Below are positions 1 through 64,000 of a DNA stretch of 64,000 nt, piece by piece. The stretch covers positions 248,157 through 312,156 of the forward strand of contig NZ_LMRP01000002.1 of the NCBI RefSeq assembly GCF_001426185.1, read 5' to 3'. Within the stretch, counting starts at the first letter, position 1. Every line of letters starts with the position of its first letter. The notes beneath the pieces are model-generated. The model did no database searches. It had not been told where the DNA came from and saw nothing but the letters and a program-made list of their open reading frames with translations. The position numbers were made by a program, and so were the translations under genes. Source of the stretch: Rhodococcus sp. Leaf247. Its GTDB lineage: Bacteria > Actinomycetota > Actinomycetes > Mycobacteriales > Mycobacteriaceae.

Positions 1-2
1 CG

Positions 3-437
3 CTCGCCTCGACTGTCGAACTCGGTGGAGGTTCCGCGCGTCAGGCGGCGCTCGAACTGCTCAGGCTCACCGTGTACTCGTATGCGATCGGCAATGGAGA
101 TCTCCACGGGAAGAACTACTCCATTCGCCGGAACACCAGCGGAATGTGGGGAGTCACCCCGGCATACGACCTGCTGTGCACTCAGCCGTACATGGGCTGG
201 AACGATCCGATGGCCCTGACGTTCCACGGTCGGAACAATAAGTGGTCGCGCGACCACATAGTTGACGGCGCGGCACGCCATCGACTTCCACGTAAAGCGG
301 TAGAGCGAGTTCTGGACGACGTGTGCGCCGGTGTACGCGCGGCGACCAGCGACGTGAAATCGATCGGCTTCGACGACAAGACCACGTCCCGGATGACCAT
401 GTTCATCAGCACGCGCTGCGACGAACTGTCCAGCTGA
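3..437 (+). CDS. HipA-like kinase, C-terminal fragment (5' end outside window)
   Basis: The reading frame is open from the left edge (codon phase begins at base 3) to a stop at 437, so only the last ~144 residues are visible. The segment carries the HipA C-terminal kinase signature: GNGDLHGKNYSI (catalytic Asp and Asn of the phosphotransfer loop) followed by PAYDLLCT. HipA proteins are Ser/Thr kinases of toxin-antitoxin modules that phosphorylate glutamyl-tRNA synthetase in E. coli; the target here is unknown. The N-terminal half and any HipB-like antitoxin lie outside the window, so completeness cannot be judged. Confidence 0.8.
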   Translation, partial: LASTVELGGGSARQAALELLRLTVYSYAIGNGDLHGKNYSIRRNTSGMWGVTPAYDLLCTQPYMGWNDPMALTFHGRNNKWSRDHIVDGAARHRLPRKAVERVLDDVCAGVRAATSDVKSIGFDDKTTSRMTMFISTRCDELSS

Positions 438-497
438 CGCCATCCGACATCCACCCGCGCAGTCAGGTCGCGATGACGGACAGTATGTGGCAACAGA

Positions 498-701
498 TCA
501 CGCGTACACAGCCGCCCCGCAGATTCCACACTCCTCGAACTCGGTGCGCTTCCAGCGCGCGAGCGGGATGAAGAAGACGCTGAACTGCTTGTACTGCTGC
601 ATGCGAGCCCACTGAGTGGTGTTGTGGCAGCGCTGGCAGGTGCGGGTGTGGCCCGCGCCGAGGGATCTGCGTTTCAGGCCGAAGCCGAAGAGGAGGAACA
701 C
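498..701 (-). CDS. small zinc-ribbon protein
   Basis: 67-residue protein with two Cys-x2-Cys knuckles (TCQRC at residues 22-25 and ECGIC at 58-61) around a hydrophobic stretch rich in Phe (FSVFFIPL). This matches the small actinobacterial zinc-ribbon family that begins MFLLFG. The start is a GTG at 701 with GGGAG just upstream. The family has no defined biochemical role. It lies between the convergent HipA fragment and the reductase gene downstream of a WYL regulator, with no obvious operon partner. Confidence 0.7.
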   Translation of the reverse strand: MFLLFGFGLKRRSLGAGHTRTCQRCHNTTQWARMQQYKQFSVFFIPLARWKRTEFEECGICGAAVYA

Positions 702-720
702 CTCTCCCAGGATAGGTGGT

Positions 721-1557
721 CTAGCCGTTCTGAAGAACCTCTCGCAGCGTCATCGCACGTCGACCAGTCACCCGTTCGACGTCGTCGGTTACGGCGCTGA
801 GTTCGCCGGAGGCAATCGCCGTGTACGTCGACACCCAGGCATCGTTCTGCCAGTCCGGTGCGTTCCACACCGATCGTGAGTCGTAGGCCTCGTCGAGGGT
901 CTCGTCGTGGAACGACACCGCACGACCTCGAACGTCGGCAATGGTCGCGGCGACCTCGGGTATCGACAGCGCCTCCGGCCCCGTCAGGTCGTAGGTCTTG
1001 TTCACGTGCTGCCGAGGATCGGTCAGAACGCGTGCCGCGACTCGCGCAACGTCTGTACGCGCCACCAAGGACACTCGTCCGCCCCCCGCCGGACCGCGGA
1101 TGACACCGTCCTCGCCGGCGAACAGTTCCATGACGTCGCTGTAGAAATTGTCGCGCAGAAACGTGTGGTCCAGCCCGCTTTCTCGGATGTGCTGCTCGGT
1201 GAAGTAGTGATCGCGCGCGAGAGTGAACGTCGCGTTCGGCGCCGCCCTGAAGAACGACGTGTACACGATGTGCCGAACTCCGGCCTGCACCGCAGCATCG
1301 ATGAAGGTGCGGTGATCCGCCAGCCGGGTCGCATTCTCGGCGCCGGACACCATGAACAGCACATCGATTCCTGCCAAGGCCTGCGTGGCACCTTCCGCGT
1401 CAGCGTAAGAACTGGTGCCGACGGTGGCACCGGGCAGCTTCGGCGCTCTGGAGGGATCGCGAACCAGCAAGTGTTGTGGTGTGCCGGCTTCCGCGAGGTG
1501 CGCTGCAACAACGCCTCCCACCGAGCCGGTCGAACCTGTGACAGCAATAGTCGGCAT
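721..1557 (-). CDS. NmrA-like NAD(P)-binding reductase (atypical SDR)
   Basis: 278-residue atypical short-chain dehydrogenase of the NmrA/QorB type. The nucleotide-binding motif GSTGSVGG lies at residues 8-15 and an NADP-type LLVRDP follows the second strand. The middle has HIVYTSFFRAAPNATFTLARDHY, typical of NmrA-like quinone or redox-sensing proteins, and the C-terminal part (DLTGPEALS) is the usual substrate-domain signature. Length is normal for the family. GAGGGA precedes the ATG. It is 60 bp downstream of the WYL regulator on the same strand and may be co-transcribed. The substrate cannot be told from sequence. Confidence 0.85.
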   Translation of the reverse strand: MPTIAVTGSTGSVGGVVAAHLAEAGTPQHLLVRDPSRAPKLPGATVGTSSYADAEGATQALAGIDVLFMVSGAENATRLADHRTFIDAAVQAGVRHIVYTSFFRAAPNATFTLARDHYFTEQHIRESGLDHTFLRDNFYSDVMELFAGEDGVIRGPAGGGRVSLVARTDVARVAARVLTDPRQHVNKTYDLTGPEALSIPEVAATIADVRGRAVSFHDETLDEAYDSRSVWNAPDWQNDAWVSTYTAIASGELSAVTDDVERVTGRRAMTLREVLQNG

Positions 1558-1617
1558 GACCGTCCCTCGCAGCAGTGTCGAACGGCTGACCGTTCGCGTC
1601 CGGGTCGAGTATGCCCC

Positions 1618-2577
1618 TCACCCACTCGCCACCGCCCGCCGCAAGCGCTCGCTGACTCTCTCCACCGCTTCGACAAGCTCCGGGGGACGTAGGTCCTTCA
1701 GCTCGGCGTCGAACCGCGCCAACGATGCCGCGATACCCGTCCACGACCACGCGCCTATGCGGACGCGACACCGACCGTCACCGAGATCTTCGACCGTCCC
1801 GTCGGCGAGAAAGGGAGCGACCTCCGCCGCAGGAAGGTGCACCGTCGCCTCCCCTTCACACGCCCAATCACCCGAGACCGTGTCGCGGAAGCGTCGACGG
1901 AGCAGCTCGGCCGACGAGCCGCCGGGGATCGGGCGCGGAGTGAACCGCACGCCCGTTCGCATCTTCGGTGTCATGCGATCGACTCGAAACACACGCCAGT
2001 CGTCGCGGTCGAGATCCCACCCGACGACGTACCAGCGACCTCCAGCTCCGACTACTCCGTGCGGCTCCACGCGTCGCGGAGGGATCACTGAATCATGTTC
2101 CGTAGATGCGTAATCGAAGCGAATCACCTCATTATTGCGCGCCGCCTCTCCGACCGTGCGTAGCACCGCGGGATCGATCGGGTCTCCGGTCGCAGGCAGC
2201 GCAGTGAGCGCCAGCGCGTCGACCCTGTTGCGGACGCGGGTAGGCATGACAGTTCGGAGGGTTGCCAAGGCTCGCTCGGCGGCATCGGCGATGTCGATAC
2301 CCAGGGCCGGCACGACCTGCAAGGCGAGTGTCAGTGCGACCACCTGGTCGTCGTCGAGAAGTAGCGGCGGCACTTCCTCGCCCCCGTCCAGCCGGTAGCC
2401 ACCGTCGGACCCGCGCAGCGCAGCGACGTTGTAGCCGAGAACGCGCAATCGGTCGACGTCGCGGCGGATGGTCCTCGGGCTCACACCGAGCCGCCCGGCC
2501 AGCTCCGTGCCCGGCCACTCGCGGCGAACCTGGAGCAACGACAACAGGGTCAGCATGCGCGAGGACGGTTCCGACAT
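1618..2577 (-). CDS. YafY-type HTH-WYL transcriptional regulator
   Basis: 319 residues from the ATG at 2577; a longer frame exists but would start inside the divergent VOC gene. An N-terminal HTH (residues ~5-60: SRMLTLLSLLQ, then GVSPRTIRRDVDRLRVLG) is followed by a WYL domain around residues 150-290 (GGRWYVVGWDL, VFRVDRM). WYL proteins sense small ligands and commonly control a divergent neighbour, here a VOC protein 103 bp away. A 15-bp palindrome in that gap is the likely operator. GC and codon use match the surroundings. Confidence 0.9.
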   Translation of the reverse strand: MSEPSSRMLTLLSLLQVRREWPGTELAGRLGVSPRTIRRDVDRLRVLGYNVAALRGSDGGYRLDGGEEVPPLLLDDDQVVALTLALQVVPALGIDIADAAERALATLRTVMPTRVRNRVDALALTALPATGDPIDPAVLRTVGEAARNNEVIRFDYASTEHDSVIPPRRVEPHGVVGAGGRWYVVGWDLDRDDWRVFRVDRMTPKMRTGVRFTPRPIPGGSSAELLRRRFRDTVSGDWACEGEATVHLPAAEVAPFLADGTVEDLGDGRCRVRIGAWSWTGIAASLARFDAELKDLRPPELVEAVERVSERLRRAVASG

Positions 2578-2600
2578 GAGTCGAGTATGGGCGACCAAGC

Positions 2601-2615
2601 GGTCAGGATCTGACC
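2601..2615. promoter_or_regulatory. palindromic operator candidate (WYL regulator / VOC divergent region)
   Basis: GGTCAG-gat-CTGACC is a perfect 6-bp inverted repeat with a 3-bp centre between divergent starts (2577 and 2681). Position and symmetry fit a binding site for the WYL regulator; this is inference. Confidence 0.55.
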
Positions 2616-2680
2616 TATTGGCCTGCGATCGTCGTTCCTGTCGGCAAAGCCTGCCGGACCGATCTACTCGAGGAGTCTCG

Positions 2681-3097
2681 ATGACCGTCATCACCGCCCT
2701 GCACATCAATCTCCGCGGCAACGCACGTGAAGCGTTGGAGTTCTACCAGTCAGTCTTCGGCGGCGAACTGGTCGCATTCCCCTACGGCGACACCGAGTCG
2801 GGCCAGGGACCGGCCCAGTCCGAGCAGATCGCCTGGGGTGAGGTCAGCACACCCGGCGGGTTCCGCGTGATGGCGTACGACATCCAGGACTCGCTTCCCT
2901 ACAACGCGGGTGAGAACGCCTTCTACAGCGCGCTCCGAAGCCACGATGCGGACGAGATCACCGCCGCGTTCGAGGGCTTGTCCGCTGGGGCAACAGTATT
3001 GGTGCCACTCGAGCCGGTCGGGTTCTCACCGCTGTACGGCAAGCTTGTCGACAAGTTCGGCGTAACGTGGATTTTGGACGTCATCCCCCAGTGGTGA
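2681..3097 (+). CDS. VOC-fold (PhnB-like) protein
   Basis: 138-residue vicinal-oxygen-chelate protein of the PhnB/glyoxalase-like group: HINLRGNAREALEFYQSVFGGEL at the N-terminus and GxLVDKFGVTWILDV at the C-terminus are the family hallmarks. AGGAG lies 5 nt before the ATG at 2681. It is divergent from the WYL regulator, a frequent arrangement in actinobacteria, so it is probably that regulator's target. The enzymatic or binding role is unknown. A long palindrome directly follows the stop. Confidence 0.85.
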   Translation: MTVITALHINLRGNAREALEFYQSVFGGELVAFPYGDTESGQGPAQSEQIAWGEVSTPGGFRVMAYDIQDSLPYNAGENAFYSALRSHDADEITAAFEGLSAGATVLVPLEPVGFSPLYGKLVDKFGVTWILDVIPQW

Positions 3098-3112
3098 CGT
3101 AACTCCAGCTGG

Positions 3113-3155
3113 TTGTGGACTTCTGCCACCGCTGAGCGGGGGTAGAAGTCCACAA
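3113..3155. repeat. 43-bp dispersed palindrome P1, solo copy 1
   Basis: Inverted repeat with 20-nt arms around a TGA centre (18 of 20 pairs match), outer ends TTGTGGACTTCT and AGAAGTCCACAA. It lies between convergent genes (VOC stop 3097, lutC stop 3163), where it could act as a bidirectional terminator. Four more copies of the same 43-bp design occur at 22649, 42736, 42911 and 43084. Confidence 0.85.
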
Positions 3156-3162
3156 ACTCGAG

Positions 3163-3762
3163 TCACTCGACGATCAGCACATCCAACCGCCGAGGCCCGT
3201 GGACACCCTCCACCCTGTTCAGCTCGATGTCACTGGTCGCACTCGGCCCGCTGATGAAGGTCAGCGGCCGAGTGGCGTCCAGCACCGCGAACGCCTGCGG
3301 CACCGTGTCCACCACCTGGTCTGCGCGGACGATGCAGATGTGATGGTCTGGCACCAGAGTCAGAGCCCTACGACCCTGCGCGACGGAGGCATCGAGCACG
3401 ATCGTTCCCGTGGCAGCGATCCCCACCGCGCAGCCGGTGATCACCGCGTCGAGAGCATCGAGTTGGTCGATCGACAGGCCCTCGTCCGGAACCACCGCTA
3501 TGCCGTCAACCCAAGCAGAGGGCAGGTCGACGGGTACGACCGCTCGGCCATCACCGAGCAACGACGCCACCGTACGGGCGATTTCCGCCTCTGAGATCCG
3601 GTACACCTGAGCGCGATAGTCGTCGACCGTTTCAGCGAAGCGGTCGACGTTCCCCCGGCCGACCAACGCAGCGCGGTCGTAATCCCGCGGAACATCGACT
3701 CCGGCAACCCCACCCGCGGTAGCGGAACGGATGCGCTCGAGGATTTCCATCTTCGCGTTCAT
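3163..3762 (-). CDS. lutC: lactate utilization protein LutC
   Basis: 199-residue LUD-domain protein, third member of the LutABC L-lactate oxidase complex. The C-terminal half has the family core (AVGIAATGTIVLDA, RALTLVPDHHICIV, TFISGPSATSDIEL). The ATG at 3762 overlaps the lutB stop as ATGA, so translation is coupled; a longer frame to 3792 would intrude into lutB. LutC is proposed to act with LutA and LutB in oxidising L-lactate to pyruvate at the cytoplasmic side. The operon ends at the P1 palindrome. Confidence 0.92.
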   Translation of the reverse strand: MNAKMEILERIRSATAGGVAGVDVPRDYDRAALVGRGNVDRFAETVDDYRAQVYRISEAEIARTVASLLGDGRAVVPVDLPSAWVDGIAVVPDEGLSIDQLDALDAVITGCAVGIAATGTIVLDASVAQGRRALTLVPDHHICIVRADQVVDTVPQAFAVLDATRPLTFISGPSATSDIELNRVEGVHGPRRLDVLIVE

Positions 3763-5225
3763 GACTCGTCCTCGTGCGTTCGCGCCCACCACTGGCGGAA
3801 CGTCTCCTTCGGTGGCGCCGGCATGTCACGGCTGGTGGTCCACAACGACCCGGGGAACGGAAGCGACTCGATGTGCCCCTTCTTCCCGGCCAGCAGGCGA
3901 CCGACACCCGCAGCCTTCTCGGCCATCCCGAATCGCTTCGGCGAGTTCATCGCCCACCCTGCCGCCCGCATCGCGATCTCCTGCGCACCGGGGATGCCGC
4001 CGCGTTCGGAATCGACCTGCTCCGCCCGAAGGTGCACCAGAATCTCCGGGATGTTGATGCGCACCGGGCACGCATCGAAACATGCCCCGCACAGCGATGA
4101 CGCGTACGGCAGTGAGGCATTGGGGTCGTCATGGCCGGTCGTGCCGGTGAGCTGGGGCGACAGGATCGCACCGATCGGGCCCGGATACACCGACCCGTAC
4201 GCGTGACCGCCAGTTCGCTCATAGACCGGGCACACGTTCAAGCATGCGCTGCACCGGATGCAGTTGAGGGCGGCGCGACCCACCTCGTCGGCAAGCACGT
4301 TGGTTCTGCCGTTGTCGATGAGCACCAGGTGAAAGTTCTGCGGACCATCGCCCTCGTGGACCCCTGTCCACATCGAGGTGTACGGATTCATGCGTTCGGC
4401 GGTCGACGACCGCGGCAGCAACTGCATGAACACCTCGAGATCCGCGAACGTCGGCACCAGCTTCTCGATACCCATCAACGTGATGAGGGTGTCGGGCAGC
4501 GTCAGACACATGCGCCCGTTGCCCTCGGACTCGACGACGGCGAGCGTCCCCGTCTCGGCGACACCGAAGTTGGCTCCGCTGATCGCGACCTTCGCCGACA
4601 GGAACTTCCGCCTGAGGTGCTCTCGTGCGGCCATGGCCAGTTCGCGCGGCTCGTCGGTGATGGCAGCGTCGACACCGGGCATGCGACGCAGGAAGATTTC
4701 GCGAATCTCCGCTCGGTTGCGGTGAATTGCGGGAACCAGGATGTGACTGGGCTTGTCGTCACCCAGCTGGACGATGAGCTCGGCCAGGTCGGTCTCGATC
4801 GCGGCGACGCCCTCGGCTTCGAGGTACTCGTTCAGGCCGGTCTCCTGGGTGGCCATGGACTTCACCTTGACCACCTCGTCACTGCCCGTGGCCTTGACCA
4901 GATCCGTGATGATGCGGTTGGCCTCGTCGGCGTCGCGTGCCCAGTGCACCACTCCCCCGCGGGCGGTGACGTTGGCTTCGAGTTGCTGCAGCAGCTCGGG
5001 CAGCCGCGACATCACATCGGTCTTGAGGGCACTCCCGGCGAGGCGTAACTCCTCCCAGTCATCGCACTCCGCAACAGCTCCGAGTCGCTTCTCCCGAATT
5101 GTCTTGGTCGCAGCCCCGACGTTGCGCCGCATCTGAGTGTCCTGCAATGCGCGCTTCGCAGCCTTCGGGAAACTCTCCTCGCCGCGGATGTTTCCGATAC
5201 CGGGAGAACCCAAGAAGGTGGTCAT
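3759..5225 (-). CDS. lutB: lactate utilization iron-sulfur protein LutB
   Basis: 488 residues. An N-terminal LUD domain (residues ~70-290, including SGANFGVAETGTL) precedes a two-cluster ferredoxin region: CIRCSACLNVCP and CGACFDACP supply Cys ligands for two 4Fe-4S clusters. A C-terminal DUF3390-type tail (FRQWWARTH) follows. The start at 5225 overlaps the lutA stop (ATGA) and the end overlaps lutC, giving a tightly coupled lutA-B-C operon. Known role: electron-transfer subunit of L-lactate oxidation. Length is normal. Confidence 0.94.
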   Translation of the reverse strand: MTTFLGSPGIGNIRGEESFPKAAKRALQDTQMRRNVGAATKTIREKRLGAVAECDDWEELRLAGSALKTDVMSRLPELLQQLEANVTARGGVVHWARDADEANRIITDLVKATGSDEVVKVKSMATQETGLNEYLEAEGVAAIETDLAELIVQLGDDKPSHILVPAIHRNRAEIREIFLRRMPGVDAAITDEPRELAMAAREHLRRKFLSAKVAISGANFGVAETGTLAVVESEGNGRMCLTLPDTLITLMGIEKLVPTFADLEVFMQLLPRSSTAERMNPYTSMWTGVHEGDGPQNFHLVLIDNGRTNVLADEVGRAALNCIRCSACLNVCPVYERTGGHAYGSVYPGPIGAILSPQLTGTTGHDDPNASLPYASSLCGACFDACPVRINIPEILVHLRAEQVDSERGGIPGAQEIAMRAAGWAMNSPKRFGMAEKAAGVGRLLAGKKGHIESLPFPGSLWTTSRDMPAPPKETFRQWWARTHEDES

Positions 5226-5962
5226 GCTGCCTCCGTCGATGCGAGGATCTCGGCCAGGTGAACAGTTTTGACCCCGGTGCGCAGGCGGGACAGTCCGCCG
5301 CCGATGTGCATGAGGCACGACGAGTCCCCGGCGCTGCACACCTCGGCACCGGTGGACAGCACGTTGGCCATCTTGTCCGAGAGCATCGCCGTCGACGTCT
5401 CCGAATTCTTCAACGCGAACGTTCCGCCGAAGCCGCAGCACGACTCGGCCTGGGGCAGTTCGACCAAGGTCATGCCGCGCACGTTGCGCAGCAGTTCGAG
5501 GGGCTTGTCGCCGACGCGCAGCATTCTCAGCGAATGGCACGTGGGGTGGTAGGTGACGCGGTGCGGGTAGTAGGCGCCCACGTCGGTGACTCCGAGGACG
5601 TCGACGAGCAGTTCGGACAGCTCGTAGGTGCGTCCGGCGATGTCCTCGGCGCGCGTGGCCAGGTCCTCGTCACCGGCGCGGCGGGCGACCATCGCGTGCT
5701 GGTGCCGCACCGATCCGACGCACGATCCCGACGGTGCGACCGCGACATCCCACGAAGATTTCTCGAAGACCTCGACGTGGTGGCGCACCAGCGGTGCGGC
5801 TTCTTTGAGGTAGCCGGTGTTGACGTGCATCTGGCCGCAGCATGTCTGGTCCGACGGGAAGACGACGGTGTGACCGAGCCGTTCGAGCAGTGAGACAGTC
5901 GCTTTCGCTGACTCGGGGAAGAGTGCGTCCGCCAGACAGGTGGCGAACAGGGCGATCCGCAT
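5222..5962 (-). CDS. lutA: lactate utilization protein LutA (CCG-domain)
   Basis: 246 residues with two cysteine-rich CCG domains: QTCCGQMHVNTGY near residue 40 and ESCCGFGGTFALKN near residue 180, each with an upstream partner Cys. This is the GlcF/heterodisulfide-reductase-like first subunit of LutABC. The start is ATG 5962 with GGAGG 6 nt upstream; the frame could extend to 6016 but that would cover the operator palindromes. It is the first gene of the operon, divergent from the GntR regulator. Substrate supply may come partly from the rhamnose pathway further along the window. Confidence 0.93.
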   Translation of the reverse strand: MRIALFATCLADALFPESAKATVSLLERLGHTVVFPSDQTCCGQMHVNTGYLKEAAPLVRHHVEVFEKSSWDVAVAPSGSCVGSVRHQHAMVARRAGDEDLATRAEDIAGRTYELSELLVDVLGVTDVGAYYPHRVTYHPTCHSLRMLRVGDKPLELLRNVRGMTLVELPQAESCCGFGGTFALKNSETSTAMLSDKMANVLSTGAEVCSAGDSSCLMHIGGGLSRLRTGVKTVHLAEILASTEAA

Positions 5963-5977
5963 GGAGCCTCCAGAGCG

Positions 5978-6015
5978 TGTGGTCTGACCACAGTAACCCC
6001 TGTGGTCGGACCACA
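5978..6015. promoter_or_regulatory. tandem GntR/FadR-type operators between lutA and regulator
   Basis: Two 15-bp palindromes, TGTGGTCTGACCACA (5978-5992) and TGTGGTCGGACCACA (6001-6015), have centres 23 bp apart. Their TGGTCnGACCA core matches the TGGT-n3-ACCA pattern known for FadR-subfamily GntR proteins such as LldR and PdhR. The gap separates lutA (start 5962) and the regulator gene (start 6033), so autoregulation and lut control are expected. Confidence 0.85.
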
Positions 6016-6032
6016 CCAGCTATTCTCCGACA

Positions 6033-6716
6033 ATGCGCGCACACGAGGTGGTTCTCCACCGCATCGAACAGGACCTGGCGGCGGCCCGACTCCGCGTCGG
6101 CGACCGGCTGCCGGCCGAGCGCGCACTCGCGGAGGACCTCGGCGTCGGCCGGAGCTCGGTTCGTGAGGCCATCCGGGTGCTGGAGGCGATGGGCGTGGTG
6201 AAGACGTCGGTCGGGTCCGGCCCCGACGCGGGAGCAATCGTGGTGGCGGACCCTGCCACGTCGATCGGCTCGGCCCTGCGCCTTCACATGGCAACACAGT
6301 TCCTGCCCATCGCCGATGTGGTGCAGACGCGCGTGCTCCTCGAGTCGTGGGCGCTACGCGAAGCCGCGGCGCGCACCCCCGACCTCAGTGCCATCGACGA
6401 GTTACTGGACCGAATGGACGACCAGAGCCTGGAACCCGACCAGTTCCACCGCCTCGATGCCGAGCTGCACGTACGGTTCGCCGGGCTGGCCGGCAACGTG
6501 CTGATCGAGGCGATGATGACCTCGCTCCGCGACTCCATCCACGGCTACGTCATGGACGCGGTGCCCATGCTCGACGACTGGTCGGCCGTCGCGGTGAACC
6601 TTCGGTGCGAGCATCGCGGCATCGTCGACGCGTTGCGCCGAGGCCACGGCGCCAAGGCCGCCACCCTGGCGCGCGAGCACATCGAGGGGTTCTACGGGTT
6701 GATGCGGCTCGACTAG
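6033..6716 (+). CDS. GntR-family FCD regulator of lactate genes (LldR/LutR-like)
   Basis: 227 residues: winged HTH at ~1-70 (GDRLPAERALAEDLGVGRSSVREAIRVLEAMG) and an FCD ligand-binding domain at ~85-220. The FCD domain keeps the usual metal/ligand positions (DAELHVRF, HRGIVDAL, REHIEGF). Regulators of this type sense L-lactate or related acids. It is divergent from lutABC with two matching palindromes between. No Shine-Dalgarno sequence is visible: TATTCT at 6021-6026 ends 6 nt before the ATG, suggesting a leaderless transcript. Confidence 0.9.
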   Translation: MRAHEVVLHRIEQDLAAARLRVGDRLPAERALAEDLGVGRSSVREAIRVLEAMGVVKTSVGSGPDAGAIVVADPATSIGSALRLHMATQFLPIADVVQTRVLLESWALREAAARTPDLSAIDELLDRMDDQSLEPDQFHRLDAELHVRFAGLAGNVLIEAMMTSLRDSIHGYVMDAVPMLDDWSAVAVNLRCEHRGIVDALRRGHGAKAATLAREHIEGFYGLMRLD

Positions 6717-6717
6717 C

Positions 6718-7761
6718 TCAGCGCACCGTGGCCGGGTCCGGCAGCGCCATCCCTCGCTCCCCCATCACCTCGCGAAGTCGGTCGGGATAGTCGGTGATGA
6801 TGCCGTCGACACCCATGTCCATCAGCGCCGCCATGGTCGCGGGATCGTCCACCGTCCACGGCACGACACGGATCCCGGCGGCATGCGCTGACGCGACCAT
6901 CTCGGGGGTCACGTAGAACTCGAAGTCCGGGTCGCCCACGACGCCCTTCTGCGGGCTGCCCTGGACGGGCGAGAGAGCGTGGGCGCCGAACGACTGCACC
7001 GCCGCCACCGGATCGCCGTCGAACTCGTCGATGTCGAGACCGCCCAGCCACGGGGACGCTCCCGGCTCACCGACCTCGAGGAAGTCGGGCTCCGTGAGTG
7101 CGACCAGCCGGACCGACGGGCCGACCTTCTGCACCGCGAGGAGAGCGCCCCAGTCGAAACTCTGGATGGTGGTGCGATCGAGCAGTCCCGCCGCCCCGAC
7201 CGAGGCGAGCACCACGTCGGCGAACTGCTCACGGGACGCCGTTTCGGTGGGCGCCGCCGCCTCCACCTTGGTCTCGATGTTCAGCTGCACCGTGGAGTCG
7301 TACGAGTTCACCAGCGCGAGCACCTCGTCGAGGGTCGGGATTCCGGCGTCTGTCGCCACTCGCTGTTCCGGGTAGCCGTCGAGCTGCGCCACACCACAAT
7401 TCAGGGTCCGCACCTGTGCCAGCGTCAGGGTGTTCACGTACTTCCCGACGTAGGGAAACTCGGGATCGTTGTCGGTCGCGGGCCGGGTGTCGCGGCACTT
7501 CACATCCGACACCTTCCGGTCGTGCGTGACGACGGCGACGCCGTCCTCGGTGATCTGGGTGTCCATCTCGAGGGTGGTGACGCCGAGCTCGAGGGCATTG
7601 GCGAACGAGGCAAGTGTGCTCTCGGTGACCAATCCGAGGCCGCCGCGATGCGCCTGCAGGTCGAAGCCGTCGAGCGGCTGCGCGGTCTCGGTCTCCTGCG
7701 TGGAGCAGGCCGCCAACGCCACGCACATCGAGACGGTCAGCAGCACTCGTCGCATCGCCAT
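6718..7761 (-). CDS. secreted glycerophosphodiester phosphodiesterase lipoprotein
   Basis: About 347 residues. A lipoprotein signal peptide ends in the lipobox AACS (Cys about residue 18). The GDPD catalytic domain follows: QAHRGGLG (catalytic His), ESTLASFANALELGVTTLEMDTQITED, HDRKVS, and a C-terminal GIITDYPDRLREV. It would hydrolyse glycerophosphodiesters outside the membrane to glycerol-3-phosphate and an alcohol; glycerol-3-phosphate could feed the glp genes. It converges with the GntR gene (1-bp gap). Starts at 7770 (GTG), 7761 or 7755 are possible; TAGCGT sits 7 nt before ATG 7761. Confidence 0.9.
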   Translation of the reverse strand: MAMRRVLLTVSMCVALAACSTQETETAQPLDGFDLQAHRGGLGLVTESTLASFANALELGVTTLEMDTQITEDGVAVVTHDRKVSDVKCRDTRPATDNDPEFPYVGKYVNTLTLAQVRTLNCGVAQLDGYPEQRVATDAGIPTLDEVLALVNSYDSTVQLNIETKVEAAAPTETASREQFADVVLASVGAAGLLDRTTIQSFDWGALLAVQKVGPSVRLVALTEPDFLEVGEPGASPWLGGLDIDEFDGDPVAAVQSFGAHALSPVQGSPQKGVVGDPDFEFYVTPEMVASAHAAGIRVVPWTVDDPATMAALMDMGVDGIITDYPDRLREVMGERGMALPDPATVR

Positions 7762-7800
7762 GACGCCCACGCTAGGCCGGGGAGGTAAACGCCCGATGGA

Positions 7801-8817
7801 TCAGCGCGCGCGCCACCCCTGATCGGTCGACCCTCGCACCACCAACGACGGCTCGAAGGTGAGCTGCCGGAACTCGTGAGCTCCCGACGCCGAGACCTGC
7901 TCCAGCAGCAGTTCGGCTGCAGCCTTGCCCAATTCGGCCCGCGGCTGCGAGATGGACGTGAGGGGAACAGCGGCGCCGGCTGCGTAGTCGATGTCGTCGT
8001 ACCCGACGATGGCCAGCTCCTCCGGTACGCGGACACCGCGGTGCACACATTCCTGAAGCACACCCAGCGCGAGTAGGTCGTTCGCGCACACGACCCCGGT
8101 CGGCGGCGCATCGGTCATGTCGAAGATCTGCGCAGCAGCTCGTGCGCCGGCCTCGATGGACAACGACGTGGACCACACCGTCGACATGCGGGTGCTGGCC
8201 GACTCGGCGACGGCCGTGAGGGCGCCGGAGCGGCGGTCGCGCACCTGCCGAATGCTGTCCGGGCCGCCGACGTAGACCAGGGTGCGGTGTCCCAGATCCA
8301 TGAGATGCCGTGCAGCCAAACGCCCTCCGAGGACGTCGTCGACCGCGACCGACGATCTGCCGGGGGCGTGGGACCCGCGATCGAGCAACACCACCGGGGT
8401 GCCCTGGCGGTCGAGGTTGTCGAGCATCGGCACGTTCTCACCCACGGGACTGAGCAGGATGCCCTGCACGCGCTGCTCCATGAGCAGGCGAAGCTGACGA
8501 TTCTCGCGCTCCTCGGACTCGCCGCTGCCGACGATCACGGTCAACAGATCGTTCACGTCCGCCACCGATTCGGCACCGGCTGCCACGTCGAGAAAGAACG
8601 GGTTGCGGGCGTCGAGGACCACGACGGCGAGCATGCGGGACTGGCCGGCTCGAAGTTGGCGGGCCGCGTCGTTACGCACGAACCCGAGCTGCGCGATGGC
8701 CGCCTCGACGCGCTCACGAGTGGCGGCGGAGACCATGTCGGGCTTGTTCAGAACATTGCTGATGGTGCCCATGGAGACGCCCGCGAGAGCGGCGACCTCA
8801 CGCATGCTCGCTGCCAC
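7801..8817 (-). CDS. LacI-family repressor of the rhamnose operon
   Basis: 338 residues from GTG 8817 (a G-rich stretch lies upstream; in-frame ATG at 8805). N-terminal LacI HTH: MREVAALAGVSMGTISNVLN with hinge RNDAARQLRAGQSRM. The periplasmic-binding-protein-like effector domain runs from ~60 to the end (VVVLDARNPFFLDVAAG, GYDDIDYAAGAAVPLTSI). It is divergent from the rhamnose ABC operon, with matching 12-bp operators on both sides, so it probably represses both itself and the operon until a rhamnose pathway intermediate binds. Most characterised rhamnose regulators are AraC or DeoR type; LacI-type ones are known in actinobacteria. Confidence 0.9.
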   Translation of the reverse strand: MAASMREVAALAGVSMGTISNVLNKPDMVSAATRERVEAAIAQLGFVRNDAARQLRAGQSRMLAVVVLDARNPFFLDVAAGAESVADVNDLLTVIVGSGESEERENRQLRLLMEQRVQGILLSPVGENVPMLDNLDRQGTPVVLLDRGSHAPGRSSVAVDDVLGGRLAARHLMDLGHRTLVYVGGPDSIRQVRDRRSGALTAVAESASTRMSTVWSTSLSIEAGARAAAQIFDMTDAPPTGVVCANDLLALGVLQECVHRGVRVPEELAIVGYDDIDYAAGAAVPLTSISQPRAELGKAAAELLLEQVSASGAHEFRQLTFEPSLVVRGSTDQGWRAR

Positions 8818-8852
8818 GATCGCCCCCCCTTCGATGCCGTTACCGTCGTCAT

Positions 8853-8864
8853 TGAATCGGTTTA
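8853..8864. promoter_or_regulatory. LacI-type operator 1 (autoregulatory)
   Basis: TGAATCGGTTTA differs at one base from the reverse complement of operator 2 at 9051 (TGAACCGATTCA). It lies 36 bp upstream of the repressor start. Confidence 0.7.
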
Positions 8865-8989
8865 CCAACGATGGCGCAACTGAACGCCGTTTCCGAACTC
8901 ACCGATGCGCCTCAAGGCGCGCCACATCGTGACCAGTCCTCATCGTTGCTGCTCAACGTTGGACACGTCACGGTTCGGTAACGCTGTGT

Positions 8990-9005
8990 CGTGATCCGGG
9001 TCACG
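8990..9005. promoter_or_regulatory. CRP/GlxR-like site
   Basis: cGTGA-TCCGGG-TCACg fits the GTGA-n6-TCAC core of CRP/GlxR sites and sits immediately upstream of the -35 box of the rhamnose promoter. Placement suggests cAMP-dependent activation or catabolite control; inferred from sequence only. Confidence 0.5.
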
Positions 9006-9008
9006 GGG

Positions 9009-9038
9009 TTGACCAGTGGCCCCCGTCACTTCTATGTT
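9009..9038 (+). promoter_or_regulatory. rhamnose operon promoter
   Basis: -35 TTGACC (9009-9014), 18-bp spacer, -10 TATGTT (9033-9038). The expected start site (~9045) is followed by the LacI operator at 9051-9062. Confidence 0.6.
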
Positions 9039-9050
9039 CACGGAGCTGAA

Positions 9051-9062
9051 TGAACCGATTCA
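9051..9062. promoter_or_regulatory. LacI-type operator 2 (rhamnose operon)
   Basis: TGAACCGATTCA, a near-palindrome of the LacI/GalR class with central CG, located just after the predicted transcription start and 36 bp before the transporter gene start. Matches operator 1 across the divergent region. Confidence 0.75.
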
Positions 9063-9097
9063 ATTCGAATCGCTTCGGTCCGACGGAGGTCCCATCC

Positions 9098-10624
9098 ATG
9101 AGCGTCCACAGTGCGACGACGCCCACCGCAGTTCCCCTGCTCGAAGTCCGTGACGTCACCAAGTCGTTCGGAAGCGTCGCCGCCGTCTCCGGGGTGTCCT
9201 TTCCGCTCTACGGCGGTGAAGCGCACGCACTCGTGGGCGAGAACGGTGCCGGCAAGTCCACCATCGTCAAGATGCTGGCCGGTGTGCACAAGCCGGACAC
9301 CGGCACGCTGCTCGCGGGCAGCACCCCGATCACGCTCGACTCCCCCGCCGCCGCGAAGGCCGAGGGCATCGCCGTCATCTACCAGGAGCCGACGCTGTTC
9401 CCGGACCTGACTATCGCCGAGAACATCTACATCGGTGCCCAGCCCACCTCGCGCGGCCGGATGATCGACCGCGGCGCCATGAACACCGCCGCCGAAGCCC
9501 TGTTCACTCGCCTGGGTGTTCCGATGGATCCGAACCGACTCGCGAGCGGACTGTCCATCGCCGACCAGCAGCTCGTCGAGATCGCCAAAGCGCTGTCCAC
9601 CAAGGCGTCCGTCATTGTCATGGACGAGCCCACCGCCGCGCTGTCGGGTAACGAGGTCGCCCGCCTCTTCAAGGTCGCTCGCTCCCTGTGCGCCGACGGA
9701 GCTGCCGTGCTGTTCATCTCGCACCGCTTCGAAGAGATCTTCGACCTCTGCCAGCGCGTCACCGTCATGCGCGACGGCAAGCACATCTCGACCGCACCGC
9801 TGGCCGGACTCACCGTCGACGACCTGATCAAGCAGATGGTCGGCCGCGAACTCGGCGCACTGTTTCCCAAGCTCGACGTCGTGCCCGGTGCCGTCATCCT
9901 CGAGGTCGAGAACCTCACGCGTGCCGGAGTGTTCACCGACGTCAGCTTCGAGGTGCGAGCAGGAGAGATCGTTGCGCTCGCCGGACTCGTCGGGGCCGGA
10001 CGCTCCGAGGTCATGCAGGCGGTGTTCGGCGTCGACCCTCGCGATTCCGGTTCCGTCAAGGTCCGGGGCAAGGTGCTCAAGGCCGGTAATCCCAAGGCCG
10101 CCATGCGAGCGGGCATCGCCCTCGTTCCCGAGGACCGTCGCCAGCAGGGCCTGATTCCCGAGATGTCGATCGAACGCAATGTGACGCTCACGCGATCACA
10201 AGCGTTGTCGCGCTTCGGCTTCCTCGTGGGTGGTGGCGAGCGCCGCTCGGCCCAGGAATGGACGAAGAAGCTGCAGACCAAGTTCTCACGCATCACCGAC
10301 CCTGTCGGCACCCTGTCAGGTGGCAACCAGCAGAAGGTGGTGCTGGCCAAGTGGCTCGCCACCGACCCGATCGTTCTCATCGTCGACGAGCCCACCCGCG
10401 GCATCGACGTCGGCACCAAAGCTGAAGTCCACAAGATCATCTCGCGTCTCGCCAGTGAAGGAGTCGCCGTCGTCATGATCTCCTCGGAACTGCCGGAGGT
10501 CCTCGGTATGGCCGACCGCGTGCTCGTCATGCGCGAAGGCCGCATCGCCGCGGAGATCGATCGCGATCATGCCACCGAGGAATCGGTCATGTTCGCCGCC
10601 ATGGGATCGGAGTCCGCAGCATGA
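9098..10624 (+). CDS. rhaT: rhamnose-type sugar ABC transporter, ATP-binding protein (two NBDs)
   Basis: 508 residues. Start ATG 9098 has GGAGG 8 nt upstream; an upstream in-frame ATG at 9050 would run through the operator. Two fused nucleotide-binding domains are typical of CUT2 sugar transporters. NBD1 has GENGAGKST, Q-loop YQEPTLF and LSIADQQLVEIAKAL. NBD2 has the degenerate Walker A GLVGAGRSE, LSGGNQQKVVLAKWL and VDEPTRGIDVGTK. It energises import through the two downstream permeases. The gene order ATPase-permease-permease-binding protein-mutarotase matches rhizobial rhaTPQSU-type loci. Confidence 0.92.
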   Translation: MSVHSATTPTAVPLLEVRDVTKSFGSVAAVSGVSFPLYGGEAHALVGENGAGKSTIVKMLAGVHKPDTGTLLAGSTPITLDSPAAAKAEGIAVIYQEPTLFPDLTIAENIYIGAQPTSRGRMIDRGAMNTAAEALFTRLGVPMDPNRLASGLSIADQQLVEIAKALSTKASVIVMDEPTAALSGNEVARLFKVARSLCADGAAVLFISHRFEEIFDLCQRVTVMRDGKHISTAPLAGLTVDDLIKQMVGRELGALFPKLDVVPGAVILEVENLTRAGVFTDVSFEVRAGEIVALAGLVGAGRSEVMQAVFGVDPRDSGSVKVRGKVLKAGNPKAAMRAGIALVPEDRRQQGLIPEMSIERNVTLTRSQALSRFGFLVGGGERRSAQEWTKKLQTKFSRITDPVGTLSGGNQQKVVLAKWLATDPIVLIVDEPTRGIDVGTKAEVHKIISRLASEGVAVVMISSELPEVLGMADRVLVMREGRIAAEIDRDHATEESVMFAAMGSESAA

Positions 10625-11667
10625 CCGTCACCACCCAGACCGCCCCGGCGGCCGACCCGCTCAAGCCTGTCACCAAGGATGGCAGCTCGCTGGTCGAGAA
10701 GATCCTGCGGATGCGCTCGCTGGGCATCCTCGGCGCGCTCGTCGTCCTCATCGCGGTGACCGCGGCGACCAACAGCTCGTTCCTGTCCGGTCAGAGCATC
10801 CGCGACCTGCTGCTCGCCGCGTCGATCATTGCCGTGTTGGCCGTCGGTCAGACCGTCGTCATGATCACCAAGAACATCGACCTCTCCGTCGGTTCGGTGC
10901 TGGGCCTCTCCGCGTTCGCCGCGGGATCGGTCATGAAGGCCGGCTCGCCGATCGTGCTCGGCATCCTCGCGGGCATCGTCGTCGGCACGCTGTGCGGAGT
11001 CTTCAACGCGCTACTCGTCCGCTATGGCGGCGTTCCCGCCCTGGTGGTCACGCTCGGCACCATGTACATCTTCCGCGGCATCGCCTTCTTCTGGGCGGGC
11101 GGCGAGCAGATCACCGCCGACGAAATGCCCGGCTCCTTCCTCGATCTCGGCACGGCCAGCGTTCTCGGACTCCCCGTCCTGGTGATCGTCGCCGTCATCG
11201 CACTCGTCGGAGCGGGCATCTACCTCGGCCGATACCGCAGCGGCCGCGATCTCTACGCCATCGGGTCCAACGGTCACGCCGCCGAACTCGCCGGCATCTC
11301 CGTCGGTAAGCGCACGCTGGCGGCCTTCGCCTTCTCCGGCGCCATGGCCGGTATCGCCGGAGTCATGTTCGCCGCCCGCTTCGGCACCGTCGACGCGGCG
11401 GCCGGCACCGGCTACGAACTCAACGTCATCGCAGCCTGCGTCGTCGGCGGCGTGGCCGTCGTCGGCGGGGTCGGCACCGTGTGGGGAGCCGCCCTCGGCG
11501 CCCTGCTGCTGACCACCATCAACAGCTCGCTCCCGGTCCTGCAGATCGATCAGTTCTGGCAGCAGGCCATCGTCGGCGCGCTCATCCTCATCGCCATCGC
11601 GGCGGATCGCATCGCGGCCGTGCGTGCCGCCCAGCAACTTCGGAAGAGGAGCGCTCATGTCGAGTGA
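10621..11667 (+). CDS. rhaP: rhamnose-type sugar ABC transporter, permease 1
   Basis: 348 residues; ATGA overlap with the ATPase stop. A CUT2 (RbsC-like) inner-membrane permease with about 8-10 hydrophobic segments, including ALVVLIAVTAATN, AVLAVGQTVVMITKNIDLSVGSVLGL and the conserved YAIGSNGHAAELAGISVGKRTLAAFAFSG coupling region. It pairs with the next gene to form the heterodimeric channel. Identity as rhamnose transporter rests on the downstream catabolic genes. Confidence 0.9.
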   Translation: MTVTTQTAPAADPLKPVTKDGSSLVEKILRMRSLGILGALVVLIAVTAATNSSFLSGQSIRDLLLAASIIAVLAVGQTVVMITKNIDLSVGSVLGLSAFAAGSVMKAGSPIVLGILAGIVVGTLCGVFNALLVRYGGVPALVVTLGTMYIFRGIAFFWAGGEQITADEMPGSFLDLGTASVLGLPVLVIVAVIALVGAGIYLGRYRSGRDLYAIGSNGHAAELAGISVGKRTLAAFAFSGAMAGIAGVMFAARFGTVDAAAGTGYELNVIAACVVGGVAVVGGVGTVWGAALGALLLTTINSSLPVLQIDQFWQQAIVGALILIAIAADRIAAVRAAQQLRKRSAHVE

Positions 11668-12694
11668 TCTCGCCACCCGTCCCGACGCCCCCGCACCGAC
11701 CGTGCAGCAGGGCAGTCGCATCCGGGAACTGCTGGCCAGCTGGGACACCGCGGTCATCTTCCTGACCATCGTCGTCGTGCTCGGCGCGTCGGTGATGAAC
11801 CCCGACTTCGGCAGCTCCACCAACTTCACCTTCCTGGTACTCGACCTCGCGCCGATCTTCCTCATCGCGCTGCCGATGACGCTGATCATCGTCACCGGCG
11901 AGATCGACCTGTCCGTTGCCAGCACTCTCGGTCTGAGCGGCGCAGCGATGGGCTGGATGTGGAACAACGGCTTCACCATCGAGGCCATCGTCCCGATGTG
12001 CATCCTGCTCGGCGCACTGCTCGGCGCGCTCAACGGATTCCTCGTCGCCACGCTCGGTCTGCCGTCCCTCGCCGTCACGATCGGCACGCTCGCGCTCTTC
12101 CGCGGACTCGCCTTCGTCCTACTGGGTGACACGGCCGTGTCCAACTTCCCGCGGGCCTACACCTCGTGGGTCACCGGCACACTGGGTGACTCGTCGGTTC
12201 CCAATCTTGCTGTGCCACTGGTCATCCTCGCAGTAGTGTTCGGCGCGGTCCTGCAGTTCACCTCGCTCGGCCGAAACATCTACGCCACCGGCGCCAGTGC
12301 CACGGCCGCGAAGTTCGCCGGCATCAACGGTAACCGCATCAAGTTCTGGCTCTACGTTGTTGCCGGAGCGGTCGCCGCCCTGGCCGGGGTCCTGTGGAGC
12401 CTGCGCTACTCGAGTGCCCGTGCCGACAACGGTGCCGGTCTCGAACTGTCCGTCGTCGCCGCGGTCCTTCTCGGTGGCGTCTCGATCTTCGGAGGCAAGG
12501 GCCGACTCGTCGGCGTCCTCGCCGCCGTCGTCCTCCTTGCGGCACTGCAGAACGCGCTGCGTCTCGAGGACATCTCCAACGAAGCACTCACCGTCGTCAC
12601 CGGCGTCCTGCTCATCGTCGCCGTCCTCCTGCCCAACCTGATCAAGGCCGTCCGCACATCGTCGGACCGTCGCAAAGCCGTCGCACGACTCTGA
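11657..12694 (+). CDS. rhaQ: rhamnose-type sugar ABC transporter, permease 2
   Basis: 345 residues from ATG 11657, which overlaps the preceding permease by 11 bp; GAGGAG lies upstream. A second RbsC-like permease: DLAPIFLIALPMTLIIVTGEIDLSVASTLGLSG, GLPSLAVTIGTLALFRGLAFVL and ATGASATAAKFAGINGNRIKF. Two different permeases plus one fused ATPase is the standard subunit set for rhamnose/autoinducer-2-like importers. Confidence 0.9.
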   Translation: MSSDLATRPDAPAPTVQQGSRIRELLASWDTAVIFLTIVVVLGASVMNPDFGSSTNFTFLVLDLAPIFLIALPMTLIIVTGEIDLSVASTLGLSGAAMGWMWNNGFTIEAIVPMCILLGALLGALNGFLVATLGLPSLAVTIGTLALFRGLAFVLLGDTAVSNFPRAYTSWVTGTLGDSSVPNLAVPLVILAVVFGAVLQFTSLGRNIYATGASATAAKFAGINGNRIKFWLYVVAGAVAALAGVLWSLRYSSARADNGAGLELSVVAAVLLGGVSIFGGKGRLVGVLAAVVLLAALQNALRLEDISNEALTVVTGVLLIVAVLLPNLIKAVRTSSDRRKAVARL

Positions 12695-12720
12695 TCCACC
12701 CCCTTCCCGAAAGGTCCACC

Positions 12721-13806
12721 ATGTCCCGCACCTCCCGGCGCCTCGCGCTGGCGCCACTGGCCGGCATCGCCGCCCTGTCTCTCGTCCTCACCGCCTGCGG
12801 TGGCACGACGCAGGAGTCGGCTTCCGAGTCCTCCGACAGCGGAAGCCGCGTCACCGGCACCGCCAACCCCGACGCCGAGATCCAGGACGGCCTCAAGATC
12901 GGCTTCCTGCCCAAGCAGCTGAACAACCCGTACTCCGACATCGAGGTCGCCGGTGGCGAGAAGGCCGTCGGCGAGTTCGGTGGCGAGTACAAGCTCGTCG
13001 GCCCCAACGACGCCAGCGCATCGTCGCAGGTGTCCTACATCAATACCCTGATCCAGCAGAACCAGAACGTCATCGCGATCGCTGCGAACGACCCCAACGC
13101 GGTGTGCCCCTCGCTGAACCAGGCGCGTGACGCCGGCGTCAAGGTCGTCACCTTCGACTCCGACGCCGACAAGAGCTGCCGCGACCTGTTCATCAACCAG
13201 GCCACCACCGAGGGCGTCGGCGAATCGCTGGCGAAGATGACCAGCGACCAGATCGGCGGATCCGGCAAGATCGCCATCCTGTCCGCAACTCCCAACGCCA
13301 CCAACCAGAATGCCTGGATCGAGGTGCTGAAGGAGCAGCTCGCGTCCAACCCGGAGTACAAGGACATCGAGCTCGTCACCACTGTCTACGGCAACGACGA
13401 CGACCAGAAGTCTTTCCAGGAGACCCAGGGTCTGCTGCAGACCTACCCGGACCTGAAGGCCATCGTCTCCCCCACCACCGTCGGCATTTCCGCTGCCGCC
13501 CGCTACATCTCGGGCTCGTCGTACAAGGACAAGATCGTCCTCACCGGACTCGGCACGCCGAACCAGATGCGTGAGTACGTCAAGAACGGGACCGTGAAGC
13601 AGTTCGCGCTGTGGGATCCCACCGACATCGGCTACCTCGCCGCCTACGCCGGTGCAGCCCTGTCGTCCGGTCAGATCACCGGCGCCGAAGGTGAGAAGTT
13701 CACCGCGGGCGAGCTCGGCGAATACACCATCGGTGTCGACGGCGAACTGGTCCTCGGACCGCCCACGGTCTTCGACTCCGCCAATATCGACCAGTACAAC
13801 TTCTGA
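12721..13806 (+). CDS. rhaS: rhamnose-type ABC transporter, substrate-binding lipoprotein
   Basis: 361 residues. A lipoprotein signal peptide ends in the lipobox TACG near residue 25, followed by a Ser-rich linker and a periplasmic-binding-protein type I fold (IGFLPKQLNNPYSDIEVAGG, IAIAANDPNAVCP, TFDSDADKSCRDLFINQ). The RhaS-like sequence starts KIGFLPKQLNNPY, as in known rhamnose-binding proteins. It captures the sugar on the outer face of the membrane and delivers it to RhaP/RhaQ. 26 bp after the second permease, with a weak AAAGG ribosome site. Confidence 0.9.
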   Translation: MSRTSRRLALAPLAGIAALSLVLTACGGTTQESASESSDSGSRVTGTANPDAEIQDGLKIGFLPKQLNNPYSDIEVAGGEKAVGEFGGEYKLVGPNDASASSQVSYINTLIQQNQNVIAIAANDPNAVCPSLNQARDAGVKVVTFDSDADKSCRDLFINQATTEGVGESLAKMTSDQIGGSGKIAILSATPNATNQNAWIEVLKEQLASNPEYKDIELVTTVYGNDDDQKSFQETQGLLQTYPDLKAIVSPTTVGISAAARYISGSSYKDKIVLTGLGTPNQMREYVKNGTVKQFALWDPTDIGYLAAYAGAALSSGQITGAEGEKFTAGELGEYTIGVDGELVLGPPTVFDSANIDQYNF

Positions 13807-13807
13807 C

Positions 13808-14155
13808 ATGAACCGGTACTGCTTCACGCTGCAGCTCAGGCCGGAATCGGTTCCCGAGTACTCCCGTCGTCACGCCGAGGTGTGGCCCGAGATGCTCGAG
13901 GCCCTGAAAGCGAACGGCTGGAACAACTATTCCCTGCACATCCGTGACGACGGCCTGATCGTCGGCTACGTCGAAAGCCCGGACTTGGGCGCGGCGCAGA
14001 CAGCGATGAGCAGTACCGACGTCAACGCACGGTGGCAGGCCCAGATGGCTCCGTTCTTCACGGGCCTCGGGTCTGCCACCCCCGACGAAGGATTCGTGCT
14101 GCTGCGCGAACTCTTCCACCTCGAGACTCAACTCCGCGAAGGTCACCCATCATGA
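13808..14155 (+). CDS. rhaM: L-rhamnose mutarotase
   Basis: 115-residue RhaM/RhaU-type dimeric alpha/beta protein: RYCFTLQLRPESVPEYSRRHAEVWPEMLEALKANGWNNYSL is the family signature, with the catalytic His in the RRHAEVWP segment and a second motif WQAQMAPFF. It interconverts alpha and beta anomers of L-rhamnose for the isomerase. The ATG is 2 nt after the rhaS stop and the end overlaps rhaI (ATGA), so it sits mid-operon. Confidence 0.93.
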   Translation: MNRYCFTLQLRPESVPEYSRRHAEVWPEMLEALKANGWNNYSLHIRDDGLIVGYVESPDLGAAQTAMSSTDVNARWQAQMAPFFTGLGSATPDEGFVLLRELFHLETQLREGHPS

Positions 14156-15321
14156 GCACCACAGCAGTACAGGACATCTCGGCCCTCGCCGACTTCGGTA
14201 TCGAGGTGCCTAGCTGGGCCTACGGAAACTCCGGAACCCGCTTCAAGGTCTTCTCCACCGCCGGCGTGCCCCGCACTCCTTTCGAGAAGGTAGCCGACGC
14301 CGCCGAGGTCAACCGCGTCACCGGCGCAGCTCCCCGCGTCTCGCTGCACATTCCGTGGGACAAGGTCGACGACTACTCCGCGCTCGCCTCGTTTGCCGCC
14401 GAGAACGGCGTCGCATTGGGAGCCGTGAACTCGAACGTCTTCCAGGACGACGACTACAAGCTCGGGTCACTGACCAACGCCGACAAACGGATTCGCGCCA
14501 AGGCCGTTGCCCACCACCTCGAGTGCGTAGACGTCATGCGGGCAACCGGCTCGAAAACTCTCAAGCTCTGGCTTCCCGACGGCACCAACTACGCCGGACA
14601 GGACTCCATCCGCGCGCGCCAGGACCGCCTCGCCGAGTCGCTGCAGGAGATCTACGCCGGCCTCGACGACGACCACACACTGCTCATCGAATACAAGTTC
14701 TTCGAGCCGTACTTCTACACCACCGACATCCCCGACTGGGGCACGTCGCTGCTGCACTGTCTCGCCCTCGGCGACAAGGCGAAGGTGGTCCTCGACACCG
14801 GGCACCACGCGCCGGGCACCAACATCGAATTCATCGTCACGCAGCTCATCCGACAGAACAAGCTGGGCGCCTTCGACTTCAACTCCCGCAACTACGCCGA
14901 CGACGACCTCATCGTCGGTGCCGCGGACCCGTTCCAGCTGTTCCGCATCATGCACGAGATCGTCGCCTCCGATGCCCACCTCCCCTCGTCGGGCATCAAC
15001 TTCATGCTCGACCAGTGCCACAACATCGAGCCGAAGATCCCCGGCCAGATCCGGTCGATCATGAACGTGCAGGAAGCCACGGCGAAGGCGCTGCTCATCG
15101 ATGCGTCAGCACTCGAGAAGGCGCAGATCGACGGCGACATCCTCGGTGCCCACGCGGTGCTCATGGACGCCTACAACACCGATGTCCGGGGGCTGCTGGG
15201 CGATCTGCGGGAGTCCCGCGGCATCGACCGTGACCCCGTCGCCGCCTTCGCCCGCTCCGGGTACATGGAACGCGTCGAAGCCGAGCGCGTCGGCGGACAG
15301 CAAGCGAGCTGGGGAGCCTGA
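14152..15321 (+). CDS. rhaI: L-rhamnose isomerase (RhaI type)
   Basis: 389-residue TIM-barrel sugar isomerase of the rhizobial/actinobacterial RhaI class, unrelated in length to E. coli RhaA. Metal-site segments are visible: LLIEYKFFEPYFY, VVLDTGHHAPGTNIEF, FDFNSRNYADDDL and INFMLDQCHNIEPKIPGQIRS. It converts L-rhamnose to L-rhamnulose. ATGA overlaps link it to rhaM upstream and the second isomerase-like gene downstream. Confidence 0.93.
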   Translation: MSTTAVQDISALADFGIEVPSWAYGNSGTRFKVFSTAGVPRTPFEKVADAAEVNRVTGAAPRVSLHIPWDKVDDYSALASFAAENGVALGAVNSNVFQDDDYKLGSLTNADKRIRAKAVAHHLECVDVMRATGSKTLKLWLPDGTNYAGQDSIRARQDRLAESLQEIYAGLDDDHTLLIEYKFFEPYFYTTDIPDWGTSLLHCLALGDKAKVVLDTGHHAPGTNIEFIVTQLIRQNKLGAFDFNSRNYADDDLIVGAADPFQLFRIMHEIVASDAHLPSSGINFMLDQCHNIEPKIPGQIRSIMNVQEATAKALLIDASALEKAQIDGDILGAHAVLMDAYNTDVRGLLGDLRESRGIDRDPVAAFARSGYMERVEAERVGGQQASWGA

Positions 15322-16736
15322 TGGGCCTGGAGCGGATGGTTCCGAGGAAGACTCGCCTGGGTCTGGTGTCGGGCGGACTGGGTGCTTACTGGCCACAGTT
15401 CCCCGGTCTCCTGGAGACGTTGCAGCAGTCCGCTCGCTACGTCACCGAGCGGTTCGAGAAGCAGGACTGCGTCGTGGTCGATGCCGGCTTCGTCTCCGAT
15501 GCAACGGAATCTGCCTCTGCGGCCGAGAAGTTGCGAGTTGCCGATTGCGACCTCGTCGTCGTATTCCTGACGACGTATCTCACGTCGTCGATGGTGCTGC
15601 CCATCGCGCAACGAGTCGATGCCCCGGTGTTGTTGATCGATCTGCAACCCACCGAGGCCATGGACCACGCCACTACGGGCACCGGCGAATGGCTCGCGTA
15701 CTGCGGTCAGTGCCCGCTCCCCGAAGTTGCGAACGTGTTCCGTCGCAGCGGTATCGACTTCCGCTCCGTCTCGGGCTATCTCCACGACGAGAACGCGTGG
15801 TCCCGCATCGAGGCATGGGTGGGAGCCGCGTCGGCGCGCGCTGCGTTACGACACTCCCGGCTCGGCCTGATGGGGCATCTGTATCCGGGCATGCTGGACA
15901 TCTCGACCGACATGACCCTGCTGTCGTCGCAGTTCGGCGCCCACGTCGAGGTACTGGAATTCGACGACCTGCGGGTGCGTGTCCAGAGTGTCACCGACGC
16001 ACAGGTGGACGAGCGACTCGAACTCGCGCGCAGCGTCTTCCACCTCGACGACTCCGTCGTGAACGACGACTTCGCGTGGGGCGCTCGCGTATCGGTCGGC
16101 CTCGATGCCCTCGTGGACGACTTCGGACTCGACGCCATGGCGTACTACCACCGCGGACTCGACGGCGAACTACACGAACGTCTCGGCGCCGGCATGATTC
16201 TGGGCGCCTCGCTGCTCACAGCCCGCGGAATTCCGTTGGCCGGCGAATACGACATCCGCACCGCCGTCGCCATGCTGATCGCGGACCGCCTGGGCGCCGG
16301 TGGGTCTTTCACGGAGCTTCAGGCACTGAACTTCCGAGACGGTGTCGTCGAGATGGGGCACGACGGGCCCGCCCACCTCCAGGTGTCGGCCGGCGAGCCT
16401 CTGCTCCGCGGCCTCGGCGTCTATCACGGGAAGCGTGGATACGGCGTCAGCGTCGAGTTCGACGTACAGCCCGGGCCCGTGACGACCTTCGCTATCGGAC
16501 AGAACCGTGACGGCTCGTTCACGTTCATCACCTCCGAGGGCACCGTTGTCCCCGGGCCTCTGCTGCAGATCGGCAACACCACGTCCCGCGTCGACTTCGG
16601 ACGCGATCCCGGCGAGTGGACGGACGAGTGGAGTGCCACCGGCACCGGCCACCACTGGGCACTGTGCGTCGGGCACCGCGCCAAGGACATCAAGGCCGCA
16701 GCAGAGCTGCTCGGCATTTCCTATACCAGCGTCTAG
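15321..16736 (+). CDS. L-fucose/L-arabinose isomerase-family protein of unknown substrate
   Basis: 471 residues, starting at ATG 15321 (overlapping the rhaI stop) or at ATG 15336. The N-terminal half has the FucI/AraA Rossmann-like domain (LGLVSGGLGAYWPQFPGL, DCDLVVVFLTTYLTSSMVLP, APVLLIDLQP). The C-terminal half has the isomerase barrel with GEYDIRTAVAMLIADRLGAGGSFTEL and a HYxGKRGYGV strand. A second isomerase in a rhamnose operon is not needed for the textbook pathway. It may act on L-fucose, L-lyxose or another 6-deoxysugar sharing the kinase/aldolase route, or be non-catalytic. Confidence 0.82.
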   Translation: MGLERMVPRKTRLGLVSGGLGAYWPQFPGLLETLQQSARYVTERFEKQDCVVVDAGFVSDATESASAAEKLRVADCDLVVVFLTTYLTSSMVLPIAQRVDAPVLLIDLQPTEAMDHATTGTGEWLAYCGQCPLPEVANVFRRSGIDFRSVSGYLHDENAWSRIEAWVGAASARAALRHSRLGLMGHLYPGMLDISTDMTLLSSQFGAHVEVLEFDDLRVRVQSVTDAQVDERLELARSVFHLDDSVVNDDFAWGARVSVGLDALVDDFGLDAMAYYHRGLDGELHERLGAGMILGASLLTARGIPLAGEYDIRTAVAMLIADRLGAGGSFTELQALNFRDGVVEMGHDGPAHLQVSAGEPLLRGLGVYHGKRGYGVSVEFDVQPGPVTTFAIGQNRDGSFTFITSEGTVVPGPLLQIGNTTSRVDFGRDPGEWTDEWSATGTGHHWALCVGHRAKDIKAAAELLGISYTSV

Positions 16737-16756
16737 ACCTACTCAGGAGAACCACT

Positions 16757-18787
16757 GTGACGACGATCGACGATCTGATCGCCCGGTCCAACAGACTCGG
16801 CGCCGATGCGCGCAACACCAACTACGCGGGCGGCAACACCTCCGCGAAGGGAACCGAGACCGACCCGGTCACCGGTGAGGACGTGGAGCTGCTGTGGGTC
16901 AAGGGATCCGGCGGTGACCTGGGCACGCTGAAGCCCGCCGGGCTCGCCGCGTTGCGACTCGACCGCGTCCGCGCACTGAAAGACGTCTACCCCGGCGTCG
17001 ACCGCGAAGACGAGATGGTCGCCGCCTTCGACTACTGCCTGCACGGCAAGGGCGGCGCGGCACCATCCATCGACACCGCGATGCACGGACTGGTCGAGGC
17101 GGCTCACGTCGATCACCTCCACCCCGACTCGGGTATCGCACTCGCAACCGCCGCCGACGGGGAGGAGCTGACGCGCAAGTGCTTCGGCGACCGTGTGGTG
17201 TGGGTGCCGTGGCGTCGCCCGGGCTTCCAGCTCGGCCTGGACATCGCCGAGATCGCCGAGAAGAACCCGCAGGCCATCGGGTGCATCCTCGGTGGACACG
17301 GGATCACTGCCTGGGGCGCGACCAGCTCCGAGAGCGAGGAGCGGTCTCTCGAGATCATTCGGACCGCCGAGCAGTTCCTTGCCGACAACGGTCGCTCGGA
17401 GCCCTTCGGATCCCCGCTGACGGGTTTCGAGGCACTGCCGGAGGACGATCGACGCACCCGCGCCGCGGCCCTGTTCCCGCTGATCCGCGGGCTCGCGTCG
17501 ACCGACCGACCGCAGGTGGGTCATTTCGACGACAGCGACGCCGTCCTCGACTTCCTCGCCTCGTCCGAGCACCCGCGCCTCGCCGCACTCGGAACGTCGT
17601 GCCCCGATCACTTCCTGCGCACCAAGGTGCGCCCGATGGTGCTCGACCTCCCGACGACCGCATCGTTGGAGGATGTGTCAGCTCGGCTCCGTGAGCTTCA
17701 CGTTGCGTACCGCGAGGACTACGCCCGCTACTACACCGAGCACGCCGAGGCCGACAGTCCCGCGATGCGCGGCGCCGATCCCGCCATCGTGCTGATCCCC
17801 GGAGTCGGCATGTTCTCCTTCGGCGCCAACAAGCAGACCGCCCGCGTCGCCGGCGAGTTCTACATCAACGCCATCAACGTGATGCGCGGTGCTGAATCCG
17901 TCTCGACCTACGCCCCCATCGACGAGCGCGAGAAGTTCCGCATCGAGTACTGGGCACTCGAGGAGGCGAAGCTCGCCCGGATGCCCGCACCCAAGCCGCT
18001 GGCCACCCGGATCGCACTGGTGACCGGCGCCGCGTCGGGCATCGGCAAGGCCATCGCGCAGCGTCTGGCAGCCGAGGGCGCGTGCGTGGTGATCGCCGAC
18101 CTCGACGCGTCGAAGGCCGCAGCAGCCGCCGCCGAGATCGGTGGTGCCGACGTGGCCGTGGGCATCGCCGCCGACGTCACCGACGAAGGACAGATCGCAG
18201 CCGGGTTCGCCGACGCCGTGCTGGCCTTCGGTGGAGTGGACCTCGTCGTCAACAACGCCGGACTGTCCATCTCCAAGCCGCTGCTCGAGACCACCGTCAA
18301 GGACTGGGATCTGCAGCACGACGTCATGGCACGCGGGTCCTTCCTCGTCTCCCGCGAGGCGGCCCGCATCATGATCGAGCAGGGCATGGGCGGCGACATC
18401 GTCTACATCTCGTCGAAGAACTCGGTGTTCGCCGGACCCAACAACATCGCGTACTCGGCGACGAAAGCCGATCAGGCACATCAGGTTCGGCTACTCGCCG
18501 CCGAGCTCGGTGACCACGGCATTCGCGTCAACGGCATCAACCCTGACGGCGTGGTCCGCGGTTCGGGCATCTTCGCGGGCGGCTGGGGCGCCAAGCGTGC
18601 CGCGGTCTACGGCGTCGAGGAGGAGAAGCTGGGCGAGTACTACGCGCAGCGCACCCTGCTCAAGCGCGAGGTCCTGCCAGAGCACGTCGCCAACGCCGTG
18701 TTCGCCTTGACCGGTGGAGAACTGACCCACACGACCGGGTTGCACATCCCGGTCGATGCGGGTGTCGCAGCCGCGTTCCTGCGCTGA
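16757..18787 (+). CDS. rhaEW: bifunctional L-rhamnulose-1-phosphate aldolase / L-lactaldehyde dehydrogenase
   Basis: 676 residues from GTG 16757 (AGGAGA 6 nt upstream). Residues ~1-420 are a class II aldolase/adducin domain with zinc-site histidines in AAHVDHLHPDSG and in GGHGITAWG. Residues ~425-676 are a short-chain dehydrogenase with the nucleotide loop GAASGIGKA, NNAG and the catalytic YSATKADQ (Tyr-x3-Lys). In the characterised RhaEW family the first half gives DHAP plus L-lactaldehyde and the second oxidises lactaldehyde to L-lactate. The start is 20 bp after the preceding stop and the end overlaps rhaB by 1 bp. Confidence 0.92.
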   Translation: MTTIDDLIARSNRLGADARNTNYAGGNTSAKGTETDPVTGEDVELLWVKGSGGDLGTLKPAGLAALRLDRVRALKDVYPGVDREDEMVAAFDYCLHGKGGAAPSIDTAMHGLVEAAHVDHLHPDSGIALATAADGEELTRKCFGDRVVWVPWRRPGFQLGLDIAEIAEKNPQAIGCILGGHGITAWGATSSESEERSLEIIRTAEQFLADNGRSEPFGSPLTGFEALPEDDRRTRAAALFPLIRGLASTDRPQVGHFDDSDAVLDFLASSEHPRLAALGTSCPDHFLRTKVRPMVLDLPTTASLEDVSARLRELHVAYREDYARYYTEHAEADSPAMRGADPAIVLIPGVGMFSFGANKQTARVAGEFYINAINVMRGAESVSTYAPIDEREKFRIEYWALEEAKLARMPAPKPLATRIALVTGAASGIGKAIAQRLAAEGACVVIADLDASKAAAAAAEIGGADVAVGIAADVTDEGQIAAGFADAVLAFGGVDLVVNNAGLSISKPLLETTVKDWDLQHDVMARGSFLVSREAARIMIEQGMGGDIVYISSKNSVFAGPNNIAYSATKADQAHQVRLLAAELGDHGIRVNGINPDGVVRGSGIFAGGWGAKRAAVYGVEEEKLGEYYAQRTLLKREVLPEHVANAVFALTGGELTHTTGLHIPVDAGVAAAFLR

Positions 18788-20172
18788 TGGGGGCATTCGC
18801 GGCGGTGGATCTGGGGGCGTCGAGCGGTCGAGTGATGCTGGGGCGCGTGGTCGACGGTCGGGTGGACCTGACGGAGATCGCGCGGTTCGAGAACCGCCCC
18901 GTGCGACTCGGTGGATCGCTGCACTGGAACATCCTTGCGCTGTATCAGGGTGTGCTCGACGGATTGCGGTCGCTGGTCGAGCGGTTGGACGGCCAGCCGT
19001 TGACGTCCGTCGGCATCGACACGTGGGCGGTCGATTACGCCCTTCTCGATGCCGACGGGCGCATGCTCGGCGTCCCGTTCCACTACCGCGACTCCCGCAC
19101 CGACGGCGAGCACGAGGACCTGTTCTCTCGCAGCGGTATTTCTTCGCTGCCGTTCAACACGGTGTACCAGTTGCTGGCCGAGTCGCCCGATACTCTGAGC
19201 GTCGCCAGGCGCCTGCTCATGGTCCCGGACCTGTTGGCGTACTGGCTCACCGGCGTCGCTCGAGGCGAGGTGACCAATGCGTCGACAACCGGGCTCCTCG
19301 ACCCACATACCCGCGCATGGGATCGCGAATCGATCGCGTCACTCGGCCTGAAGGCAGACCTGTTGCCGGACCTGGTCGCACCGGGAACGACGATCGGGCA
19401 ATTTTCCCCGGACGTCGCGAACGTGATTGGTGCCGACGCATCGGTCGTCGCGGTGGGAACCCACGACACAGCATCGGCCATCGTGGCGGTTCCGGCTGCG
19501 ACACCGAACTTCGCGTACATCGCGTCGGGCACCTGGTCGCTGGTGGGAGTCGAGACGCACGAGCCCGTGGTGACGTCTGCGGCCCGAGACGGTGGGTTCA
19601 CCAACGAGGCCGGTGTCGACGGCACCGTGCGACTGCTCCGCAACGTCATGGGTATGTGGCTGGTGCAGGAGTCGTTGCGGCAGTGGGAGCGTGACGGTCT
19701 CGAGCTGTCCCTCGGCGCACTGCTCGTCGAGGCTGCCGGTCTGCCCGCGTCGTCGGTCATCGATCCCGACCTCCCCGTGTTCCTGCCACCGGGCGACATG
19801 CCGGCGCGAATTGCCGCCGAGTGCCTCGCGGCCGGAGTGCCGGTTCCGACGACCCCCGCGTCGTTCGTGCGCTGCATCGTGGACAGCCTCGCGGCGGCGT
19901 ACGCGCGGTCGGTGGCGCTGGCCGGGGAGCTCGCAGGCATCGACGTCGAGGTGGTGCACATCGTCGGCGGCGGTTCCCAGAACGCGCTGCTGTGCCAACT
20001 CACTGCGGATGCCACCGGGCTGCCGGTGGTCGCGGGACCGGTCGAGGGATCCGCCCTGGGCAACGTGCTGGTGCAGGCCCGGGCGGCCGGTGTGGTGAGC
20101 GGCGGTCTCGCCGACCTGCGGCGGGTGGTGCGGAACTCGTTCGAGTTGGTGGAGTACCTGCCGACGCGGTGA
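18787..20172 (+). CDS. rhaB: rhamnulokinase
   Basis: 461-residue FGGY-family kinase that phosphorylates L-rhamnulose at C1 before aldol cleavage. The N-terminus AVDLGASSGRVMLG is the ASKHA phosphate-1 loop of rhamnulokinases; later signatures are GTHDTASAIVAVP, IASGTWSLVGVE and VVHIVGGGSQNALLCQ (adenosine motif). The ATG shares one base with the rhaEW stop. It is the last gene of the operon and is followed by a 16-bp-stem hairpin. Biochemically the kinase acts before RhaEW even though it is encoded after it. Confidence 0.93.
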   Translation: MGAFAAVDLGASSGRVMLGRVVDGRVDLTEIARFENRPVRLGGSLHWNILALYQGVLDGLRSLVERLDGQPLTSVGIDTWAVDYALLDADGRMLGVPFHYRDSRTDGEHEDLFSRSGISSLPFNTVYQLLAESPDTLSVARRLLMVPDLLAYWLTGVARGEVTNASTTGLLDPHTRAWDRESIASLGLKADLLPDLVAPGTTIGQFSPDVANVIGADASVVAVGTHDTASAIVAVPAATPNFAYIASGTWSLVGVETHEPVVTSAARDGGFTNEAGVDGTVRLLRNVMGMWLVQESLRQWERDGLELSLGALLVEAAGLPASSVIDPDLPVFLPPGDMPARIAAECLAAGVPVPTTPASFVRCIVDSLAAAYARSVALAGELAGIDVEVVHIVGGGSQNALLCQLTADATGLPVVAGPVEGSALGNVLVQARAAGVVSGGLADLRRVVRNSFELVEYLPTR

Positions 20173-20175
20173 TCG

Positions 20176-20212
20176 TGTGCAGTGATCCGCGCTGTCCGCG
20201 GATTACTGCACA
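20176..20212. terminator. bidirectional terminator hairpin
   Basis: Arms 20176-20191 and 20197-20212 pair over 16 bp with one G-T wobble position; loop 5 nt. Located just after rhaB (stop 20172) and overlapping the end of the convergent TfoX-N gene. No U-tract, as is common in actinobacteria. Confidence 0.75.
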
Positions 20213-20568
20213 GGATCCGTGGTGCGGCTCGCCGCGGGTGGTGCGGGAGTTGAGGAGGTTGCGGCGTCGATCCAGACCTGCAGGTCGTCGTCGGACTCCA
20301 GAGCTGCAGCGTTCACCGAGATCCACCCCTGTCCCATCCACCTACCGGCGCCCATCTGCGCACGACGAGCTCCCGGGCGTCCGACGTAGTCGTCGTCGCG
20401 CTCGCGCGGTACTCGGACAAGCAAGGCGCCGCCGCCGTTGCCGACGGACACGACCATCTTCCCGTCGACCATGAACGCAAGACCGCCGAACATCGCTTTC
20501 TCGGTCACGGTGGACCTGGCGGACAGCGCAGCGCGAACCCGGTCCTCGAGGTCGGCATCACGAGCCAT
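20203..20568 (-). CDS. TfoX N-terminal-domain protein
   Basis: 121 residues with the TfoX-N fold: KAMFGGLAFMVDGKMVVSV, ALLVRVPRERD and WISVNAAALESDDDLQVWIDAA. Stand-alone TfoX-N proteins are widespread in actinobacteria and have no established function; a role in competence as for Haemophilus TfoX should not be assumed. The last codons overlap the terminator hairpin. It is transcribed toward rhaB and is not part of that operon. Confidence 0.8.
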   Translation of the reverse strand: MARDADLEDRVRAALSARSTVTEKAMFGGLAFMVDGKMVVSVGNGGGALLVRVPRERDDDYVGRPGARRAQMGAGRWMGQGWISVNAAALESDDDLQVWIDAATSSTPAPPAASRTTDPVQ

Positions 20569-20655
20569 GCGGGAACTTTACGTCGAGTCCCGGCGCGCCG
20601 GAAGGTGTGCGGAGCCGCGGATACCGCGGCTGAACGCACCGTCGCGACGAATGCG

Positions 20656-20690
20656 GTGCAGAAATGTTCGCCTAGCGACGATTTCTGCAC
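20656..20690. terminator. hairpin downstream of toxin/immunity-like cassette
   Basis: GTGCAGAAAT at 20656-20665 pairs exactly with ATTTCTGCAC at 20681-20690. It follows the stop of the minus-strand gene ending at 20695, so it is a likely terminator. Its distal flank (CTGCACAGGATC) also occurs at the hairpin at 20176-20212. Confidence 0.65.
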
Positions 20691-20694
20691 AGGA

Positions 20695-21123
20695 TCACCG
20701 CAGTCCGCTGCGAGTCTCGAACGGGCCGATCGTGTTGTCCCACGTCATGCCCTTCGCCTCGAGCTCCGCAAGGCGTCGCTCACCCTTCTCTGTGATGTTC
20801 GCACGAAACACTTCGCACCAGACCAGGTCTTCACGTTTCGTAGCGAGCAGGTAGCCCTGACTGGTCCCGTGTCCCTCTGCGATCCGGCGCATCGACTCGT
20901 CGATGTCTGCGTCCCACTCTTCCCACCCGACGTCGTTGTTCGCCAGCGCTCCGAACGCCATCAACCCGGACTCGGCGAACCAACGAATGACGCCGGCAAC
21001 GGTGTCGATCGTGGTGTTCCATCCCCGGAAACCGGAAACCATGGCCACGAAGCCCCACAGCGGCATCCAATCATCATCGAGTTCGTCGAGCAGTCGAAAC
21101 TCCAGGCCCTCTTCGACATTCAT
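20695..21123 (-). CDS. unknown small acidic protein, candidate immunity partner
   Basis: 142 residues, not recognised. Acidic and Trp-rich (DDDWMPLWGF, GWEEWDADIDESMRRIAEG), with a C-terminal ITEKGERRLAELEAKG segment resembling a winged-helix recognition helix. Its ATG overlaps the stop of the preceding large protein as ATGA, so the two are made together. A small acidic protein directly after a WXG-like multi-domain protein is the classic position of an immunity protein. This role is inferred from position alone. Confidence 0.6.
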   Translation of the reverse strand: MNVEEGLEFRLLDELDDDWMPLWGFVAMVSGFRGWNTTIDTVAGVIRWFAESGLMAFGALANNDVGWEEWDADIDESMRRIAEGHGTSQGYLLATKREDLVWCEVFRANITEKGERRLAELEAKGMTWDNTIGPFETRSGLR

Positions 21124-22082
21124 CGCACATGCACCTTGATCACTTGAGTACCCTCCGGCTTCACTATGTCGATCACTGATCCACCAGACTTGCTGTCGAC
21201 TCGCAACTGGATTCCCGTACCGTCCGGCAATTCGTATCGCTCGATAATTTTGACACTGTCACCTGTTCCGACCGCCCTACCCTGCTCAGTGAGTTCGTCG
21301 AATACGGTTCGTACGTCCTCTTCCGACTCCACTTGTCTGTTGACACCGCGTCGGCCCGGCTCCGTCAGATCGTTCAACACGTCGTCGACACCCGCCGCAT
21401 CGACCGGCCCGGCATCCTGGAAGAAGCTGTCCGGCAGCGCGTCGTGGATCGCATCCCACGCATTCATGCCGAACCGGTCGACCAGTGCGAAGGCCATCGC
21501 GCCGACGGACAGCACCCCGGCCGCGATCATCGCGTGCACCGCCGCCTCCACGGCCCAGGCCAGGCCGATCGCGAGGGGGACGAAGTGGCGTGGTTCGCCG
21601 TCGAGGAGTGCAGCAGACGCGTCGTCGATGGACCGTGCCGCCGACTCGTCCGCATCGATCAGCGCCTGTACATGCGCAGCGATGACCGCCGCATGGGCGG
21701 CACCGTTGTCAGCAGCACTGACGACCGACCAGTCCGGTGCGACGAGGCAACCGTCCGCCTCGGCCACGGCGACAGCGTCGAGGAGCGCCTCCCGAGCGAC
21801 CTCGAGAGCAGAAGCACCGTCGCGCACTGCACGTTCCAGCACCCGTAGCTGACTCGTCCGACGTTGCGCCGCAGCAAAATCACGTCCGAGACGACCTACC
21901 GCAGCATCGCCGGCCGCACCCTGCCACGCCTCACGCAGATCGACGCGGCTCCTGTCGATTGCCGCCGCCTGAAAGTCGAGGACTGACGCTCCGTCACCGA
22001 TCCACGCCGCGTCGATCCGCACGCTGCCGGGATTCCATGACGCCACCACTTCTCGGCGCGGCGCGAGCTCAGCGACCTCCAC
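21120..22082 (-). CDS. WXG/ESX-like protein with variable C-terminus, candidate polymorphic toxin
   Basis: 320 residues from GTG 22082 (AAGGA 7 nt upstream), overlapping the previous gene by 14 bp. The N-terminal ~200 residues are Ala-rich helices with a REAWQGAAGDAAVGRLGRDF segment (WxG-like turn) as in type VII-linked proteins. A short hydrophobic stretch (AVHAMIAAGVLSVGAMAFALV) follows. The C-terminal ~70 residues are distinct and beta-rich (YELPDGTGIQLRVDSKSGG, IDIVKPEGTQVIKVHV) after a helix with DVRTVFDELTEQG. This layout is that of secreted polymorphic toxins with an exchangeable tip. No catalytic motif is recognised. Confidence 0.6.
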   Translation of the reverse strand: MEVAELAPRREVVASWNPGSVRIDAAWIGDGASVLDFQAAAIDRSRVDLREAWQGAAGDAAVGRLGRDFAAAQRRTSQLRVLERAVRDGASALEVAREALLDAVAVAEADGCLVAPDWSVVSAADNGAAHAAVIAAHVQALIDADESAARSIDDASAALLDGEPRHFVPLAIGLAWAVEAAVHAMIAAGVLSVGAMAFALVDRFGMNAWDAIHDALPDSFFQDAGPVDAAGVDDVLNDLTEPGRRGVNRQVESEEDVRTVFDELTEQGRAVGTGDSVKIIERYELPDGTGIQLRVDSKSGGSVIDIVKPEGTQVIKVHVR

Positions 22083-22356
22083 GCCGGATTCCTTCGAGCC
22101 GTGCAGCGTTGGCCGAGTCCGCGTCGGCGTACCCGACGGCGGCGGCATCCAGCGACCGAGCTGTCGCGGAGAAACTCGCGACAAGATCGTTCAGCGCCGA
22201 CACCGCTCGTGCCTCGGCCCGGGCCAGTGCGGCCGCGGTCGCGGCACCGGGTAGAGCGTTCACACCGCGCGGCAGCACACCGATCTGCTCGGCCTCGCCG
22301 AGGACACTTCGACTCGCGGCCCGCATGGCCCCCACATCAGCGACGACGAACATCAT
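22069..22356 (-). CDS. small ESX-like helical protein
   Basis: 95 residues from ATG 22356 (GGTGGGA upstream; a GTG at 22365 is also in frame). It is Ala-rich with two predicted long helices (ADVGAMRAASRSVLGEAEQIGVL and ALNDLVASFSATARSLDAAAVGYADAD), as in EsxA/B-like or type VII chaperone partners, but lacks a clear WxG. It is first in a three-gene overlapping cassette. Likely a helper or co-secreted partner of the next protein; inferred. Confidence 0.6.
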   Translation of the reverse strand: MMFVVADVGAMRAASRSVLGEAEQIGVLPRGVNALPGAATAAALARAEARAVSALNDLVASFSATARSLDAAAVGYADADSANAARLEGIRRGGR

Positions 22357-22496
22357 CGTTCCCACCCCCTCGTGGGGTAGGACGCGTCAGTCGCACGACG
22401 CGTTCCACTATCGGCGTTTGCGCTGCTCACGCCGCATCAGGCGTAGTGTTCGCCGTATCGGAGCCACCTGGTTCCCTTGATCAAGGGGCTGACACC

Positions 22497-22640
22497 ATGG
22501 CTGACAAGTCTCCGCGCAACTCGATGACACAGAAATCGGGTAAGTCGCTGAAGGAAAAGCGGCTCGACAAGAGGACGAAGGCCGCGGGCACCATCGCTGC
22601 CGACGACGCCTCCGCAGCGGTGAACAAGAAGAAGCGCTGA
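22497..22640 (+). CDS. small basic Lys-rich protein
   Basis: 47 residues (MADKSPRNSM, then SGKSLKEKRLDKRTKAAG, ending VNKKKR). AAGGGG lies 8 nt before the ATG. About one third of residues are Lys/Arg. Short proteins of this pattern are conserved in Mycobacteriales without assigned function; a nucleic-acid or ribosome-associated role is a guess. It is followed immediately by a P1 palindrome. Confidence 0.6.
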   Translation: MADKSPRNSMTQKSGKSLKEKRLDKRTKAAGTIAADDASAAVNKKKR

Positions 22641-22648
22641 CTGCCCGA

Positions 22649-22691
22649 TCGTGGACTCCCATCCCCGCCCAGCGGTGGCGGAAGTCCACGA
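22649..22691. repeat. 43-bp dispersed palindrome P1, solo copy 2
   Basis: TCGTGGACTC ... GGAAGTCCACGA with internal CCCGCCCAGCGGTGG. Same length and layout as the copy at 3113. It sits 8 bp after the small basic gene stop and 39 bp before the FNT gene, compatible with terminator activity. Confidence 0.8.
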
Positions 22692-22730
22692 TCAGCCGGT
22701 AGCAGCTCACCCAGTGGGGTACACCGAAGG

Positions 22731-23534
22731 ATGAGCGAAGAAGCGCGCCGCAATGACGGTGACAACGAAGGTCCCGTCGAAGAGGAATTGGAAGAGAGTT
22801 TCGACGCGGTCGTCACCGAGGGTGCCGAGCGTCTGCACCGCACCGTTCGCGCGGTGATCGTCACCGGCCTGTTCGGCGGGCTCGAAGTGGCCCTCGGTGT
22901 GATGGCCTACCTGGCTGTATTGGACGAGACGGGCAGCCATCTTCTCGCCGGACTGGCGTTCGGGATCGGGCTCGTCGCAATCTATCTCGCGCACAGCGAG
23001 CTCTTCACCGAGGATTTCCTCATGCCGGTCGCCGCCGTGGTGTCCCGCGACGGCACTCCCGCCCAACTCGCGAAACTCTGGATCGGCACGCTGCTGGCAA
23101 ATCTGGTCGGCGGATGGGGAGTCATGTGGCTTGTCGCACACGCATTTCCGCAGTGGCTCACCGTGTTGTCCGAGTCAGCGCACCACTTCGTCGACGCCCC
23201 CCTGAACACCCAGTCGATCTGCCTGGCGATCCTCGGCGGCAGCACCATGACACTGCTGACGAGGATGCAGCAGGGAACCACGTCGGACGTCGCCCGCATC
23301 ATCGCGGCCATGGCGGCCGGCTTCCTGCTGGCGGGCCTCCAGCTGTTCCACTCGATCCTGGACTCGCTGTTGATCTTCGGCGCCATTCACGCCGGCGCGG
23401 ACGTGGACTACCGGCAGTGGATCGAATGGTTCGGCTATACGGTCGGCTTCAACATCGTCGGTGGCGTGATGCTCGTGACGGTTCTTCGACTGGTGCGTAC
23501 GAAGGAGTTGGTGAAGGAGGAACGCCGGTCGTGA
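22731..23534 (+). CDS. formate/nitrite transporter (FNT) family channel, YfdC-like
   Basis: 267 residues. An acidic N-terminal tail (residues 1-35) precedes six hydrophobic segments, e.g. AVIVTGLFGGLEVALGVMAYLAVL, IGTLLANLVGGWGVMWLVAHAF and WFGYTVGFNIVGGVMLVTVLRLV. HSELFTEDFLMPVAAV matches the FNT helix-break region and ILGGSTMTLLTRMQQGT the C-terminal half. FNT pentamers conduct small monovalent anions (formate, nitrite, lactate, hydrosulfide). The YfdC-like branch has no proven substrate. It is convergent with the trk genes. Confidence 0.85.
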   Translation: MSEEARRNDGDNEGPVEEELEESFDAVVTEGAERLHRTVRAVIVTGLFGGLEVALGVMAYLAVLDETGSHLLAGLAFGIGLVAIYLAHSELFTEDFLMPVAAVVSRDGTPAQLAKLWIGTLLANLVGGWGVMWLVAHAFPQWLTVLSESAHHFVDAPLNTQSICLAILGGSTMTLLTRMQQGTTSDVARIIAAMAAGFLLAGLQLFHSILDSLLIFGAIHAGADVDYRQWIEWFGYTVGFNIVGGVMLVTVLRLVRTKELVKEERRS

Positions 23535-23538
23535 ACCG

Positions 23539-24204
23539 TCACGTGAGCTCACTGAATCGCTCGGTGTCGCGCACCTGACCGGAGACGATCACCATGTCGT
23601 CTTCCGCGATCACGGTGTCGGCCGTGGCGTAGGTGAACCCTTCGCCCGGCCTCTTCACGGCAACGACTGTGACCTTGTACTTGGTGCGCACCGCTGTGTC
23701 CCCGAGTCGATGACCGACGAGGAACCGAGCGGGAGTCGTCTTGACCATGGCGAACCCGTCGTCGAATTCGATGTAGTCCATCATGCGACCGCGCACCAGA
23801 TGGGCGACGCGCTTGCCCATGTCGTGCTCGGGCCGCACCACGTGGTGGACACCGATCTGGGTCAGGATCTTGGCATGCGCGTTGCTGATCGCCTTCGCCC
23901 AGACATTGCCCACGGACAGGTTGATCAGGGCAGAGGCGGTGAGAAGACTCGCCTCGAGATCGGATCCGATACCGACGACTGCGCGGTCGTATTCGTGCAC
24001 CGACAATTGCCGTAACGCTTCCTCGTCGGTGGTGTCCGCGACCGCAGCGTGGGTGAGGCGATCGGAGACCCGTTGCACGACAGCCTCGTCGGAGTCGATG
24101 CCGAGCACCTCGGCACCCTGAGCCATCAGTTCGAGCGCCAGGGACTTACCGAAGCGCCCGAGCCCGAGGACCACGACGACGTCGGATGACGGCTTCTTAG
24201 CCAA
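23539..24204 (-). CDS. trkA: TrkA/KtrA-type potassium channel regulatory subunit
   Basis: 221 residues from TTG 24204, which overlaps the trkH stop by 8 bp (AGAGG 8 nt upstream). RCK-N domain with nucleotide loop VVVLGLGRFGKSLALEL and GIDSDEAVVQRVSDRL (residues ~10-130). RCK-C domain at ~140-221 (RTKYKVTVVAVKRPG, ITADTVIAEDDMVIVSG-like core). It gates the TrkH partner in response to NAD(H)/ATP. The start is inferred from operon overlap. Confidence 0.9.
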   Translation of the reverse strand: MAKKPSSDVVVVLGLGRFGKSLALELMAQGAEVLGIDSDEAVVQRVSDRLTHAAVADTTDEEALRQLSVHEYDRAVVGIGSDLEASLLTASALINLSVGNVWAKAISNAHAKILTQIGVHHVVRPEHDMGKRVAHLVRGRMMDYIEFDDGFAMVKTTPARFLVGHRLGDTAVRTKYKVTVVAVKRPGEGFTYATADTVIAEDDMVIVSGQVRDTERFSELT

Positions 24205-25555
24205 TGAACGGCCTCTCTGTGGGGAGTGTGTATCGCCGATCGCGTTCGCGTGCCGCAAGCGCACTGACCAGCGTGATGGAGCCGATGCGGCCCAGGTACA
24301 TGAGGAGGACGAGTATCAGTTGCCCCCACCCCGGCAGCTGCGCGGTGATACCTGTCGAGAGGCCCACGGTGGCGAAGGCCGACACCACCTCGAACAGCAG
24401 TACGTCCAGGTCGAACGGGGTCGCGGCGAGAAGTACCACGACAGGCACCATCACGAGCGCGACACCGACGAGGGCGACGGTCAACGACTGGCGCTGCACC
24501 CGGGAGTCGATGCGTCGGTCGAAGATCGTGACCGAGCGATCACCGCGTACCTCGGCGATGATGACGAACAGCAGAATGGCGAAGGTGGTGACCTTGATGC
24601 CGCCTGCGGTACCGCCACTGCCACCGCCGATGAACATCAGCACGTCGGTGACCAGCAACGTCGCGTTGTCGGCGTCGGCGTAGTCGATGCTGTTGAAACC
24701 GGCGGTCCGCGGCATGATGCCCTGGAACGCGGCCACCAACAGCTTGCCGCCGATTCCGCGCTCGGACAGAGTGTTCGACCATTCCAGCACCAACACCAGG
24801 GCCGGGCCGAGAACCAGCAGGATCGCTGTGGCCGTCACGGTCAGCCGGGTGTGTAGCGTCCACCGGCGACGGGTGCGTCCTCGGACGTGTCGGGCCACCT
24901 CGAACAAGACCGGGAAACCGATTCCGCCGAGAACGACGGCGACGAGAAGCGGTACGCAGATCCAGGGATCGGTGGCGAAGCCGATCATGTTGTCGCTGAA
25001 CAACGCGAAGCCGGCGTTGTTGAACGCCGAGACGGAATGGAAGATGCCGAGCCAGAGGGCGCGGCCGGGTGGCTCGTCGTACCCGATGGCGAATCGACCC
25101 GCGAGACACAGGGCGACCGCTGCCTCGATCAGCACACTAGTGCGCACAACGCCGACCACGACGCTGCGCACGTCGCCGAGACCGGATGTACGGAGTTCCG
25201 CGGCCGCATTGAGGCGTCCGCGGAGGCCGATGCGGTCGGCGAGCACGAGGCCGACCAGCGACGCCATCGTCATGATGCCGAAGCCGCCGATCTGGATGAG
25301 CGCGAGAATGACGCCCTGCCCTGCACCCGACCAGTGCGTGGGGGTGTCGACGACGATCAAGCCGGTCAGACACATCGCCGACGTCGCAGTGAACAGGGCG
25401 CCCAGCACATCCGTGCTCTTGTCCACCTGAGTCGCCGCGGGCAGCAGTAGGAGAAGAGTGCCCACTGCGATGGCGGCGGCGAAGCCCAGAGCCACCAACC
25501 GCAACGGGGTCAACACCGCCCGGGCGGCCCGACGAGGTTCCGGGTTCGAGCTCAT
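24197..25555 (-). CDS. trkH: TrkH/KtrB-type potassium uptake membrane subunit
   Basis: About 452 residues (ATG 25555; GTG starts at 25570 and 25561 possible). Four M1-P-M2 units with filter regions TATSAMCLTGLIV, HSVSAFNNAGFALFS, MPRTAGFNSIDY and SAFATVGLSTGIT, each with the conserved filter Gly. Length suits the KtrB branch. Together with TrkA it takes up K+ (with Na+ or H+ coupling) across the cytoplasmic membrane. It is the first gene of the pair. Confidence 0.92.
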   Translation of the reverse strand: MSSNPEPRRAARAVLTPLRLVALGFAAAIAVGTLLLLLPAATQVDKSTDVLGALFTATSAMCLTGLIVVDTPTHWSGAGQGVILALIQIGGFGIMTMASLVGLVLADRIGLRGRLNAAAELRTSGLGDVRSVVVGVVRTSVLIEAAVALCLAGRFAIGYDEPPGRALWLGIFHSVSAFNNAGFALFSDNMIGFATDPWICVPLLVAVVLGGIGFPVLFEVARHVRGRTRRRWTLHTRLTVTATAILLVLGPALVLVLEWSNTLSERGIGGKLLVAAFQGIMPRTAGFNSIDYADADNATLLVTDVLMFIGGGSGGTAGGIKVTTFAILLFVIIAEVRGDRSVTIFDRRIDSRVQRQSLTVALVGVALVMVPVVVLLAATPFDLDVLLFEVVSAFATVGLSTGITAQLPGWGQLILVLLMYLGRIGSITLVSALAARERDRRYTLPTERPFIG

Positions 25556-25586
25556 CGTCACCGGAGGCACGTTACTGCAGCGCCGC

Positions 25587-25617
25587 GCGCACCCGCTGCA
25601 GACTGCAGCGGGTGCGC
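25587..25617. terminator. strong hairpin after glpD
   Basis: GCGCACCCGCTGCAG at 25587-25601 is complementary to CTGCAGCGGGTGCGC at 25603-25617, a perfect 15-bp inverted repeat with one central base. It lies 10 bp beyond the glpD stop and upstream of trkH, separating the two transcripts. Confidence 0.8.
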
Positions 25618-25627
25618 ACCTCGGCTC

Positions 25628-27337
25628 TCAGCCGCCGACTCCCACACGCACGTCGGGAGCCCCGAGCCGTGCGGCATCGGCGGTCTCGTCGTCCGGCTGT
25701 GCCTGCGATTCGCGTTCTGCCGCAACGCGCTTGCGGTAGTGCTCGATCTCGTCGGACACGTGCTGCTCGTCCCACCCGAGGATCGGTGCGACCAGTCCGG
25801 CGACCTCGGATGCGGCGGCTTCGCCGCGGTCGGCCAACTCGATCGACACGCGGATGCGCCGCGTCAGGATGTCGTCGAGGTGCTGCGCACCCTCGTGGCT
25901 CGCGGCGTAGACGGCCTCGGCCTTGAGGTAGTCCGGTGCATTCTCCAGGGGCTTGCCGAGCTCCGGGTTCTGATCGATCAGCTCGAGAACCTCACCGACC
26001 AGGGTGCCGTAGCGCCCGAGCAGGTGTTCCATCCGACCGACACGCATCCCGGCGCGCTCGGCCGCGAGCTGACGGGAGTTCCAGGCGCCGAAGTAGCCGT
26101 CGGCACCGACGAGCGGGATCTTCTCGGTGACGCACTCCGGAACCTTGCGCTCCATGTTGTGCACCGCGGAATCGACCGCGTCCTTCGCCATGACCCGGTA
26201 CGTCGTGTACTTGCCGCCGGCGATGACGGTGAGGCCACGCACGGGGCTGGAGACGGCGTGCTCGCGGGACAGCGTGCTGGTGGAGTCGGACTCGCCGTAC
26301 AGCAACGGACGGAGGCCGGCGTAGACACCGACGACGTCCTTGTGATCGAGCGGATCCTGCAGCAGCTTGTTGACGTGCCCGAGGATGTAGTCGATGTCGC
26401 TCTTGCTGGCCGCGGGATGCGCCAGGTCGAGCTTCCAGTCGGTGTCGGTGGTGCCGATGATCCAGTGGCTCCCCCACGGAATCACGAAGAGCAACGACTT
26501 CTCGGTGCGGGTGATGATGCCCGTCGAGCTGTTGATGCGGTTGCGCGGCACCACGAGGTGCACGCCCTTGGACGCACGAACCTGGAACTGACCGCGGCCG
26601 CCGACCATCTCCTGGATCTCGTCGGTCCACACACCGGCAGCGTTGATGACCTGCTTGGCGTGGATCTCGAACGACTCACCCGACTCGAGGTCCGTCGCGA
26701 CGACGCCGATGACACGGTCGTCCTCACGCAGGAAGCCGGTGACGCGAGTGCTGTTGGCGCACAACGCTCCATACGCCGCCGCGGTGCGGGCGATCATCAT
26801 GGTGTGGCGGGCGTCGTCGACCTGGCCCTCGTAGAAGCGCACGGCACCGCGGATGGCGGAGCGCTTGCCCGACGGGAAGGACTCCAGCGTCTTCTTCTTG
26901 CCCAGGTGCTTGTGGTGCGAGGGCACTCCGCGGCCAGCGCCCATCACGTCGTAGACACCGATACCGAGGCCGACGTACGGCCGGTCGATGATCTTCTCGA
27001 GCGGATAGATGAACGGCACGGGGCGTGCGAGGTGCGGGCACAGGTCGTTGAGGACCAGCGACCGCTCCTTGAGCGCCTCGAACACCAGCGCGAAGTTGAA
27101 CTGCTCGAGGTAGCGCAGGCCACCGTGGAACAGCTTGCTGGACCGGCTGGATGTCCCGGCGGCGTAGTCACGCGCTTCGACGAGACCGACCTTGAGACCG
27201 CGGGTGACCGCGTCGAGTGCAGCGCCCGTCCCGACGACACCGCCGCCGATGACGAGGATGTCCATCTCCTCGGTGGCGAGACGTCGGAGTGCTTCCTTGC
27301 GGGCTTCGGGGCTGAGAGCTGTTGTGGTGGAATTCAT
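25628..27337 (-). CDS. glpD: aerobic glycerol-3-phosphate dehydrogenase
   Basis: 569-residue FAD enzyme oxidising sn-glycerol-3-phosphate to DHAP and passing electrons to quinone. FAD-binding [21 protein letters not shown] at ~40-60; GlpD signatures [38 protein letters not shown] and [15 protein letters not shown]-terminal DAO-C domain. Start ATG 27337 overlaps the glpK stop (ATGA). It is the third gene of glpF-K-D. DHAP is also the product of the rhamnose aldolase in this window. Confidence 0.95.
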
Positions 27338-28845
27338 TCGGCATCGACCCAATCGAGTGTTCGTGTGACGGCTTTCTTCCAACCGGCGTAGAGCTTGTCT
27401 CGCTCCGCGTCATCCATGGACGGTGTCCACGTCTTGTCCTCGGCCCAGTTCTCGCGGATCTCGTCCTCGCTCGCCCAGAATCCGACAGCAAGGCCCGCCG
27501 CGTACGCCGCGCCCAGTGCAGTGGTCTCTGCGACCACCGGCCGGACGACATCCACGTTGAGGATGTCGGACTGGAACTGCATCAGCAGCTCATTCACCAC
27601 CATACCGCCGTCGACCTTGAGCACCTCGAGGTCGACGCCCGAATCGGCGTTCATGGCCTCGATGACCTCGCGTGTCTGGTACGCGGTGGCCTCGAGCACG
27701 GCTCGCGCCAAGTGGCCCTTGTTGACGAATCGGGTGAGTCCGACGATGGCGCCGCGGGCGTCGGAGCGCCAGTGCGGAGCGAACAGACCGGAGAACGCGG
27801 GCACGAAGTAGGCGCCGCCGTTGTCGTCCACGGAGCGCGCGTCGACCTCGATATCCGCTGCGGTGGAGATCATTCCGAGGTTGTCACGCAGCCACTGCAC
27901 CAGCGATCCGGTGACGGCGATGGAACCCTCGAGGGCGTACACCGTCGGCTGGTCGCCGATCTTGTAGCAGACCGTGGTGAGCAGTCCGTTCTTGCTCATC
28001 ACCTTGTCGGTACCTGTGTTCAACAGCACGAAGTTGCCTGTGCCATAGGTGTTCTTCGCCTCACCGGGCGAGAGGCACGCCTGGCCGAACGTGGCCGCCT
28101 GCTGGTCGCCGAGGATGCCGGCAATGGGGACACCGCTGAGCGAACCGCGCTCGCGGACGTTGCCGTACACCTCGGACGAGCTGCGGATCTCCGGGAGCAT
28201 GGACATCGGGATGCCCATGTCGGCACAGATGCTCTCGTCCCAGGCGAGGGTGTCGAGGTCCATGAGCAGTGTGCGCGAGGCATTGGTGGGGTCGGTGTAG
28301 TGCAGACCCCCGTCGGTACCGCCGGTCATGTTCCACAGGACCCAGGTGTCCATGTTGCCGAAGCACAGCTCGCCGGCGTCGGCCTTCTCCTGCGCACCCT
28401 CGACGTTGTCGAGGATCCACTTGACCTTGGGCCCCGAGAAGTAGGTCGCGAGCGGCAGACCGGTCTTCGCGGTGTACTTGCTCGCGTCACCGCCGCCGAG
28501 CTTGGTGACGATGCGGTCGGTGCGGGTGTCCTGCCAGACGATGGCGTTGTAGACGGGCTTGCCGGTGGAGCGTTCCCACACCAGCGCGGTCTCGCGCTGG
28601 TTGGTGATGCCCACGGCCGCGATGTCCTTGGGTGTGAGGTCGGCTGCCGCGAGTGCGCCCGCGGAGACACTACGGACGTTGTTCCAGATCTCGACGGCGT
28701 CGTGTTCGACCCAACCTGCCTGAGGGAAGATCTGCTTGTGCTCGCGCTGGTCGGCGGCGACGACGGTGCCCTTGTGATCGAAGATCATGCACCGGGTCGA
28801 GGTGGTGCCCTGATCGATCGCTGCGACGTAACGGGTTTCGGTCAT
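27334..28845 (-). CDS. glpK: glycerol kinase
   Basis: 503 residues, normal length. [18 protein letters not shown] at the N-terminus, [19 protein letters not shown], the glycerol site IVWQDTRTD, and the FGGY signatures [23 protein letters not shown] and [17 protein letters not shown]. It phosphorylates glycerol to glycerol-3-phosphate. AGGAGA precedes the ATG at 28845. It lies 31 bp after glpF and is coupled to glpD. Confidence 0.96.
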
Positions 28846-28876
28846 GAGTGGTTCTCCTGGGTAGTGGAGTGGACGA

Positions 28877-29716
28877 TCACGCGGACTTCTCGGGCAGACG
28901 GCTGGGCTCTTGCTCGTCGTCGCCGTCGGGATCGGCCGGCAGGAACCGGCCCACCAGGTTGTCGTAGAGCAGCACGCCGATCGGGCCGCCGATGATGGGC
29001 CCGACGATCGGCACCCAGAAGTAGAGGCTTCCGTACTGATCTCGCCATGCCCCACCGTATCCCGTGATGAACGACGCCAGGCGGGGTCCGAAATCACGAG
29101 CCGGGTTGATCGCGTATCCGGCGTTGGTGCCCCACGCGAAGCCGATGGCCACCACGATGAATCCGATGATGAGCGGCGCCATGTTGGACAGGGGCGGGCT
29201 GTTGCGGGTGTCGGTCACGGCAACGATGAGGAACAGCAGGATCGCGGTGCCGATGATCTGGTCGATCAGCGCGGAGCCGAGGCTGACGGGCAGCGTGCCG
29301 TTACCCGGGAGCGTCGAGAAGATCGTCTGGGTGGCAGTTGTGTGCTCGGGGTCGATCGCGTTGAGCATGTCGTTGTAGTTCCACCGCACCAGCAAGGCGG
29401 CCACGAAGGCGCCGAGTGTCTGAGCGAGGGCGTACGGCGCGACCTTCGACCACGCGAAGCCTCGGAACAACGCGAAGGACAGCGTGACCGCGGGATTGAG
29501 GTGGGCGCCGGTAGCGCGGCCGGCGACGTAGACGCCGAACATGACACCCAGGCCCCAGGCCCAGGCAATGGAGTCGTGGTCGCCGAGGCTTCCCGTCTCA
29601 CCACCGGAGACCACCTGCGCGACGACGCCGGCACCGAACAGAATGAGGATCATCGTTCCCGCGAATTCGGCTGCCATTTCTGCCGGCAACCCCCACTTCG
29701 CGCGCTTGTCCGCCAT
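28877..29716 (-). CDS. glpF: glycerol facilitator (aquaglyceroporin)
   Basis: 279 residues from ATG 29716 (AGGAGG upstream; the frame extends further but through the operators). MIP family with both NPA boxes: [10 protein letters not shown] and the second as [11 protein letters not shown], where Asp after the Arg is the glycerol-facilitator mark. Six membrane segments plus a hydrophilic C-terminus (~30 residues, Asp/Glu-rich). It imports glycerol by facilitated diffusion. First gene of the operon, divergent from the SorC-type regulator. Confidence 0.94.
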
Positions 29717-29738
29717 GCACAGCCTCCTGGTAGTTGTG

Positions 29739-29757
29739 GTGCATATTTGTGATGCAC
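29739..29757. promoter_or_regulatory. operator candidate, glpF side
   Basis: GTGCAT-n7-ATGCAC inverted repeat 22 bp upstream of glpF, sharing the TGCA half-site design of the palindrome at 29815. Probable SorC-family binding site. Confidence 0.55.
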
Positions 29758-29814
29758 GCCATAAGAACTCGGTGAAGGCAATGCTAGGTGACATGCACGT
29801 CGGCGCAAAGCGCG

Positions 29815-29828
29815 TGCACATATGTGCA
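29815..29828. promoter_or_regulatory. operator candidate TGCACATATGTGCA
   Basis: Perfect 14-bp palindrome between glpF (start 29716) and the regulator (start ~29883). Its form resembles operators of SorC/DeoR-type sugar regulators. The distance to the second repeat (about 74 bp centre to centre, near seven helical turns) would allow looping. Confidence 0.65.
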
Positions 29829-29882
29829 AATGCGACTCGATCCAGGTACCGAAGTGGCCGGATCATGGTTTAGCGTGAGGTG

Positions 29883-30875
29883 GTGTCGGAGCTGAACATG
29901 TACGGGGAACACCTGATCCCCGACGCGACGGATCCGCGCACCACGGACGCCGTGCAGGCCGCGCGGCTCTACTACTTCCAGGACTTGACGATGGCGGCGA
30001 TCGGCCGAGAAATGGGTGTCTCCCGCAGCACGGTGTCCCGCCTCATCACGTTCGCCCGCACGTCGGGACTGGTGGAGATCAAGATCAGCACTGCCTTGGG
30101 CCAAGCGCCCGGCCTCGAGCGCGCGTTCGCCGATCGCTACGGCGTGCGAGCTCACGTCGTGCCTGTTCCGGAGACGGTGAGCGACGTCGATCGCCTCGAC
30201 CGGGTCGCCATGTTCGCGGGCCGACTGCTGACGACGTTCTTCGCCTCCGACATGGTCATGGGCGTTGCGTGGGGTACAACTTTGAGCGCGGTCAGTCGAC
30301 ACCTCGCTCCGAAGCGCACACACAACTCGCATGTCGTTCAACTCAACGGCGCAGCTAACACACGCACCACCGGAGTGTCCTACGCGACGGACATCGTCCG
30401 CACTGTCGCCGACGCGTACGGCGCTCTGCCGCAGGGATTTCCGGTTCCGGCGTTCTTCGACTACCCGGAGACTCGGCAGATGCTCTGGCGCGAACGCAGC
30501 ATCAAGCGCGTTCTGGATCTGCAGGAGCGTATGGACCTCGCAGTGTTCAGCATCGGCGTCCACGGCGGCGCCGTGCCGAGCCACGTCTACAGCGCGGGCT
30601 ACCTGGAGAAGTCGGATCTCGACGAACTCGACCGGGACGGAGTCGTGGGCGACATCGCCACCGTCTTCCTCCGCTCCGACGGCAGTTACGACCGCATCGC
30701 GCTGAACGATCGCGCGAGCGGCCCACGACTCGACCGGCTCAAAGCTGTTCCACGGCGGGTGTGCATCGTCGCGGGCGAGTACAAGCTCACCGCACTGCGA
30801 GCCGCCCTCGCGGGCAAGATCGTCACCGACCTCGTGATCGACGACCTCAGCGCGGCAACACTGTTGCAGGCGTAG
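29883..30875 (+). CDS. SorC-family (sugar-binding) transcriptional regulator of glp operon
   Basis: About 330 residues. N-terminal HTH (AARLYYFQDLTMAAIGREMGVSRSTVSRLITFARTSG) and a SorC sugar-phosphate-binding domain (VMGVAWGTTLSAV, IGVHGGAVPSH, VCIVAGEYKLTALRAALAGKIVTDLVID). Such proteins sense phosphorylated sugars or polyols; glycerol-3-phosphate is the likely signal because it is divergent from glpFKD. In-frame starts are GTG 29880, GTG 29883 and ATG 29898. TAGCGT at 29871-29876 would make 29883 leaderless, while GGAG at 29888 would serve 29898. Confidence 0.88.
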   Translation: MSELNMYGEHLIPDATDPRTTDAVQAARLYYFQDLTMAAIGREMGVSRSTVSRLITFARTSGLVEIKISTALGQAPGLERAFADRYGVRAHVVPVPETVSDVDRLDRVAMFAGRLLTTFFASDMVMGVAWGTTLSAVSRHLAPKRTHNSHVVQLNGAANTRTTGVSYATDIVRTVADAYGALPQGFPVPAFFDYPETRQMLWRERSIKRVLDLQERMDLAVFSIGVHGGAVPSHVYSAGYLEKSDLDELDRDGVVGDIATVFLRSDGSYDRIALNDRASGPRLDRLKAVPRRVCIVAGEYKLTALRAALAGKIVTDLVIDDLSAATLLQA

Positions 30876-30876
30876 G

Positions 30877-31752
30877 TCAGCCCTTCTTCTTCGTCCCGGG
30901 CAGAATCCCTGCGGAGATGACGGCCTTGACGTAGGGCCGTGCGGAGGAGATGAGCTCCTCCGCATCGTTGACACCACGCCACGCCGCGGACGCCATGATG
31001 TCGGTCCGGTCCTCGATGTGGCGGTCGAGTGCGACGCCGTCGTCCGTCAGGGTCTCGACGCCGTCGGCTGACCTGAGCAGACCACGCGCGGCGAGCTGCT
31101 CGGCCGCGGAGTCCCACTGCTCGTCCGACCACTCGCGCGTCAGCTGTGTGATGCGGCGTCCCAGCACGCGCCGCGCACCGGGCTCGGGGTGCTGAGCCTC
31201 GTGGAAGACGCACGCCTCGACCGGGTCCAACTGTGCATCGAGCAGTGCCGCGAGATGGCCGTCCCCGCGCCATTCCCTCAGAACCGCGATGGCGTGCCAC
31301 AGCTGCAGGTGCGGGACGTCGGGCGCCGACGACTGATGCCACGCTGCGGACAGTGGGCGGCCGGCGAAGGTCAGCGTGTCGCCGATGCCGTGCAGGCGGT
31401 CGGCCAGCGACGTGAGGCCCGGGTCGGTTGACGACTCGCCCAACGCTTGTCCGAGAACTGTGTCCAGCGCCGCCCATCGGCGTTCGGCGACGGCGTCGAG
31501 GCCGGCAGCGACCGCGGCCGGCCAGGCGCGCCCGACGAGCACCGGGCTGAAGCTGTAGAACGCGGCCGCGACGACGTCGGCCGCGCACGGTCCCATCGGC
31601 TGCGCCCGGGAGCCCACGTACCAGGCGTGTCCGTCGAGGCCGGTGTCCTTCCCTGCATTCCCGAGTTCCGGGTTGAAGTAGGCCGAGATATGGAATGGCT
31701 CGAACGTGCGGTACGCAGCGCGGGCGTGGGCAGCTGCCGTGGAGTCGGTCAT
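30877..31752 (-). CDS. SCO6745-like protein (helical, MarR-like C-terminus)
   Basis: 291 residues. It matches the actinobacterial SCO6745 family: an N-terminal helical part (RTFEPFHISAYFNPEL, FYSFSPVLVGRAWPAA) and a C-terminal winged-helix-like region (RRITQLTREWSDEQWDSAAEQLAARGLL, LTDDGVALDRHIEDRTD) reminiscent of MarR proteins. No function is established. It converges with the SorC gene with 1 bp between them and lies beyond the hsp20 terminator. Confidence 0.75.
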   Translation of the reverse strand: MTDSTAAAHARAAYRTFEPFHISAYFNPELGNAGKDTGLDGHAWYVGSRAQPMGPCAADVVAAAFYSFSPVLVGRAWPAAVAAGLDAVAERRWAALDTVLGQALGESSTDPGLTSLADRLHGIGDTLTFAGRPLSAAWHQSSAPDVPHLQLWHAIAVLREWRGDGHLAALLDAQLDPVEACVFHEAQHPEPGARRVLGRRITQLTREWSDEQWDSAAEQLAARGLLRSADGVETLTDDGVALDRHIEDRTDIMASAAWRGVNDAEELISSARPYVKAVISAGILPGTKKKG

Positions 31753-31799
31753 GGGTCGAACCTACTGGGCGCGGTGTACCGCGGGACCCCCGAATCGAC

Positions 31800-31841
31800 G
31801 ACAGCGCTGGACACTCCCTGGTGGGAGTGCCCAGCGCTGTC
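31800..31841. terminator. 19-bp-stem terminator after hsp20
   Basis: GACAGCGCTGG-A-CACTCCC pairs with GGGAGTG-C-CCAGCGCTGTC (18 of 19 pairs), loop TGGT. Located 12 bp beyond the hsp20 stop. Confidence 0.8.
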
Positions 31842-31853
31842 CGGAATGCGGTG

Positions 31854-32303
31854 TCAGGACGCCGATGCCTCGAGCGAGGTCTGCTCACCGGTGTTCTCGG
31901 CCTGCGCGATGCTGATCTTGCGCGGCGCGGCGCGCTCGGACAGCGGGATGTGCACGGAGAGAACACCGTTGTCGTACGACGCGGTGATGCGCTCGGTGTC
32001 GATGCCGTCACCCAGCGCGAGCTGACGCCGGTAGGTGCCCGTGAAGCGCTCCGAGGTGAGCCATTGCCGGGAGTCGCCGCTCGGTGCCGAACGGTGGGCC
32101 GTCACCGTGAGGGTCCCACGGTCTACATCGAGGTCGATCGAGCCCGGATCCACACCCGGAAGGTCTGCGTCGAGGACGTAGTGGTCGTCGACCTTGTACA
32201 GATCCATCGGCATGAACCGCGGCGAACGGTCGGTGCCCGACCCGGCTCCCAGCAAGCTCGAGGTCATGGCGTCGAGGTCACGGAAAGGATCGAAGCGAAG
32301 CAC
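31854..32303 (-). CDS. Hsp20/alpha-crystallin small heat-shock protein
   Basis: 149 residues from GTG 32303 (AGGAGG 8-9 nt upstream). N-terminal FDPFRDLDAM, alpha-crystallin domain at ~30-130 (MDLYKVDDHYVLDADLPGVDPGSIDLDVDRGTLTV, ERFTGTYRRQLALGDGID, ASYDNGVLSVHIPLSE) and a C-terminal tail. A holdase chaperone that binds unfolding proteins. A CIRCE element 73 bp upstream indicates HrcA control, unusual for a stand-alone hsp20 because CIRCE normally marks groE or dnaK operons. Confidence 0.93.
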   Translation of the reverse strand: MLRFDPFRDLDAMTSSLLGAGSGTDRSPRFMPMDLYKVDDHYVLDADLPGVDPGSIDLDVDRGTLTVTAHRSAPSGDSRQWLTSERFTGTYRRQLALGDGIDTERITASYDNGVLSVHIPLSERAAPRKISIAQAENTGEQTSLEASAS

Positions 32304-32375
32304 AGCAACACACCTCCTGATATCTCGTGGATACCGAGCCCGTCATGCCCGGCTCCTCTGTGCGTGACACCCAAT

Positions 32376-32402
32376 TTAGCACTCGGCACCGGAGAGTGCC
32401 AA
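32376..32402. promoter_or_regulatory. CIRCE element (HrcA operator)
   Basis: TTAGCACTC (32376-32384), 9-bp spacer, GAGTGCCAA (32394-32402): 17 of 18 positions match the canonical TTAGCACTC-N9-GAGTGCTAA. It lies upstream of hsp20 on the minus strand and in the divergent region toward TerD. Confidence 0.9.
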
Positions 32403-32545
32403 GTACTTTCTCGAAGATTTTTGTCCCGAAGATGCACTCGCAGAGCAGGACTGGTGAGCGACAGGTACGGAGCCCGCCCGGCGGCTAGGCTGATGGAAGT
32501 GCGCGAAACGGACACCGCCGTTTCCGGAAGAAAGGCCTCTCACCC

Positions 32546-33238
32546 ATGGCGATCGATTACACCAAAAGGCCGTCCACCCCCGCCCCGGCGGCGGGCGGCG
32601 TCAATCTGAGGAAGGTGACTCTGTCGAAGGCAGCGCCGACGGTGAACCTGGCCAAGAAGGGCGAGAGCCAGGGCGCTATGCGCGTCAACCTCAACTGGTC
32701 GCAGGGCGCGGCCGCACCCGAGCCGAAGAAGAAGGGCTTCCTGGCCAAGCTCGCCGCCGCGTCGTACGGCACCGGTGGGGTCGACCTCGACCTCGGCTGC
32801 CTCTACGAGCTGGGGGACGGGTCGAAGGGAGTCATCCAGGCACTGGGCAAGAGCTTCGGCGCGCTGGAGAGCGCACCGTTCATCCAGCTCGACGGCGACG
32901 ACCGCTCCGGATCCGTCACGGGCGGCGAGAACATGCACATCAACCTCGCGCGGCCCGACGTCTTCAAGCGGATCCTCATCTTCGCGATGATCTACGACGG
33001 CGCCCCGAACTGGGCCGCAGTCGACGGCGTCGTCACGCTGTTCCCCACCAGCGGCCCGCAGGTGGAGGTGCGTCTGGACTCCGACAACAACTCCGCCCGC
33101 ATCTGCTCGATCGCGCTGATCCAGAACACCGGTCAGGGCATCACGGTCACCCGTGAGGTCGAGTACATCCAGGGCAGCCAGGCGGACCTGGACAAGAAGT
33201 ACGGCTGGGGCATGCGGTGGGCGGCCGGGCGCAAGTAG
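32546..33238 (+). CDS. TerD-domain protein
   Basis: 230 residues. The N-terminal ~75 residues are a Pro/Ala/Lys-rich linker with a VNLRKVTLSKAAPTVNLAKKG repeat-like pattern. The TerD calcium-binding domain spans ~75-230: GGVDLDLGCLYELGDG, FIQLDGDDRSG, GENMHINLARPDVFKRILIFAMIYDG with the acidic Ca2+-binding positions, and VEYIQGSQADLDKKYGWGMRW. Members associate with membrane-proximal stress (tellurite, phage) systems. It lies 243 bp from hsp20 on the opposite strand; a GAAACGG/CCGTTTC inverted repeat at 32505-32524 falls in its leader. Confidence 0.88.
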   Translation: MAIDYTKRPSTPAPAAGGVNLRKVTLSKAAPTVNLAKKGESQGAMRVNLNWSQGAAAPEPKKKGFLAKLAAASYGTGGVDLDLGCLYELGDGSKGVIQALGKSFGALESAPFIQLDGDDRSGSVTGGENMHINLARPDVFKRILIFAMIYDGAPNWAAVDGVVTLFPTSGPQVEVRLDSDNNSARICSIALIQNTGQGITVTREVEYIQGSQADLDKKYGWGMRWAAGRK

Positions 33239-33242
33239 CCGG

Positions 33243-34763
33243 TCAGGGAGCCGGCAGCACCTGTGTGAACAGCACCGCGCCGGTTCCGTCGCACAGGTTC
33301 ACCGTCAGCGACCGCGAGTCCTTGTCGATCAGCACCTCCCCGAAGTGCTGGAAGGTATCGAGCGGTGAGGCATTCGGCTCCGGGGGTGCGTGCACGAACA
33401 CAGCCTCCGGGCCGAAGGTGGAGTCGAGGTCGTTCGGCCCGAACGCACCCGCGTTGAGAGGCCCGCTGACGAACTCCCAGAACTCGCGGAACTCCTGGTA
33501 GGCGGCGCGCTCGGGTGAATACCGATGCGCCGCCGTGTAATGCACGTCTGCGGTGAGCCACACGGTGCCGGTGACGTCGTTCCGATCGATCGCGGTGAGC
33601 ACCTGCGCGATGTCGGTCTCCCGACCGAGCGGGGCACCCGGATCCCCGTTGCCGACGCCCTCCTGCGCGGTCTTCCCGTCCGGCACCACGAGTCCCAGCG
33701 GAAGGTCGTTGGCAATGACCTTCCAGGTGGCGGTTGAGCGGGACAACTCGTCGATCAGCCACCGCCGCTGAGCATCTCCGAGAATCTCCCCGGTCGCGGC
33801 AGTGTTGGCACTGTTCGCGTCCTTGTAGCTCCTCATGTCCAACACGAAGACGTCGAGCAGCGGACCGTACGCGATCTTCCGGTACACCCGCCCGTCGACG
33901 GCCTCGGCGGGAGCGACGGGAAGCCACTCGTGAAATGCCTGCAAGGCCCGTTGCGACAACAGGTTCACATCTTTCACGGTGTACTGCTCGAGGTCGAGAA
34001 TCTCACCGGGATACCAGTTGTTGACGGTCTCGTGATCGTCCCACTGCACCACCTGCGCGACCGAGGAGTTGAAGCGTCGGTAGTTGTCGTCGGTGAGGTT
34101 GTACGCGTACTGCCCGCGATACTCGTCGAGGGTCTCCGCGACTTTGGACTTGGCCTCGGACATCGTGTTCCGCCACACCCGGCCGTCGGGCAACGCGACA
34201 CTCTCCTCGAGCGGACCGTCGGCGTAGACGACATCGCCGCTGTGCAGGAACAAGTCCGGTTCCCGATCGGCCATCGCGCCGAAGATGGTCATGCCGCCGA
34301 TGTCGGGGTTGATCCCGTAACCCTGACCGGCCGTGTCACCGCCCCACAGGAGGCGGATGTTCGACGGGCTGTCGGGAGCCGTGGAGAACACCCCGGTGAC
34401 GGGCTCCGACGTGGCGCCGTCCTCGCCCTCCAGCGTCACGCGATAGTGCACTCGCTGCCCCGCCGGCAGACCCGTGAGTCGCAGCACGCCGGTGCCGTCG
34501 GACTGCGGTGTGAGGAGAGGTCCCCGCGTCGTCGTGACGGAGGAGAACGCGTCGGTGGCCGACGTGTCGACGACCATCGTCGCGGGCGTGTCCGACCGAG
34601 CCCAGACCAGCGCACCGTCGGCCCGGACGTCACCGCTCGCGACGCCGTGGGTGAGCGTCGGGCGAGCGCGAACCAACGCTGGACCGGTGTTGCAGGCCAG
34701 CAAGGGCGAGGCTGCTGCGCCGAGCGCTGCATAGCGGAACAGGGATCGTCTCGACATCTGCAT
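33243..34763 (-). CDS. phoD: PhoD-family alkaline phosphatase/phosphodiesterase, Tat-exported lipoprotein
   Basis: 506 residues from ATG 34763 (GTG 34772 and ATG 34757 also possible; no clear ribosome site). A twin-arginine motif SRRSLFRY and a lipobox-like LLACN show Tat export and probable lipidation. An N-terminal Fn3-like PhoD-N domain (GVASGDVRADGALVWARSD) precedes the metallophosphatase core: HSGDVVYAD, WDDHETVNNWYPGE, VFVLDMRSYKD, ANDLPLG and TADVHYTAAH. It releases phosphate from organic esters outside the cell. Overlaps nothing; TerD converges 4 bp away. Confidence 0.92.
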   Translation of the reverse strand: MQMSRRSLFRYAALGAAASPLLACNTGPALVRARPTLTHGVASGDVRADGALVWARSDTPATMVVDTSATDAFSSVTTTRGPLLTPQSDGTGVLRLTGLPAGQRVHYRVTLEGEDGATSEPVTGVFSTAPDSPSNIRLLWGGDTAGQGYGINPDIGGMTIFGAMADREPDLFLHSGDVVYADGPLEESVALPDGRVWRNTMSEAKSKVAETLDEYRGQYAYNLTDDNYRRFNSSVAQVVQWDDHETVNNWYPGEILDLEQYTVKDVNLLSQRALQAFHEWLPVAPAEAVDGRVYRKIAYGPLLDVFVLDMRSYKDANSANTAATGEILGDAQRRWLIDELSRSTATWKVIANDLPLGLVVPDGKTAQEGVGNGDPGAPLGRETDIAQVLTAIDRNDVTGTVWLTADVHYTAAHRYSPERAAYQEFREFWEFVSGPLNAGAFGPNDLDSTFGPEAVFVHAPPEPNASPLDTFQHFGEVLIDKDSRSLTVNLCDGTGAVLFTQVLPAP

Positions 34764-34823
34764 GGCTCGCACGGTGCCGGATCGACGTGAACGCGCAGTG
34801 TCTCCCGGGAGGACAGTCGGCTG

Positions 34824-36029
34824 TCAGCGACCGAGTTCGTCCGCGATGGCAAGCACGCCGACGTGCACCTCCTCGAAACTGGTGCTCAGCGGGCTCAGTC
34901 CCAGTCGAATCCCGCGCGGTGCCCGGAAGTCGGGGATGACGCCGCGCTTCCACAACCGCGCCGTCACCTCGCGGAAGTCGGGGTGATCCAGCGTGACGTG
35001 TCCCCCTCGCTCCGCCGAGTCCTCCGGAGATGCGATCTCCACTCCGAGAGGCACGAGGTGTTCTCGGACCAGTTCGAGCGCGAACTCCGTCAGCGCAACG
35101 GATTTGGCGCGGATAGCACTCATGCCGACCTCGTCGATCATCTCGAGCGTGTCCTGCATGGCAATCATGCCGAGCACCGGCGGAGTCCCGCTGACGACGC
35201 GTCGGATACCCGCCGCAGGCTCGTATCCCTGCTCCATGGCGAAGGCGTCGGCGCGGCCCATCCAACCCCAGATCGGCTGATCGAAGTGCTGTTGGTGCTC
35301 CTGCCGGACATACGCGAACGCCGGCGAGCCGGGCCCGCCGTTCAGGTACTTGTACGTACATCCGACAGCGAGGTCGATGCCCCATTCGTCGAGGTGCAGC
35401 GGCACCGATCCCACGGAGTGCGACAGGTCGAGTATCAGCAGGGCACCCACGTCATGGGCAACGCGCGCGGCGGCGGGGGCGTCCGCCAGGAAGCCGGAAC
35501 GGTAGGCGACGTGGCTGAGCAGGATGAACGCCGTGCGCTCGGTGACGACGTCAGCGATATCGGCGGTCCGAACGCCCGACCTACGGTCCGACTCGATCCA
35601 CACGAGCGTCAGACCGAGCTCCGATGCGATGGATTCGAGGACGTAACGATCGGTCGGGAAGTTGTCGCGATCGAGGACGATCTCGGTGCGTCCCGGTCGC
35701 AACGCTGCGGCGCCGCGGGCGATCTTGTAGAGCATGACCGTCGTCGAGTCACCGATGGTGGTCTCCCCGGCCGCCGCACCGAGCGCAACGCGGCCGAGCC
35801 TGTCGCCCTGCGTGATCGGCAGATCGAACCACTCCTCGTCCCATCCACGGATCAACCTGCCGCCCCACGCCTGCGCCATGAAACGGGTGACGCGCTCGAT
35901 GCTCGCCGTCGTGGGCCGACCGAGCGAGTTACCGTCGAGGTAGGCGACGACGGGATCGGCGTCGTCCGTGTGGAATCGAGAACGGTACTCACGCAGGGGA
36001 TCCTGTGCGTCGAGGTCTGCTGCGGTCAT
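34824..36029 (-). CDS. kynU: kynureninase
   Basis: 401-residue fold-type I PLP enzyme: DGNSLGRPT, GDSTTVMLYKIARGA, LLILDLSHSVGSVPLHLDEWGIDLAVGCTYKYLNGGPGSPAF (PLP lysine in the TYKYLNG segment) and FRAPRGIRLGLSPL. It cleaves L-kynurenine to anthranilate and alanine. ATG 36029 overlaps the TDO stop (ATGA). No kynurenine 3-monooxygenase is present in the window, so the anthranilate branch is the expected route. Confidence 0.95.
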   Translation of the reverse strand: MTAADLDAQDPLREYRSRFHTDDADPVVAYLDGNSLGRPTTASIERVTRFMAQAWGGRLIRGWDEEWFDLPITQGDRLGRVALGAAAGETTIGDSTTVMLYKIARGAAALRPGRTEIVLDRDNFPTDRYVLESIASELGLTLVWIESDRRSGVRTADIADVVTERTAFILLSHVAYRSGFLADAPAAARVAHDVGALLILDLSHSVGSVPLHLDEWGIDLAVGCTYKYLNGGPGSPAFAYVRQEHQQHFDQPIWGWMGRADAFAMEQGYEPAAGIRRVVSGTPPVLGMIAMQDTLEMIDEVGMSAIRAKSVALTEFALELVREHLVPLGVEIASPEDSAERGGHVTLDHPDFREVTARLWKRGVIPDFRAPRGIRLGLSPLSTSFEEVHVGVLAIADELGR

Positions 36030-36871
36030 GAACGTCCGATCTCGGTGCGTGCGGCGAACAACTCGGGGAAGAACGTCAGTTCGAGGGCGCGCTGGAGGAA
36101 GCCGACACCGGTCGAACCCCCGGTGCCCGACTTGAATCCGATCGTCCGGAGCACCGTGCGCATGTGCCGGAACCGCCACAGTTGGAAGTTCTCCTCCAGG
36201 TCGACGAATTCTTCGAATGCCTCGTAGGCGGACCAGTTCTCGGTCGGATTCTCGTAGACGTGCGTGATGAGCGGCATCAGGTCGTCGTTGCGGGAGTAGG
36301 GCGCGGTGACATCGCGGTGCAGCGCACTGGCCGGGACGTCGTGGCCGGCACGTGCCAAGCAGCGCCACAACGCATCGTAGACACTGGGTTCTTGATGCAC
36401 CCGAGTCAGCAGATCGGTTGCAGTAGCGTCGGATTCGAACACCGTGAGCATCGCGTCGTTCTTGTTGCCGAGCACGAATTCCACCGCGCGGTACTGCGCG
36501 GACTGGAACCCGGAGGAGTTTCCGAGGAAGCCGCGGAACTGGGCATACTCGGTGGGCGTGAGCGTCGCGAGCACCGACCACTGCTCGGTCAGCGTCTTCT
36601 GGATGTGCTTGACCCGGGCGACACACTTGAGCGCGAAACCGAGGTCGTCCGCGTCGAACGCATCGCGCGCCGCAAGAAGTTCGTGCAGGACCAGCTTGAA
36701 CCACAGCTCGGTGGTCTGATGCTGGATGATGAACAGCATCTCGTCGTGGTGCTCGGGAACGCTGACCGGCTTCTGAGCTGCGAGCAGGGTACCGAGATCG
36801 AGGTACGCCCCGTAACTCATCCGCTCGCGGAAGTCCGTGACGATGTCCTTCTCGATGGCGCGCTCGTCCAT
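36026..36871 (-). CDS. kynA: tryptophan 2,3-dioxygenase
   Basis: 281 residues. MSYGAYLDLGTLLAAQ, FIIQHQTTELWFKLVLHEL, FRGFLGNSSGFQSAQYRAVE, and the heme-pocket segment FRHMRTVLRTIGFKSGTGGSTGVGFL (heme His in FRHMRTV) are all canonical. It oxidises L-tryptophan to N-formylkynurenine. GGAG precedes ATG 36871. First gene of kynA-kynU and divergent (48 bp) from the alpha/beta hydrolase that probably performs the next step. Confidence 0.96.
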   Translation of the reverse strand: MDERAIEKDIVTDFRERMSYGAYLDLGTLLAAQKPVSVPEHHDEMLFIIQHQTTELWFKLVLHELLAARDAFDADDLGFALKCVARVKHIQKTLTEQWSVLATLTPTEYAQFRGFLGNSSGFQSAQYRAVEFVLGNKNDAMLTVFESDATATDLLTRVHQEPSVYDALWRCLARAGHDVPASALHRDVTAPYSRNDDLMPLITHVYENPTENWSAYEAFEEFVDLEENFQLWRFRHMRTVLRTIGFKSGTGGSTGVGFLQRALELTFFPELFAARTEIGRS

Positions 36872-36919
36872 TGCTCCTCTTCCGTCGATTCCCCCGAGCC
36901 TAGGACGTAGATTCGAAGG

Positions 36920-37927
36920 ATGAGCGATTCCTCGGAACGAATCGACGTCGTCCTGCACCCGGACACCGTTCGAGACCTCGGCACGGTGACCGACCTGGTG
37001 CAGTCCGCGCTCGCCGCGCGCGGCGCCATCGGCGAGGTCCACGTGTCGGACGACGTCTCCGTGGCATCCGGTGACGTGATCGTGGTCCCGGCCCCGGGCG
37101 GACGCGTCGACACGCAGGCGAGCGACCGGTGTGTGGTGCGTGTCGACTACGGCTACGTGGCGACGGACCTCTCGCCGGGGCTGCACGCGCACATCCGTGG
37201 CCGCGGACTCGGCGGGCTGCGCTACGCCGTCGACAGGATTCACCATCACCGACTGCACCCGGCGACCGTCGAGTCGTACGGGGAGCACTCCGAACAGTTC
37301 GCCGAGGTGCGCGGTACCGGCGGGCCGGTCGTCGCGCTGATCCACGGCGGGTACTGGCGAGCACCGTGGAGACTGGATTCCCTCGATGCGGCGGCCATCG
37401 ATCTCACCGACCGCGGCTACACCACCTGGAACGTCGAGTACCGCACACCCGACGAACACGGGTGGGAGACGACGACGGCGGATGTCGCCGCGGCCCTGGA
37501 GCACGCCGGTGCGCAGGCCGTCATCGGCCATTCCGCAGGAGGGCAGCTCGCGCTGCGCTGGGCCGCCGACGCCCGTCCCGCGCTGGCCGTGAGTCTCGCC
37601 GGAGTCCTCGACCTACAGATCGCCGACGACCGCGGCCTGGGTGACGGCGCGGTGCGTGCTGCCCTCGGCTCGCGGTACACGGATGCTCACGCCGAGTCGT
37701 CCCCCAGAGCGCGACTGCCACTCGGGGTTCCGCAGATCGTGGTGGTCGCGGCGTCGGACGATCCGAACCTGAACGACATCGGCCGCGAGTACGTCACGGC
37801 AGCATCGGCCGCAGGTGAAGATGTCACGCTTGTCGAAGGCCCCGGAGACCACTTCAGTGTCGTCGACCCGCGGTCGGAGATCTGGCCCGCGATCGTGGAG
37901 CGGATCGAGGGACGTCTCCCCCGCTGA
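36920..37927 (+). CDS. alpha/beta hydrolase, probable N-formylkynurenine formamidase with extra N-terminal domain
   Basis: 335 residues. The C-terminal ~210 residues are an alpha/beta hydrolase with the arylformamidase oxyanion signature HGGYW (about residue 140), nucleophile elbow GHSAGGQLAL and catalytic His in GPGDHFSVV. Position between and divergent from kynA-kynU makes formylkynurenine the obvious substrate, completing Trp to anthranilate. The first ~125 residues (VDYGYVATDLSPGLHAHIRGRGLGGLRYAVDR) are an additional domain not usual in arylformamidases. TAGATT ends 6 nt before the ATG, so a leaderless mRNA is possible. Confidence 0.82.
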   Translation: MSDSSERIDVVLHPDTVRDLGTVTDLVQSALAARGAIGEVHVSDDVSVASGDVIVVPAPGGRVDTQASDRCVVRVDYGYVATDLSPGLHAHIRGRGLGGLRYAVDRIHHHRLHPATVESYGEHSEQFAEVRGTGGPVVALIHGGYWRAPWRLDSLDAAAIDLTDRGYTTWNVEYRTPDEHGWETTTADVAAALEHAGAQAVIGHSAGGQLALRWAADARPALAVSLAGVLDLQIADDRGLGDGAVRAALGSRYTDAHAESSPRARLPLGVPQIVVVAASDDPNLNDIGREYVTAASAAGEDVTLVEGPGDHFSVVDPRSEIWPAIVERIEGRLPR

Positions 37928-37930
37928 TCG

Positions 37931-38332
37931 TCACTCGTGCGCGGTGTACTCCGCGTCGGTGACGGGATCCATCCACACGACGACGTCGTGCTCTTCGTCG
38001 CCCTCGTTGATGGCGAGATGCACCATCAGGCGATCCGGCGCGGCGCCGTGCCAGTGCACCTCGTCGGCCTCGAACAGCACGCGGTCGCCGGGACGGATGA
38101 CCTCGACCGGCCCACCCTGCCGCTGGCACAGACCGACGCCCTCGGTGACGAACACCGTCTGACTCAGCGAGTGGCGGTGCCAATGCGTACGCGCCCCCGG
38201 CATGAAGTGGACCAGGTTAGCCGAGACCCGCGACGGGGCCGGAGCTGCGGCAACGGCGTCGATGTAGACGTCGCCGGTGAACCAGTCGGCCGGACCCTTG
38301 GTGGTCGCGATCGAGCTTCGGGTGATCTGCAT
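37931..38332 (-). CDS. small cupin-domain protein
   Basis: 133 residues from ATG 38332 (AGAGGA upstream). Single cupin: ANLVHFMPGARTHWHRHSLSQTVFVTEGVG (metal-binding HWHRH) and RPGDRVLFEADEVHWHGAAPD. The arrangement is that of the cupin (R)-hydroxynitrile lyase-like/carboxymuconolactone-associated family often found beside TetR regulators and reductases. Substrate unknown. It converges with the hydrolase gene with a 3-bp gap. Confidence 0.8.
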   Translation of the reverse strand: MQITRSSIATTKGPADWFTGDVYIDAVAAAPAPSRVSANLVHFMPGARTHWHRHSLSQTVFVTEGVGLCQRQGGPVEVIRPGDRVLFEADEVHWHGAAPDRLMVHLAINEGDEEHDVVVWMDPVTDAEYTAHE

Positions 38333-38435
38333 GCGCGGTTCCTCTCGTCGGTGGTGCTGGTGTCCAGCATTCGCGGTGCCGGTCCACGGGAGAAGTCCCT
38401 GCCGAGGAGTGCCTCGGGAGGGCACCCTCTACAGG

Positions 38436-38966
38436 TCAGGCGAAGAGGGCGTCCACGATCGCAGCCTTGTCGGCAGCGCTCTGCGGATGCGTCAGCATGC
38501 CCTCGACGGCGAACACGACGACCTTGGTCCGCGCGTCGATCCGCTCCTCGGCGACGCCGACATGTCGCAGCTCCTCCGCGACCAGCGCATCGGCCATGGC
38601 ATGGAACCCGTTGTGCCACTCGTCGATTGGTGCTGATACCGCAGCGCGGGCGTGCACGGTGTCCACCAGTCGGTGGTAGCGCTCGAGCTCGGTGACCACC
38701 CACGTCAACCGTTCCTGCGGGGACGTCACCTCCAACTCGGCGAAGAGCGTCAACGCCGTCGCCGTGATCTCGGTGAGGGCGGCGACGAGCAGTTCGTCCT
38801 TGTCGGAGAAGTACCAGTAGATGGTGTTGGGCGTGACGCCGGCGCTCTGCGCTATCCGGCTCAGCGGGGTGCCGTCGAATCCGGCATCGACGAACAGGGC
38901 CGTCGCGGCGTCGACGATCTCGGCGCGTTTCTCCGCTCGATCCTGCGGACGTCTGTTCCGAGGCAT
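38436..38966 (-). CDS. TetR-family regulator
   Basis: 176 residues. N-terminal HTH (ALFVDAGFDGTPLSRIAQSAGVTPNTIYWYFSDKDELLVAAL) followed by an all-helical ligand domain. It is divergent from the alpha/beta hydrolase gene with two CTTGA-n7-TCAAG palindromes in between, so it probably represses that gene and itself. Ligand unknown. Confidence 0.9.
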   Translation of the reverse strand: MPRNRRPQDRAEKRAEIVDAATALFVDAGFDGTPLSRIAQSAGVTPNTIYWYFSDKDELLVAALTEITATALTLFAELEVTSPQERLTWVVTELERYHRLVDTVHARAAVSAPIDEWHNGFHAMADALVAEELRHVGVAEERIDARTKVVVFAVEGMLTHPQSAADKAAIVDALFA

Positions 38967-38979
38967 GCGGTCACCTTAT

Positions 38980-39027
38980 CTTGATGCTCGATCAAGACGC
39001 TGCTACATTTCTTGAACGTCAATCAAG
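38980..39027. promoter_or_regulatory. two TetR operators CTTGA-n7-TCAAG
   Basis: CTTGATGCTCGATCAAG at 38980-38996 and CTTGAACGTCAATCAAG at 39011-39027; identical arms and spacing, centres 31 bp apart (about three helical turns), between the TetR gene (38966) and hydrolase gene (39038). The second overlaps the ribosome site region of the hydrolase. Confidence 0.85.
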
Positions 39028-39037
39028 AGGAGCCCGC

Positions 39038-39952
39038 ATGCCTGACACCGTTCGCGACGACCTGTGGTTCGACTCCGGTTCCGATCGCTGCGCGATCTCG
39101 GTCCTCCGACCTGCCGGGCTCGACGGTTCCGCGCCGATCATCGTCATGGCCCACGGCTTCGGATCGGTGCGCGCGTTGCGCCTCCCCGCCTACGCGGACC
39201 AGTTCGTGCAGGCCGGCTACGTCGTCGCGATGTTCGACTACCGGCACTTCGGCGACAGCGAAGGAACTCCGCGACAGCTCCTGGACGTGCGCAGACAGCT
39301 CGAGGACTGGCGCAACGCGCTGGCCTTCGCCCGGCGACTCGACGGCGTCGACGCCGACCGCGTCGTCGCGTGGGGAACCTCGTTCGGCGGTGGCCACGTC
39401 CTCACTCTGGCGGGCACGAGCGAACGCCTGGCAGGCATCATCGCGCAGGTCCCGCACGTTGACGGCGTCGCCGCCGTGCGTTCCGCCGGCCTGCGCCAGA
39501 CATTGCGTCTCGCACCGGCGGCCCTCTCGGATCAGGTGCGGGGACTCCTCGGTCGCGAGCCACGCTACATCGACTCGATCGGCGAACCCGGTGCCCTCGC
39601 CGCCATGGTCTCGCCCGACGCCGCCGTCGGACGTGACCGTCTTCTCGACGCGTCGGGACTGCAGACCGGTGACTACCCCGAGACGGTCGCCGCCCGCATC
39701 CTTCTCCACATCGGCCTGTACTCACCGGGGAAGACCGCCGCGAACATCACGTGCCCCGCCCTCGTCCAGATCGTTACCGAGGACGCCATCACTCCCACGG
39801 ACGTCGCGCTGCGCACCGCACGAAAGATCCCGCGCGCCACCGTCGTGACGTACGAGGGTGGTCACTTCGATCCGTACGTCGAGCCGCTCTTCCCCCGGAT
39901 CATCGCCGACCAGCTGGCGTTTCTTCGCGACGTCGTGCCGGTCGCCAGGTGA
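39038..39952 (+). CDS. alpha/beta hydrolase (dienelactone-hydrolase-like)
   Basis: 304 residues from ATG 39038 (AGAGGAG upstream). SVLRPAGLDGSAPIIVMAHGFGSVRALRL (oxyanion strand), YRHFGDSEGTPRQ, nucleophile WGTSFGGGHVL, and catalytic His in EGGHFDPYVEPLF. The cap region is small. Controlled by the divergent TetR. Substrate not evident; such TetR-hydrolase pairs usually act on esters or lactones. The last 53 bp overlap the end of the convergent CtaG-like gene. Confidence 0.85.
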   Translation: MPDTVRDDLWFDSGSDRCAISVLRPAGLDGSAPIIVMAHGFGSVRALRLPAYADQFVQAGYVVAMFDYRHFGDSEGTPRQLLDVRRQLEDWRNALAFARRLDGVDADRVVAWGTSFGGGHVLTLAGTSERLAGIIAQVPHVDGVAAVRSAGLRQTLRLAPAALSDQVRGLLGREPRYIDSIGEPGALAAMVSPDAAVGRDRLLDASGLQTGDYPETVAARILLHIGLYSPGKTAANITCPALVQIVTEDAITPTDVALRTARKIPRATVVTYEGGHFDPYVEPLFPRIIADQLAFLRDVVPVAR

Positions 39953-40688
39953 GCAGAAGCGCCAGCGCCAGAAGAAGTTCGGCGATGTCGCCGCCGTAGT
40001 ACATCAGCTCGCCGGCGCCCTGGCGCTGATCGGCGGGCACCGGGATCTGCACGAGGAGTCCCGCGTACATGAGCTGCGACAGGACGGCATGGCCGAGAAT
40101 CGCTGCCCCGAGTATCCAGAGTCGGGTGGGTACCGAAGGCCGATGCGGTGCTGGGTCGGGGCCGGCGATCACCCACGCGAACAGATACCCCGCGAGGAAG
40201 AAGTGCACGTGCACCAGCAGGTGCAGCGCGGCACTCTGTGTCGTCGCCACGTAGAGCGGGGTGAAGTACAGCAGCGCGAGACCGCCGAGATTCAGGGCCA
40301 GCGCGACGATCGGGTTCGCTATCACGTGCACCGGCCGCGAGCGCAGGACATGGCCGATGGCACGGCCGTTCGGCGGCGACACCGAGAGCAGCACCAGCGT
40401 CATCGGGGCACCGAGAACCAGCGCCAACGGCGCGTACATCCCGAGAAGCAGGTGCTGGTGCATGTGGCCGCGGAAGTCGCCGTCCGGGTAGGGCGACAGT
40501 GCAGGGACCACGGCGAGGACGAGGAGCCCGATGCCGACGAGGAAGCTCACCGTGCGCCACGGGTTCCATCCCCGCGGCTGATGCCTGCAGCGCTCCGCCG
40601 CAACGACATACACGGCTGCCACCACGACGAGGATCACGACCGGTCCGAGACCACCGCTGCCGTGATGGGTGTCGTGCGCGAGCATCAT
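39900..40688 (-). CDS. CtaG/caa3-type cytochrome oxidase assembly-like membrane protein
   Basis: 262 residues, about seven membrane segments. His-rich features of the family are present: MMLAHDTHHG, DFRGHMHQHLLLGMYAPLALVLGAP, HLLVHVHFFLAGYLFAWVIAGPDPAPHRPS and GELMYYGGDIAELLLALAL. The family is linked to copper delivery for cytochrome oxidase, though stand-alone members lack direct proof. It is coupled to the DUF2243 gene (ATGA at 40685). The 3' end overlaps the hydrolase gene on the other strand by 53 bp. Confidence 0.85.
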   Translation of the reverse strand: MMLAHDTHHGSGGLGPVVILVVVAAVYVVAAERCRHQPRGWNPWRTVSFLVGIGLLVLAVVPALSPYPDGDFRGHMHQHLLLGMYAPLALVLGAPMTLVLLSVSPPNGRAIGHVLRSRPVHVIANPIVALALNLGGLALLYFTPLYVATTQSAALHLLVHVHFFLAGYLFAWVIAGPDPAPHRPSVPTRLWILGAAILGHAVLSQLMYAGLLVQIPVPADQRQGAGELMYYGGDIAELLLALALLLTWRPARRREETPAGRR

Positions 40689-41203
40689 CGCGATCGACGT
40701 GCGCCGCGCTGCAGGAGCCAGCCGCCGGCGATCAGGAGGACACCGAGGGCGAGGAAGCCGAGATCCCACCACAGTTGGTTCGGCCCACTCCGGACATGGT
40801 GAATCCCGAGGACGTGGTGGTCGACTATCCCCTCGACGAGATTGAACAAGCCCCAGCCGACCAGGACCCACCCCCACAGCACTCGTGACGCCCACACCCG
40901 TCCGCGAGATCCTGCGACACGCGAGTACAGCAGTCCGAGACCCAGCAGGACAGCGAGCAAGGTGACCGTGTGGAAGAGACCGTCCCACAGCGGGTTGATC
41001 TGAAGGCCGTGGACGGTGTCGACGGGATAGGGCTGCAGGCCGATGTTGTCGTCGCCCGAACTGCTCAGCAGATGGTGCCACTGCAGAATCTGGTGCAGCA
41101 CTATCCCGTCGACGAAACCGCCCAAGCCCACACCGAGCACGATGCCGGGCAGGGCGATTCCATGGTCGGGCACGGCGCCTTGTGGGCGTTCCGAGGTGAC
41201 CAT
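40685..41203 (-). CDS. DUF2243 four-helix membrane protein
   Basis: 172 residues with four hydrophobic helices. DUF2243 signatures: GIVLGVGLGGFVDGIVLHQILQWHHLLS, NPLWDGLFHTVTLLAVLLGLGLL and LFNLVEGIVDHHVLGIHHVR. His-rich membrane proteins of this family frequently sit beside CtaG-like genes, as here, suggesting a shared metal or oxidase-related role that is unproven. Confidence 0.88.
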   Translation of the reverse strand: MVTSERPQGAVPDHGIALPGIVLGVGLGGFVDGIVLHQILQWHHLLSSSGDDNIGLQPYPVDTVHGLQINPLWDGLFHTVTLLAVLLGLGLLYSRVAGSRGRVWASRVLWGWVLVGWGLFNLVEGIVDHHVLGIHHVRSGPNQLWWDLGFLALGVLLIAGGWLLQRGARRSR

Positions 41204-41245
41204 GCGCAGGGCAGTACCCGGCGCACGGTCGTCGAAACGGTCGGG

Positions 41246-42631
41246 CTACTTCCGGCTGGGCGGCTGCAGGAACTTCATGGCACCCCGCAGCACGGGCTCG
41301 GGAACCTTGTCCTTCGCCGCCATCGCCTTGTCCATGACCTTGGTCCGCGTCTCGGTGCCACGGCCGAACGCCTTGTTCAGCGCCGACCCGTCCGGATCCA
41401 TCTGCACGTGCAGCGGCGGCGCACCGTCCTGCTGCGCGATCGCGTTGCTGATGACGACGCGTTGGATCTCGCTGGTCCCCTCGAAGATGGTGTAGAGCTT
41501 CGCGTCTCGATACCACTTCTCGACGGGGTGGTCCGTGATGTAGCCCCACCCGCCCATCGTCTGGATCGCCCGCTCGGTGGACGCAACGGCGACCTCCGTG
41601 GCGGCAAGCTTGGCCATCGAGCCCTCGCCACGCTCGAAAGCGACACCCGTGGCCGCCATCCAGCTCGCGCGCCACGTCAACAGTCGCGCCGCGTCGATAC
41701 GCATCGCGAGGTCCGCCAACGGGAAGGCAATGCCCTGGTTGTCGATGATCGGGGACCCGAACGCCTCACGCTCGTTGGCGTACTTCGTCGCGTATTCCAA
41801 GGAGGCACGGGCGATTCCGAGTGCCTGAGCGGCCACCATCGGTCGTGTCTGCTCGAGTGCGCCGAGAGTGGCGGAGCGACCTCTGATTCCGGTCTTCTCC
41901 GCTTCGCGCGCCTTGGCCAGCTTGTGCTCGAGCTTGTCGAGGCCGCCCAGGAGGTTCGCACCGGGGATGCGGACACTGTTGAACTTCAGCTCCGCGGTGT
42001 GGGATGCACGGCACCCCAACTTGTCGAGCTTGCGTACGAGTTCCAGGCCGGGCGTCCCGCCGGGGACGATGAAGAGCGCCTGGCCCTTGTGGCCGAGTTC
42101 GGGGTCGACGTTGGCATTGACGACGTGGACGTCCGCGATGCCGCCGTTGCCGATCCACATCTTGTGGCCGTCGATGATCCAGTCGTCGCCGTCCTGCCGC
42201 GCCGTCGTCCGAAGGTTGCGCACGTCGCTGCCGCCTTCGGGTTCGGAGATGGCGAGCGCTGCCAACTTCAGATCGTCCGGGGTGCCGAAGCACTGCGGTG
42301 CCCATTCGAGCATCTGCTCCGGAGTCGCCGCCTGGCCGATGGCCGACAGCGCGAGCGCCGGCATCACCACCGCGAGACCGATTCCCGCACAACCCCAGAA
42401 CAGTTCCTCCATGAACACCGGCAGGGACAGACCCGTCGGATCACCGATGAGGTCGCGGTAGAAGAGTGGCGAGTAGAAGCCCGCCCGCGCCGCTTCCTGC
42501 AGCACCGGCCACGGGAACTCTTGCTCCTTGTCGTAATGCTGCGCGACGGGTCGCACCACGTTCTCGGCGAAATCGTGCGCCCTGCCGACCAGCTCGTGCT
42601 GCGCGGGCGTCAGTGTCAGATCGAAGCTCAT
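41246..42631 (-). CDS. acyl-CoA dehydrogenase
   Basis: 461 residues from ATG 42631 (G-rich ribosome site). FAD/acyl-binding ISEPEGGSDVRNLRTTA and WIGNGGIADVHVV; catalytic base Glu in YTIFEGTSEIQRVV. The C-terminal ~65 residues (ALNKAFGRGTETRTKVMDKAMAAK) extend beyond the usual ~390-residue enzyme, as in mycobacterial FadE proteins of this branch. It introduces the alpha,beta double bond in an acyl-CoA; the chain is unknown. Monocistronic. The upstream 100 bp (42632-42735) show no gene, then the repeat block begins. Confidence 0.92.
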   Translation of the reverse strand: MSFDLTLTPAQHELVGRAHDFAENVVRPVAQHYDKEQEFPWPVLQEAARAGFYSPLFYRDLIGDPTGLSLPVFMEELFWGCAGIGLAVVMPALALSAIGQAATPEQMLEWAPQCFGTPDDLKLAALAISEPEGGSDVRNLRTTARQDGDDWIIDGHKMWIGNGGIADVHVVNANVDPELGHKGQALFIVPGGTPGLELVRKLDKLGCRASHTAELKFNSVRIPGANLLGGLDKLEHKLAKAREAEKTGIRGRSATLGALEQTRPMVAAQALGIARASLEYATKYANEREAFGSPIIDNQGIAFPLADLAMRIDAARLLTWRASWMAATGVAFERGEGSMAKLAATEVAVASTERAIQTMGGWGYITDHPVEKWYRDAKLYTIFEGTSEIQRVVISNAIAQQDGAPPLHVQMDPDGSALNKAFGRGTETRTKVMDKAMAAKDKVPEPVLRGAMKFLQPPSRK

Positions 42632-42735
42632 GATGTCCCCCCAGGACCTCGTTTGGCCCAGGCATACCCGGATAGGGCGAGTGTTACACGTCACTTGTCT
42701 GCCCGGTCGGGACCCGTCGGCTCGGGCCGGCCTGT

Positions 42736-43250
42736 TCGTGGGCTTCTGACCCAGTTGAGCGGGGGCAGAAGCGTCGCGGTGTCCGACGAGTAGGACAACG
42801 TTGGGCGTAGTCCAGCCGGATAGTGGAACCTGGACCCCGGAAACCGGGGTCTGAAGTACACAATCTCTGTCGGCAGAGCTAGCCCGCTGTGGGGTATTCG
42901 TCCAGCTCGATCGTGGACGTCCACCACCGCCCAGCGGTGGCAGTAGCGTGGCGGTGTCCGAGAGTGGACAACGTTGGCAACGGTCCAAGCTCAAAGTGGA
43001 TCTTGGACCCCGGAATCCGGGGTCTGAAGTACATAATCCTTGTTCGACAGAGCTGGCCCGCAGTTGGGGTCCGTGCGGCTCGATTGTGGGCGTCCACCCC
43101 TGCTCAGCGGTGGCAGAAGTCCACAACCAGCGTGGGGGCGGCCGTGTCCGACGACTGGGCAAACCTGGGACAGTCCAGCCCGATAGTGGAACCTGGACCC
43201 CGGAAACCGGGGTCTGAAGTCCACAATCTTCGCCGACAGAGCTGGGCATC
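42736..43250. repeat. three tandem ~174-bp composite palindromic repeats
   Basis: Units begin at 42736, 42911 and 43084 (periods 175 and 173 bp). Each has palindrome P1 (43 bp: 42736-42778, 42911-42953, 43084-43126), a spacer with GTGTCCGA and, in the first two units, GGACAACGTTGG, and palindrome P2 with a perfect core GACCCCGG-n3-CCGGGGTC (42833-42851, 43006-43024, 43196-43214). A tail with CAGAGCT-GCCCG/GGGC follows. In unit 3 both palindromes end in GTGGA...TCCAC. Open frames here are repeat by-products, not genes. No transposase is adjacent. P1 also occurs alone at 3113 and 22649. Confidence 0.88.
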
Positions 43251-43303
43251 GCCGGCCAACCCGACTACGGAACCGGTTGCCCGCGCGGCGCGTCTTAGAT
43301 GGT

Positions 43304-43804
43304 GTGCGATGGATTCGAGCAGCTGGCCTAGCCGCGACGGCGGTCGTGCTGACCGGCGGGTGCTCGACCGGTGTCGCCGGAACACCGGTCGCCGAGCTGT
43401 GGGATCCGTGCACTATCCCGAGTGAAGCGATCGAAGCAGCCGGGGTGGATCCGACGGTTGTCGACGTACGTTCCGTCGGGCTTGAGGACAACAAGTGGCG
43501 CTATTGCACCTTCCGGCAGGACTGGTTTTACCTAACCGTCCTTTCGACCGGCAATTCACTGGATGAAATCAGGTCTAGTCAGAATGCGCGGCAGATTGTG
43601 GACTGGCCGATCGAAGGACGCACGGCCATCTCGTACTTCGAAGAAAACGCCACGACCGGCTTGTCCTGCTTCACGTCGTTCGAAGTGGCACAAGGAGCCG
43701 TGGAATTCGAAGTGAGCAGAGCGGGAGATGCCCGATCGACCGGCGACGCATGCGAGCTGTCGCGTTCCATAGCCGATGCGCTCAACCATGCAGTTCCACA
43801 GTGA
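43304..43804 (+). CDS. DUF3558-like lipoprotein
   Basis: About 166 residues from GTG 43304 (TTG 43277 is an upstream alternative). A signal peptide ends in a lipobox (LTGGCS). The mature part starts LWDPCTIPSEAIEAAGVDP and has paired cysteines (CTIPS, YCTFRQDW, LSCFTSF, DACELSR), the DUF3558 pattern of Nocardiaceae/Pseudonocardiaceae lipoproteins. The middle of the gene is visibly less GC-rich than its neighbours. It is 10 bp upstream of a small WXG-like gene. Function unknown. Confidence 0.75.
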   Translation: MRWIRAAGLAATAVVLTGGCSTGVAGTPVAELWDPCTIPSEAIEAAGVDPTVVDVRSVGLEDNKWRYCTFRQDWFYLTVLSTGNSLDEIRSSQNARQIVDWPIEGRTAISYFEENATTGLSCFTSFEVAQGAVEFEVSRAGDARSTGDACELSRSIADALNHAVPQ

Positions 43805-43814
43805 GGACAACGCG

Positions 43815-44138
43815 ATGAGCATCAACCATCTCAGCTTGACTACAGACGCGGCCGACCACTGCGCCACGGCATGCCTCGAATTCGCGCAGGCTGTGGCCGC
43901 GATCCAGCGGACCACGGCCGAACTGCACCGCGCAGGCGGGTTCGGGACCCTCCCCTCAGGCATCGCCCTGCAGAAGAAGTATTCCGAACTGGCGGTAGGT
44001 GGACCGGGGAGCCTGTCGGCCATGCTCCAGGCACATATCACCGTCGCGACCAACCTGGCAGCCACGTTCACCGCGATCGGGAGAAACTACGTCGCGACGG
44101 ATGATGCTGTGGCGCAGAGGATCACAGCTCCGCGCTGA
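43815..44138 (+). CDS. small ESX/WXG-like helical protein
   Basis: 107 residues from ATG 43815 (GAGGA upstream). Two predicted helices (ADHCATACLEFAQAVAAIQRTTAEL and PGSLSAMLQAHITVATNLAATFTAIGRNYVATDDAV) around a Gly/Pro turn match WXG100-like type VII partners, though the W-x-G itself is not seen. Co-transcribed with the lipoprotein; no toxin gene follows. Ends exactly 1 bp from the convergent DUF4185 gene. Confidence 0.65.
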   Translation: MSINHLSLTTDAADHCATACLEFAQAVAAIQRTTAELHRAGGFGTLPSGIALQKKYSELAVGGPGSLSAMLQAHITVATNLAATFTAIGRNYVATDDAVAQRITAPR

Positions 44139-45407
44139 CTACCCCTTCAGTGCGTCGAGGTTGGTCTTCAGCAGCATGACGTTGTAGTCCGACCAACGGG
44201 ACGCGGTGAAGTAGAGGTCGCTGCCGCTCGATTTCGGATGAATGTACGGCGCGTAGACGCCGCCGACGGTCTCGCCACGTCCGAGCAAGGTGGTCGGGCC
44301 GCTCCACGGGCCTTCCGGGTTCACAGCCGTGCGCGCGACGATGGACCCCTGCGTTTCGTCGCCGTACAGCATCACGTACTTCTGCAAGTAGTCGTTCCAG
44401 GCCACGCTGAGCTCACTGACCGGTTCCTGGACGACCTTCTTCGAATCCTCGACCTTGGTCGACCAGGGGGCCACCGGGTCACCGGTGGCGTACTCGTACT
44501 TGGTCAGGTCGAGGATGTCGGCCGGCTGCACTCGCGCGACGAAGGCAGCTCCGAAGCGGCCGTTGGGCGTTCCGAACTGGTAGAGGAAGCCGTCGCGACC
44601 CTTCGCGTAGGCGTTCATCTGGAACCTGCCGTTGGCCTCGTTGACCTGCGCGACACCGGGAATGGTGACGCCCTTGTTGACGCGGATCGTCAACGGATCC
44701 GTAGCCCACGTCTGACCGTTGTCGCGGGAGACCGCGATGGCGGAGAAATTGGTGACCCAACGTCCGGGAGCTCCCCAGCTCTGCACGGACATGTAGTTCA
44801 GGTACTGCACCCCGTCGATGGCGATCGCCGCCGTGGGAATCGTGGTGGCCTCGACCTCGGGAAGTCCGAGACTGGGCACGATCTGCCTCGAGTAGCGCGG
44901 CGCATCGGAGGTTACGACCGAACCCGACGACGTGTTGCCGGGGACGGCGTCCGGGATGGTGATGCCGTCGGCAAGGTTGGAGTCGTCGGAACGTAGGAGC
45001 AGGTTGTTGCGCCACTGCTGGCCGCTCACGGAGCAGTTGCCGAACGAATCGCCGAAGGCCATCAACGTCTGACCGGCGCCGTTGTCCCAGCTGATGCCGA
45101 GGTCGGTGCCGGAGATGCCGAATCGGTCGTACGTGTTGTTGGCACTGACGGGACCGGTCACCCACCCGACGGACTGCGTGTTCGCACTGCGGATCGGCGC
45201 GAGGGGCTGCTGCGTCCCCCGCGGGTTGCTGCCACCACCGCCGCTCGAACCGCTACTGCCGAAGAAGTTGCCGAGGATCGACGACCCTGGCCCACCGAGT
45301 CCACCGCACGGCTCCGCGGATGCGACCGGCGCGGCGAGCACGCTCATTCCGCTGACGACCATGGTGACCGCAGCCCCCACTGCAATCCGCCGAGTAAGTC
45401 CGTGCAT
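44139..45407 (-). CDS. secreted DUF4185-domain protein (beta-propeller-like)
   Basis: 422 residues. Sec signal peptide with cleavage near VASAEP (~residue 32), then a Gly/Ser-rich linker (GSSGSSGGGGS), then DUF4185: DRFGISGTDLGISWDNGAGQTLMAFGDSFG, AISRDNGQTW-type blades, EPVSELSVAWNDYLQKYVMLYGDE and PYIHPKSSGSDLYFTASRWSDYNVMLL. These features resemble five-bladed glycoside-hydrolase folds, so it may bind or cleave cell-envelope glycan (arabinofuranosidase activity is known for some relatives). Four 9-bp MtrA-like repeats lie 31-66 bp upstream. No cell-wall anchor seen. Confidence 0.85.
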   Translation of the reverse strand: MHGLTRRIAVGAAVTMVVSGMSVLAAPVASAEPCGGLGGPGSSILGNFFGSSGSSGGGGSNPRGTQQPLAPIRSANTQSVGWVTGPVSANNTYDRFGISGTDLGISWDNGAGQTLMAFGDSFGNCSVSGQQWRNNLLLRSDDSNLADGITIPDAVPGNTSSGSVVTSDAPRYSRQIVPSLGLPEVEATTIPTAAIAIDGVQYLNYMSVQSWGAPGRWVTNFSAIAVSRDNGQTWATDPLTIRVNKGVTIPGVAQVNEANGRFQMNAYAKGRDGFLYQFGTPNGRFGAAFVARVQPADILDLTKYEYATGDPVAPWSTKVEDSKKVVQEPVSELSVAWNDYLQKYVMLYGDETQGSIVARTAVNPEGPWSGPTTLLGRGETVGGVYAPYIHPKSSGSDLYFTASRWSDYNVMLLKTNLDALKG

Positions 45408-45437
45408 GTTCCGACCCCCACCGATCGTCTGTGTTGC

Positions 45438-45473
45438 TCACGTGACACGTGTGACTGATGTGGTGAGTGTTAC
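45438..45473 (-). promoter_or_regulatory. four tandem 9-bp MtrA-like repeats
   Basis: On the minus strand: GTAACACTC, ACCACATCA, GTCACACGT, GTCACGTGA in exact 9-bp register. MtrA of mycobacteria binds direct repeats of GTCACAgcg-like 9-mers. The array sits in the promoter region of the DUF4185 gene and has a counterpart at 62921-62956. The rest of the gap 45474-45674 shows nothing recognisable. Confidence 0.65.
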
Positions 45474-45674
45474 CGACAAAAAGGCATGCCGCAACCGGTC
45501 GGTCGTGTCGGTTCTTGACTTTCGTGAATTACATGGATGCGATTCGCCGCAGGAGAAACTCTAGGCGGGAGGGGCCGGTGCGCCCCCGACGAACGCACCG
45601 GCACGAGGGCCCGCGTCGGTCGGCGACCTCGACTTCCCAGTGTGGCACTCGGCGCACATCGGCGCCGAAATCAG

Positions 45675-46079
45675 CTATCCGAGCTGCCGCGCGTGCACGC
45701 TGTCCAGCACCAGCAGGGCGGCGCCCTGCACGACGACCGCCGCGCCGTGACCGATGGCGTCGTCACGCGTCAGCCGGCCCGTGAACGACGGCGTCCGATA
45801 CGCGAGATGGGCGCCCACAGCGATGTAGACGACGTCGAGGCCGGTGTTGATCCACAGAGTCCTGCGGAGCTTCGCGGCCTCGACCTCGGATTTCCGTGCT
45901 GCCCCGATGCCGGCGATGGCGAGATCGATGGCTCCCCACCCCGCCGACTGCAGCCCGAACGCGCGGACCGCGGAACTCGGCCCGGCGACAGCGGCAACCG
46001 TTCCGCCGACGACGCTCGCGCCGCCCCACCACGCCAATCGACGGCCGAGCTTCTGTGCAACATCGCGAGCAGGAGTCAT
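45675..46079 (-). CDS. small membrane protein (DUF6992-like)
   Basis: 134 residues with about four hydrophobic segments (ASVVGGTVAAVAGP, GLQSAGWGAIDLAIAGIGA, NTGLDVVYIAVGAHLAY, GAAVVVQGAALLVLDSVHARQL). The QSAGWGAID and LWINTGLDVVYI motifs are typical of a small uncharacterised membrane-protein family in actinobacteria and Bacteroidota. No clear functional link to neighbours; it precedes the catabolic cluster by 30 bp on the same strand but is transcribed away from it as its most downstream gene. Confidence 0.7.
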   Translation of the reverse strand: MTPARDVAQKLGRRLAWWGGASVVGGTVAAVAGPSSAVRAFGLQSAGWGAIDLAIAGIGAARKSEVEAAKLRRTLWINTGLDVVYIAVGAHLAYRTPSFTGRLTRDDAIGHGAAVVVQGAALLVLDSVHARQLG

Positions 46080-46109
46080 GGGACCAGTGTGCCCGGCGAG
46101 ACCGTGACG

Positions 46110-47297
46110 TCAGACGATGCCGGCGTCATGGAGTGACCGCACTTCTTCGCCGCTGTATCCGAACTCCCCGAGAACAGCGTCGGTGTCGGCTCCGTGCGAA
46201 CGTCCGGTATGCCGGATGCTGCCCGGGCTCACCCCCATCCGCCACATGACGTTCTGCATCCGCACGGGACCCAGATCGTCGTCGTCGACCGTGGTTACCA
46301 TTTCGATGGCGTTGACCTGAGGGTCGTCGAGAAGCTCGCTCGGCTTGTACACCGGGGCGACGGCCGCACCCGCTGCTTCGAACGCCGCGATGACGTCGTC
46401 CCGCGTGCGTTCCCCGATCCAGCCACCCACGTAGCCGTCGAGCAAATCAGCGTGGGCAGCTCGTTGCCGGCCGGTGGCGAACCACGGCTCGTCGAGCACC
46501 TCGGGGTGGCCGACCAACCTCAGAACTCGTTCGGCGATGGAGTTGGCGCTGGTCGAAATGGCCAACCAGTGTCCGTCCATCGTCTTGTAGAGATTGCGCG
46601 GTGAGTTGTTGCTGGATCGATTGCCGGTGCGCTCCTGATCGATGCCCAACTGGTCGGCATAGATGACGCCGGGCCCGACGGCCGTCATGATGGGACTGAG
46701 CAGATCGAGATCGATCTCCTGCCCCCTCCCCGTCTTCACCCGGTGCAGCAGCGCCATGGAGACCGCCGACGATCCCGCGATGCCCGCCAGCGAATCCGCG
46801 AGCCCGAACGCCGGAAGTGTCGGCGGTCCGTCGGCCGAGCCGGTGAGATGCGCGAAGCCGCTCATCGACTCGACCAAGGTGCCGAAGGCGGGACGCGAGG
46901 AGTACGGGCCCGTCTGACCGAAGCCGGTGACACGCAACAAGATCAGGCCCGGGTTGATCGCGGACAGGACGTCGTATCCCAGTCCCCACTTCTCGAAGGT
47001 GCCGGGCCGGAAGTTCTCGACGACGACGTCGGACTCGGCGACCATCTTCTTGAACACCTCGGCGCCCTCGGGCTTGCCGAGATTCAGCGTCATTCCGCGC
47101 TTGTTCCGGCTGACCATGGTCCACCACAGCGGGTGGCCGTCCTTGTCCAGGCCGTGACCGCGCATCCCGTCGGGCTTGGTGGGGTGCTCGATCTTGATGA
47201 CGTCTGCACCGAAGTCACCGAGGATCTGCGCGACCAGCGGCCCCGCGAGAATTGTCGACGCGTCGAGTACCCGGATTCCCTCGAGTGGGCCGGTCAC
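46110..47297 (-). CDS. class III (CaiB/BaiF) CoA-transferase
   Basis: 395 residues from GTG 47297, overlapping the hydantoinase-like gene stop. Family motifs: GPLEGIRVLDASTILAGPLVAQILGDFGADVIKIEHP, SRNKRGMTLNL, VVENFRPGTFEKWGLGY and GLADSLAGIAGSS, where Asp168 corresponds to the catalytic aspartate. It moves CoA between carboxylates and is the probable activation step of the pathway encoded here. Last gene of a nine-gene minus-strand run that starts with the binding protein at 55449. Confidence 0.9.
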   Translation of the reverse strand: MTGPLEGIRVLDASTILAGPLVAQILGDFGADVIKIEHPTKPDGMRGHGLDKDGHPLWWTMVSRNKRGMTLNLGKPEGAEVFKKMVAESDVVVENFRPGTFEKWGLGYDVLSAINPGLILLRVTGFGQTGPYSSRPAFGTLVESMSGFAHLTGSADGPPTLPAFGLADSLAGIAGSSAVSMALLHRVKTGRGQEIDLDLLSPIMTAVGPGVIYADQLGIDQERTGNRSSNNSPRNLYKTMDGHWLAISTSANSIAERVLRLVGHPEVLDEPWFATGRQRAAHADLLDGYVGGWIGERTRDDVIAAFEAAGAAVAPVYKPSELLDDPQVNAIEMVTTVDDDDLGPVRMQNVMWRMGVSPGSIRHTGRSHGADTDAVLGEFGYSGEEVRSLHDAGIV

Positions 47298-48760
47298 TTG
47301 TAGGGCCTGTGCAGGTAGCGGCCGGTCGGCTCCCCCGCCACGGACCCGTTGTCGAGCACGCGATGTCCACGCACGAATGTGTCGGTGACCTTGGCACCCA
47401 ACTCGAAGCCTTCGAAGGGGGTGTACTCCTGCGTCGACTCGGAGTCCTCGGGACGCACGGTCCACGTGTGGTCGGGATCGACGAGGGCGAGGTCCGCGTC
47501 CATGCCGACGGCGATCTCACCCTTGCCCGGAAGTCCGTATCGGCGAGCGGGATTGAGAGAGGTGAGCTCGGCGATACGGCGCCAGCTCAGCCCACGCTTG
47601 CGGCCTTCGCTGACCAGTCCCGGCAGCAGGTACTCGGCGCCGCCGAATCCGGACTTCGCGGCGAAGATGTCACCGCGGTCCTCGGCGAACTTCTTCTCGT
47701 CCTTGCAGCAGGCATGGTCACTGACCACCCAGTCGATGTCGCCGCCGAGCAGGTGCTCCCACAGCGCCTCGACGTCGTCGCGCGGACGCAGCGGCGGGTT
47801 GACCTTGCCGCCCAGGCCGTAGGCGGTGTCGATGTCGGCGAGCAGGTGACCGATGGTGACCTCGCGACGGAAGTTCACGTGCGGGAACGCCTTCGCCATC
47901 CGCATCGCGGCAGTGAGGGCCTTCCGGGAGGAGAGGTGCAGCAGGTTGATGTTGGGCAGCTGCGTCTCGTCGGCGAGGAACGACGCGATGGTGACCGCGA
48001 GGCCCTCGGAATGCGGCGGCCGGGAGGCGCTGTAGGCGGCGAGACCGGTGAGCGTTCCCTCCTCCTCGACGAGCTTGGTGTACGCGCTCATGATCTCGGC
48101 GGTCTCGCAGTGCAGCGACAGCGAGATGTGATCCGCCTTGTCGCCGAGCTGCTCACGGGCCGCCTGGATGCCGCGCATGACGAACTCGAAGTGAGCGAGG
48201 TCGTAGCGCTCGCCCTCGGGAGTCATCAGGAATTCGCTCTGGTCGGTCGAGCGGCCGTGCAGACCGTGGCTGCCGTAGAACATGAAGATCTTGAACGACG
48301 TCACACCGTGATCGGTGATGAGCGAGGGGATCTCGGCGATGTGCTCCTTCGACATCGGCGCCAGGTGGTACGCGTAGTCGACGAACGGCTTGCCCTCGGT
48401 GGCCTCGAGCACCGTCGGGAAGACGTCGGCGTACGAGCCGCCGGTGTTCATGTAGTACTGGCCGGTGCGCATGTAGGACAGCGACGTGGTCACGCCGCCC
48501 TGCACGCAGGCGCGGGATTCGGTGTAGGCGTCTTCGCCCAGCGGGTTGTAGATACCCCAATGCTGGTGTGCGTCGACAACTCCGGGGAAGGCGACCTTGC
48601 CGGCCGCGTCGATGACCGTGTCGGCCTCGGCGGCGTCGATTCCGGCCTCGATCCGGGTGAACTTGCCGTCTTCGACGAGCAGGTCCAGGAATGCGCCGTC
48701 CTCGGGATGATCGGCGCCCGGACGTACGACTCGGGCGTTGGTGATCAGAAGCTTCGTCAT
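47294..48760 (-). CDS. hydantoinase/dihydropyrimidinase-like amidohydrolase
   Basis: 488-residue cyclic amidohydrolase with a full binuclear metal set: DAHQH at 63-67, Lys157 (carbamylation site in SFKIFM), His217 (SLHCET), His275 (LLHLSS), Asp348 (SDHACC). Family members open cyclic amides (hydantoins, dihydropyrimidines, allantoin, imides). The substrate loop (GSHGLHGRSTDQSEF) is unlike the standard dihydropyrimidinases, so substrate is open. Co-located with a racemase-like protein, CoA-transferase and flavoprotein. Confidence 0.9.
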   Translation of the reverse strand: MTKLLITNARVVRPGADHPEDGAFLDLLVEDGKFTRIEAGIDAAEADTVIDAAGKVAFPGVVDAHQHWGIYNPLGEDAYTESRACVQGGVTTSLSYMRTGQYYMNTGGSYADVFPTVLEATEGKPFVDYAYHLAPMSKEHIAEIPSLITDHGVTSFKIFMFYGSHGLHGRSTDQSEFLMTPEGERYDLAHFEFVMRGIQAAREQLGDKADHISLSLHCETAEIMSAYTKLVEEEGTLTGLAAYSASRPPHSEGLAVTIASFLADETQLPNINLLHLSSRKALTAAMRMAKAFPHVNFRREVTIGHLLADIDTAYGLGGKVNPPLRPRDDVEALWEHLLGGDIDWVVSDHACCKDEKKFAEDRGDIFAAKSGFGGAEYLLPGLVSEGRKRGLSWRRIAELTSLNPARRYGLPGKGEIAVGMDADLALVDPDHTWTVRPEDSESTQEYTPFEGFELGAKVTDTFVRGHRVLDNGSVAGEPTGRYLHRPYK

Positions 48761-48772
48761 GACAATCCTTCT

Positions 48773-50140
48773 CTAGTGATGGGAGTCGGCCGCGACACCG
48801 GCGGCCAGATACGCGAGTCCGAGGGCAGGGAGCAGACCGTTCCCTGCGAGGTAGCCGGCGGCGCCGTGACCGGAGATGCCCATGGCTGCGCCCCCGGATG
48901 CGAAGAGGCCGTCGATGGCCGTGCCGTCCGGGCGGAGTACCCGAGCGGTGCCGTCGACGACGAGACCGCCCTGGGTGTGGAACAGAGCGGGCACGATGCG
49001 TACGGCGGCGTACGGGGCGGTGAGCTCATGCTCGAACGAGCTGCGTCCGAACGGATCCTGCGCCTCGCCGCGAGCGTACTGCTGCACCGCCGCCATCTCC
49101 TCGACCACCGCCTCGACGGGTAGTCCGGTCGCGGCGGCCAACGCGGAGAGGTCGTCCGCCCACACGACGGCACCGGACTCCACCGTCTGGCGGAAGTCGG
49201 TGAAGGACAGACACTTGTCGTGGATGTCCTTGTCGATGACGATCCAGCCCTCGGAATCCGGCCGGGCCGCCAGATGGGCGGCGTACTCCGAATAGCCCGT
49301 CGTCTCGTCTCCGAAGCGGCGGCCCGTCACGTCCAACACGACGCCGCCGTGCATGATCGTCGCCCACCCGACCAAGGTCGACGCCTTCTTCGACAGCGCG
49401 GCGTGGCCTTGATACGAGTCGAGGTAGGCCGAGGCCGCACCGAGCCGATCACCGATAGCCAGTGCATCGCCCCGCGAGTACTCGCTGCCGTGGTACCGAG
49501 CGTCGGCGATCTCCGGGACATGCTCGGCGACGCGGTCGTGATCGCCGCCGTACCCGTTGGTGGCCAACAGGACTGCACCTGTCGGAATCGTCTCGGTCGT
49601 CCCGTCGGGCAGTGTGACGACGGCACCGCGGACACGACCGTCCTCGATGACGACGTCGGTGAGGCGCGCCGGCGAGAGCACGTCGATGCGAGGGTTCTCG
49701 GTCACCGCCCGCACCAGGTGGTCGAGCAGAATGCTGCCGTGTCGACCCTCGACGGTGTGGCAGCGCAGGGCCGAGTGACCCGGGTATGCGAAGTCGGTCA
49801 CCAACGTGAGTGGGATGGACAGATGGTCCGCCATCCATTCGACCAGCGGCGCACTGACATCGGCCAGAGCCTGCGCCAGATCACGGTCCGCGGAACCCTT
49901 GGTCTTGCGCATCACGTCGTCGACGAACATCGCCGGCGAATCCTCGATCCCCGCCTCTTCCTGCCAGCGCGATCCGGCACCGGGAATCATGGCGGTCGAC
50001 ATCGCGGTGTTGTTGCCCCGCTTGAAGTGTTCGCTGGCCTCGACCACCAGGACGTCGAGTCCCAGCTCGGCGGCACGCAGGGCCGCGACGAGGCCTCCGC
50101 CGGCGCCCGCGACGACCAGATCGGGTCCGTCCTCGCTCAT
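48773..50140 (-). CDS. fumarate-reductase/KstD-type FAD-dependent dehydrogenase
   Basis: 455 residues. N-terminal FAD loop LVVAGAGGGLVAALRAAELGLDVLVVEA with the usual Ser/Thr-rich FAD segment (GNNTAMSTAMIPGAGS). A cap domain runs at ~230-350 and the C-terminal FAD motif LFASGGAAMGISGHGAAGYLAGNGLLPAL. Relatives include tricarballylate dehydrogenase, fumarate reductase and ketosteroid dehydrogenases, which introduce or remove a C=C next to a carbonyl. Here it probably desaturates the imported acid or ring. Coupled (ATGA) to the racemase-like gene. Confidence 0.88.
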   Translation of the reverse strand: MSEDGPDLVVAGAGGGLVAALRAAELGLDVLVVEASEHFKRGNNTAMSTAMIPGAGSRWQEEAGIEDSPAMFVDDVMRKTKGSADRDLAQALADVSAPLVEWMADHLSIPLTLVTDFAYPGHSALRCHTVEGRHGSILLDHLVRAVTENPRIDVLSPARLTDVVIEDGRVRGAVVTLPDGTTETIPTGAVLLATNGYGGDHDRVAEHVPEIADARYHGSEYSRGDALAIGDRLGAASAYLDSYQGHAALSKKASTLVGWATIMHGGVVLDVTGRRFGDETTGYSEYAAHLAARPDSEGWIVIDKDIHDKCLSFTDFRQTVESGAVVWADDLSALAAATGLPVEAVVEEMAAVQQYARGEAQDPFGRSSFEHELTAPYAAVRIVPALFHTQGGLVVDGTARVLRPDGTAIDGLFASGGAAMGISGHGAAGYLAGNGLLPALGLAYLAAGVAADSHH

Positions 50141-50769
50141 GCCGCCGCCTCGAGATCGGCGGTCAAGGCCAGCAATCTCAGCGCGGTAGCCGTCGGGTCG
50201 ACGACCAGAGGTCGGGTGCGTGGTCCCGTCAGATCGACCGCGGAGCAGGCGTTGATGGCTACCGAACTCGACAGCCGCTGTGCGTGAACGGTGACCGCAT
50301 CGGCCCATGCCTGTGAGTCGGCGATGTCGTCGAACGAGAGGTCCATGACCGTGGTCGGTTCGGCATCGATGCCGTACCCGGCCAGCCGACGGTCCAACTC
50401 CGCAGCGATCGCCCCGTTCCGCGCGAGTGCGCCGATGCGGTGACCCTGGGATGCGTAGAACGACGCGGTCAGCCGGGACAGGCCGAACATCGGCCGGGCG
50501 AAGGAGTCGAACCGGTCGGCGCACGGGTCCAGGACACAGTCCGGGAGGAAGCCGTCGAAGCCCTCCAGGTCGGCAGTGGAGAAGGCCTCCGTCAGCACTG
50601 CCTCGGACCGGCGGACATCCGCCTCGGTGTCGAGAGCGCGGGGAGCGTCCGGACCGATGTTGCGGAGGACGACGGTCAGTCCGGCGGGGCTCAGGGCGTC
50701 GTAACGCTCCTGGCGGCGGCGGAACTCGGTGAAGTCGACGTGGATGGGGGTGTATGCGAGCAATCGCAC
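50137..50769 (-). CDS. Asp/Glu/hydantoin racemase-superfamily protein
   Basis: 210 residues from GTG 50769 (AGGAG 7 nt upstream). The superfamily fold shows paired half-site cysteines: LPDCVLDP (~residue 80) and INACSAVDL (~residue 175), the acid/base Cys positions of Asp/Glu racemases, maleate isomerases and hydantoin racemases. Next to a hydantoinase-like gene a racemase or cis-trans isomerase role is plausible. N-terminal LLAYTPIHVDFTEF. Shorter than glutamate racemases (~265). Confidence 0.75.
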   Translation of the reverse strand: MRLLAYTPIHVDFTEFRRRQERYDALSPAGLTVVLRNIGPDAPRALDTEADVRRSEAVLTEAFSTADLEGFDGFLPDCVLDPCADRFDSFARPMFGLSRLTASFYASQGHRIGALARNGAIAAELDRRLAGYGIDAEPTTVMDLSFDDIADSQAWADAVTVHAQRLSSSVAINACSAVDLTGPRTRPLVVDPTATALRLLALTADLEAAA

Positions 50770-50797
50770 GGGGAAACTCCTGACGAGAGATGCGGCA

Positions 50798-51502
50798 TCA
50801 GATGCCGAGGTACGCCGCCTTGACACGATCGTCGTGGGCGAGCTCTGCACCGGTACCGGTGAGCACGATGGTTCCGCTCTCGATGACATAGGCACGGTCC
50901 GAGATCGCGAGTGCCTGAGCTGCGTTCTGCTCGACGATCAGCACCGTCACACCGGTTTCCCGGATGCGCACGATGGCGTCGAGTACCTCGGCAGCGAGCT
51001 TGGGTGCGAGACCCACCGACGGCTCGTCGAGGGTGAGCACCCGCGGCTTCGACATCATCGCGCGACCGATCGCCAGCATCTGCTGCTGACCGCCGGACAT
51101 GGTGTCCGCGCGTTGAGTCCGTCGTTCCGCGAGGATCGGGAACAGTTCGAACACTCGGTCCAGCGACTCCTTCATTGAGCCGCGCTTCTGGGTGTAGGCA
51201 CCCATCTCGAGGTTCTCCGACACCGGCAGGCTGCCGAACAGGGCTCGATCCTGCGCGACGTGCACCAGACCGGACTTGACGATTCTGTCGGCGCGATTGC
51301 CACTGATGTCGGTGCCGTCGAGCACGATCCGTCCCTTGGACGGTGCCACCAGGCCCGACAGCGCACGCAGAGTAGTCGTCTTGCCGGCACCGTTCGCGCC
51401 GATGAGGGAGACGATCTCATTCTTGTCGAGATGCATCGTGACGCCGTGCAGGATCTCGAGCCGTCGGTAGCCGGCGTGAAGATCGTCGATCTCGAGCATC
51501 AT
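50798..51502 (-). CDS. LivF-type ABC transporter ATP-binding protein
   Basis: 234 residues: Walker A GANGAGKTT, Q-loop AQDRALFGSLPVSENLEMGAY, signature SGGQQQMLAIGRAM, Walker B VLTLDEPSVGLAP. Second ATPase of a five-part branched-chain-type (HAAT) importer. ATG 51502 overlaps the LivG stop. The importer belongs to the catabolic operon, so its substrate is probably the pathway's starting compound and not leucine. Confidence 0.92.
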   Translation of the reverse strand: MMLEIDDLHAGYRRLEILHGVTMHLDKNEIVSLIGANGAGKTTTLRALSGLVAPSKGRIVLDGTDISGNRADRIVKSGLVHVAQDRALFGSLPVSENLEMGAYTQKRGSMKESLDRVFELFPILAERRTQRADTMSGGQQQMLAIGRAMMSKPRVLTLDEPSVGLAPKLAAEVLDAIVRIRETGVTVLIVEQNAAQALAISDRAYVIESGTIVLTGTGAELAHDDRVKAAYLGI

Positions 51503-52218
51503 GCGCTCTCCTCACCCAGGTAGGCCTCGACGACGCGGTGGTCCTCGATCACGGTGCGTGGATCCCCCGCCGTCAGAACTGCGCCTTCGTGCATGACGAC
51601 GAGACGCTCCGACAGGGCCATGACCGCAGCCATGATGTGTTCGACGAACAGGACTGTCTGCCCGCCGCTGTGCAGCGACCGCAGCAGGTCGATCATCGGA
51701 GCACGTTCTGCCGGAACGAGTCCCGCCAGAACCTCGTCGAGAAGCACGACGCGCGGTTCCATCGCCAGTGCTCGCGCCAACTCGAGACGCTTGAGTCCCG
51801 CAGTGGACATGGTCGACACCTTGCCGCCCACCTGATCGGAGAGCTGCACCCGATCGAGGACGTCGAGTGCGTGGCGACGAGCATCGCCGCGGGACTTGCG
51901 CTTCGACAGCGCGGCGATGGTCACGTTCTCGAGAACCGACATCGACTCGAACGGCCGCATCAGCTGGAATGTGCGCACCAGGCCGGCACGCGCGATCTTG
52001 TCCGCAGGCCATCCGGTGATGTCGGTGCCGTCGAAGATCACCCGTCCCGACGTGGGCGGCTGCTCGCCGGCCAGCAGGGAGAACAGGGTGGTCTTCCCGG
52101 CCCCGTTGGGGCCGATGATTCCGAGGAACTGCTCGTCCGGGACGTCGATGCTGACGTCGCGCACCGCGTGGATGCCGGAGAACGATTTGCTCAGATTCTC
52201 GATACTGAGGACGCTCAC
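51499..52218 (-). CDS. LivG-type ABC transporter ATP-binding protein
   Basis: 239 residues from GTG 52218 (GTGA overlap with LivM). Walker A GPNGAGKTT, Q-loop FQLMRPFESMSVLENV, Walker B VVLLDEVLAGL. The ABC signature is degenerate: STAGLKRLELARAL in place of LSGGxxQ, and the Walker B has EVLAG instead of EPxxG, both known for LivG branches. Works with the LivF partner. Confidence 0.9.
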   Translation of the reverse strand: MSVLSIENLSKSFSGIHAVRDVSIDVPDEQFLGIIGPNGAGKTTLFSLLAGEQPPTSGRVIFDGTDITGWPADKIARAGLVRTFQLMRPFESMSVLENVTIAALSKRKSRGDARRHALDVLDRVQLSDQVGGKVSTMSTAGLKRLELARALAMEPRVVLLDEVLAGLVPAERAPMIDLLRSLHSGGQTVLFVEHIMAAVMALSERLVVMHEGAVLTAGDPRTVIEDHRVVEAYLGEESA

Positions 52219-53252
52219 TTGCGCCACCTCTCGCGAATCGTGCCGAAGATCCCCTTGGGCAGGAAGATCACGATCAGGATCAGGATCACCGAGTACACGG
52301 CCACATCCAGACCGATGGAGCCCTGGAGGAACTCGAGGAATGCCGGAGGGTTCCGCAGCAGCTGGTTGATCAGCTCCGACAGCGGTCCGATGACCGCGGC
52401 GCCGAGAACCGGTCCCCAGATGGTGCCGATGCCGCCGATGACGGCCGGCACGATGGCCTCCACGGACACCGCGGACCCGAAGGCCTGCTCCGGTCCGACG
52501 AAGAAGTAGTACTGCACGTAGTACACGCCGGCAACGGCGGTCAGCGCGCAACTCGCTGCGACGGCGATCAAGCGGTACTTCATCGTGTCGATGCCCAACG
52601 AGGCTGCGGCGGTGGCGTCGTCACGGATGGCCTGCACGTACTGACCCGGCCGCGAGCGGACGTAGAAGATGGTGCCGAGTACGGCCAGCGCCAGGATCAC
52701 CAGCGGGATCCAGATGTAGTTGGGACTGCCCTTCTCGAACTGCAGCATCCACCACGAATCACGCGGCAGGATCGGCACATTGAAGCCCTCGGTCTTGTTG
52801 AAGACCTCGAGGTTCTGTACCAGCAGCAGGAACATCTGCGCGAACGCGAATGTCGCGAGGGCGAAATACGATCCGGCGAGCCGGTAGCGCAGGCACAGAT
52901 ACGCGATCAGCGTGCCCACGGCGGCGGACAGCACGGCGGCGACGAGCATCGAGATCCACGGCGAGATGCCGTGTTCCACGAGCAGGTAGGCCCCCGTGTA
53001 CGCGCCGATGCCGAAGAACGCAGCATGGCCGAAGCTGAACATTCCGCCGAACCCGCTCATGAGGTTCCAGCCGACGGCCATGACCGCGAAGATCAGGGTC
53101 CGCACGGCCACGGTCTGCGCCTGCTCGCCCAGCACCAGCGGGAACGCAGCGACGACGACGAAACCGATGACGAGAGTGAGCAGTTGGCGACGGAGCCACG
53201 TGTCCTTCAGACGAGTCTCCGGCGGCGCGGATGCGGGTGTCGTGGTGGTCAT
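52215..53252 (-). CDS. LivM-type ABC permease
   Basis: 345 residues, about 9-10 membrane segments. FGGMFSFGHAAFFGIGAYTGAYL is the LivM signature and SLGIDTMKYRLIAVAASCALTAVAGVYY the coupling helix region. Overlaps LivH upstream and LivG downstream by GTGA/ATGA. A long loop (KTEGFNVPILPRDSWWMLQFEKGS) is family-typical. Confidence 0.92.
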   Translation of the reverse strand: MTTTTPASAPPETRLKDTWLRRQLLTLVIGFVVVAAFPLVLGEQAQTVAVRTLIFAVMAVGWNLMSGFGGMFSFGHAAFFGIGAYTGAYLLVEHGISPWISMLVAAVLSAAVGTLIAYLCLRYRLAGSYFALATFAFAQMFLLLVQNLEVFNKTEGFNVPILPRDSWWMLQFEKGSPNYIWIPLVILALAVLGTIFYVRSRPGQYVQAIRDDATAAASLGIDTMKYRLIAVAASCALTAVAGVYYVQYYFFVGPEQAFGSAVSVEAIVPAVIGGIGTIWGPVLGAAVIGPLSELINQLLRNPPAFLEFLQGSIGLDVAVYSVILILIVIFLPKGIFGTIRERWRK

Positions 53253-54232
53253 CGGCGTCCTCCGTACAATCCTTCGGGCTTGAGAAAGAGCACCATGACG
53301 AACACCGCGAACACGAGGATCAGCGAGCCGGTACCGGGGAGGTAGAGCGCACCCACGGTCTGTACGAGGCCGATGACGATGCCCCCGACCATGGCTCCGA
53401 CGACACTGCCCAGCCCGCCGAGGACGACGATCACGAACGCGAGGATCGTGAACTGCTCACCCACCGACGGCGTGAGCGAGGTGAACGGCGTCATCAACCC
53501 GCCGGCCACCGCGACACAGGCCGCGCCGATACCGAACGTCAACGCGTACACCCGGCCGATGTCGACGCCGACCAGCTTGGCGCCTTCCGAGTTGGACGCG
53601 ACAGCGCGGATGGACAACCCCAGTCGTGTTCGCTCGAGCACCGACTTCAGCGCGATCGCGACGACCGCAGCACCGATGAAGGCGAGCACCCGCGGCCAGG
53701 CCGCGACCGTCCCGAAGATCGACAGCGAGCCGTCGACCGGTGCCGCAACGGATTTGGGGCGTCCACCGAAAACCATCAACAACACGTTGATGATCAGCAG
53801 CGACAGTCCGAGCGTCACCAACAGTGGGCCCTCGTGACTGCCGCCGATGGTGAGCTTGGTCAGCAGCGTCGCCTGGACGACCATGCCGAAGACGAACATC
53901 ACCGGCACTGCCAGCAGCGTCGCCAGATAGACGGGTAACCCGGCTGTCGACAGTGCGTAGACGATGTACATCGCGAGCGTGAGCATGGCGCCCTGGGCGA
54001 AGTTGACGATGCCCAGCACACCGAAGATGAGCGTGAGTCCGACGGAGATCAGCGCGTACACGCCGCCCAGCAGCAGCCCGGAGACGATGGCCTGACCCAC
54101 CAGACCCTGATCCTTGCCGCCGACGAAGAAGACGACGGCGAGGATGATCACCAGGGCTCCTCCGACCGCGACGCCGGGATTCACTGCGCGGTGGCTCTTC
54201 TCCGCGGCGGCACCCTCGGCGACTACCGTCAC
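53249..54232 (-). CDS. LivH-type ABC permease
   Basis: 327 residues from GTG 54232. About 8 membrane segments; GLLLGGVYALISVGLTLIFGVLGIVNFAQGAMLTL is the LivH hallmark and NSEGAKLVGVDIGRVYALTFGIG the coupling region. Overlaps the binding-protein stop. The first ~20 residues are hydrophilic. Confidence 0.92.
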   Translation of the reverse strand: MTVVAEGAAAEKSHRAVNPGVAVGGALVIILAVVFFVGGKDQGLVGQAIVSGLLLGGVYALISVGLTLIFGVLGIVNFAQGAMLTLAMYIVYALSTAGLPVYLATLLAVPVMFVFGMVVQATLLTKLTIGGSHEGPLLVTLGLSLLIINVLLMVFGGRPKSVAAPVDGSLSIFGTVAAWPRVLAFIGAAVVAIALKSVLERTRLGLSIRAVASNSEGAKLVGVDIGRVYALTFGIGAACVAVAGGLMTPFTSLTPSVGEQFTILAFVIVVLGGLGSVVGAMVGGIVIGLVQTVGALYLPGTGSLILVFAVFVMVLFLKPEGLYGGRR

Positions 54233-55449
54233 CGGCCCGCTCCGACAGGGAACTCGATCGCGTCGGTGGCGAACTCGTCCGGGAACACCTGGGCGACCTG
54301 ACCGTCCTTCACCTGCATGACGATGACCGTCGCGTTGGTGTTCTGGCCGGTCTCGTCGAACTGGATGGGACCGGAGAAGGCGAGCAACGGATCCTCGATG
54401 GTGACGCCGGAGATGGCTTCGCGCAACGCTTCCGGGTCTGCATCCGCACCGTCGTCCAGGCCTGCGGCGATGACCTCGACCGCCTGGTACGACAGCATGG
54501 CTGCCGTCTCCATGGGGCGACCGTACTTCTCCTCGAACCGCGACCGGATGTCGTTGACGCGGTCGCTGGTGGCGTCGAAGTGGTAGTTCGCCGACAGCAC
54601 GCCCTCACCCGCGGCACCGGCGGCAGCGGGGAACGAGCTGTCGTCGAACGCGCCGTTGGCAATTCCGTAGACGCCCTTGACGTTCACGTTCAGCTGCTGC
54701 ACCGCGTTGGCGATGAGCAGACCGTCCGGGTAGTACCCCGTGGCGACGATGACGTCCGGGTTGGACACGGCCGCTTCCCGCACCTGGGTGGTGGCGTCGG
54801 AGAAGTTGGTGGCCGGGTAGGTGATCTCCTGGACCGACGAGATGCCCTGGTTCGCGGCTTCCTTCTCGAACGCGTCGAACACGCTGTCGCCGAAGGACCC
54901 TTCGATGTGCAGGTAGGAGACTCGGTCGATGGCCTGACCGGTCTGCTTCTCGATCGCGGCGAGCGCCTTCGCGCCGTCCGTGCCCATGCTCGACGCATTG
55001 GGCTGGATCCGGAACGCGTACTGGTAGCCCTGATCGAGGATCTTGTCGTCGACGGCGACGTCGATGACCAGCGGGACGCGCGAACGCTCGGCGACCGAGG
55101 CGACGTTCTGCGTGACGTCGCTCTGGTAGGTGCCCACCAGGGCCACGGCGCCGTCGTCGATGAGCCGCTGCGCTTCGCTCTGCCCGACCTCGGCCTTTCC
55201 CTGACTGTCACCCGTCACCAGCTCGAGCGTGCGACCGTCCATGGACGCGATCCCGCCGGCCGCGTTGATGTCCTCGACCGCCAGTGCCGCACCGTCGTTC
55301 ATCAGCCCACCGACTCCGGCGAGTGCGCCCGTGGTGGGGTGGACGGCTCCGATCTTGATCGGACCCGAACCGTCGGAGCCCGAGGAGGATCCGCATGCGG
55401 CGGTGCCCAGTAGGGCTACCGCGGCGAGAACGCCTACGACTTTTCTCAT
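54229..55449 (-). CDS. LivK-type substrate-binding lipoprotein
   Basis: 406 residues from ATG 55449. Signal peptide with lipobox TAACG (Cys ~19) and Ser/Gly linker, then a type I periplasmic-binding fold: IKIGAVHPTTGALAGVGGLMNDGAALAVEDINAAGGI, VGTYQSDVTQNVASVAE and YLHIEGSFGDSVFDAF. First gene of the minus-strand operon. Two IclR-type palindromes lie 73-200 bp upstream in the region shared with the regulator gene. Confidence 0.92.
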   Translation of the reverse strand: MRKVVGVLAAVALLGTAACGSSSGSDGSGPIKIGAVHPTTGALAGVGGLMNDGAALAVEDINAAGGIASMDGRTLELVTGDSQGKAEVGQSEAQRLIDDGAVALVGTYQSDVTQNVASVAERSRVPLVIDVAVDDKILDQGYQYAFRIQPNASSMGTDGAKALAAIEKQTGQAIDRVSYLHIEGSFGDSVFDAFEKEAANQGISSVQEITYPATNFSDATTQVREAAVSNPDVIVATGYYPDGLLIANAVQQLNVNVKGVYGIANGAFDDSSFPAAAGAAGEGVLSANYHFDATSDRVNDIRSRFEEKYGRPMETAAMLSYQAVEVIAAGLDDGADADPEALREAISGVTIEDPLLAFSGPIQFDETGQNTNATVIVMQVKDGQVAQVFPDEFATDAIEFPVGAGR

Positions 55450-55521
55450 GATTGGATCTGCCTTCCGCGCCGACCGTGGCGACGACTCAAAGAAACCGTG
55501 TGGCAAAAGGACGCGTTCTGT

Positions 55522-55538
55522 GTTCCGCTCAGCGCACC
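55522..55538. promoter_or_regulatory. IclR-type operator A (binding-protein side)
   Basis: GTTCCGCTCAGCGCACC: perfect left arm, two mismatches in the right arm relative to GTTCCGCTnAGCGGAAC. About 73 bp upstream of the binding-protein gene. Confidence 0.6.
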
Positions 55539-55605
55539 ACCGAAGTGGCACCTGATCCCCCTTGCACCTGAGTATGGCACGGCTCACTGGGTCAGAACAG
55601 GCTCT

Positions 55606-55633
55606 TTGATGACTTTCTTGTTACGGGTATGGT
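55606..55633 (+). promoter_or_regulatory. promoter of the iclR-type gene
   Basis: TTGATG (55606-55611), 16-bp spacer, TATGGT (55628-55633). The -10 box overlaps the start of operator B, giving autorepression. Confidence 0.5.
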
Positions 55634-55647
55634 TCGCTCAGCGGAAC
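55631..55647. promoter_or_regulatory. IclR-type operator B (regulator side)
   Basis: GGTTCGCTCAGCGGAAC: perfect right arm and central CTnAG; overlaps the -10 region of the regulator gene 47 bp upstream of its start. Confidence 0.7.
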
Positions 55648-55693
55648 GCTCCGAAGCCGCGCGGGCGTTCGCACGATGTGGAAGGTTAGCCAT

Positions 55694-56491
55694 ATGGCAC
55701 CGACTCCCAGCTCGAAGGTCGTACTCGAGTCCACCGGAACCGAATCCGCGGATCGAGTCGCGGACGTCCTGCTCGCCTTCTCCCAGTCCGATCGCGCACT
55801 GGGGGTCTCGGAACTGGCCCGCCGCCTCGACCTGAGCAAGGCCGTCGTCCACCGGATCCTGCAGTCGCTCTCGTCCCGATCCATCGTCCAACCGGTGACC
55901 GGGGAATCCACGTACTCGCTGGGGCCCGCCGCCATCGGCCTGGGCACGAAGGCGTGGAGCCAACTCGACGTCAGGTCCATCGCCGCACCGATTCTGCGGC
56001 GCCTGCGCGCGGAGACGCGGGAAACTGCGACGCTGTCCGTCCTCGTCGGGCACAGACGCGTCTACCTCGACCAGTACGAGAGCCCACAGGAAGTGAAGAT
56101 GGTGGTCGAGATCGGACCCCAGTATCCGCTGCACTCCGGTGCATCGAGTCGCGCGATCCTGGCCTTCCTCCCCCCGCACTATGCCGACGAGGCGTTCGAG
56201 GAACTGAGCGGAACCACTCCCGACACCGACCGCTCGATTTTCCTGTCGCGGCTCGCCGAGATCCGCGACATCGGCTACGGCACCTCGATCAACGAGCGCA
56301 ACACCGGCGCCGCGTCCATCGCCGCGCCGTTCTTCGACGCGGCGGGCCACGTCCTGGGGTCGGTCAGCTCGTCCGGGCCCGCGTTCCGCTATTCCTCGAC
56401 GGCCGACGACGATCACACCGTCCACGCAGGTCAGGTACTCGCCGCGGCGCATGCCATCACGCAGAGCCTCGAGGCCAGGGCTACCCGATGA
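55694..56491 (+). CDS. IclR-family regulator of the catabolic cluster
   Basis: 265 residues from ATG 55694 (GGAAGG 8 nt upstream). Winged HTH at ~18-75 (RVADVLLAFSQSDRALGVSELARRLDLSKAVVHRILQSL) and an IclR effector domain at ~90-260 (YLDQYESPQEVKMVVEIGPQYPLHSGASSRAILAF, GYGTSINERNTGAASIAAPFFD). Divergent from the importer operon and coupled to the CitE-like gene (ATGA). The 17-bp palindromes here and at 59590/59723 are its likely sites, tying both gene groups into one regulon. Confidence 0.92.
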   Translation: MAPTPSSKVVLESTGTESADRVADVLLAFSQSDRALGVSELARRLDLSKAVVHRILQSLSSRSIVQPVTGESTYSLGPAAIGLGTKAWSQLDVRSIAAPILRRLRAETRETATLSVLVGHRRVYLDQYESPQEVKMVVEIGPQYPLHSGASSRAILAFLPPHYADEAFEELSGTTPDTDRSIFLSRLAEIRDIGYGTSINERNTGAASIAAPFFDAAGHVLGSVSSSGPAFRYSSTADDDHTVHAGQVLAAAHAITQSLEARATR

Positions 56492-57306
56492 CGCGTCGTG
56501 TGCCCCGGTCCTTCCTGTACGTGCCGGCCGTCAAACCGGCCCTCTTCGACAAGGCCGCGGCAGGCCCCGCGGACGCGATCATCATCGACCTCGAAGACGC
56601 AGTTCCGCTCACCCACAAGGACACTGCACGTGCCGACGTCTCCCGATGGTTGGACACACGACCCGACGCGCGCGCCGAGATCTGGATTCGCGTGACTCCC
56701 GAATTTCTCCGCCAGGATCTCGCCGCGGCTGCGAGGCCCCGAGTCGCCGGCATCATCGTCGCGAAGTGTTCGGCTACGTCGTTGTCCGACGCCGACGACC
56801 TGCTGGCCGGCACCGACATCGCGCTGGTCGGGCTCATCGAGACGGCAGCGAGCCTTCGCGACATCCCGTCGATGGCGTCCCGACCACGGGTGCAGACTTT
56901 CGGAATCGGTGAGGTGGATCTTCTCGCAGACCTGCGCATCACCCGGGGCGACACCACCCGTCACGTCGTCGACGCGATACGCACCGATGTGGTGATCGGC
57001 TGCGCCGCAGCGGGTCTCGACGCACCGATCGCGCCCACGTCGACAGACTTCCGCAATCTCGACGCCTTCGTCGCCACCACCCAGCAGTTCGTCGACATGG
57101 GCTTCCGGTCCCGGACAGCGGTGCATCCGACACAGGTCCCGGTGATCAACGCCGCCCTGACACCGTCACCGGACGACGTGCGTCGGGCGGCGCGCCTCGT
57201 CGAACTGTTCGACGCCGCGGCCGGAGGTCCAACTGTCGACGACGACGGCAGGTTCGTCGACGAGGCCGTCGTGCGCGGGGCCAGGGAAATCCTGGCCCGC
57301 GCCTGA
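56488..57306 (+). CDS. CitE-like lyase (HpcH/HpaI aldolase family)
   Basis: 272 residues, ATG overlapping the regulator stop. CitE/Mcl features: RSFLYVPAVKPALFDKAAAGPADAIIIDLEDAVP (Mg2+/CoA region), RVTPEFLRQDL, GLIETAASL (catalytic Glu) and GFRSRTAVHPTQVPVIN. Stand-alone members cleave citramalyl-CoA, malyl-CoA or similar beta-hydroxyacyl-CoAs. With the CoA-transferase it forms a plausible activation-cleavage pair yielding central metabolites. Ends convergent with the PrpD-like gene. Confidence 0.88.
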   Translation: MTRRVPRSFLYVPAVKPALFDKAAAGPADAIIIDLEDAVPLTHKDTARADVSRWLDTRPDARAEIWIRVTPEFLRQDLAAAARPRVAGIIVAKCSATSLSDADDLLAGTDIALVGLIETAASLRDIPSMASRPRVQTFGIGEVDLLADLRITRGDTTRHVVDAIRTDVVIGCAAAGLDAPIAPTSTDFRNLDAFVATTQQFVDMGFRSRTAVHPTQVPVINAALTPSPDDVRRAARLVELFDAAAGGPTVDDDGRFVDEAVVRGAREILARA

Positions 57307-58740
57307 TCAGCTCGACGGACGAGCGGCCGGCTCGAGCCGACGAAGTGGGTCGAGAAGTGTTCCGACGTCGGTGATGCCGGGGAGTGTGGCGCACAGGGCG
57401 GCGAAGTCCGTTGCCGCCGAATCCTGGAGTAACCCGGTGACGTTGGCGGTGAACTTCGCGCGTACGTCGTCGAAGGACAACGGTCGGTCCGGCCCTCCAC
57501 GGGTGGTCAGGACTTCCTCGACCACGGTGGCGCCGTCGTGGAGATGAGCCGTCAGCACAGCCGGGAACTGATGCGGGAAGATCGCATCGCAGCGTTCGTC
57601 GGGAACGACGTCGACGCGCGCCATGATCTCTCGCCGCTGCGTCGACGTCGCCTTCTCATCGGTGTAGTCGTCGAGAGCTGCTCCGAGTCCCCCACCGCCG
57701 AGCATTCCCACCGCCACGGCGTACGGGCCGCTGAACTGTGCCATGTATCCCGTCTGCGGGGTCCGCTTCACCTCGATGGGCTCACCGATGGTGCGAAGGT
57801 TGGCGGCCGGCACCCCCAGAGCGTACCGGCGTACGTCGTCCGGGGTGATGCCCCGGTTCCTCAGTGCCGCAGCCGCATCGATGGCCGCATGCGTGAAGTG
57901 ATTCGCCGGATAGGGCTTGAAGAAGATGCCGGGTGCCGCCCAGCGGTCACCGAGTCCGTCCGTGATCTCCTCACCGCGACCCGACTGGTGCAGCCACGCC
58001 TGGAAGAACCCGAACCTGCCCTCCAGCACGGTCGGGGGGCCGGTGATGCCGTGGCGTGCCAGCCCGGCGGCGGACACCGCGGAGTGCGCCGCCCATCCAC
58101 AGTGCAGGCGTTTGACCGTGCCACCCGTGCGGTTGGCTTCGATGATGCCGGCTGCCATCGACGCGGCGATACCCAGCGCGTCGACGATTCCGTCGGCCGA
58201 TGCGCCTCCGATGACGGCCGCGGCGACGGCGCCACCCATGGCTCCACAGATGGACGTCGCATGTTGACCGTGCTCGAAGAACACGGAATTCTTGGTCTCC
58301 GGGTCGAAGCCCACCATGCCGAGGCGCACGCAGACCTCGAGGCCGATCGCAATGCCGCGCACCAGATCACGGCCGGTCGCACCGTGGTGCTGGGCAGCAG
58401 CGAGTGCCGCCGGAACCACGCTCGCGCTCGGGTGCAGCACCGACGGAAGATGCGTGTCGTCGAAGTCGAGCGAATGGGCCAACACTCCGTTCACGAACGC
58501 GGCCAGCGTCGGGGGGAGTTTCTCCCGCACACCGACGGCGGAGGCAACGGCGTTGCCGCCTTGTTCCGTGGCCCACGAGATGGCGGCCTTGCTCGTCTCC
58601 AGCTCCGTCGCGGCGACGGCGATACCGAGAGTGTCGAGGACTCGCAGGCCGACGCTGTCGACGACGTCCGTCGGCAGCGAATCGAAGGTCGAGTCGACGG
58701 CGAATCGTGCCAGATGCTGCGCCAGCGTGGTGTCCGTCAT
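57307..58740 (-). CDS. MmgE/PrpD-family protein 1
   Basis: 477 residues from ATG 58740, overlapping the cyclase stop. MmgE/PrpD pattern: LRVLDTLGIAVAATELETSKA, NGVLAHSLDFDDTHLPSVLHPSASVVPAALA (active-site His region), KRLHCGWAAHSAVSAAGLA and FKPYPANHFTHAAIDAAAAL. The family includes 2-methylcitrate dehydratase, cis-aconitate decarboxylase and iminodisuccinate epimerase. Exact reaction unknown. Second of two such proteins in the cluster. Confidence 0.9.
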   Translation of the reverse strand: MTDTTLAQHLARFAVDSTFDSLPTDVVDSVGLRVLDTLGIAVAATELETSKAAISWATEQGGNAVASAVGVREKLPPTLAAFVNGVLAHSLDFDDTHLPSVLHPSASVVPAALAAAQHHGATGRDLVRGIAIGLEVCVRLGMVGFDPETKNSVFFEHGQHATSICGAMGGAVAAAVIGGASADGIVDALGIAASMAAGIIEANRTGGTVKRLHCGWAAHSAVSAAGLARHGITGPPTVLEGRFGFFQAWLHQSGRGEEITDGLGDRWAAPGIFFKPYPANHFTHAAIDAAAALRNRGITPDDVRRYALGVPAANLRTIGEPIEVKRTPQTGYMAQFSGPYAVAVGMLGGGGLGAALDDYTDEKATSTQRREIMARVDVVPDERCDAIFPHQFPAVLTAHLHDGATVVEEVLTTRGGPDRPLSFDDVRAKFTANVTGLLQDSAATDFAALCATLPGITDVGTLLDPLRRLEPAARPSS

Positions 58741-59549
58741 GCCGACACCACCGCGAGCGGACGGACCGGCGAGCCTGTTGCTCCGAAGATGTTGAGCGGC
58801 ACCAGGACGAACGTGAACTCGTACGTCCGGGTGCGTGCCAACTCCTCGAGGTCGAGAGCCTCGATGATGTAGATGCCACTCTCCACGAGCAACACTCGAT
58901 GCGCCGGCAGCAGCGCGTGGCCGCCGCCGGGAGCGAGCCTCTCGAAGGCGATGGTGTCCGCACCCGCTGCATGGATGCTGCGGGCCGCGAGCCACGTCGC
59001 GCCGGCCTCGCTCACTCCGGGAACACCTGACGGTCCCCCCACATACGGCTGACCCTCGTCGAAGATCTGCGCCCATCCACTGCGGATGAGGACGACGTCC
59101 CCGGCACGAATCTCGACTTGTTCGGCAGCGCAGGCGGATTCGAGGTCGTCGACGGTGATCTCCTCGCCGCCTTCCAGACGATCGACGCCTCGGACGCTCG
59201 GGATGTCCAGCAGGACACCGCGTCGCATCATCGGGGCGATGGTGTGCACCCCGAGTTCGACGTACTTGCCGCCGATCCCGGCCTCGACCGCGTCGACTCC
59301 GCCGTGCATCTTGCCGTCGTGCGACACGTGAGCGAGGGCATCGATGTGGGTGCCGACGTGCGTGCCCGTGGTGATCATGTCGTTCGCCGCGCTTCCGCCG
59401 TCGGCACGCGTCATGTCACCGTGCCGACGCGGCAGGGTGTGCCAGAACTGCGGGTGGTTCGGCGACTGCGGCATGCCCACGCGGAGCTGGCGACCGAGAT
59501 CCACCGTACGAATACCGGCCGTGACGGCCTCGAGAAGTCTGTCCGACAT
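58737..59549 (-). CDS. cyclase-family metal-dependent hydrolase
   Basis: 270 residues. Cyclase/KynB-type metal motif: HVGTHIDALAHV (His-x3-His-x-Asp) with DMITTG before and HDGKMHGG after, plus GDVVLIRSGW and GGGHALLPAHRVLL. Family reactions include kynurenine formamidase and isatin hydrolase, i.e. amide or ring hydrolysis. Kynurenine work is unlikely here because the kyn genes are elsewhere with their own hydrolase. Coupled to MmgE/PrpD 1 and divergent from MmgE/PrpD 2. Confidence 0.88.
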   Translation of the reverse strand: MSDRLLEAVTAGIRTVDLGRQLRVGMPQSPNHPQFWHTLPRRHGDMTRADGGSAANDMITTGTHVGTHIDALAHVSHDGKMHGGVDAVEAGIGGKYVELGVHTIAPMMRRGVLLDIPSVRGVDRLEGGEEITVDDLESACAAEQVEIRAGDVVLIRSGWAQIFDEGQPYVGGPSGVPGVSEAGATWLAARSIHAAGADTIAFERLAPGGGHALLPAHRVLLVESGIYIIEALDLEELARTRTYEFTFVLVPLNIFGATGSPVRPLAVVSA

Positions 59550-59589
59550 GAGCTGTGTATCTCCTCTAGCTGAGCCGACCGGGGTTCCT

Positions 59590-59606
59590 GTTCCGCTGAG
59601 CGGAAT
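59590..59606. promoter_or_regulatory. IclR-type operator C
   Basis: GTTCCGCTGAGCGGAAT, 16 of 17 positions of the palindromic consensus, 40 bp upstream of the cyclase gene. Confidence 0.8.
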
Positions 59607-59669
59607 CGCTGACGCAGCGGTTCCGATGGCAGTCAGACTAACAGGAGCAGCGGTTTCACGGCGGTTATC

Positions 59670-59698
59670 TTGACCGCCCCGCACGCCATGCTTAGCGT
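59670..59698 (+). promoter_or_regulatory. promoter of MmgE/PrpD gene 2 (leaderless)
   Basis: TTGACC (59670-59675), 17-bp spacer, TAGCGT (59693-59698), then 7 nt to ATG 59706 with no Shine-Dalgarno sequence. Spacing predicts a transcript starting at or next to the start codon. Confidence 0.7.
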
Positions 59699-59705
59699 TA
59701 CCCGC

Positions 59706-61058
59706 ATGAGCCTTGCAGAGACGTTCCGACCAGCGGAACGCGTCCGCGACGCCGTCGACAGGCTGGCAGCCTTCGCGGCAGCCCTCGAGGACCGGTCGAT
59801 CGCACACGACACCCGGGTCGGCACCGTTCTGCTGGATCTCCTGGGGGTCACGCTGGCGGGCGCGCGAACCCCCGAGGTGACGGCGATGACGGCCCGATGG
59901 CGGTCCGAGCCGGGCAGTTCGTCGACGATCGGGCGCGCGGTCACGACGACGGCGGAGACCGCGTCGTACCTCGACGCCGTCGCGTCGTGCTGCCTGGAAC
60001 TGGACGAGGGAAACAAGTACGCGGCGGGTCATCCGGCAGCGCACGTCGTTCCGGCAGCCATCGCCGCGACACGCCTCGCCGACGGACCTGTGCCGGGCAC
60101 CCGGTTCCTCGCCGCCGTCGTGGCGGGGTACGAGGTGGCCACCCGATTCGGCGCGGCCCTGACACGCGATCCTCGCTGGCACACGCACGGCCATTGGGGT
60201 GCGACGGGCGCCGCCACCGCCGCCGCGGTGATCTGGCAACTCGACGCCGACCGCACTGCGGCCGCGATCGACGCATCGACCGCCCTGGTGCACGTGGCGC
60301 CGTGGGATGTGGTGCTGGCCGGGAACTTCGCCCGCAATCTCTGGATCGGCGGTGCCGTGCGCGCCGGTCTGGACGCGGCGCGACTGGCAGCCTCAGAACT
60401 GGTGCACAACAACGGGGCTGCCTCGTCGACACTCGGCGACATCGTCGGTTCTCTCGATCCGGTCGCGCTGTCCCTCGATCCGGACGGTGTCTTCGCCATC
60501 GATCAGGGGTACGCCAAGCGTCACGCGAGCTGTTCGTACACGCACGCCGCGGTGGACACCGTCTACGGATTGCGTCCGTCGTTCGACGCTCGGCACGTCG
60601 CCGCAGTACATGTCCGCACGCACGCATTGGCCGAGCCGCTGTTCCAAAGACACCCGGAGACACGACTCGAAGCGATGTTCTCGTTGCCCTTCGTCGTGGC
60701 TGCGGCGATGACGAACGACCGGATCGACGCGGACGCACTGACACCGCAGACGGACTCCTTCCGCCGTGCCGAGGACTTCAGTGCGCATGTGCACGTCGAG
60801 TCGTCGCCGGATCTCACCCGCCTGCTCCCCGATCGACGCGCCGCGGAAGTCGACGTCGTCCTGACGACGGGCGAGGTGCTGTCGGCCGGGACGCCCAACC
60901 CCGTGGGCGACGTGGACCATTTCCCCCTCGACGACGCGCAGGTGCTGGCCAAGATCGAACTGCTCGTCGGTCGGGAGGACGCCGCGACGATCGATCGTGT
61001 CGTCGCGGACCTCGCGGGATCGACGGATGTCGCCGAGATCCTGCGCGCGCTGCCGTGA
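59706..61058 (+). CDS. MmgE/PrpD-family protein 2
   Basis: 450 residues from ATG 59706. DTRVGTVLLDLLGVTLAGARTPEV, CCLELDEGNKYAAGHPAAHVVPAAIA (active-site region), THGHWGATGAATAAAVIW and KRHASCSYTHAAVDTVYGL follow the family plan, but it is clearly divergent from protein 1 (450 vs 477 residues, different active-site loop). It may be an epimerase, decarboxylase or dehydratase acting on a different intermediate. Operator D lies inside its first codons. Confidence 0.88.
   Translation: MSLAETFRPAERVRDAVDRLAAFAAALEDRSIAHDTRVGTVLLDLLGVTLAGARTPEVTAMTARWRSEPGSSSTIGRAVTTTAETASYLDAVASCCLELDEGNKYAAGHPAAHVVPAAIAATRLADGPVPGTRFLAAVVAGYEVATRFGAALTRDPRWHTHGHWGATGAATAAAVIWQLDADRTAAAIDASTALVHVAPWDVVLAGNFARNLWIGGAVRAGLDAARLAASELVHNNGAASSTLGDIVGSLDPVALSLDPDGVFAIDQGYAKRHASCSYTHAAVDTVYGLRPSFDARHVAAVHVRTHALAEPLFQRHPETRLEAMFSLPFVVAAAMTNDRIDADALTPQTDSFRRAEDFSAHVHVESSPDLTRLLPDRRAAEVDVVLTTGEVLSAGTPNPVGDVDHFPLDDAQVLAKIELLVGREDAATIDRVVADLAGSTDVAEILRALP
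59723..59739. promoter_or_regulatory. IclR-type operator D (within start of MmgE/PrpD 2)
   Basis: GTTCCGACCAGCGGAAC; outer arms perfect, two inner mismatches. At about +17 to +33 of the predicted transcript it would block elongation. Confidence 0.6.
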
Positions 61059-61169
61059 CCTCGCGTCCTGCTGCGGACGGTGTACACATACCGACCAGCC
61101 TGTAACACTGCGGGCGTCGACGGCGACGTGAGTGTGACCCGTCGCTTCCATCTCCGAGGATCTTCTTCC

Positions 61170-61745
61170 ATGTCGAACGCATACCCCCCGCCCTACCAGC
61201 CTCCCCTCGTCGAGACGCGGAAGAAGGGCAACCGGGGCAAGATCACCGCTGCCGTCGCAGCATTCGTCGGCCTGTCCGTCATCGGACTCGGCGCCATGCA
61301 GGACCCCGAGACTGTCGACGCCAGCGCCGAGACCGTCATCACCACCACGACGTCGGCTCCCACCACGACCTCCGCGCGCCCGACGACCACGACTCCGCGG
61401 AGCACCACGACGACGACCACCTCGGCCACCACGACCGAAGAGACCGTCACCGTGTACGCGCCACCTCCGACCACGGAACCCGCCTACACCGAGCCCGTGT
61501 ACGTCGAGACGCCGTATGTCGACGTCCCCGACATCGACCGTGCGTACGTGCCCGCGCCCGTTCCGTTCGTCGCCCCCGCCCCGATCCCGGCACCCGCGCC
61601 CTACGTCGAGGAGTCGTCGGGTTCGGCGTATTACAAGAACTGCTCGGCCGCGAAGGCTGCCGGCGCCGCACCCGTCTACGCGGGCGACCCCGGATACGGA
61701 TCGCACCTCGATCGCGACGGCGACGGCGTGGGCTGCGAGAACTGA
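61170..61745 (+). CDS. Thr/Pro-rich surface protein with Excalibur calcium-binding domain
   Basis: 191 residues. N-terminal YPPPYQPP, one membrane anchor (~residues 23-42: ITAAVAAFVGLSVIGLGAM), a low-complexity Thr-rich stalk (TTTTSAPTTTSA, residues ~55-100), a Pro/Tyr/Ala-rich segment, and a C-terminal Excalibur domain: YYKNCSAAKAAGAAPVYAGDPGY and DRDGDGVGCE with paired Cys and a DxDxDG calcium loop. Likely anchored outside the cell. GAGGA precedes the ATG. Confidence 0.88.
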   Translation: MSNAYPPPYQPPLVETRKKGNRGKITAAVAAFVGLSVIGLGAMQDPETVDASAETVITTTTSAPTTTSARPTTTTPRSTTTTTTSATTTEETVTVYAPPPTTEPAYTEPVYVETPYVDVPDIDRAYVPAPVPFVAPAPIPAPAPYVEESSGSAYYKNCSAAKAAGAAPVYAGDPGYGSHLDRDGDGVGCEN

Positions 61746-61746
61746 C

Positions 61747-62862
61747 TCAGCGCACGCTGGTCAACACACCGACCGCAGGCTTGGCGGTGCCGTCGGCGCG
61801 GTAGATCCCGAAGTAGTTCTCCTTGTCGGGATCGACCGTGGTCAGCGGGGCCCGGTCGGTGGTCTCGTAGAAGAAGATCGGCCCGGCCCAGCTGTAGGAC
61901 AGCCGGTTGTCGACGGCTTGCCGGTAGGCGGTGGCCTGGTCCTGCTCGGTGAGGCTGGGATCTCCGGCCGTCGCCGCGCCCGCTTCCGTCATGACGATGA
62001 GTTTCCCGGCGTCACCGTTCTCGGTCATGATCGTGCGCGCACTCTTCTGGTAGATCGCACCCTGAGCATCGGTGAAGTCGACGCTCATCTGAGACCACGC
62101 ATTCCAGTCCGCAGTGTCGTTCGGCATCGCAGGCGCCGTGTACGGGTGCCACCCGACGGCGTCGAAATAGTTCTTCGCTCCCGCGTCGTACATCTGGTCG
62201 AGGTAGGTGAGCGGGGAGATCGCGTGCCCTTCCGGGCTCTGCCCCGTCGTTCCGTACGGCGACAGCCCGGCGGCGACGATGCTGATGGAGCTGTACGTGG
62301 CGGCCTTCATCTTGGGATACGCGGCCTTCAGCAGGTCGACGTAGCCCTGCACGTTCGGCTTCCCGGTGACCGGGTCCGCCCAGAACATCCACAGATTCGG
62401 TTCGTTCCACACCTCGTACGACCGGACACCCTGCGGCGCATACCTGCTGACGACTTTCGCGGCGAACGTGGCGTAGTCGTTCGGATTCGTCGGAGGTGTG
62501 CTGCCGTCGGCCGTGGTCCGCGCCCACGGCGGTGTCTTCTGGATCAGCAGCAGCACGTTGAGCGACTTCGCCTTGGCTGCGGCCACCGCGCCGTCGGGAC
62601 CCGCCCAGTTGAACGATGTGCGGCCGCCGTCCTGGACGTACCACCAGTCGATCTCGATCCGGACCCACTTGGCGCCGGTACCCGCCACCCGTGCCGCCTG
62701 AGTTTTCTGCACCGCCGAACTGGCACGGAAGTCGATGCCGTTGAGACCGATTCCTTGGCGGCCCACGTACGAACTGGCCGCCGAGGCGTCCGGGACGCTC
62801 AGCGACGCGATCACCATCGCCGCCACGACCACTATCTGCGCAACTCGTCTACCCATGTGCAT
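61747..62862 (-). CDS. secreted clan-A glycoside hydrolase (GH5/GH39-like)
   Basis: 371 residues. Signal peptide to about residue 28 (DASAAS). A (beta/alpha)8 barrel with the clan-A catalytic pair: YEVWNEPNLWMF (acid/base Glu in NEP) and IVMTEAGAAT (nucleophile Glu). Other features: WVRIEIDWWYVQ and NYFDAVGWHPYTAP. Substrate unknown; an envelope arabinogalactan or exogenous polysaccharide is possible. Ends 1 bp from the convergent Excalibur gene. A tandem 9-bp repeat array lies 59-94 bp upstream. Confidence 0.9.
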   Translation of the reverse strand: MHMGRRVAQIVVVAAMVIASLSVPDASAASSYVGRQGIGLNGIDFRASSAVQKTQAARVAGTGAKWVRIEIDWWYVQDGGRTSFNWAGPDGAVAAAKAKSLNVLLLIQKTPPWARTTADGSTPPTNPNDYATFAAKVVSRYAPQGVRSYEVWNEPNLWMFWADPVTGKPNVQGYVDLLKAAYPKMKAATYSSISIVAAGLSPYGTTGQSPEGHAISPLTYLDQMYDAGAKNYFDAVGWHPYTAPAMPNDTADWNAWSQMSVDFTDAQGAIYQKSARTIMTENGDAGKLIVMTEAGAATAGDPSLTEQDQATAYRQAVDNRLSYSWAGPIFFYETTDRAPLTTVDPDKENYFGIYRADGTAKPAVGVLTSVR

Positions 62863-62920
62863 GACGGCACCCCCCGACCGATGCGGCTACCGCGGACGCG
62901 CGGGAACTCACGAGTCAGAA

Positions 62921-62956
62921 GTACCACCAGTCACATCAGTCACACGTGTAACACGC
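62921..62956 (+). promoter_or_regulatory. four tandem 9-bp MtrA-like repeats, second array
   Basis: GTACCACCA, GTCACATCA, GTCACACGT, GTAACACGC in exact 9-bp register. The 18-bp core CACATCAGTCACACGTGT is identical to the array at 45438-45473. Upstream of the glycoside hydrolase gene, on the opposite strand relative to the gene. Confidence 0.65.
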
Positions 62957-62971
62957 CGAACGCCGGTTCGA

Positions 62972-63998
62972 TCACCTCAACTCGCGTTTGAGCAGCTTGC
63001 CGCTCTGGTTACGTGGCAGTTCGTCCATGAACCGCACCTGCTTCGGAATCTTGAACGGTGCGATGCGGCCCGATACGTGCTCGACGATCTCCTCCGCGGT
63101 CACCGTGTGACCGTCCTTCACCGTGACCACGGCGGTGATCGCCTCGATCCACTTGTCGTCGGGAACGCCGATGACAGCCACCTCCGCAACAGCGGGATGG
63201 GTGTAGATCGCGTCCTCCACCTCGCGGGAGGCGACCAGGATCCCGCCGGTGTTGATGACGTCCTTGATGCGGTCCACCACGGTCACGAACCCGTCGGCGT
63301 CGCGGGTCACCAGGTCTCCGGAGTGGAACCAGCCGTCGCGGAACGCCTCGGCTGTGGCGTCGGGGTTGTCCCAGTACCCGTCGCACAACTGCGGCGAACG
63401 GTAGAGAATCTCTCCCGGTTCACCGTCCTCCACGTCCTCACCGTCGGCACTCACCACGCGCGTTTCGACGAAGAACACCGCCCGTCCACACGACGCGGGG
63501 CGCTCGTCGTGCTCCTCGGGTTGCAGCACCGTCGCGAGCGGCCCGATCTCGGATTGGCCGAAACAGTTGTAGAACTTCAGCTCCGGATACCGCGTCCGGA
63601 GCCGTTCGAGCACCGTGACCGGCATGATCGACGCTCCGTACTGGGCCTTCCTCAACGACGACAGGTCCCGACTGTCGAGATCGGGGTGACCGGCCAACGG
63701 CACCCACACCGTCGGCGCCAGGAAGAGCGACCCGATGCGTTCGGCCTCCACCCGGCGCAGGATCTCCGCGACGTCGGGCTTGGCCATCAGGCGGACCGTC
63801 GCCCCCACCGACAGGTACGGCAGAGCGAAGACATGCATCCCGGCGGAGTGGTAGAGCGGCATCGCGATCAACGGCGCATCGTCGGAGCCGAAGGACAGTG
63901 CGAGAACCGACGACACGTATTCGCTGACGAGAGCGCCGTGAGACATCATCGCGCCCTTGGGTTTCGACGTCGTCCCGGACGTGTAGAGCAACTGCGCC
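62972..63998 (-). CDS. AMP-forming acyl-CoA ligase, C-terminal part (5' end outside window)
   Basis: 342 residues visible, open to the right edge. ANL-superfamily motifs: LYTSGTTSKPKG (P-loop), YGASIMPV, NCFGQSEIGPLA (A5), GEILYRSPQLCDGYWDNPDAT, GWFHSGDLVTRDADGFVTVVDRIKDVINTGG (A7-A8 hinge) and ELPRNQSGKLLKREL with the A10 catalytic Lys. It activates a carboxylic acid, probably a fatty acid, to its CoA thioester. The N-terminal ~150 residues and promoter lie beyond the window. Confidence 0.92.
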   Translation of the reverse strand, partial: AQLLYTSGTTSKPKGAMMSHGALVSEYVSSVLALSFGSDDAPLIAMPLYHSAGMHVFALPYLSVGATVRLMAKPDVAEILRRVEAERIGSLFLAPTVWVPLAGHPDLDSRDLSSLRKAQYGASIMPVTVLERLRTRYPELKFYNCFGQSEIGPLATVLQPEEHDERPASCGRAVFFVETRVVSADGEDVEDGEPGEILYRSPQLCDGYWDNPDATAEAFRDGWFHSGDLVTRDADGFVTVVDRIKDVINTGGILVASREVEDAIYTHPAVAEVAVIGVPDDKWIEAITAVVTVKDGHTVTAEEIVEHVSGRIAPFKIPKQVRFMDELPRNQSGKLLKRELR

Positions 63999-64000
63999 AG

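Follow-up and report, generated by a model that had tools for sequence, protein, structure and literature searches.

Results

Organisation of the gene cluster

Between positions 46110 and 61058 of the window (the whole stretch of DNA analysed; 64,000 nucleotides from Rhodococcus sp. Leaf247), open reading frames and Pfam matches define 14 genes, with iclR, citE and mmgE2 on the plus strand and all others on the minus strand:

46110–47297, minus: caiB, class III CoA-transferase (PF02515, 374 bits; GTG start)
47294–48760, minus: hyd, cyclic amidohydrolase of the dihydroorotase/allantoinase/hydantoinase superfamily, outside the named subfamilies (Pfam, NCBIfam, metal ligands)
48773–50140, minus: fad, FAD_binding_2 flavoenzyme with a G-Y-S motif replacing the fumarate-reductase arginine (Pfam, NCBIfam, alignments)
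50137–50769, minus: rac, Asp/Glu/hydantoin racemase-like, two conserved Cys, C78 and C175 (AlphaFold2 model, fold match)
50798–51499, minus: livF, branched-chain-type ABC importer ATPase (PF00005, 107.5 bits; synteny)
51499–52218, minus: livG, ABC importer ATPase (PF00005, 95.3 bits; synteny)
52215–53252, minus: livM, ABC importer permease (PF02653, 152.4 bits)
53249–54232, minus: livH, ABC importer permease (PF02653, 119.8 bits)
54229–55449, minus: livK, importer substrate-binding protein (PF13458, 185.6 bits)
55676–56491, plus: iclR, IclR-family regulator (PF01614, PF09339; alternative ATG at 55694)
56488–57306, plus: citE, CitE/HpcH-family CoA-ester lyase (PF03328; RipC-like, below cut-off)
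57307–58740, minus: mmgE1, MmgE/PrpD protein of the aconitate decarboxylase / IDS-epimerase branch (Pfam, structure match, residues)
58737–59549, minus: cyc, Cyclase-family hydrolase, isatin hydrolase / kynurenine formamidase superfamily (PF04199)
59706–61058, plus: mmgE2, second, different MmgE/PrpD protein (PF03972, PF19305)

Eight of the ten same-strand junctions are overlaps of 1–4 bases, with gaps of 12 and 28 bases at the remaining two; third-position GC is 0.81–0.89 across all 14 genes. The caiB start that fits the overlap is the GTG at 47297, not 47465, and cyc begins at the ATG at 59549, one codon upstream of 59546 (the position used for some comparisons). When the 14 proteins were scanned, Pfam gathering scores were passed for CoA_transf_3, Amidohydro_1, FAD_binding_2, Peripla_BP_6, IclR_C/HTH_IclR, HpcH_HpaI, Cyclase, MmgE_PrpD (twice), ABC_tran (twice) and BPD_transp_2 (twice), leaving Rac as the sole protein under its threshold (Asp_Glu_race, 21.9 versus 31). 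With that one qualification, the families and translational coupling named in the initial annotation are confirmed.

Enzymes predicted to act on the ring

Working from the ring opener outwards, we see that six residues of Hyd—H65, H67, K157, H217, H275 and D348—are invariant in 10/10 aligned orthologues; these we take to be the binuclear metal site (HxH, carboxylated Lys, two His, Asp), in keeping with the earlier statement that the amidohydrolase has all of its metal ligands. Its best NCBIfam score is 213.0 against a cut-off of 357.85 (AllB) and, among the best 25 of 56 matches on which our NCBIfam comparisons rest, it lies under the cut-offs for allantoinase, dihydropyrimidinase, dihydroorotase and ErtD. 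The relatives of Hyd include allantoinases and hydantoinases no less than imidases, which keeps a cyclic ureide among the candidate substrates.

In Fad, the catalytic arginine of fumarate reductases (Arg402, of the TTRD/ERRD motif) aligns to G-Y-S; a replacement found in 43/44 aligned members and in 10/10 sequences of a cross-phylum alignment. Both TcuA (123.9 versus 369) and flavocytochrome c (214.2 versus 285.45) models score below cut-off. Since the catalytic arginine is missing, a neutral ring suits this enzyme better than a dicarboxylate, and the fumarate-reductase-like desaturation of an acid that had originally been suggested is weakened.

The AlphaFold2 model of Rac (pLDDT 95.8) has a fold nearest to that of allantoin/hydantoin racemases, enzymes that act on a ring C-H, with Foldseek query TM values of 0.74–0.79 to allantoin racemases. 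C78 and C175 are present in 27/27 aligned members, and would form the catalytic pair of the two-domain racemase fold.

Enzymes predicted to act on the acid

The two MmgE/PrpD proteins are different from each other, as first described, being ~27% identical. The closest solved structure to MmgE1 is cis-aconitate decarboxylase, whilst the nearest solved chain to MmgE2 is B. subtilis IRG1. In 53/53 aligned members, MmgE1 retains the His103, His159, Lys207 and Lys272 positions of the decarboxylase, with Asn replacing His277 and Thr replacing Tyr318 (all residues named for that enzyme in the literature). As fungal aCAD also lacks His277, its loss is not decisive for decarboxylase activity; ACOD1, an MmgE/PrpD enzyme, is further recorded as binding citraconate, a methylmaleate.

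The best NCBIfam match for CaiB is succinate-glutarate CoA-transferase (233.6 bits versus a cut-off of 750), and the protein is 46% identical to the CaiB adjoining a Haloferax relative of hyd. The nearest solved chains to CitE are acyl-CoA, citrate and malyl-CoA lyases, its best NCBIfam model being RipC (140.8 versus 375). The cluster holds no itaconyl-CoA hydratase (RipB); the best match in the genome scores 151.7 versus 340 bits and lies ~540 kb away. Nor is there a dedicated half-amidase among the 14 genes, unless Cyc fills the role; Cyc co-occurs with other amide hydrolases in R. gordoniae and in 6/6 loci with an M20 enzyme.

Conservation in the genus and across Actinomycetota

Using orthologue-level E-value limits on 37 genomes of the genus, we find hyd and fad in the same 18, with mmgE1 and cyc each in 17 of these; the complete 14-gene set is present in 16/17 other genus loci compared. 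The 14-gene block is thus inherited as one unit in the genus, kept or lost together more than chance would give, in agreement with the single catabolic unit (importer, ring opener, CoA activation, C-C lyase) that was initially proposed; nor do the relatives’ genes fall into unrelated neighbourhoods.

Across Actinomycetota the set is retained with gene order rearranged: cyc adjoins mmgE1 in 43/45 loci where both are called, and mmgE2 adjoins rac in 26/27, an arrangement not seen in the Leaf247 cluster. R. gordoniae and several Nocardia have lost the Liv importer, with fad, hyd, caiB, citE, cyc and mmgE1 still together. In the stretches read, Streptantibioticus and two Burkholderia carry a caiB-citE-cyc-mmgE1 block without hyd or fad, and hyd occurs without any of those four genes in 12/81 actinobacterial loci (within the stretch, some stretches ending early); the two halves are therefore separable. 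Consistent with this separability, fad is present in 0/11 loci carrying an NMT1-system permease.

Distant relatives with exchanged steps

Varied forms of the gene set occur in many other bacteria and in one haloarchaeon (Haloferax). Methylobacterium, Haloferax, Roseomonas, Acidiphilium, Tistrella and Neorhizobium have in common the flavoenzyme and portions of the same scheme, namely uptake by an importer, opening of the ring by enzymes of several unrelated types, an amidase, a hydratase, and C-C cleavage by either a CoA-dependent or a methylisocitrate-lyase-like enzyme. Three Methylobacterium plasmids combine a PrpB-like lyase, isochorismatase, Liv, MmgE, FAD enzyme, second MmgE and hyd; Haloferax has MmgE, Liv, FAD enzyme, isochorismatase, hyd, CaiB, HMG-CoA lyase and a LeuCD-like hydratase; Roseomonas has HyuAB, an isochorismatase-family hydrolase, a PrpB-like protein, MmgE and the FAD enzyme; Acidiphilium has a PuuE-like CE4 enzyme (below cut-off), isochorismatase, LeuCD, CaiB/HMGL and the FAD enzyme. 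For Neorhizobium and Tistrella, whose PLSDB tables are incomplete, the stretches read have no annotated amidase or nitrogen-ring opener. It is this swapping of enzymes of like function that indicates the steps of the pathway.

Isochorismatase, amidase or M20 enzymes are present in many sister clusters. The closest solved chains to the M. nodulans isochorismatase are 3ot4/3uao, the latter being NicF, maleamate amidohydrolase (PMC5806882); its second match is N-carbamoylsarcosine amidase.

Discussion

Proposed route

The cluster is real, composed of known families and probably undescribed: no published pathway with this gene set was found in the open-licence literature, so that the earlier description of it as apparently undescribed still stands to that extent. 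Our preferred explanation, to which we would assign a probability of about 0.4, is that it serves to take up and fully degrade a substituted cyclic imide with a ring of five or six members, or a closely similar neutral N-heterocycle; a cyclic imide or lactam, as put forward at the outset, is still the best substrate class. A half-amide and a substituted malyl-CoA would be intermediates of this route, and an acyl-CoA plus a 2-oxo acid its end products.

LivKHMGF, an importer by family, would bring in the imide. Rac may then epimerise the carbon adjoining a ring carbonyl, and the GYS-type flavoenzyme may set the oxidation state of the ring (desaturation or reduction beside the carbonyl); proposals built on family and conserved residues. 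Hyd, with its metal site, would open the ring to the half-amide, from which an amide hydrolase would free ammonia: perhaps Cyc in this genome, which is a guess; relatives probably use either an isochorismatase-type enzyme resembling maleamate amidase or else an amidase or M20 enzyme. MmgE1/MmgE2 could isomerise or hydrate the resulting alkyl-substituted unsaturated dicarboxylate to a substituted malate, after which CaiB would form the CoA ester and CitE cleave it, yielding a 2-oxo acid (pyruvate, for example) together with an acyl-CoA; here the families are secure and the substrates predicted. IclR presumably senses the substrate or an intermediate.

Relation to known systems

The cyclic imide pathway studied in Blastobacter/Aminobacter reportedly uses an imidase and a half-amidase and ends in simple dicarboxylates. 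Hydantoinase-family ring opening followed by an amidase freeing ammonia is the point of likeness, predicted from genes in the present case, whereas the flavoenzyme, racemase, two MmgE/PrpD proteins, CaiB and CitE belong to the present unit. With respect to the maleamate pathway of nicotinate breakdown (NicF, maleate isomerase), the sister-cluster isochorismatase is closest to NicF among solved structures, and Rac has the broad fold of maleate isomerase yet lies nearer to allantoin/hydantoin racemases; the 14 genes include neither a ring dioxygenase nor a deformylase. A CoA-transferase and CitE-type lyase are shared with itaconate RipABC (Ict/Ich/Ccl), from which the cluster differs in its sub-threshold CitE and lack of RipB. 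MmgE/PrpD, aconitase-family and PrpB-like enzymes, as in the 2-methylcitrate cycle (PrpD, aconitase/AcnD, PrpB), recur in sister clusters; however, against the PrpD (2-methylcitrate dehydratase) model mmgE1 scores 79.1 versus a cut-off of 950 and mmgE2 has no match, and the three PrpB-like proteins scanned from sister clusters are all below cut-off. Finally, Hyd and Rac are nearest to the allantoinase and allantoin racemase of allantoin/hydantoin utilisation (allantoinase, racemase, carbamoylase), but miss the cut-offs listed, and the remaining genes encode polycarboxylate and CoA enzymes.

Alternative readings

That last likeness makes a cyclic ureide (5-substituted hydantoin, allantoin-like compound or dihydropyrimidine) a serious, if unlikely, contender: Rac would racemise it, Hyd convert it to an N-carbamoyl acid, and a carbamoyl hydrolase pass the product to the acid module. 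Besides the racemase fold and the 213-bit allantoinase match of Hyd, the alternative ring openers of relatives (HyuAB, PuuE-like CE4) are also hydantoin-type, and the isochorismatase has N-carbamoylsarcosine amidase as its second match. Opening a 5-substituted hydantoin would, however, give an N-carbamoyl amino acid, and the 14 genes include no transaminase or ammonia-lyase; the usual substrates of MmgE, LeuCD, CaiB, CitE/HMGL and PrpB-like enzymes are carboxylic acids without an amino group (IDS epimerase being an exception), and no NCBIfam ureide model exceeds its cut-off among the best 25 of 56 matches. Rather unlikely, too, is a pair of pathways side by side: a general substituted-malyl-CoA module for an acid (caiB, citE, cyc, mmgE1), and a ring-opening module (liv, mmgE2, rac, fad, hyd) that works independently and whose products need not enter the first. 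The loci of Streptantibioticus and Burkholderia, the hyd loci without the four acid-side genes, and the absence of fad beside the NMT1-system permease all favour such a division; against it, the genus retains or loses the two halves jointly, and R. gordoniae and several Nocardia hold genes of both together even after losing Liv.

We give little credence to the more specific proposal that the cluster degrades an alkyl-maleimide derived from tetrapyrroles (heme, bilins or chlorophyll), of which hematinic acid, a maleimide with methyl and carboxyethyl substituents, is an example. The ring-opened triacid would be a homologue of 2-methyl-cis-aconitate one carbon longer, thus calling for PrpD-, (homo)aconitase- and methylisocitrate-lyase-type enzymes; in a CoA version, the products would be pyruvate and glutaryl-CoA. 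The below-cut-off best model for CaiB, we note, is a transferase for succinate and glutarate. Less credible still is a pyridine-derived route, in which tricarballylate arises by opening of a glutarimide carboxylate and is then oxidised to aconitate: isonicotinate breakdown in Mycobacterium INA1 is said to proceed via citrazinate, a source of such a glutarimide, and CoA activation and imide opening agree with that scheme, as does the sub-threshold match of Fad to TcuA (tricarballylate dehydrogenase). Yet no molybdenum hydroxylase is found among the 20 of 32 recurrent neighbour families scanned, aconitate would require neither CitE nor a second MmgE, Fad lacks the catalytic arginine, and a literature search returned nothing on the pathway. 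The itaconate branch of the initial annotation (aconitate to itaconate by MmgE/PrpD, then itaconyl-CoA, citramalyl-CoA, and acetyl-CoA plus pyruvate) now has next to nothing in its favour beyond the structural match of MmgE1 and the RipC-like CitE: His277 and Tyr318 are replaced (the fungal aCAD notwithstanding), CitE is well under the RipC cut-off, the only hydratase candidate is the distant sub-threshold match, and hyd, rac and fad are left without a role.

Implications

If the cyclic imide reading is true, these clusters represent a widespread modular pathway for cyclic imides or related rings, with parts common to actinobacteria, alphaproteobacteria and a haloarchaeon; one that draws its ring opener, amidase, hydratase and C-C lyase from unrelated families in different clusters, whilst one unusual flavoenzyme recurs. 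In these genomes, automatically assigned names (dihydroorotase or fumarate reductase, for example) would then need correction. The clusters also provide a common, testable context for unnamed subfamilies: the GYS flavoenzyme, the HQHWG amidohydrolase, the two-Cys racemase and the cyclase partner of MmgE1. Were the hematinic acid reading to prove true, bacteria would have in this cluster a means of degrading the final ring fragments of heme and chlorophyll.

Gene arrangement and borders of the cluster

Between positions 46110 and 61058 of the window we find 14 genes, whose family assignments agree with the enzyme families that the initial annotation had proposed for this region. A minus-strand run carries, in order, livK-livH-livM-livG-livF (the importer, Liv), rac (a racemase-like protein), fad (a flavoenzyme), hyd (a cyclic amidohydrolase) and caiB (a class III CoA-transferase); iclR-citE (the regulator and a CoA-ester lyase) form a plus-strand pair, cyc-mmgE1 (a Cyclase-family hydrolase and the first of two MmgE/PrpD proteins) a minus-strand pair, with mmgE2 on the plus strand. 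Overlaps of 1–4 bases occur at eight of the ten same-strand junctions, and GC at the third codon position lies within 0.81–0.89 for every cluster gene.

Genes flanking the cluster (coordinates, protein, other genus loci in which it lies beside the cluster)
44139–45407, DUF4185 protein, 5/17
61080–61745, Excalibur protein, 4/17
61747–62862, protein without a Pfam match, 5/17

As the flanking proteins adjoin the cluster in so few of these loci, its borders stay where they had first been placed.

Elsewhere in the window, positions 16757–18787 encode a class II aldolase fused to a short-chain dehydrogenase, ~3 kb from parts of a sugar-type ABC importer (ATPase, 9098–10624; binding protein, 12721–13806), the whole resembling a sugar utilisation operon; positions 36026–37345 encode a 439-aa protein whose match to tryptophan 2,3-dioxygenase begins at residue 171, the N-terminal part lying outside it.

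Co-inheritance within and beyond the genus

Some related amidohydrolase is present in all 151 whole genomes searched; orthologues of hyd, at ≥68% identity, are found in 18/37 same-genus genomes (window included) and 9/114 others. At orthologue-level E-value limits, fad occurs in the same 18 genus genomes, and mmgE1 and cyc in 17 of the 37 each. All 14 genes are present in 16 of the 17 further genus loci. The one that differs (L035, G014:C6:50152-70115), from the genome that also makes the counts above differ, shows a natural deletion inside the cluster: everything from rac through cyc is gone, and what remains is caiB and hyd, a truncated fad next to them, and mmgE2. Outside the genus, in other families, the genes mostly stay together in a changed order (L048–L056, L066–L069); one stretch (G057) is without rac, mmgE2 and Liv, another (G103) without these and fad, and G139 offers only a 6-kb contig with four cluster genes on it.

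For a wider survey, loci were taken from a profile search of genome contigs, as the best 80 of 385 confirmed relatives (69–94% identity); the 81 loci counted are these 80, less L137 and L145 (lower in GC, with no genes called), plus the window and two plasmids. Genes were called with a simple GC3-based caller that missed some (e.g. hyd in L078), and the 10-kb flanks cut many clusters, so that the counts of presence within the stretch are lower bounds: hyd 80, caiB 63, iclR 57, mmgE1 49, cyc 47, citE 42, fad 39, rac 30, mmgE2 27 and livK 24. Where both genes were called, same-strand neighbours were cyc/mmgE1 in 43/45 loci, mmgE2/rac in 26/27 and fad/hyd in 38/39. That the cluster comprises two separable pathways is one of two main rival readings; in 12/81 stretches, some of these short, hyd was called but none of caiB, citE, cyc and mmgE1. 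The R. gordoniae plasmid pDND3A retains both mmgE1-cyc-citE-iclR and fad-hyd-caiB, here beside HyuAB, an amidase, a RipB-like MaoC protein (below cut-off), a second CaiB and a second MmgE.

The importer type differs among loci, being Liv, an MFS protein (19 loci, fad in every one) or an NMT1/THI5-type ABC system (permease family present in 11 loci, fad in none of them). Six NMT1/THI5-type loci carry an M20 hydrolase, with an SDR and an alpha/beta hydrolase in several; an isochorismatase relative is found in four actinobacterial loci (L133, L139, L144, L146), joined in three by an HMG-CoA-lyase relative.

Active sites

In an alignment of orthologues every metal ligand of Hyd is conserved. Fad can be aligned to fumarate reductases and to urocanate reductase, but at the catalytic arginine of the TTRD/ERRD motif G-Y-S stands instead in 43/44 aligned members and 10/10 of a cross-phylum alignment. 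The C-terminal NRLGGN motif has likewise lost its arginine in the window alignment. Judged by these residues, the Fad substrate would be neutral, such as an intact ring.

Both cysteines of Rac are present in 27/27 members, and the fold of its confident predicted model most resembles allantoin and hydantoin racemases, below which rank arylmalonate decarboxylase and maleate isomerase; a cyclic ureide is the other main rival, as substrate. The M. nodulans isochorismatase, among solved relatives, matches 3ot4/3uao best and N-carbamoylsarcosine amidase second; 3uao is NicF, a maleamate amidohydrolase (PMC5806882).

MmgE1 most closely resembles cis-aconitate decarboxylase and IDS epimerase; His103, His159, Lys207 and Lys272 are kept and His277 and Tyr318 are not (53/53 members). 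The roles of these residues in the decarboxylase are described in PMC11814083 and PMC12259180; according to the former, fungal aCAD is also without His277, so that its loss is by itself no decisive argument against decarboxylation by MmgE1, and according to the latter citraconate, a methylmaleate, is bound in this fold. The branch first suggested, running from aconitate through itaconate, itaconyl-CoA and citramalyl-CoA to acetyl-CoA and pyruvate, is weakened by the replaced MmgE1 residues and a missing itaconyl-CoA hydratase.

Distant relatives

On three Methylobacterium plasmids we find a PrpB-like lyase (the one scanned scores below cut-off), isochorismatase, LivKHMGF, MmgE, FAD, MmgE and a Hyd 35% identical to that of the window; Haloferax has MmgE, Liv, FAD, LLM, isochorismatase, Hyd (32%), CaiB (46%), HMG-CoA lyase and LeuCD-like subunits. 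The flavoenzyme (42–46% identity) also occurs in Acidiphilium, Roseomonas, Tistrella and Neorhizobium, alongside other ring-opening, hydratase or lyase enzymes; the annotation of the Neorhizobium and Tistrella stretches shows neither an amidase nor a nitrogen-ring opener. Two Burkholderia plasmids combine MFS, isochorismatase, CaiB (55–56%), CitE, MmgE1 (50–51%) and a distant Cyc. CaiB, CitE, Cyc and MmgE1 occur together in Streptantibioticus; neither hyd nor fad was found in this stretch or the two from Burkholderia. Shinella holds Hyd (34%), isochorismatase, PrpB-like lyase, MmgE and two aconitases.

Hyd relatives (31–38%) adjoin isochorismatase and a PrpB-like lyase in Nocardia (L057, with a fad relative and two MmgE besides), two further genomes and Novosphingobium (L058, L059, L159), a second, apparently CoA-independent type of cluster. 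Others of similar identity keep unlike company: urocanate hydratase in Halomicrococcus and mostly other genes in Aminobacter. Unexpectedly, in Variovorax sp. PBL-E5 (L154:1-10356) a hyd relative (35%) lies beside genes annotated for coenzyme F420 biosynthesis.

Proposed substrate and route

A substituted cyclic imide best fits the observed enzyme families and their linkage, from which we infer the substrate and each reaction. The steps that recur among the clusters would include import and a flavin step. One of three unrelated enzyme types would open the ring, one of several types would hydrolyse the amide, and MmgE or LeuCD/aconitase would carry out (de)hydration; for C-C cleavage the clusters have either CaiB together with CitE or HMG-CoA lyase, or a PrpB-like lyase that would act directly. 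The imide would pass through a half-amide, an alkyl-maleate or -succinate, an alkyl-malate and an alkyl-malyl-CoA to an acyl-CoA and a 2-oxo acid.

An isonicotinate/citrazinate route was rejected: no molybdenum hydroxylase turned up among the recurrent neighbour families (20 of 32 scanned), and the literature searched held nothing on it. A tetrapyrrole link had seemed suggestive, with hemC (porphobilinogen deaminase) near cluster relatives in Streptantibioticus cattleyicolor (L170:6797-7828) and Shinella (L073:21817-22749), these two alone among the window and the loci searched (L031 onward). A PF01379 search found hemC in 44/45 genomes or records, with a second copy in 12 of the genomes compared; around the lower-scoring copy of each (up to about 10 kb per side, less at contig ends) there was no cluster gene except 26–34% ABC-ATPase matches. 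Since the adjacency is not repeated there, we treat both cases as probably chance. Hematinic acid as the substrate is the boldest reading and an improbable one; its sole gene-level hint was not upheld.

All the enzymes belong to known superfamilies; the ten proteins scanned against NCBIfam gave no match, or fell below the cut-off of every model among the matches listed. No published locus with this gene set was found in the open-licence papers searched; we rate the cluster as a probably undescribed variant of ring-opening catabolic clusters.
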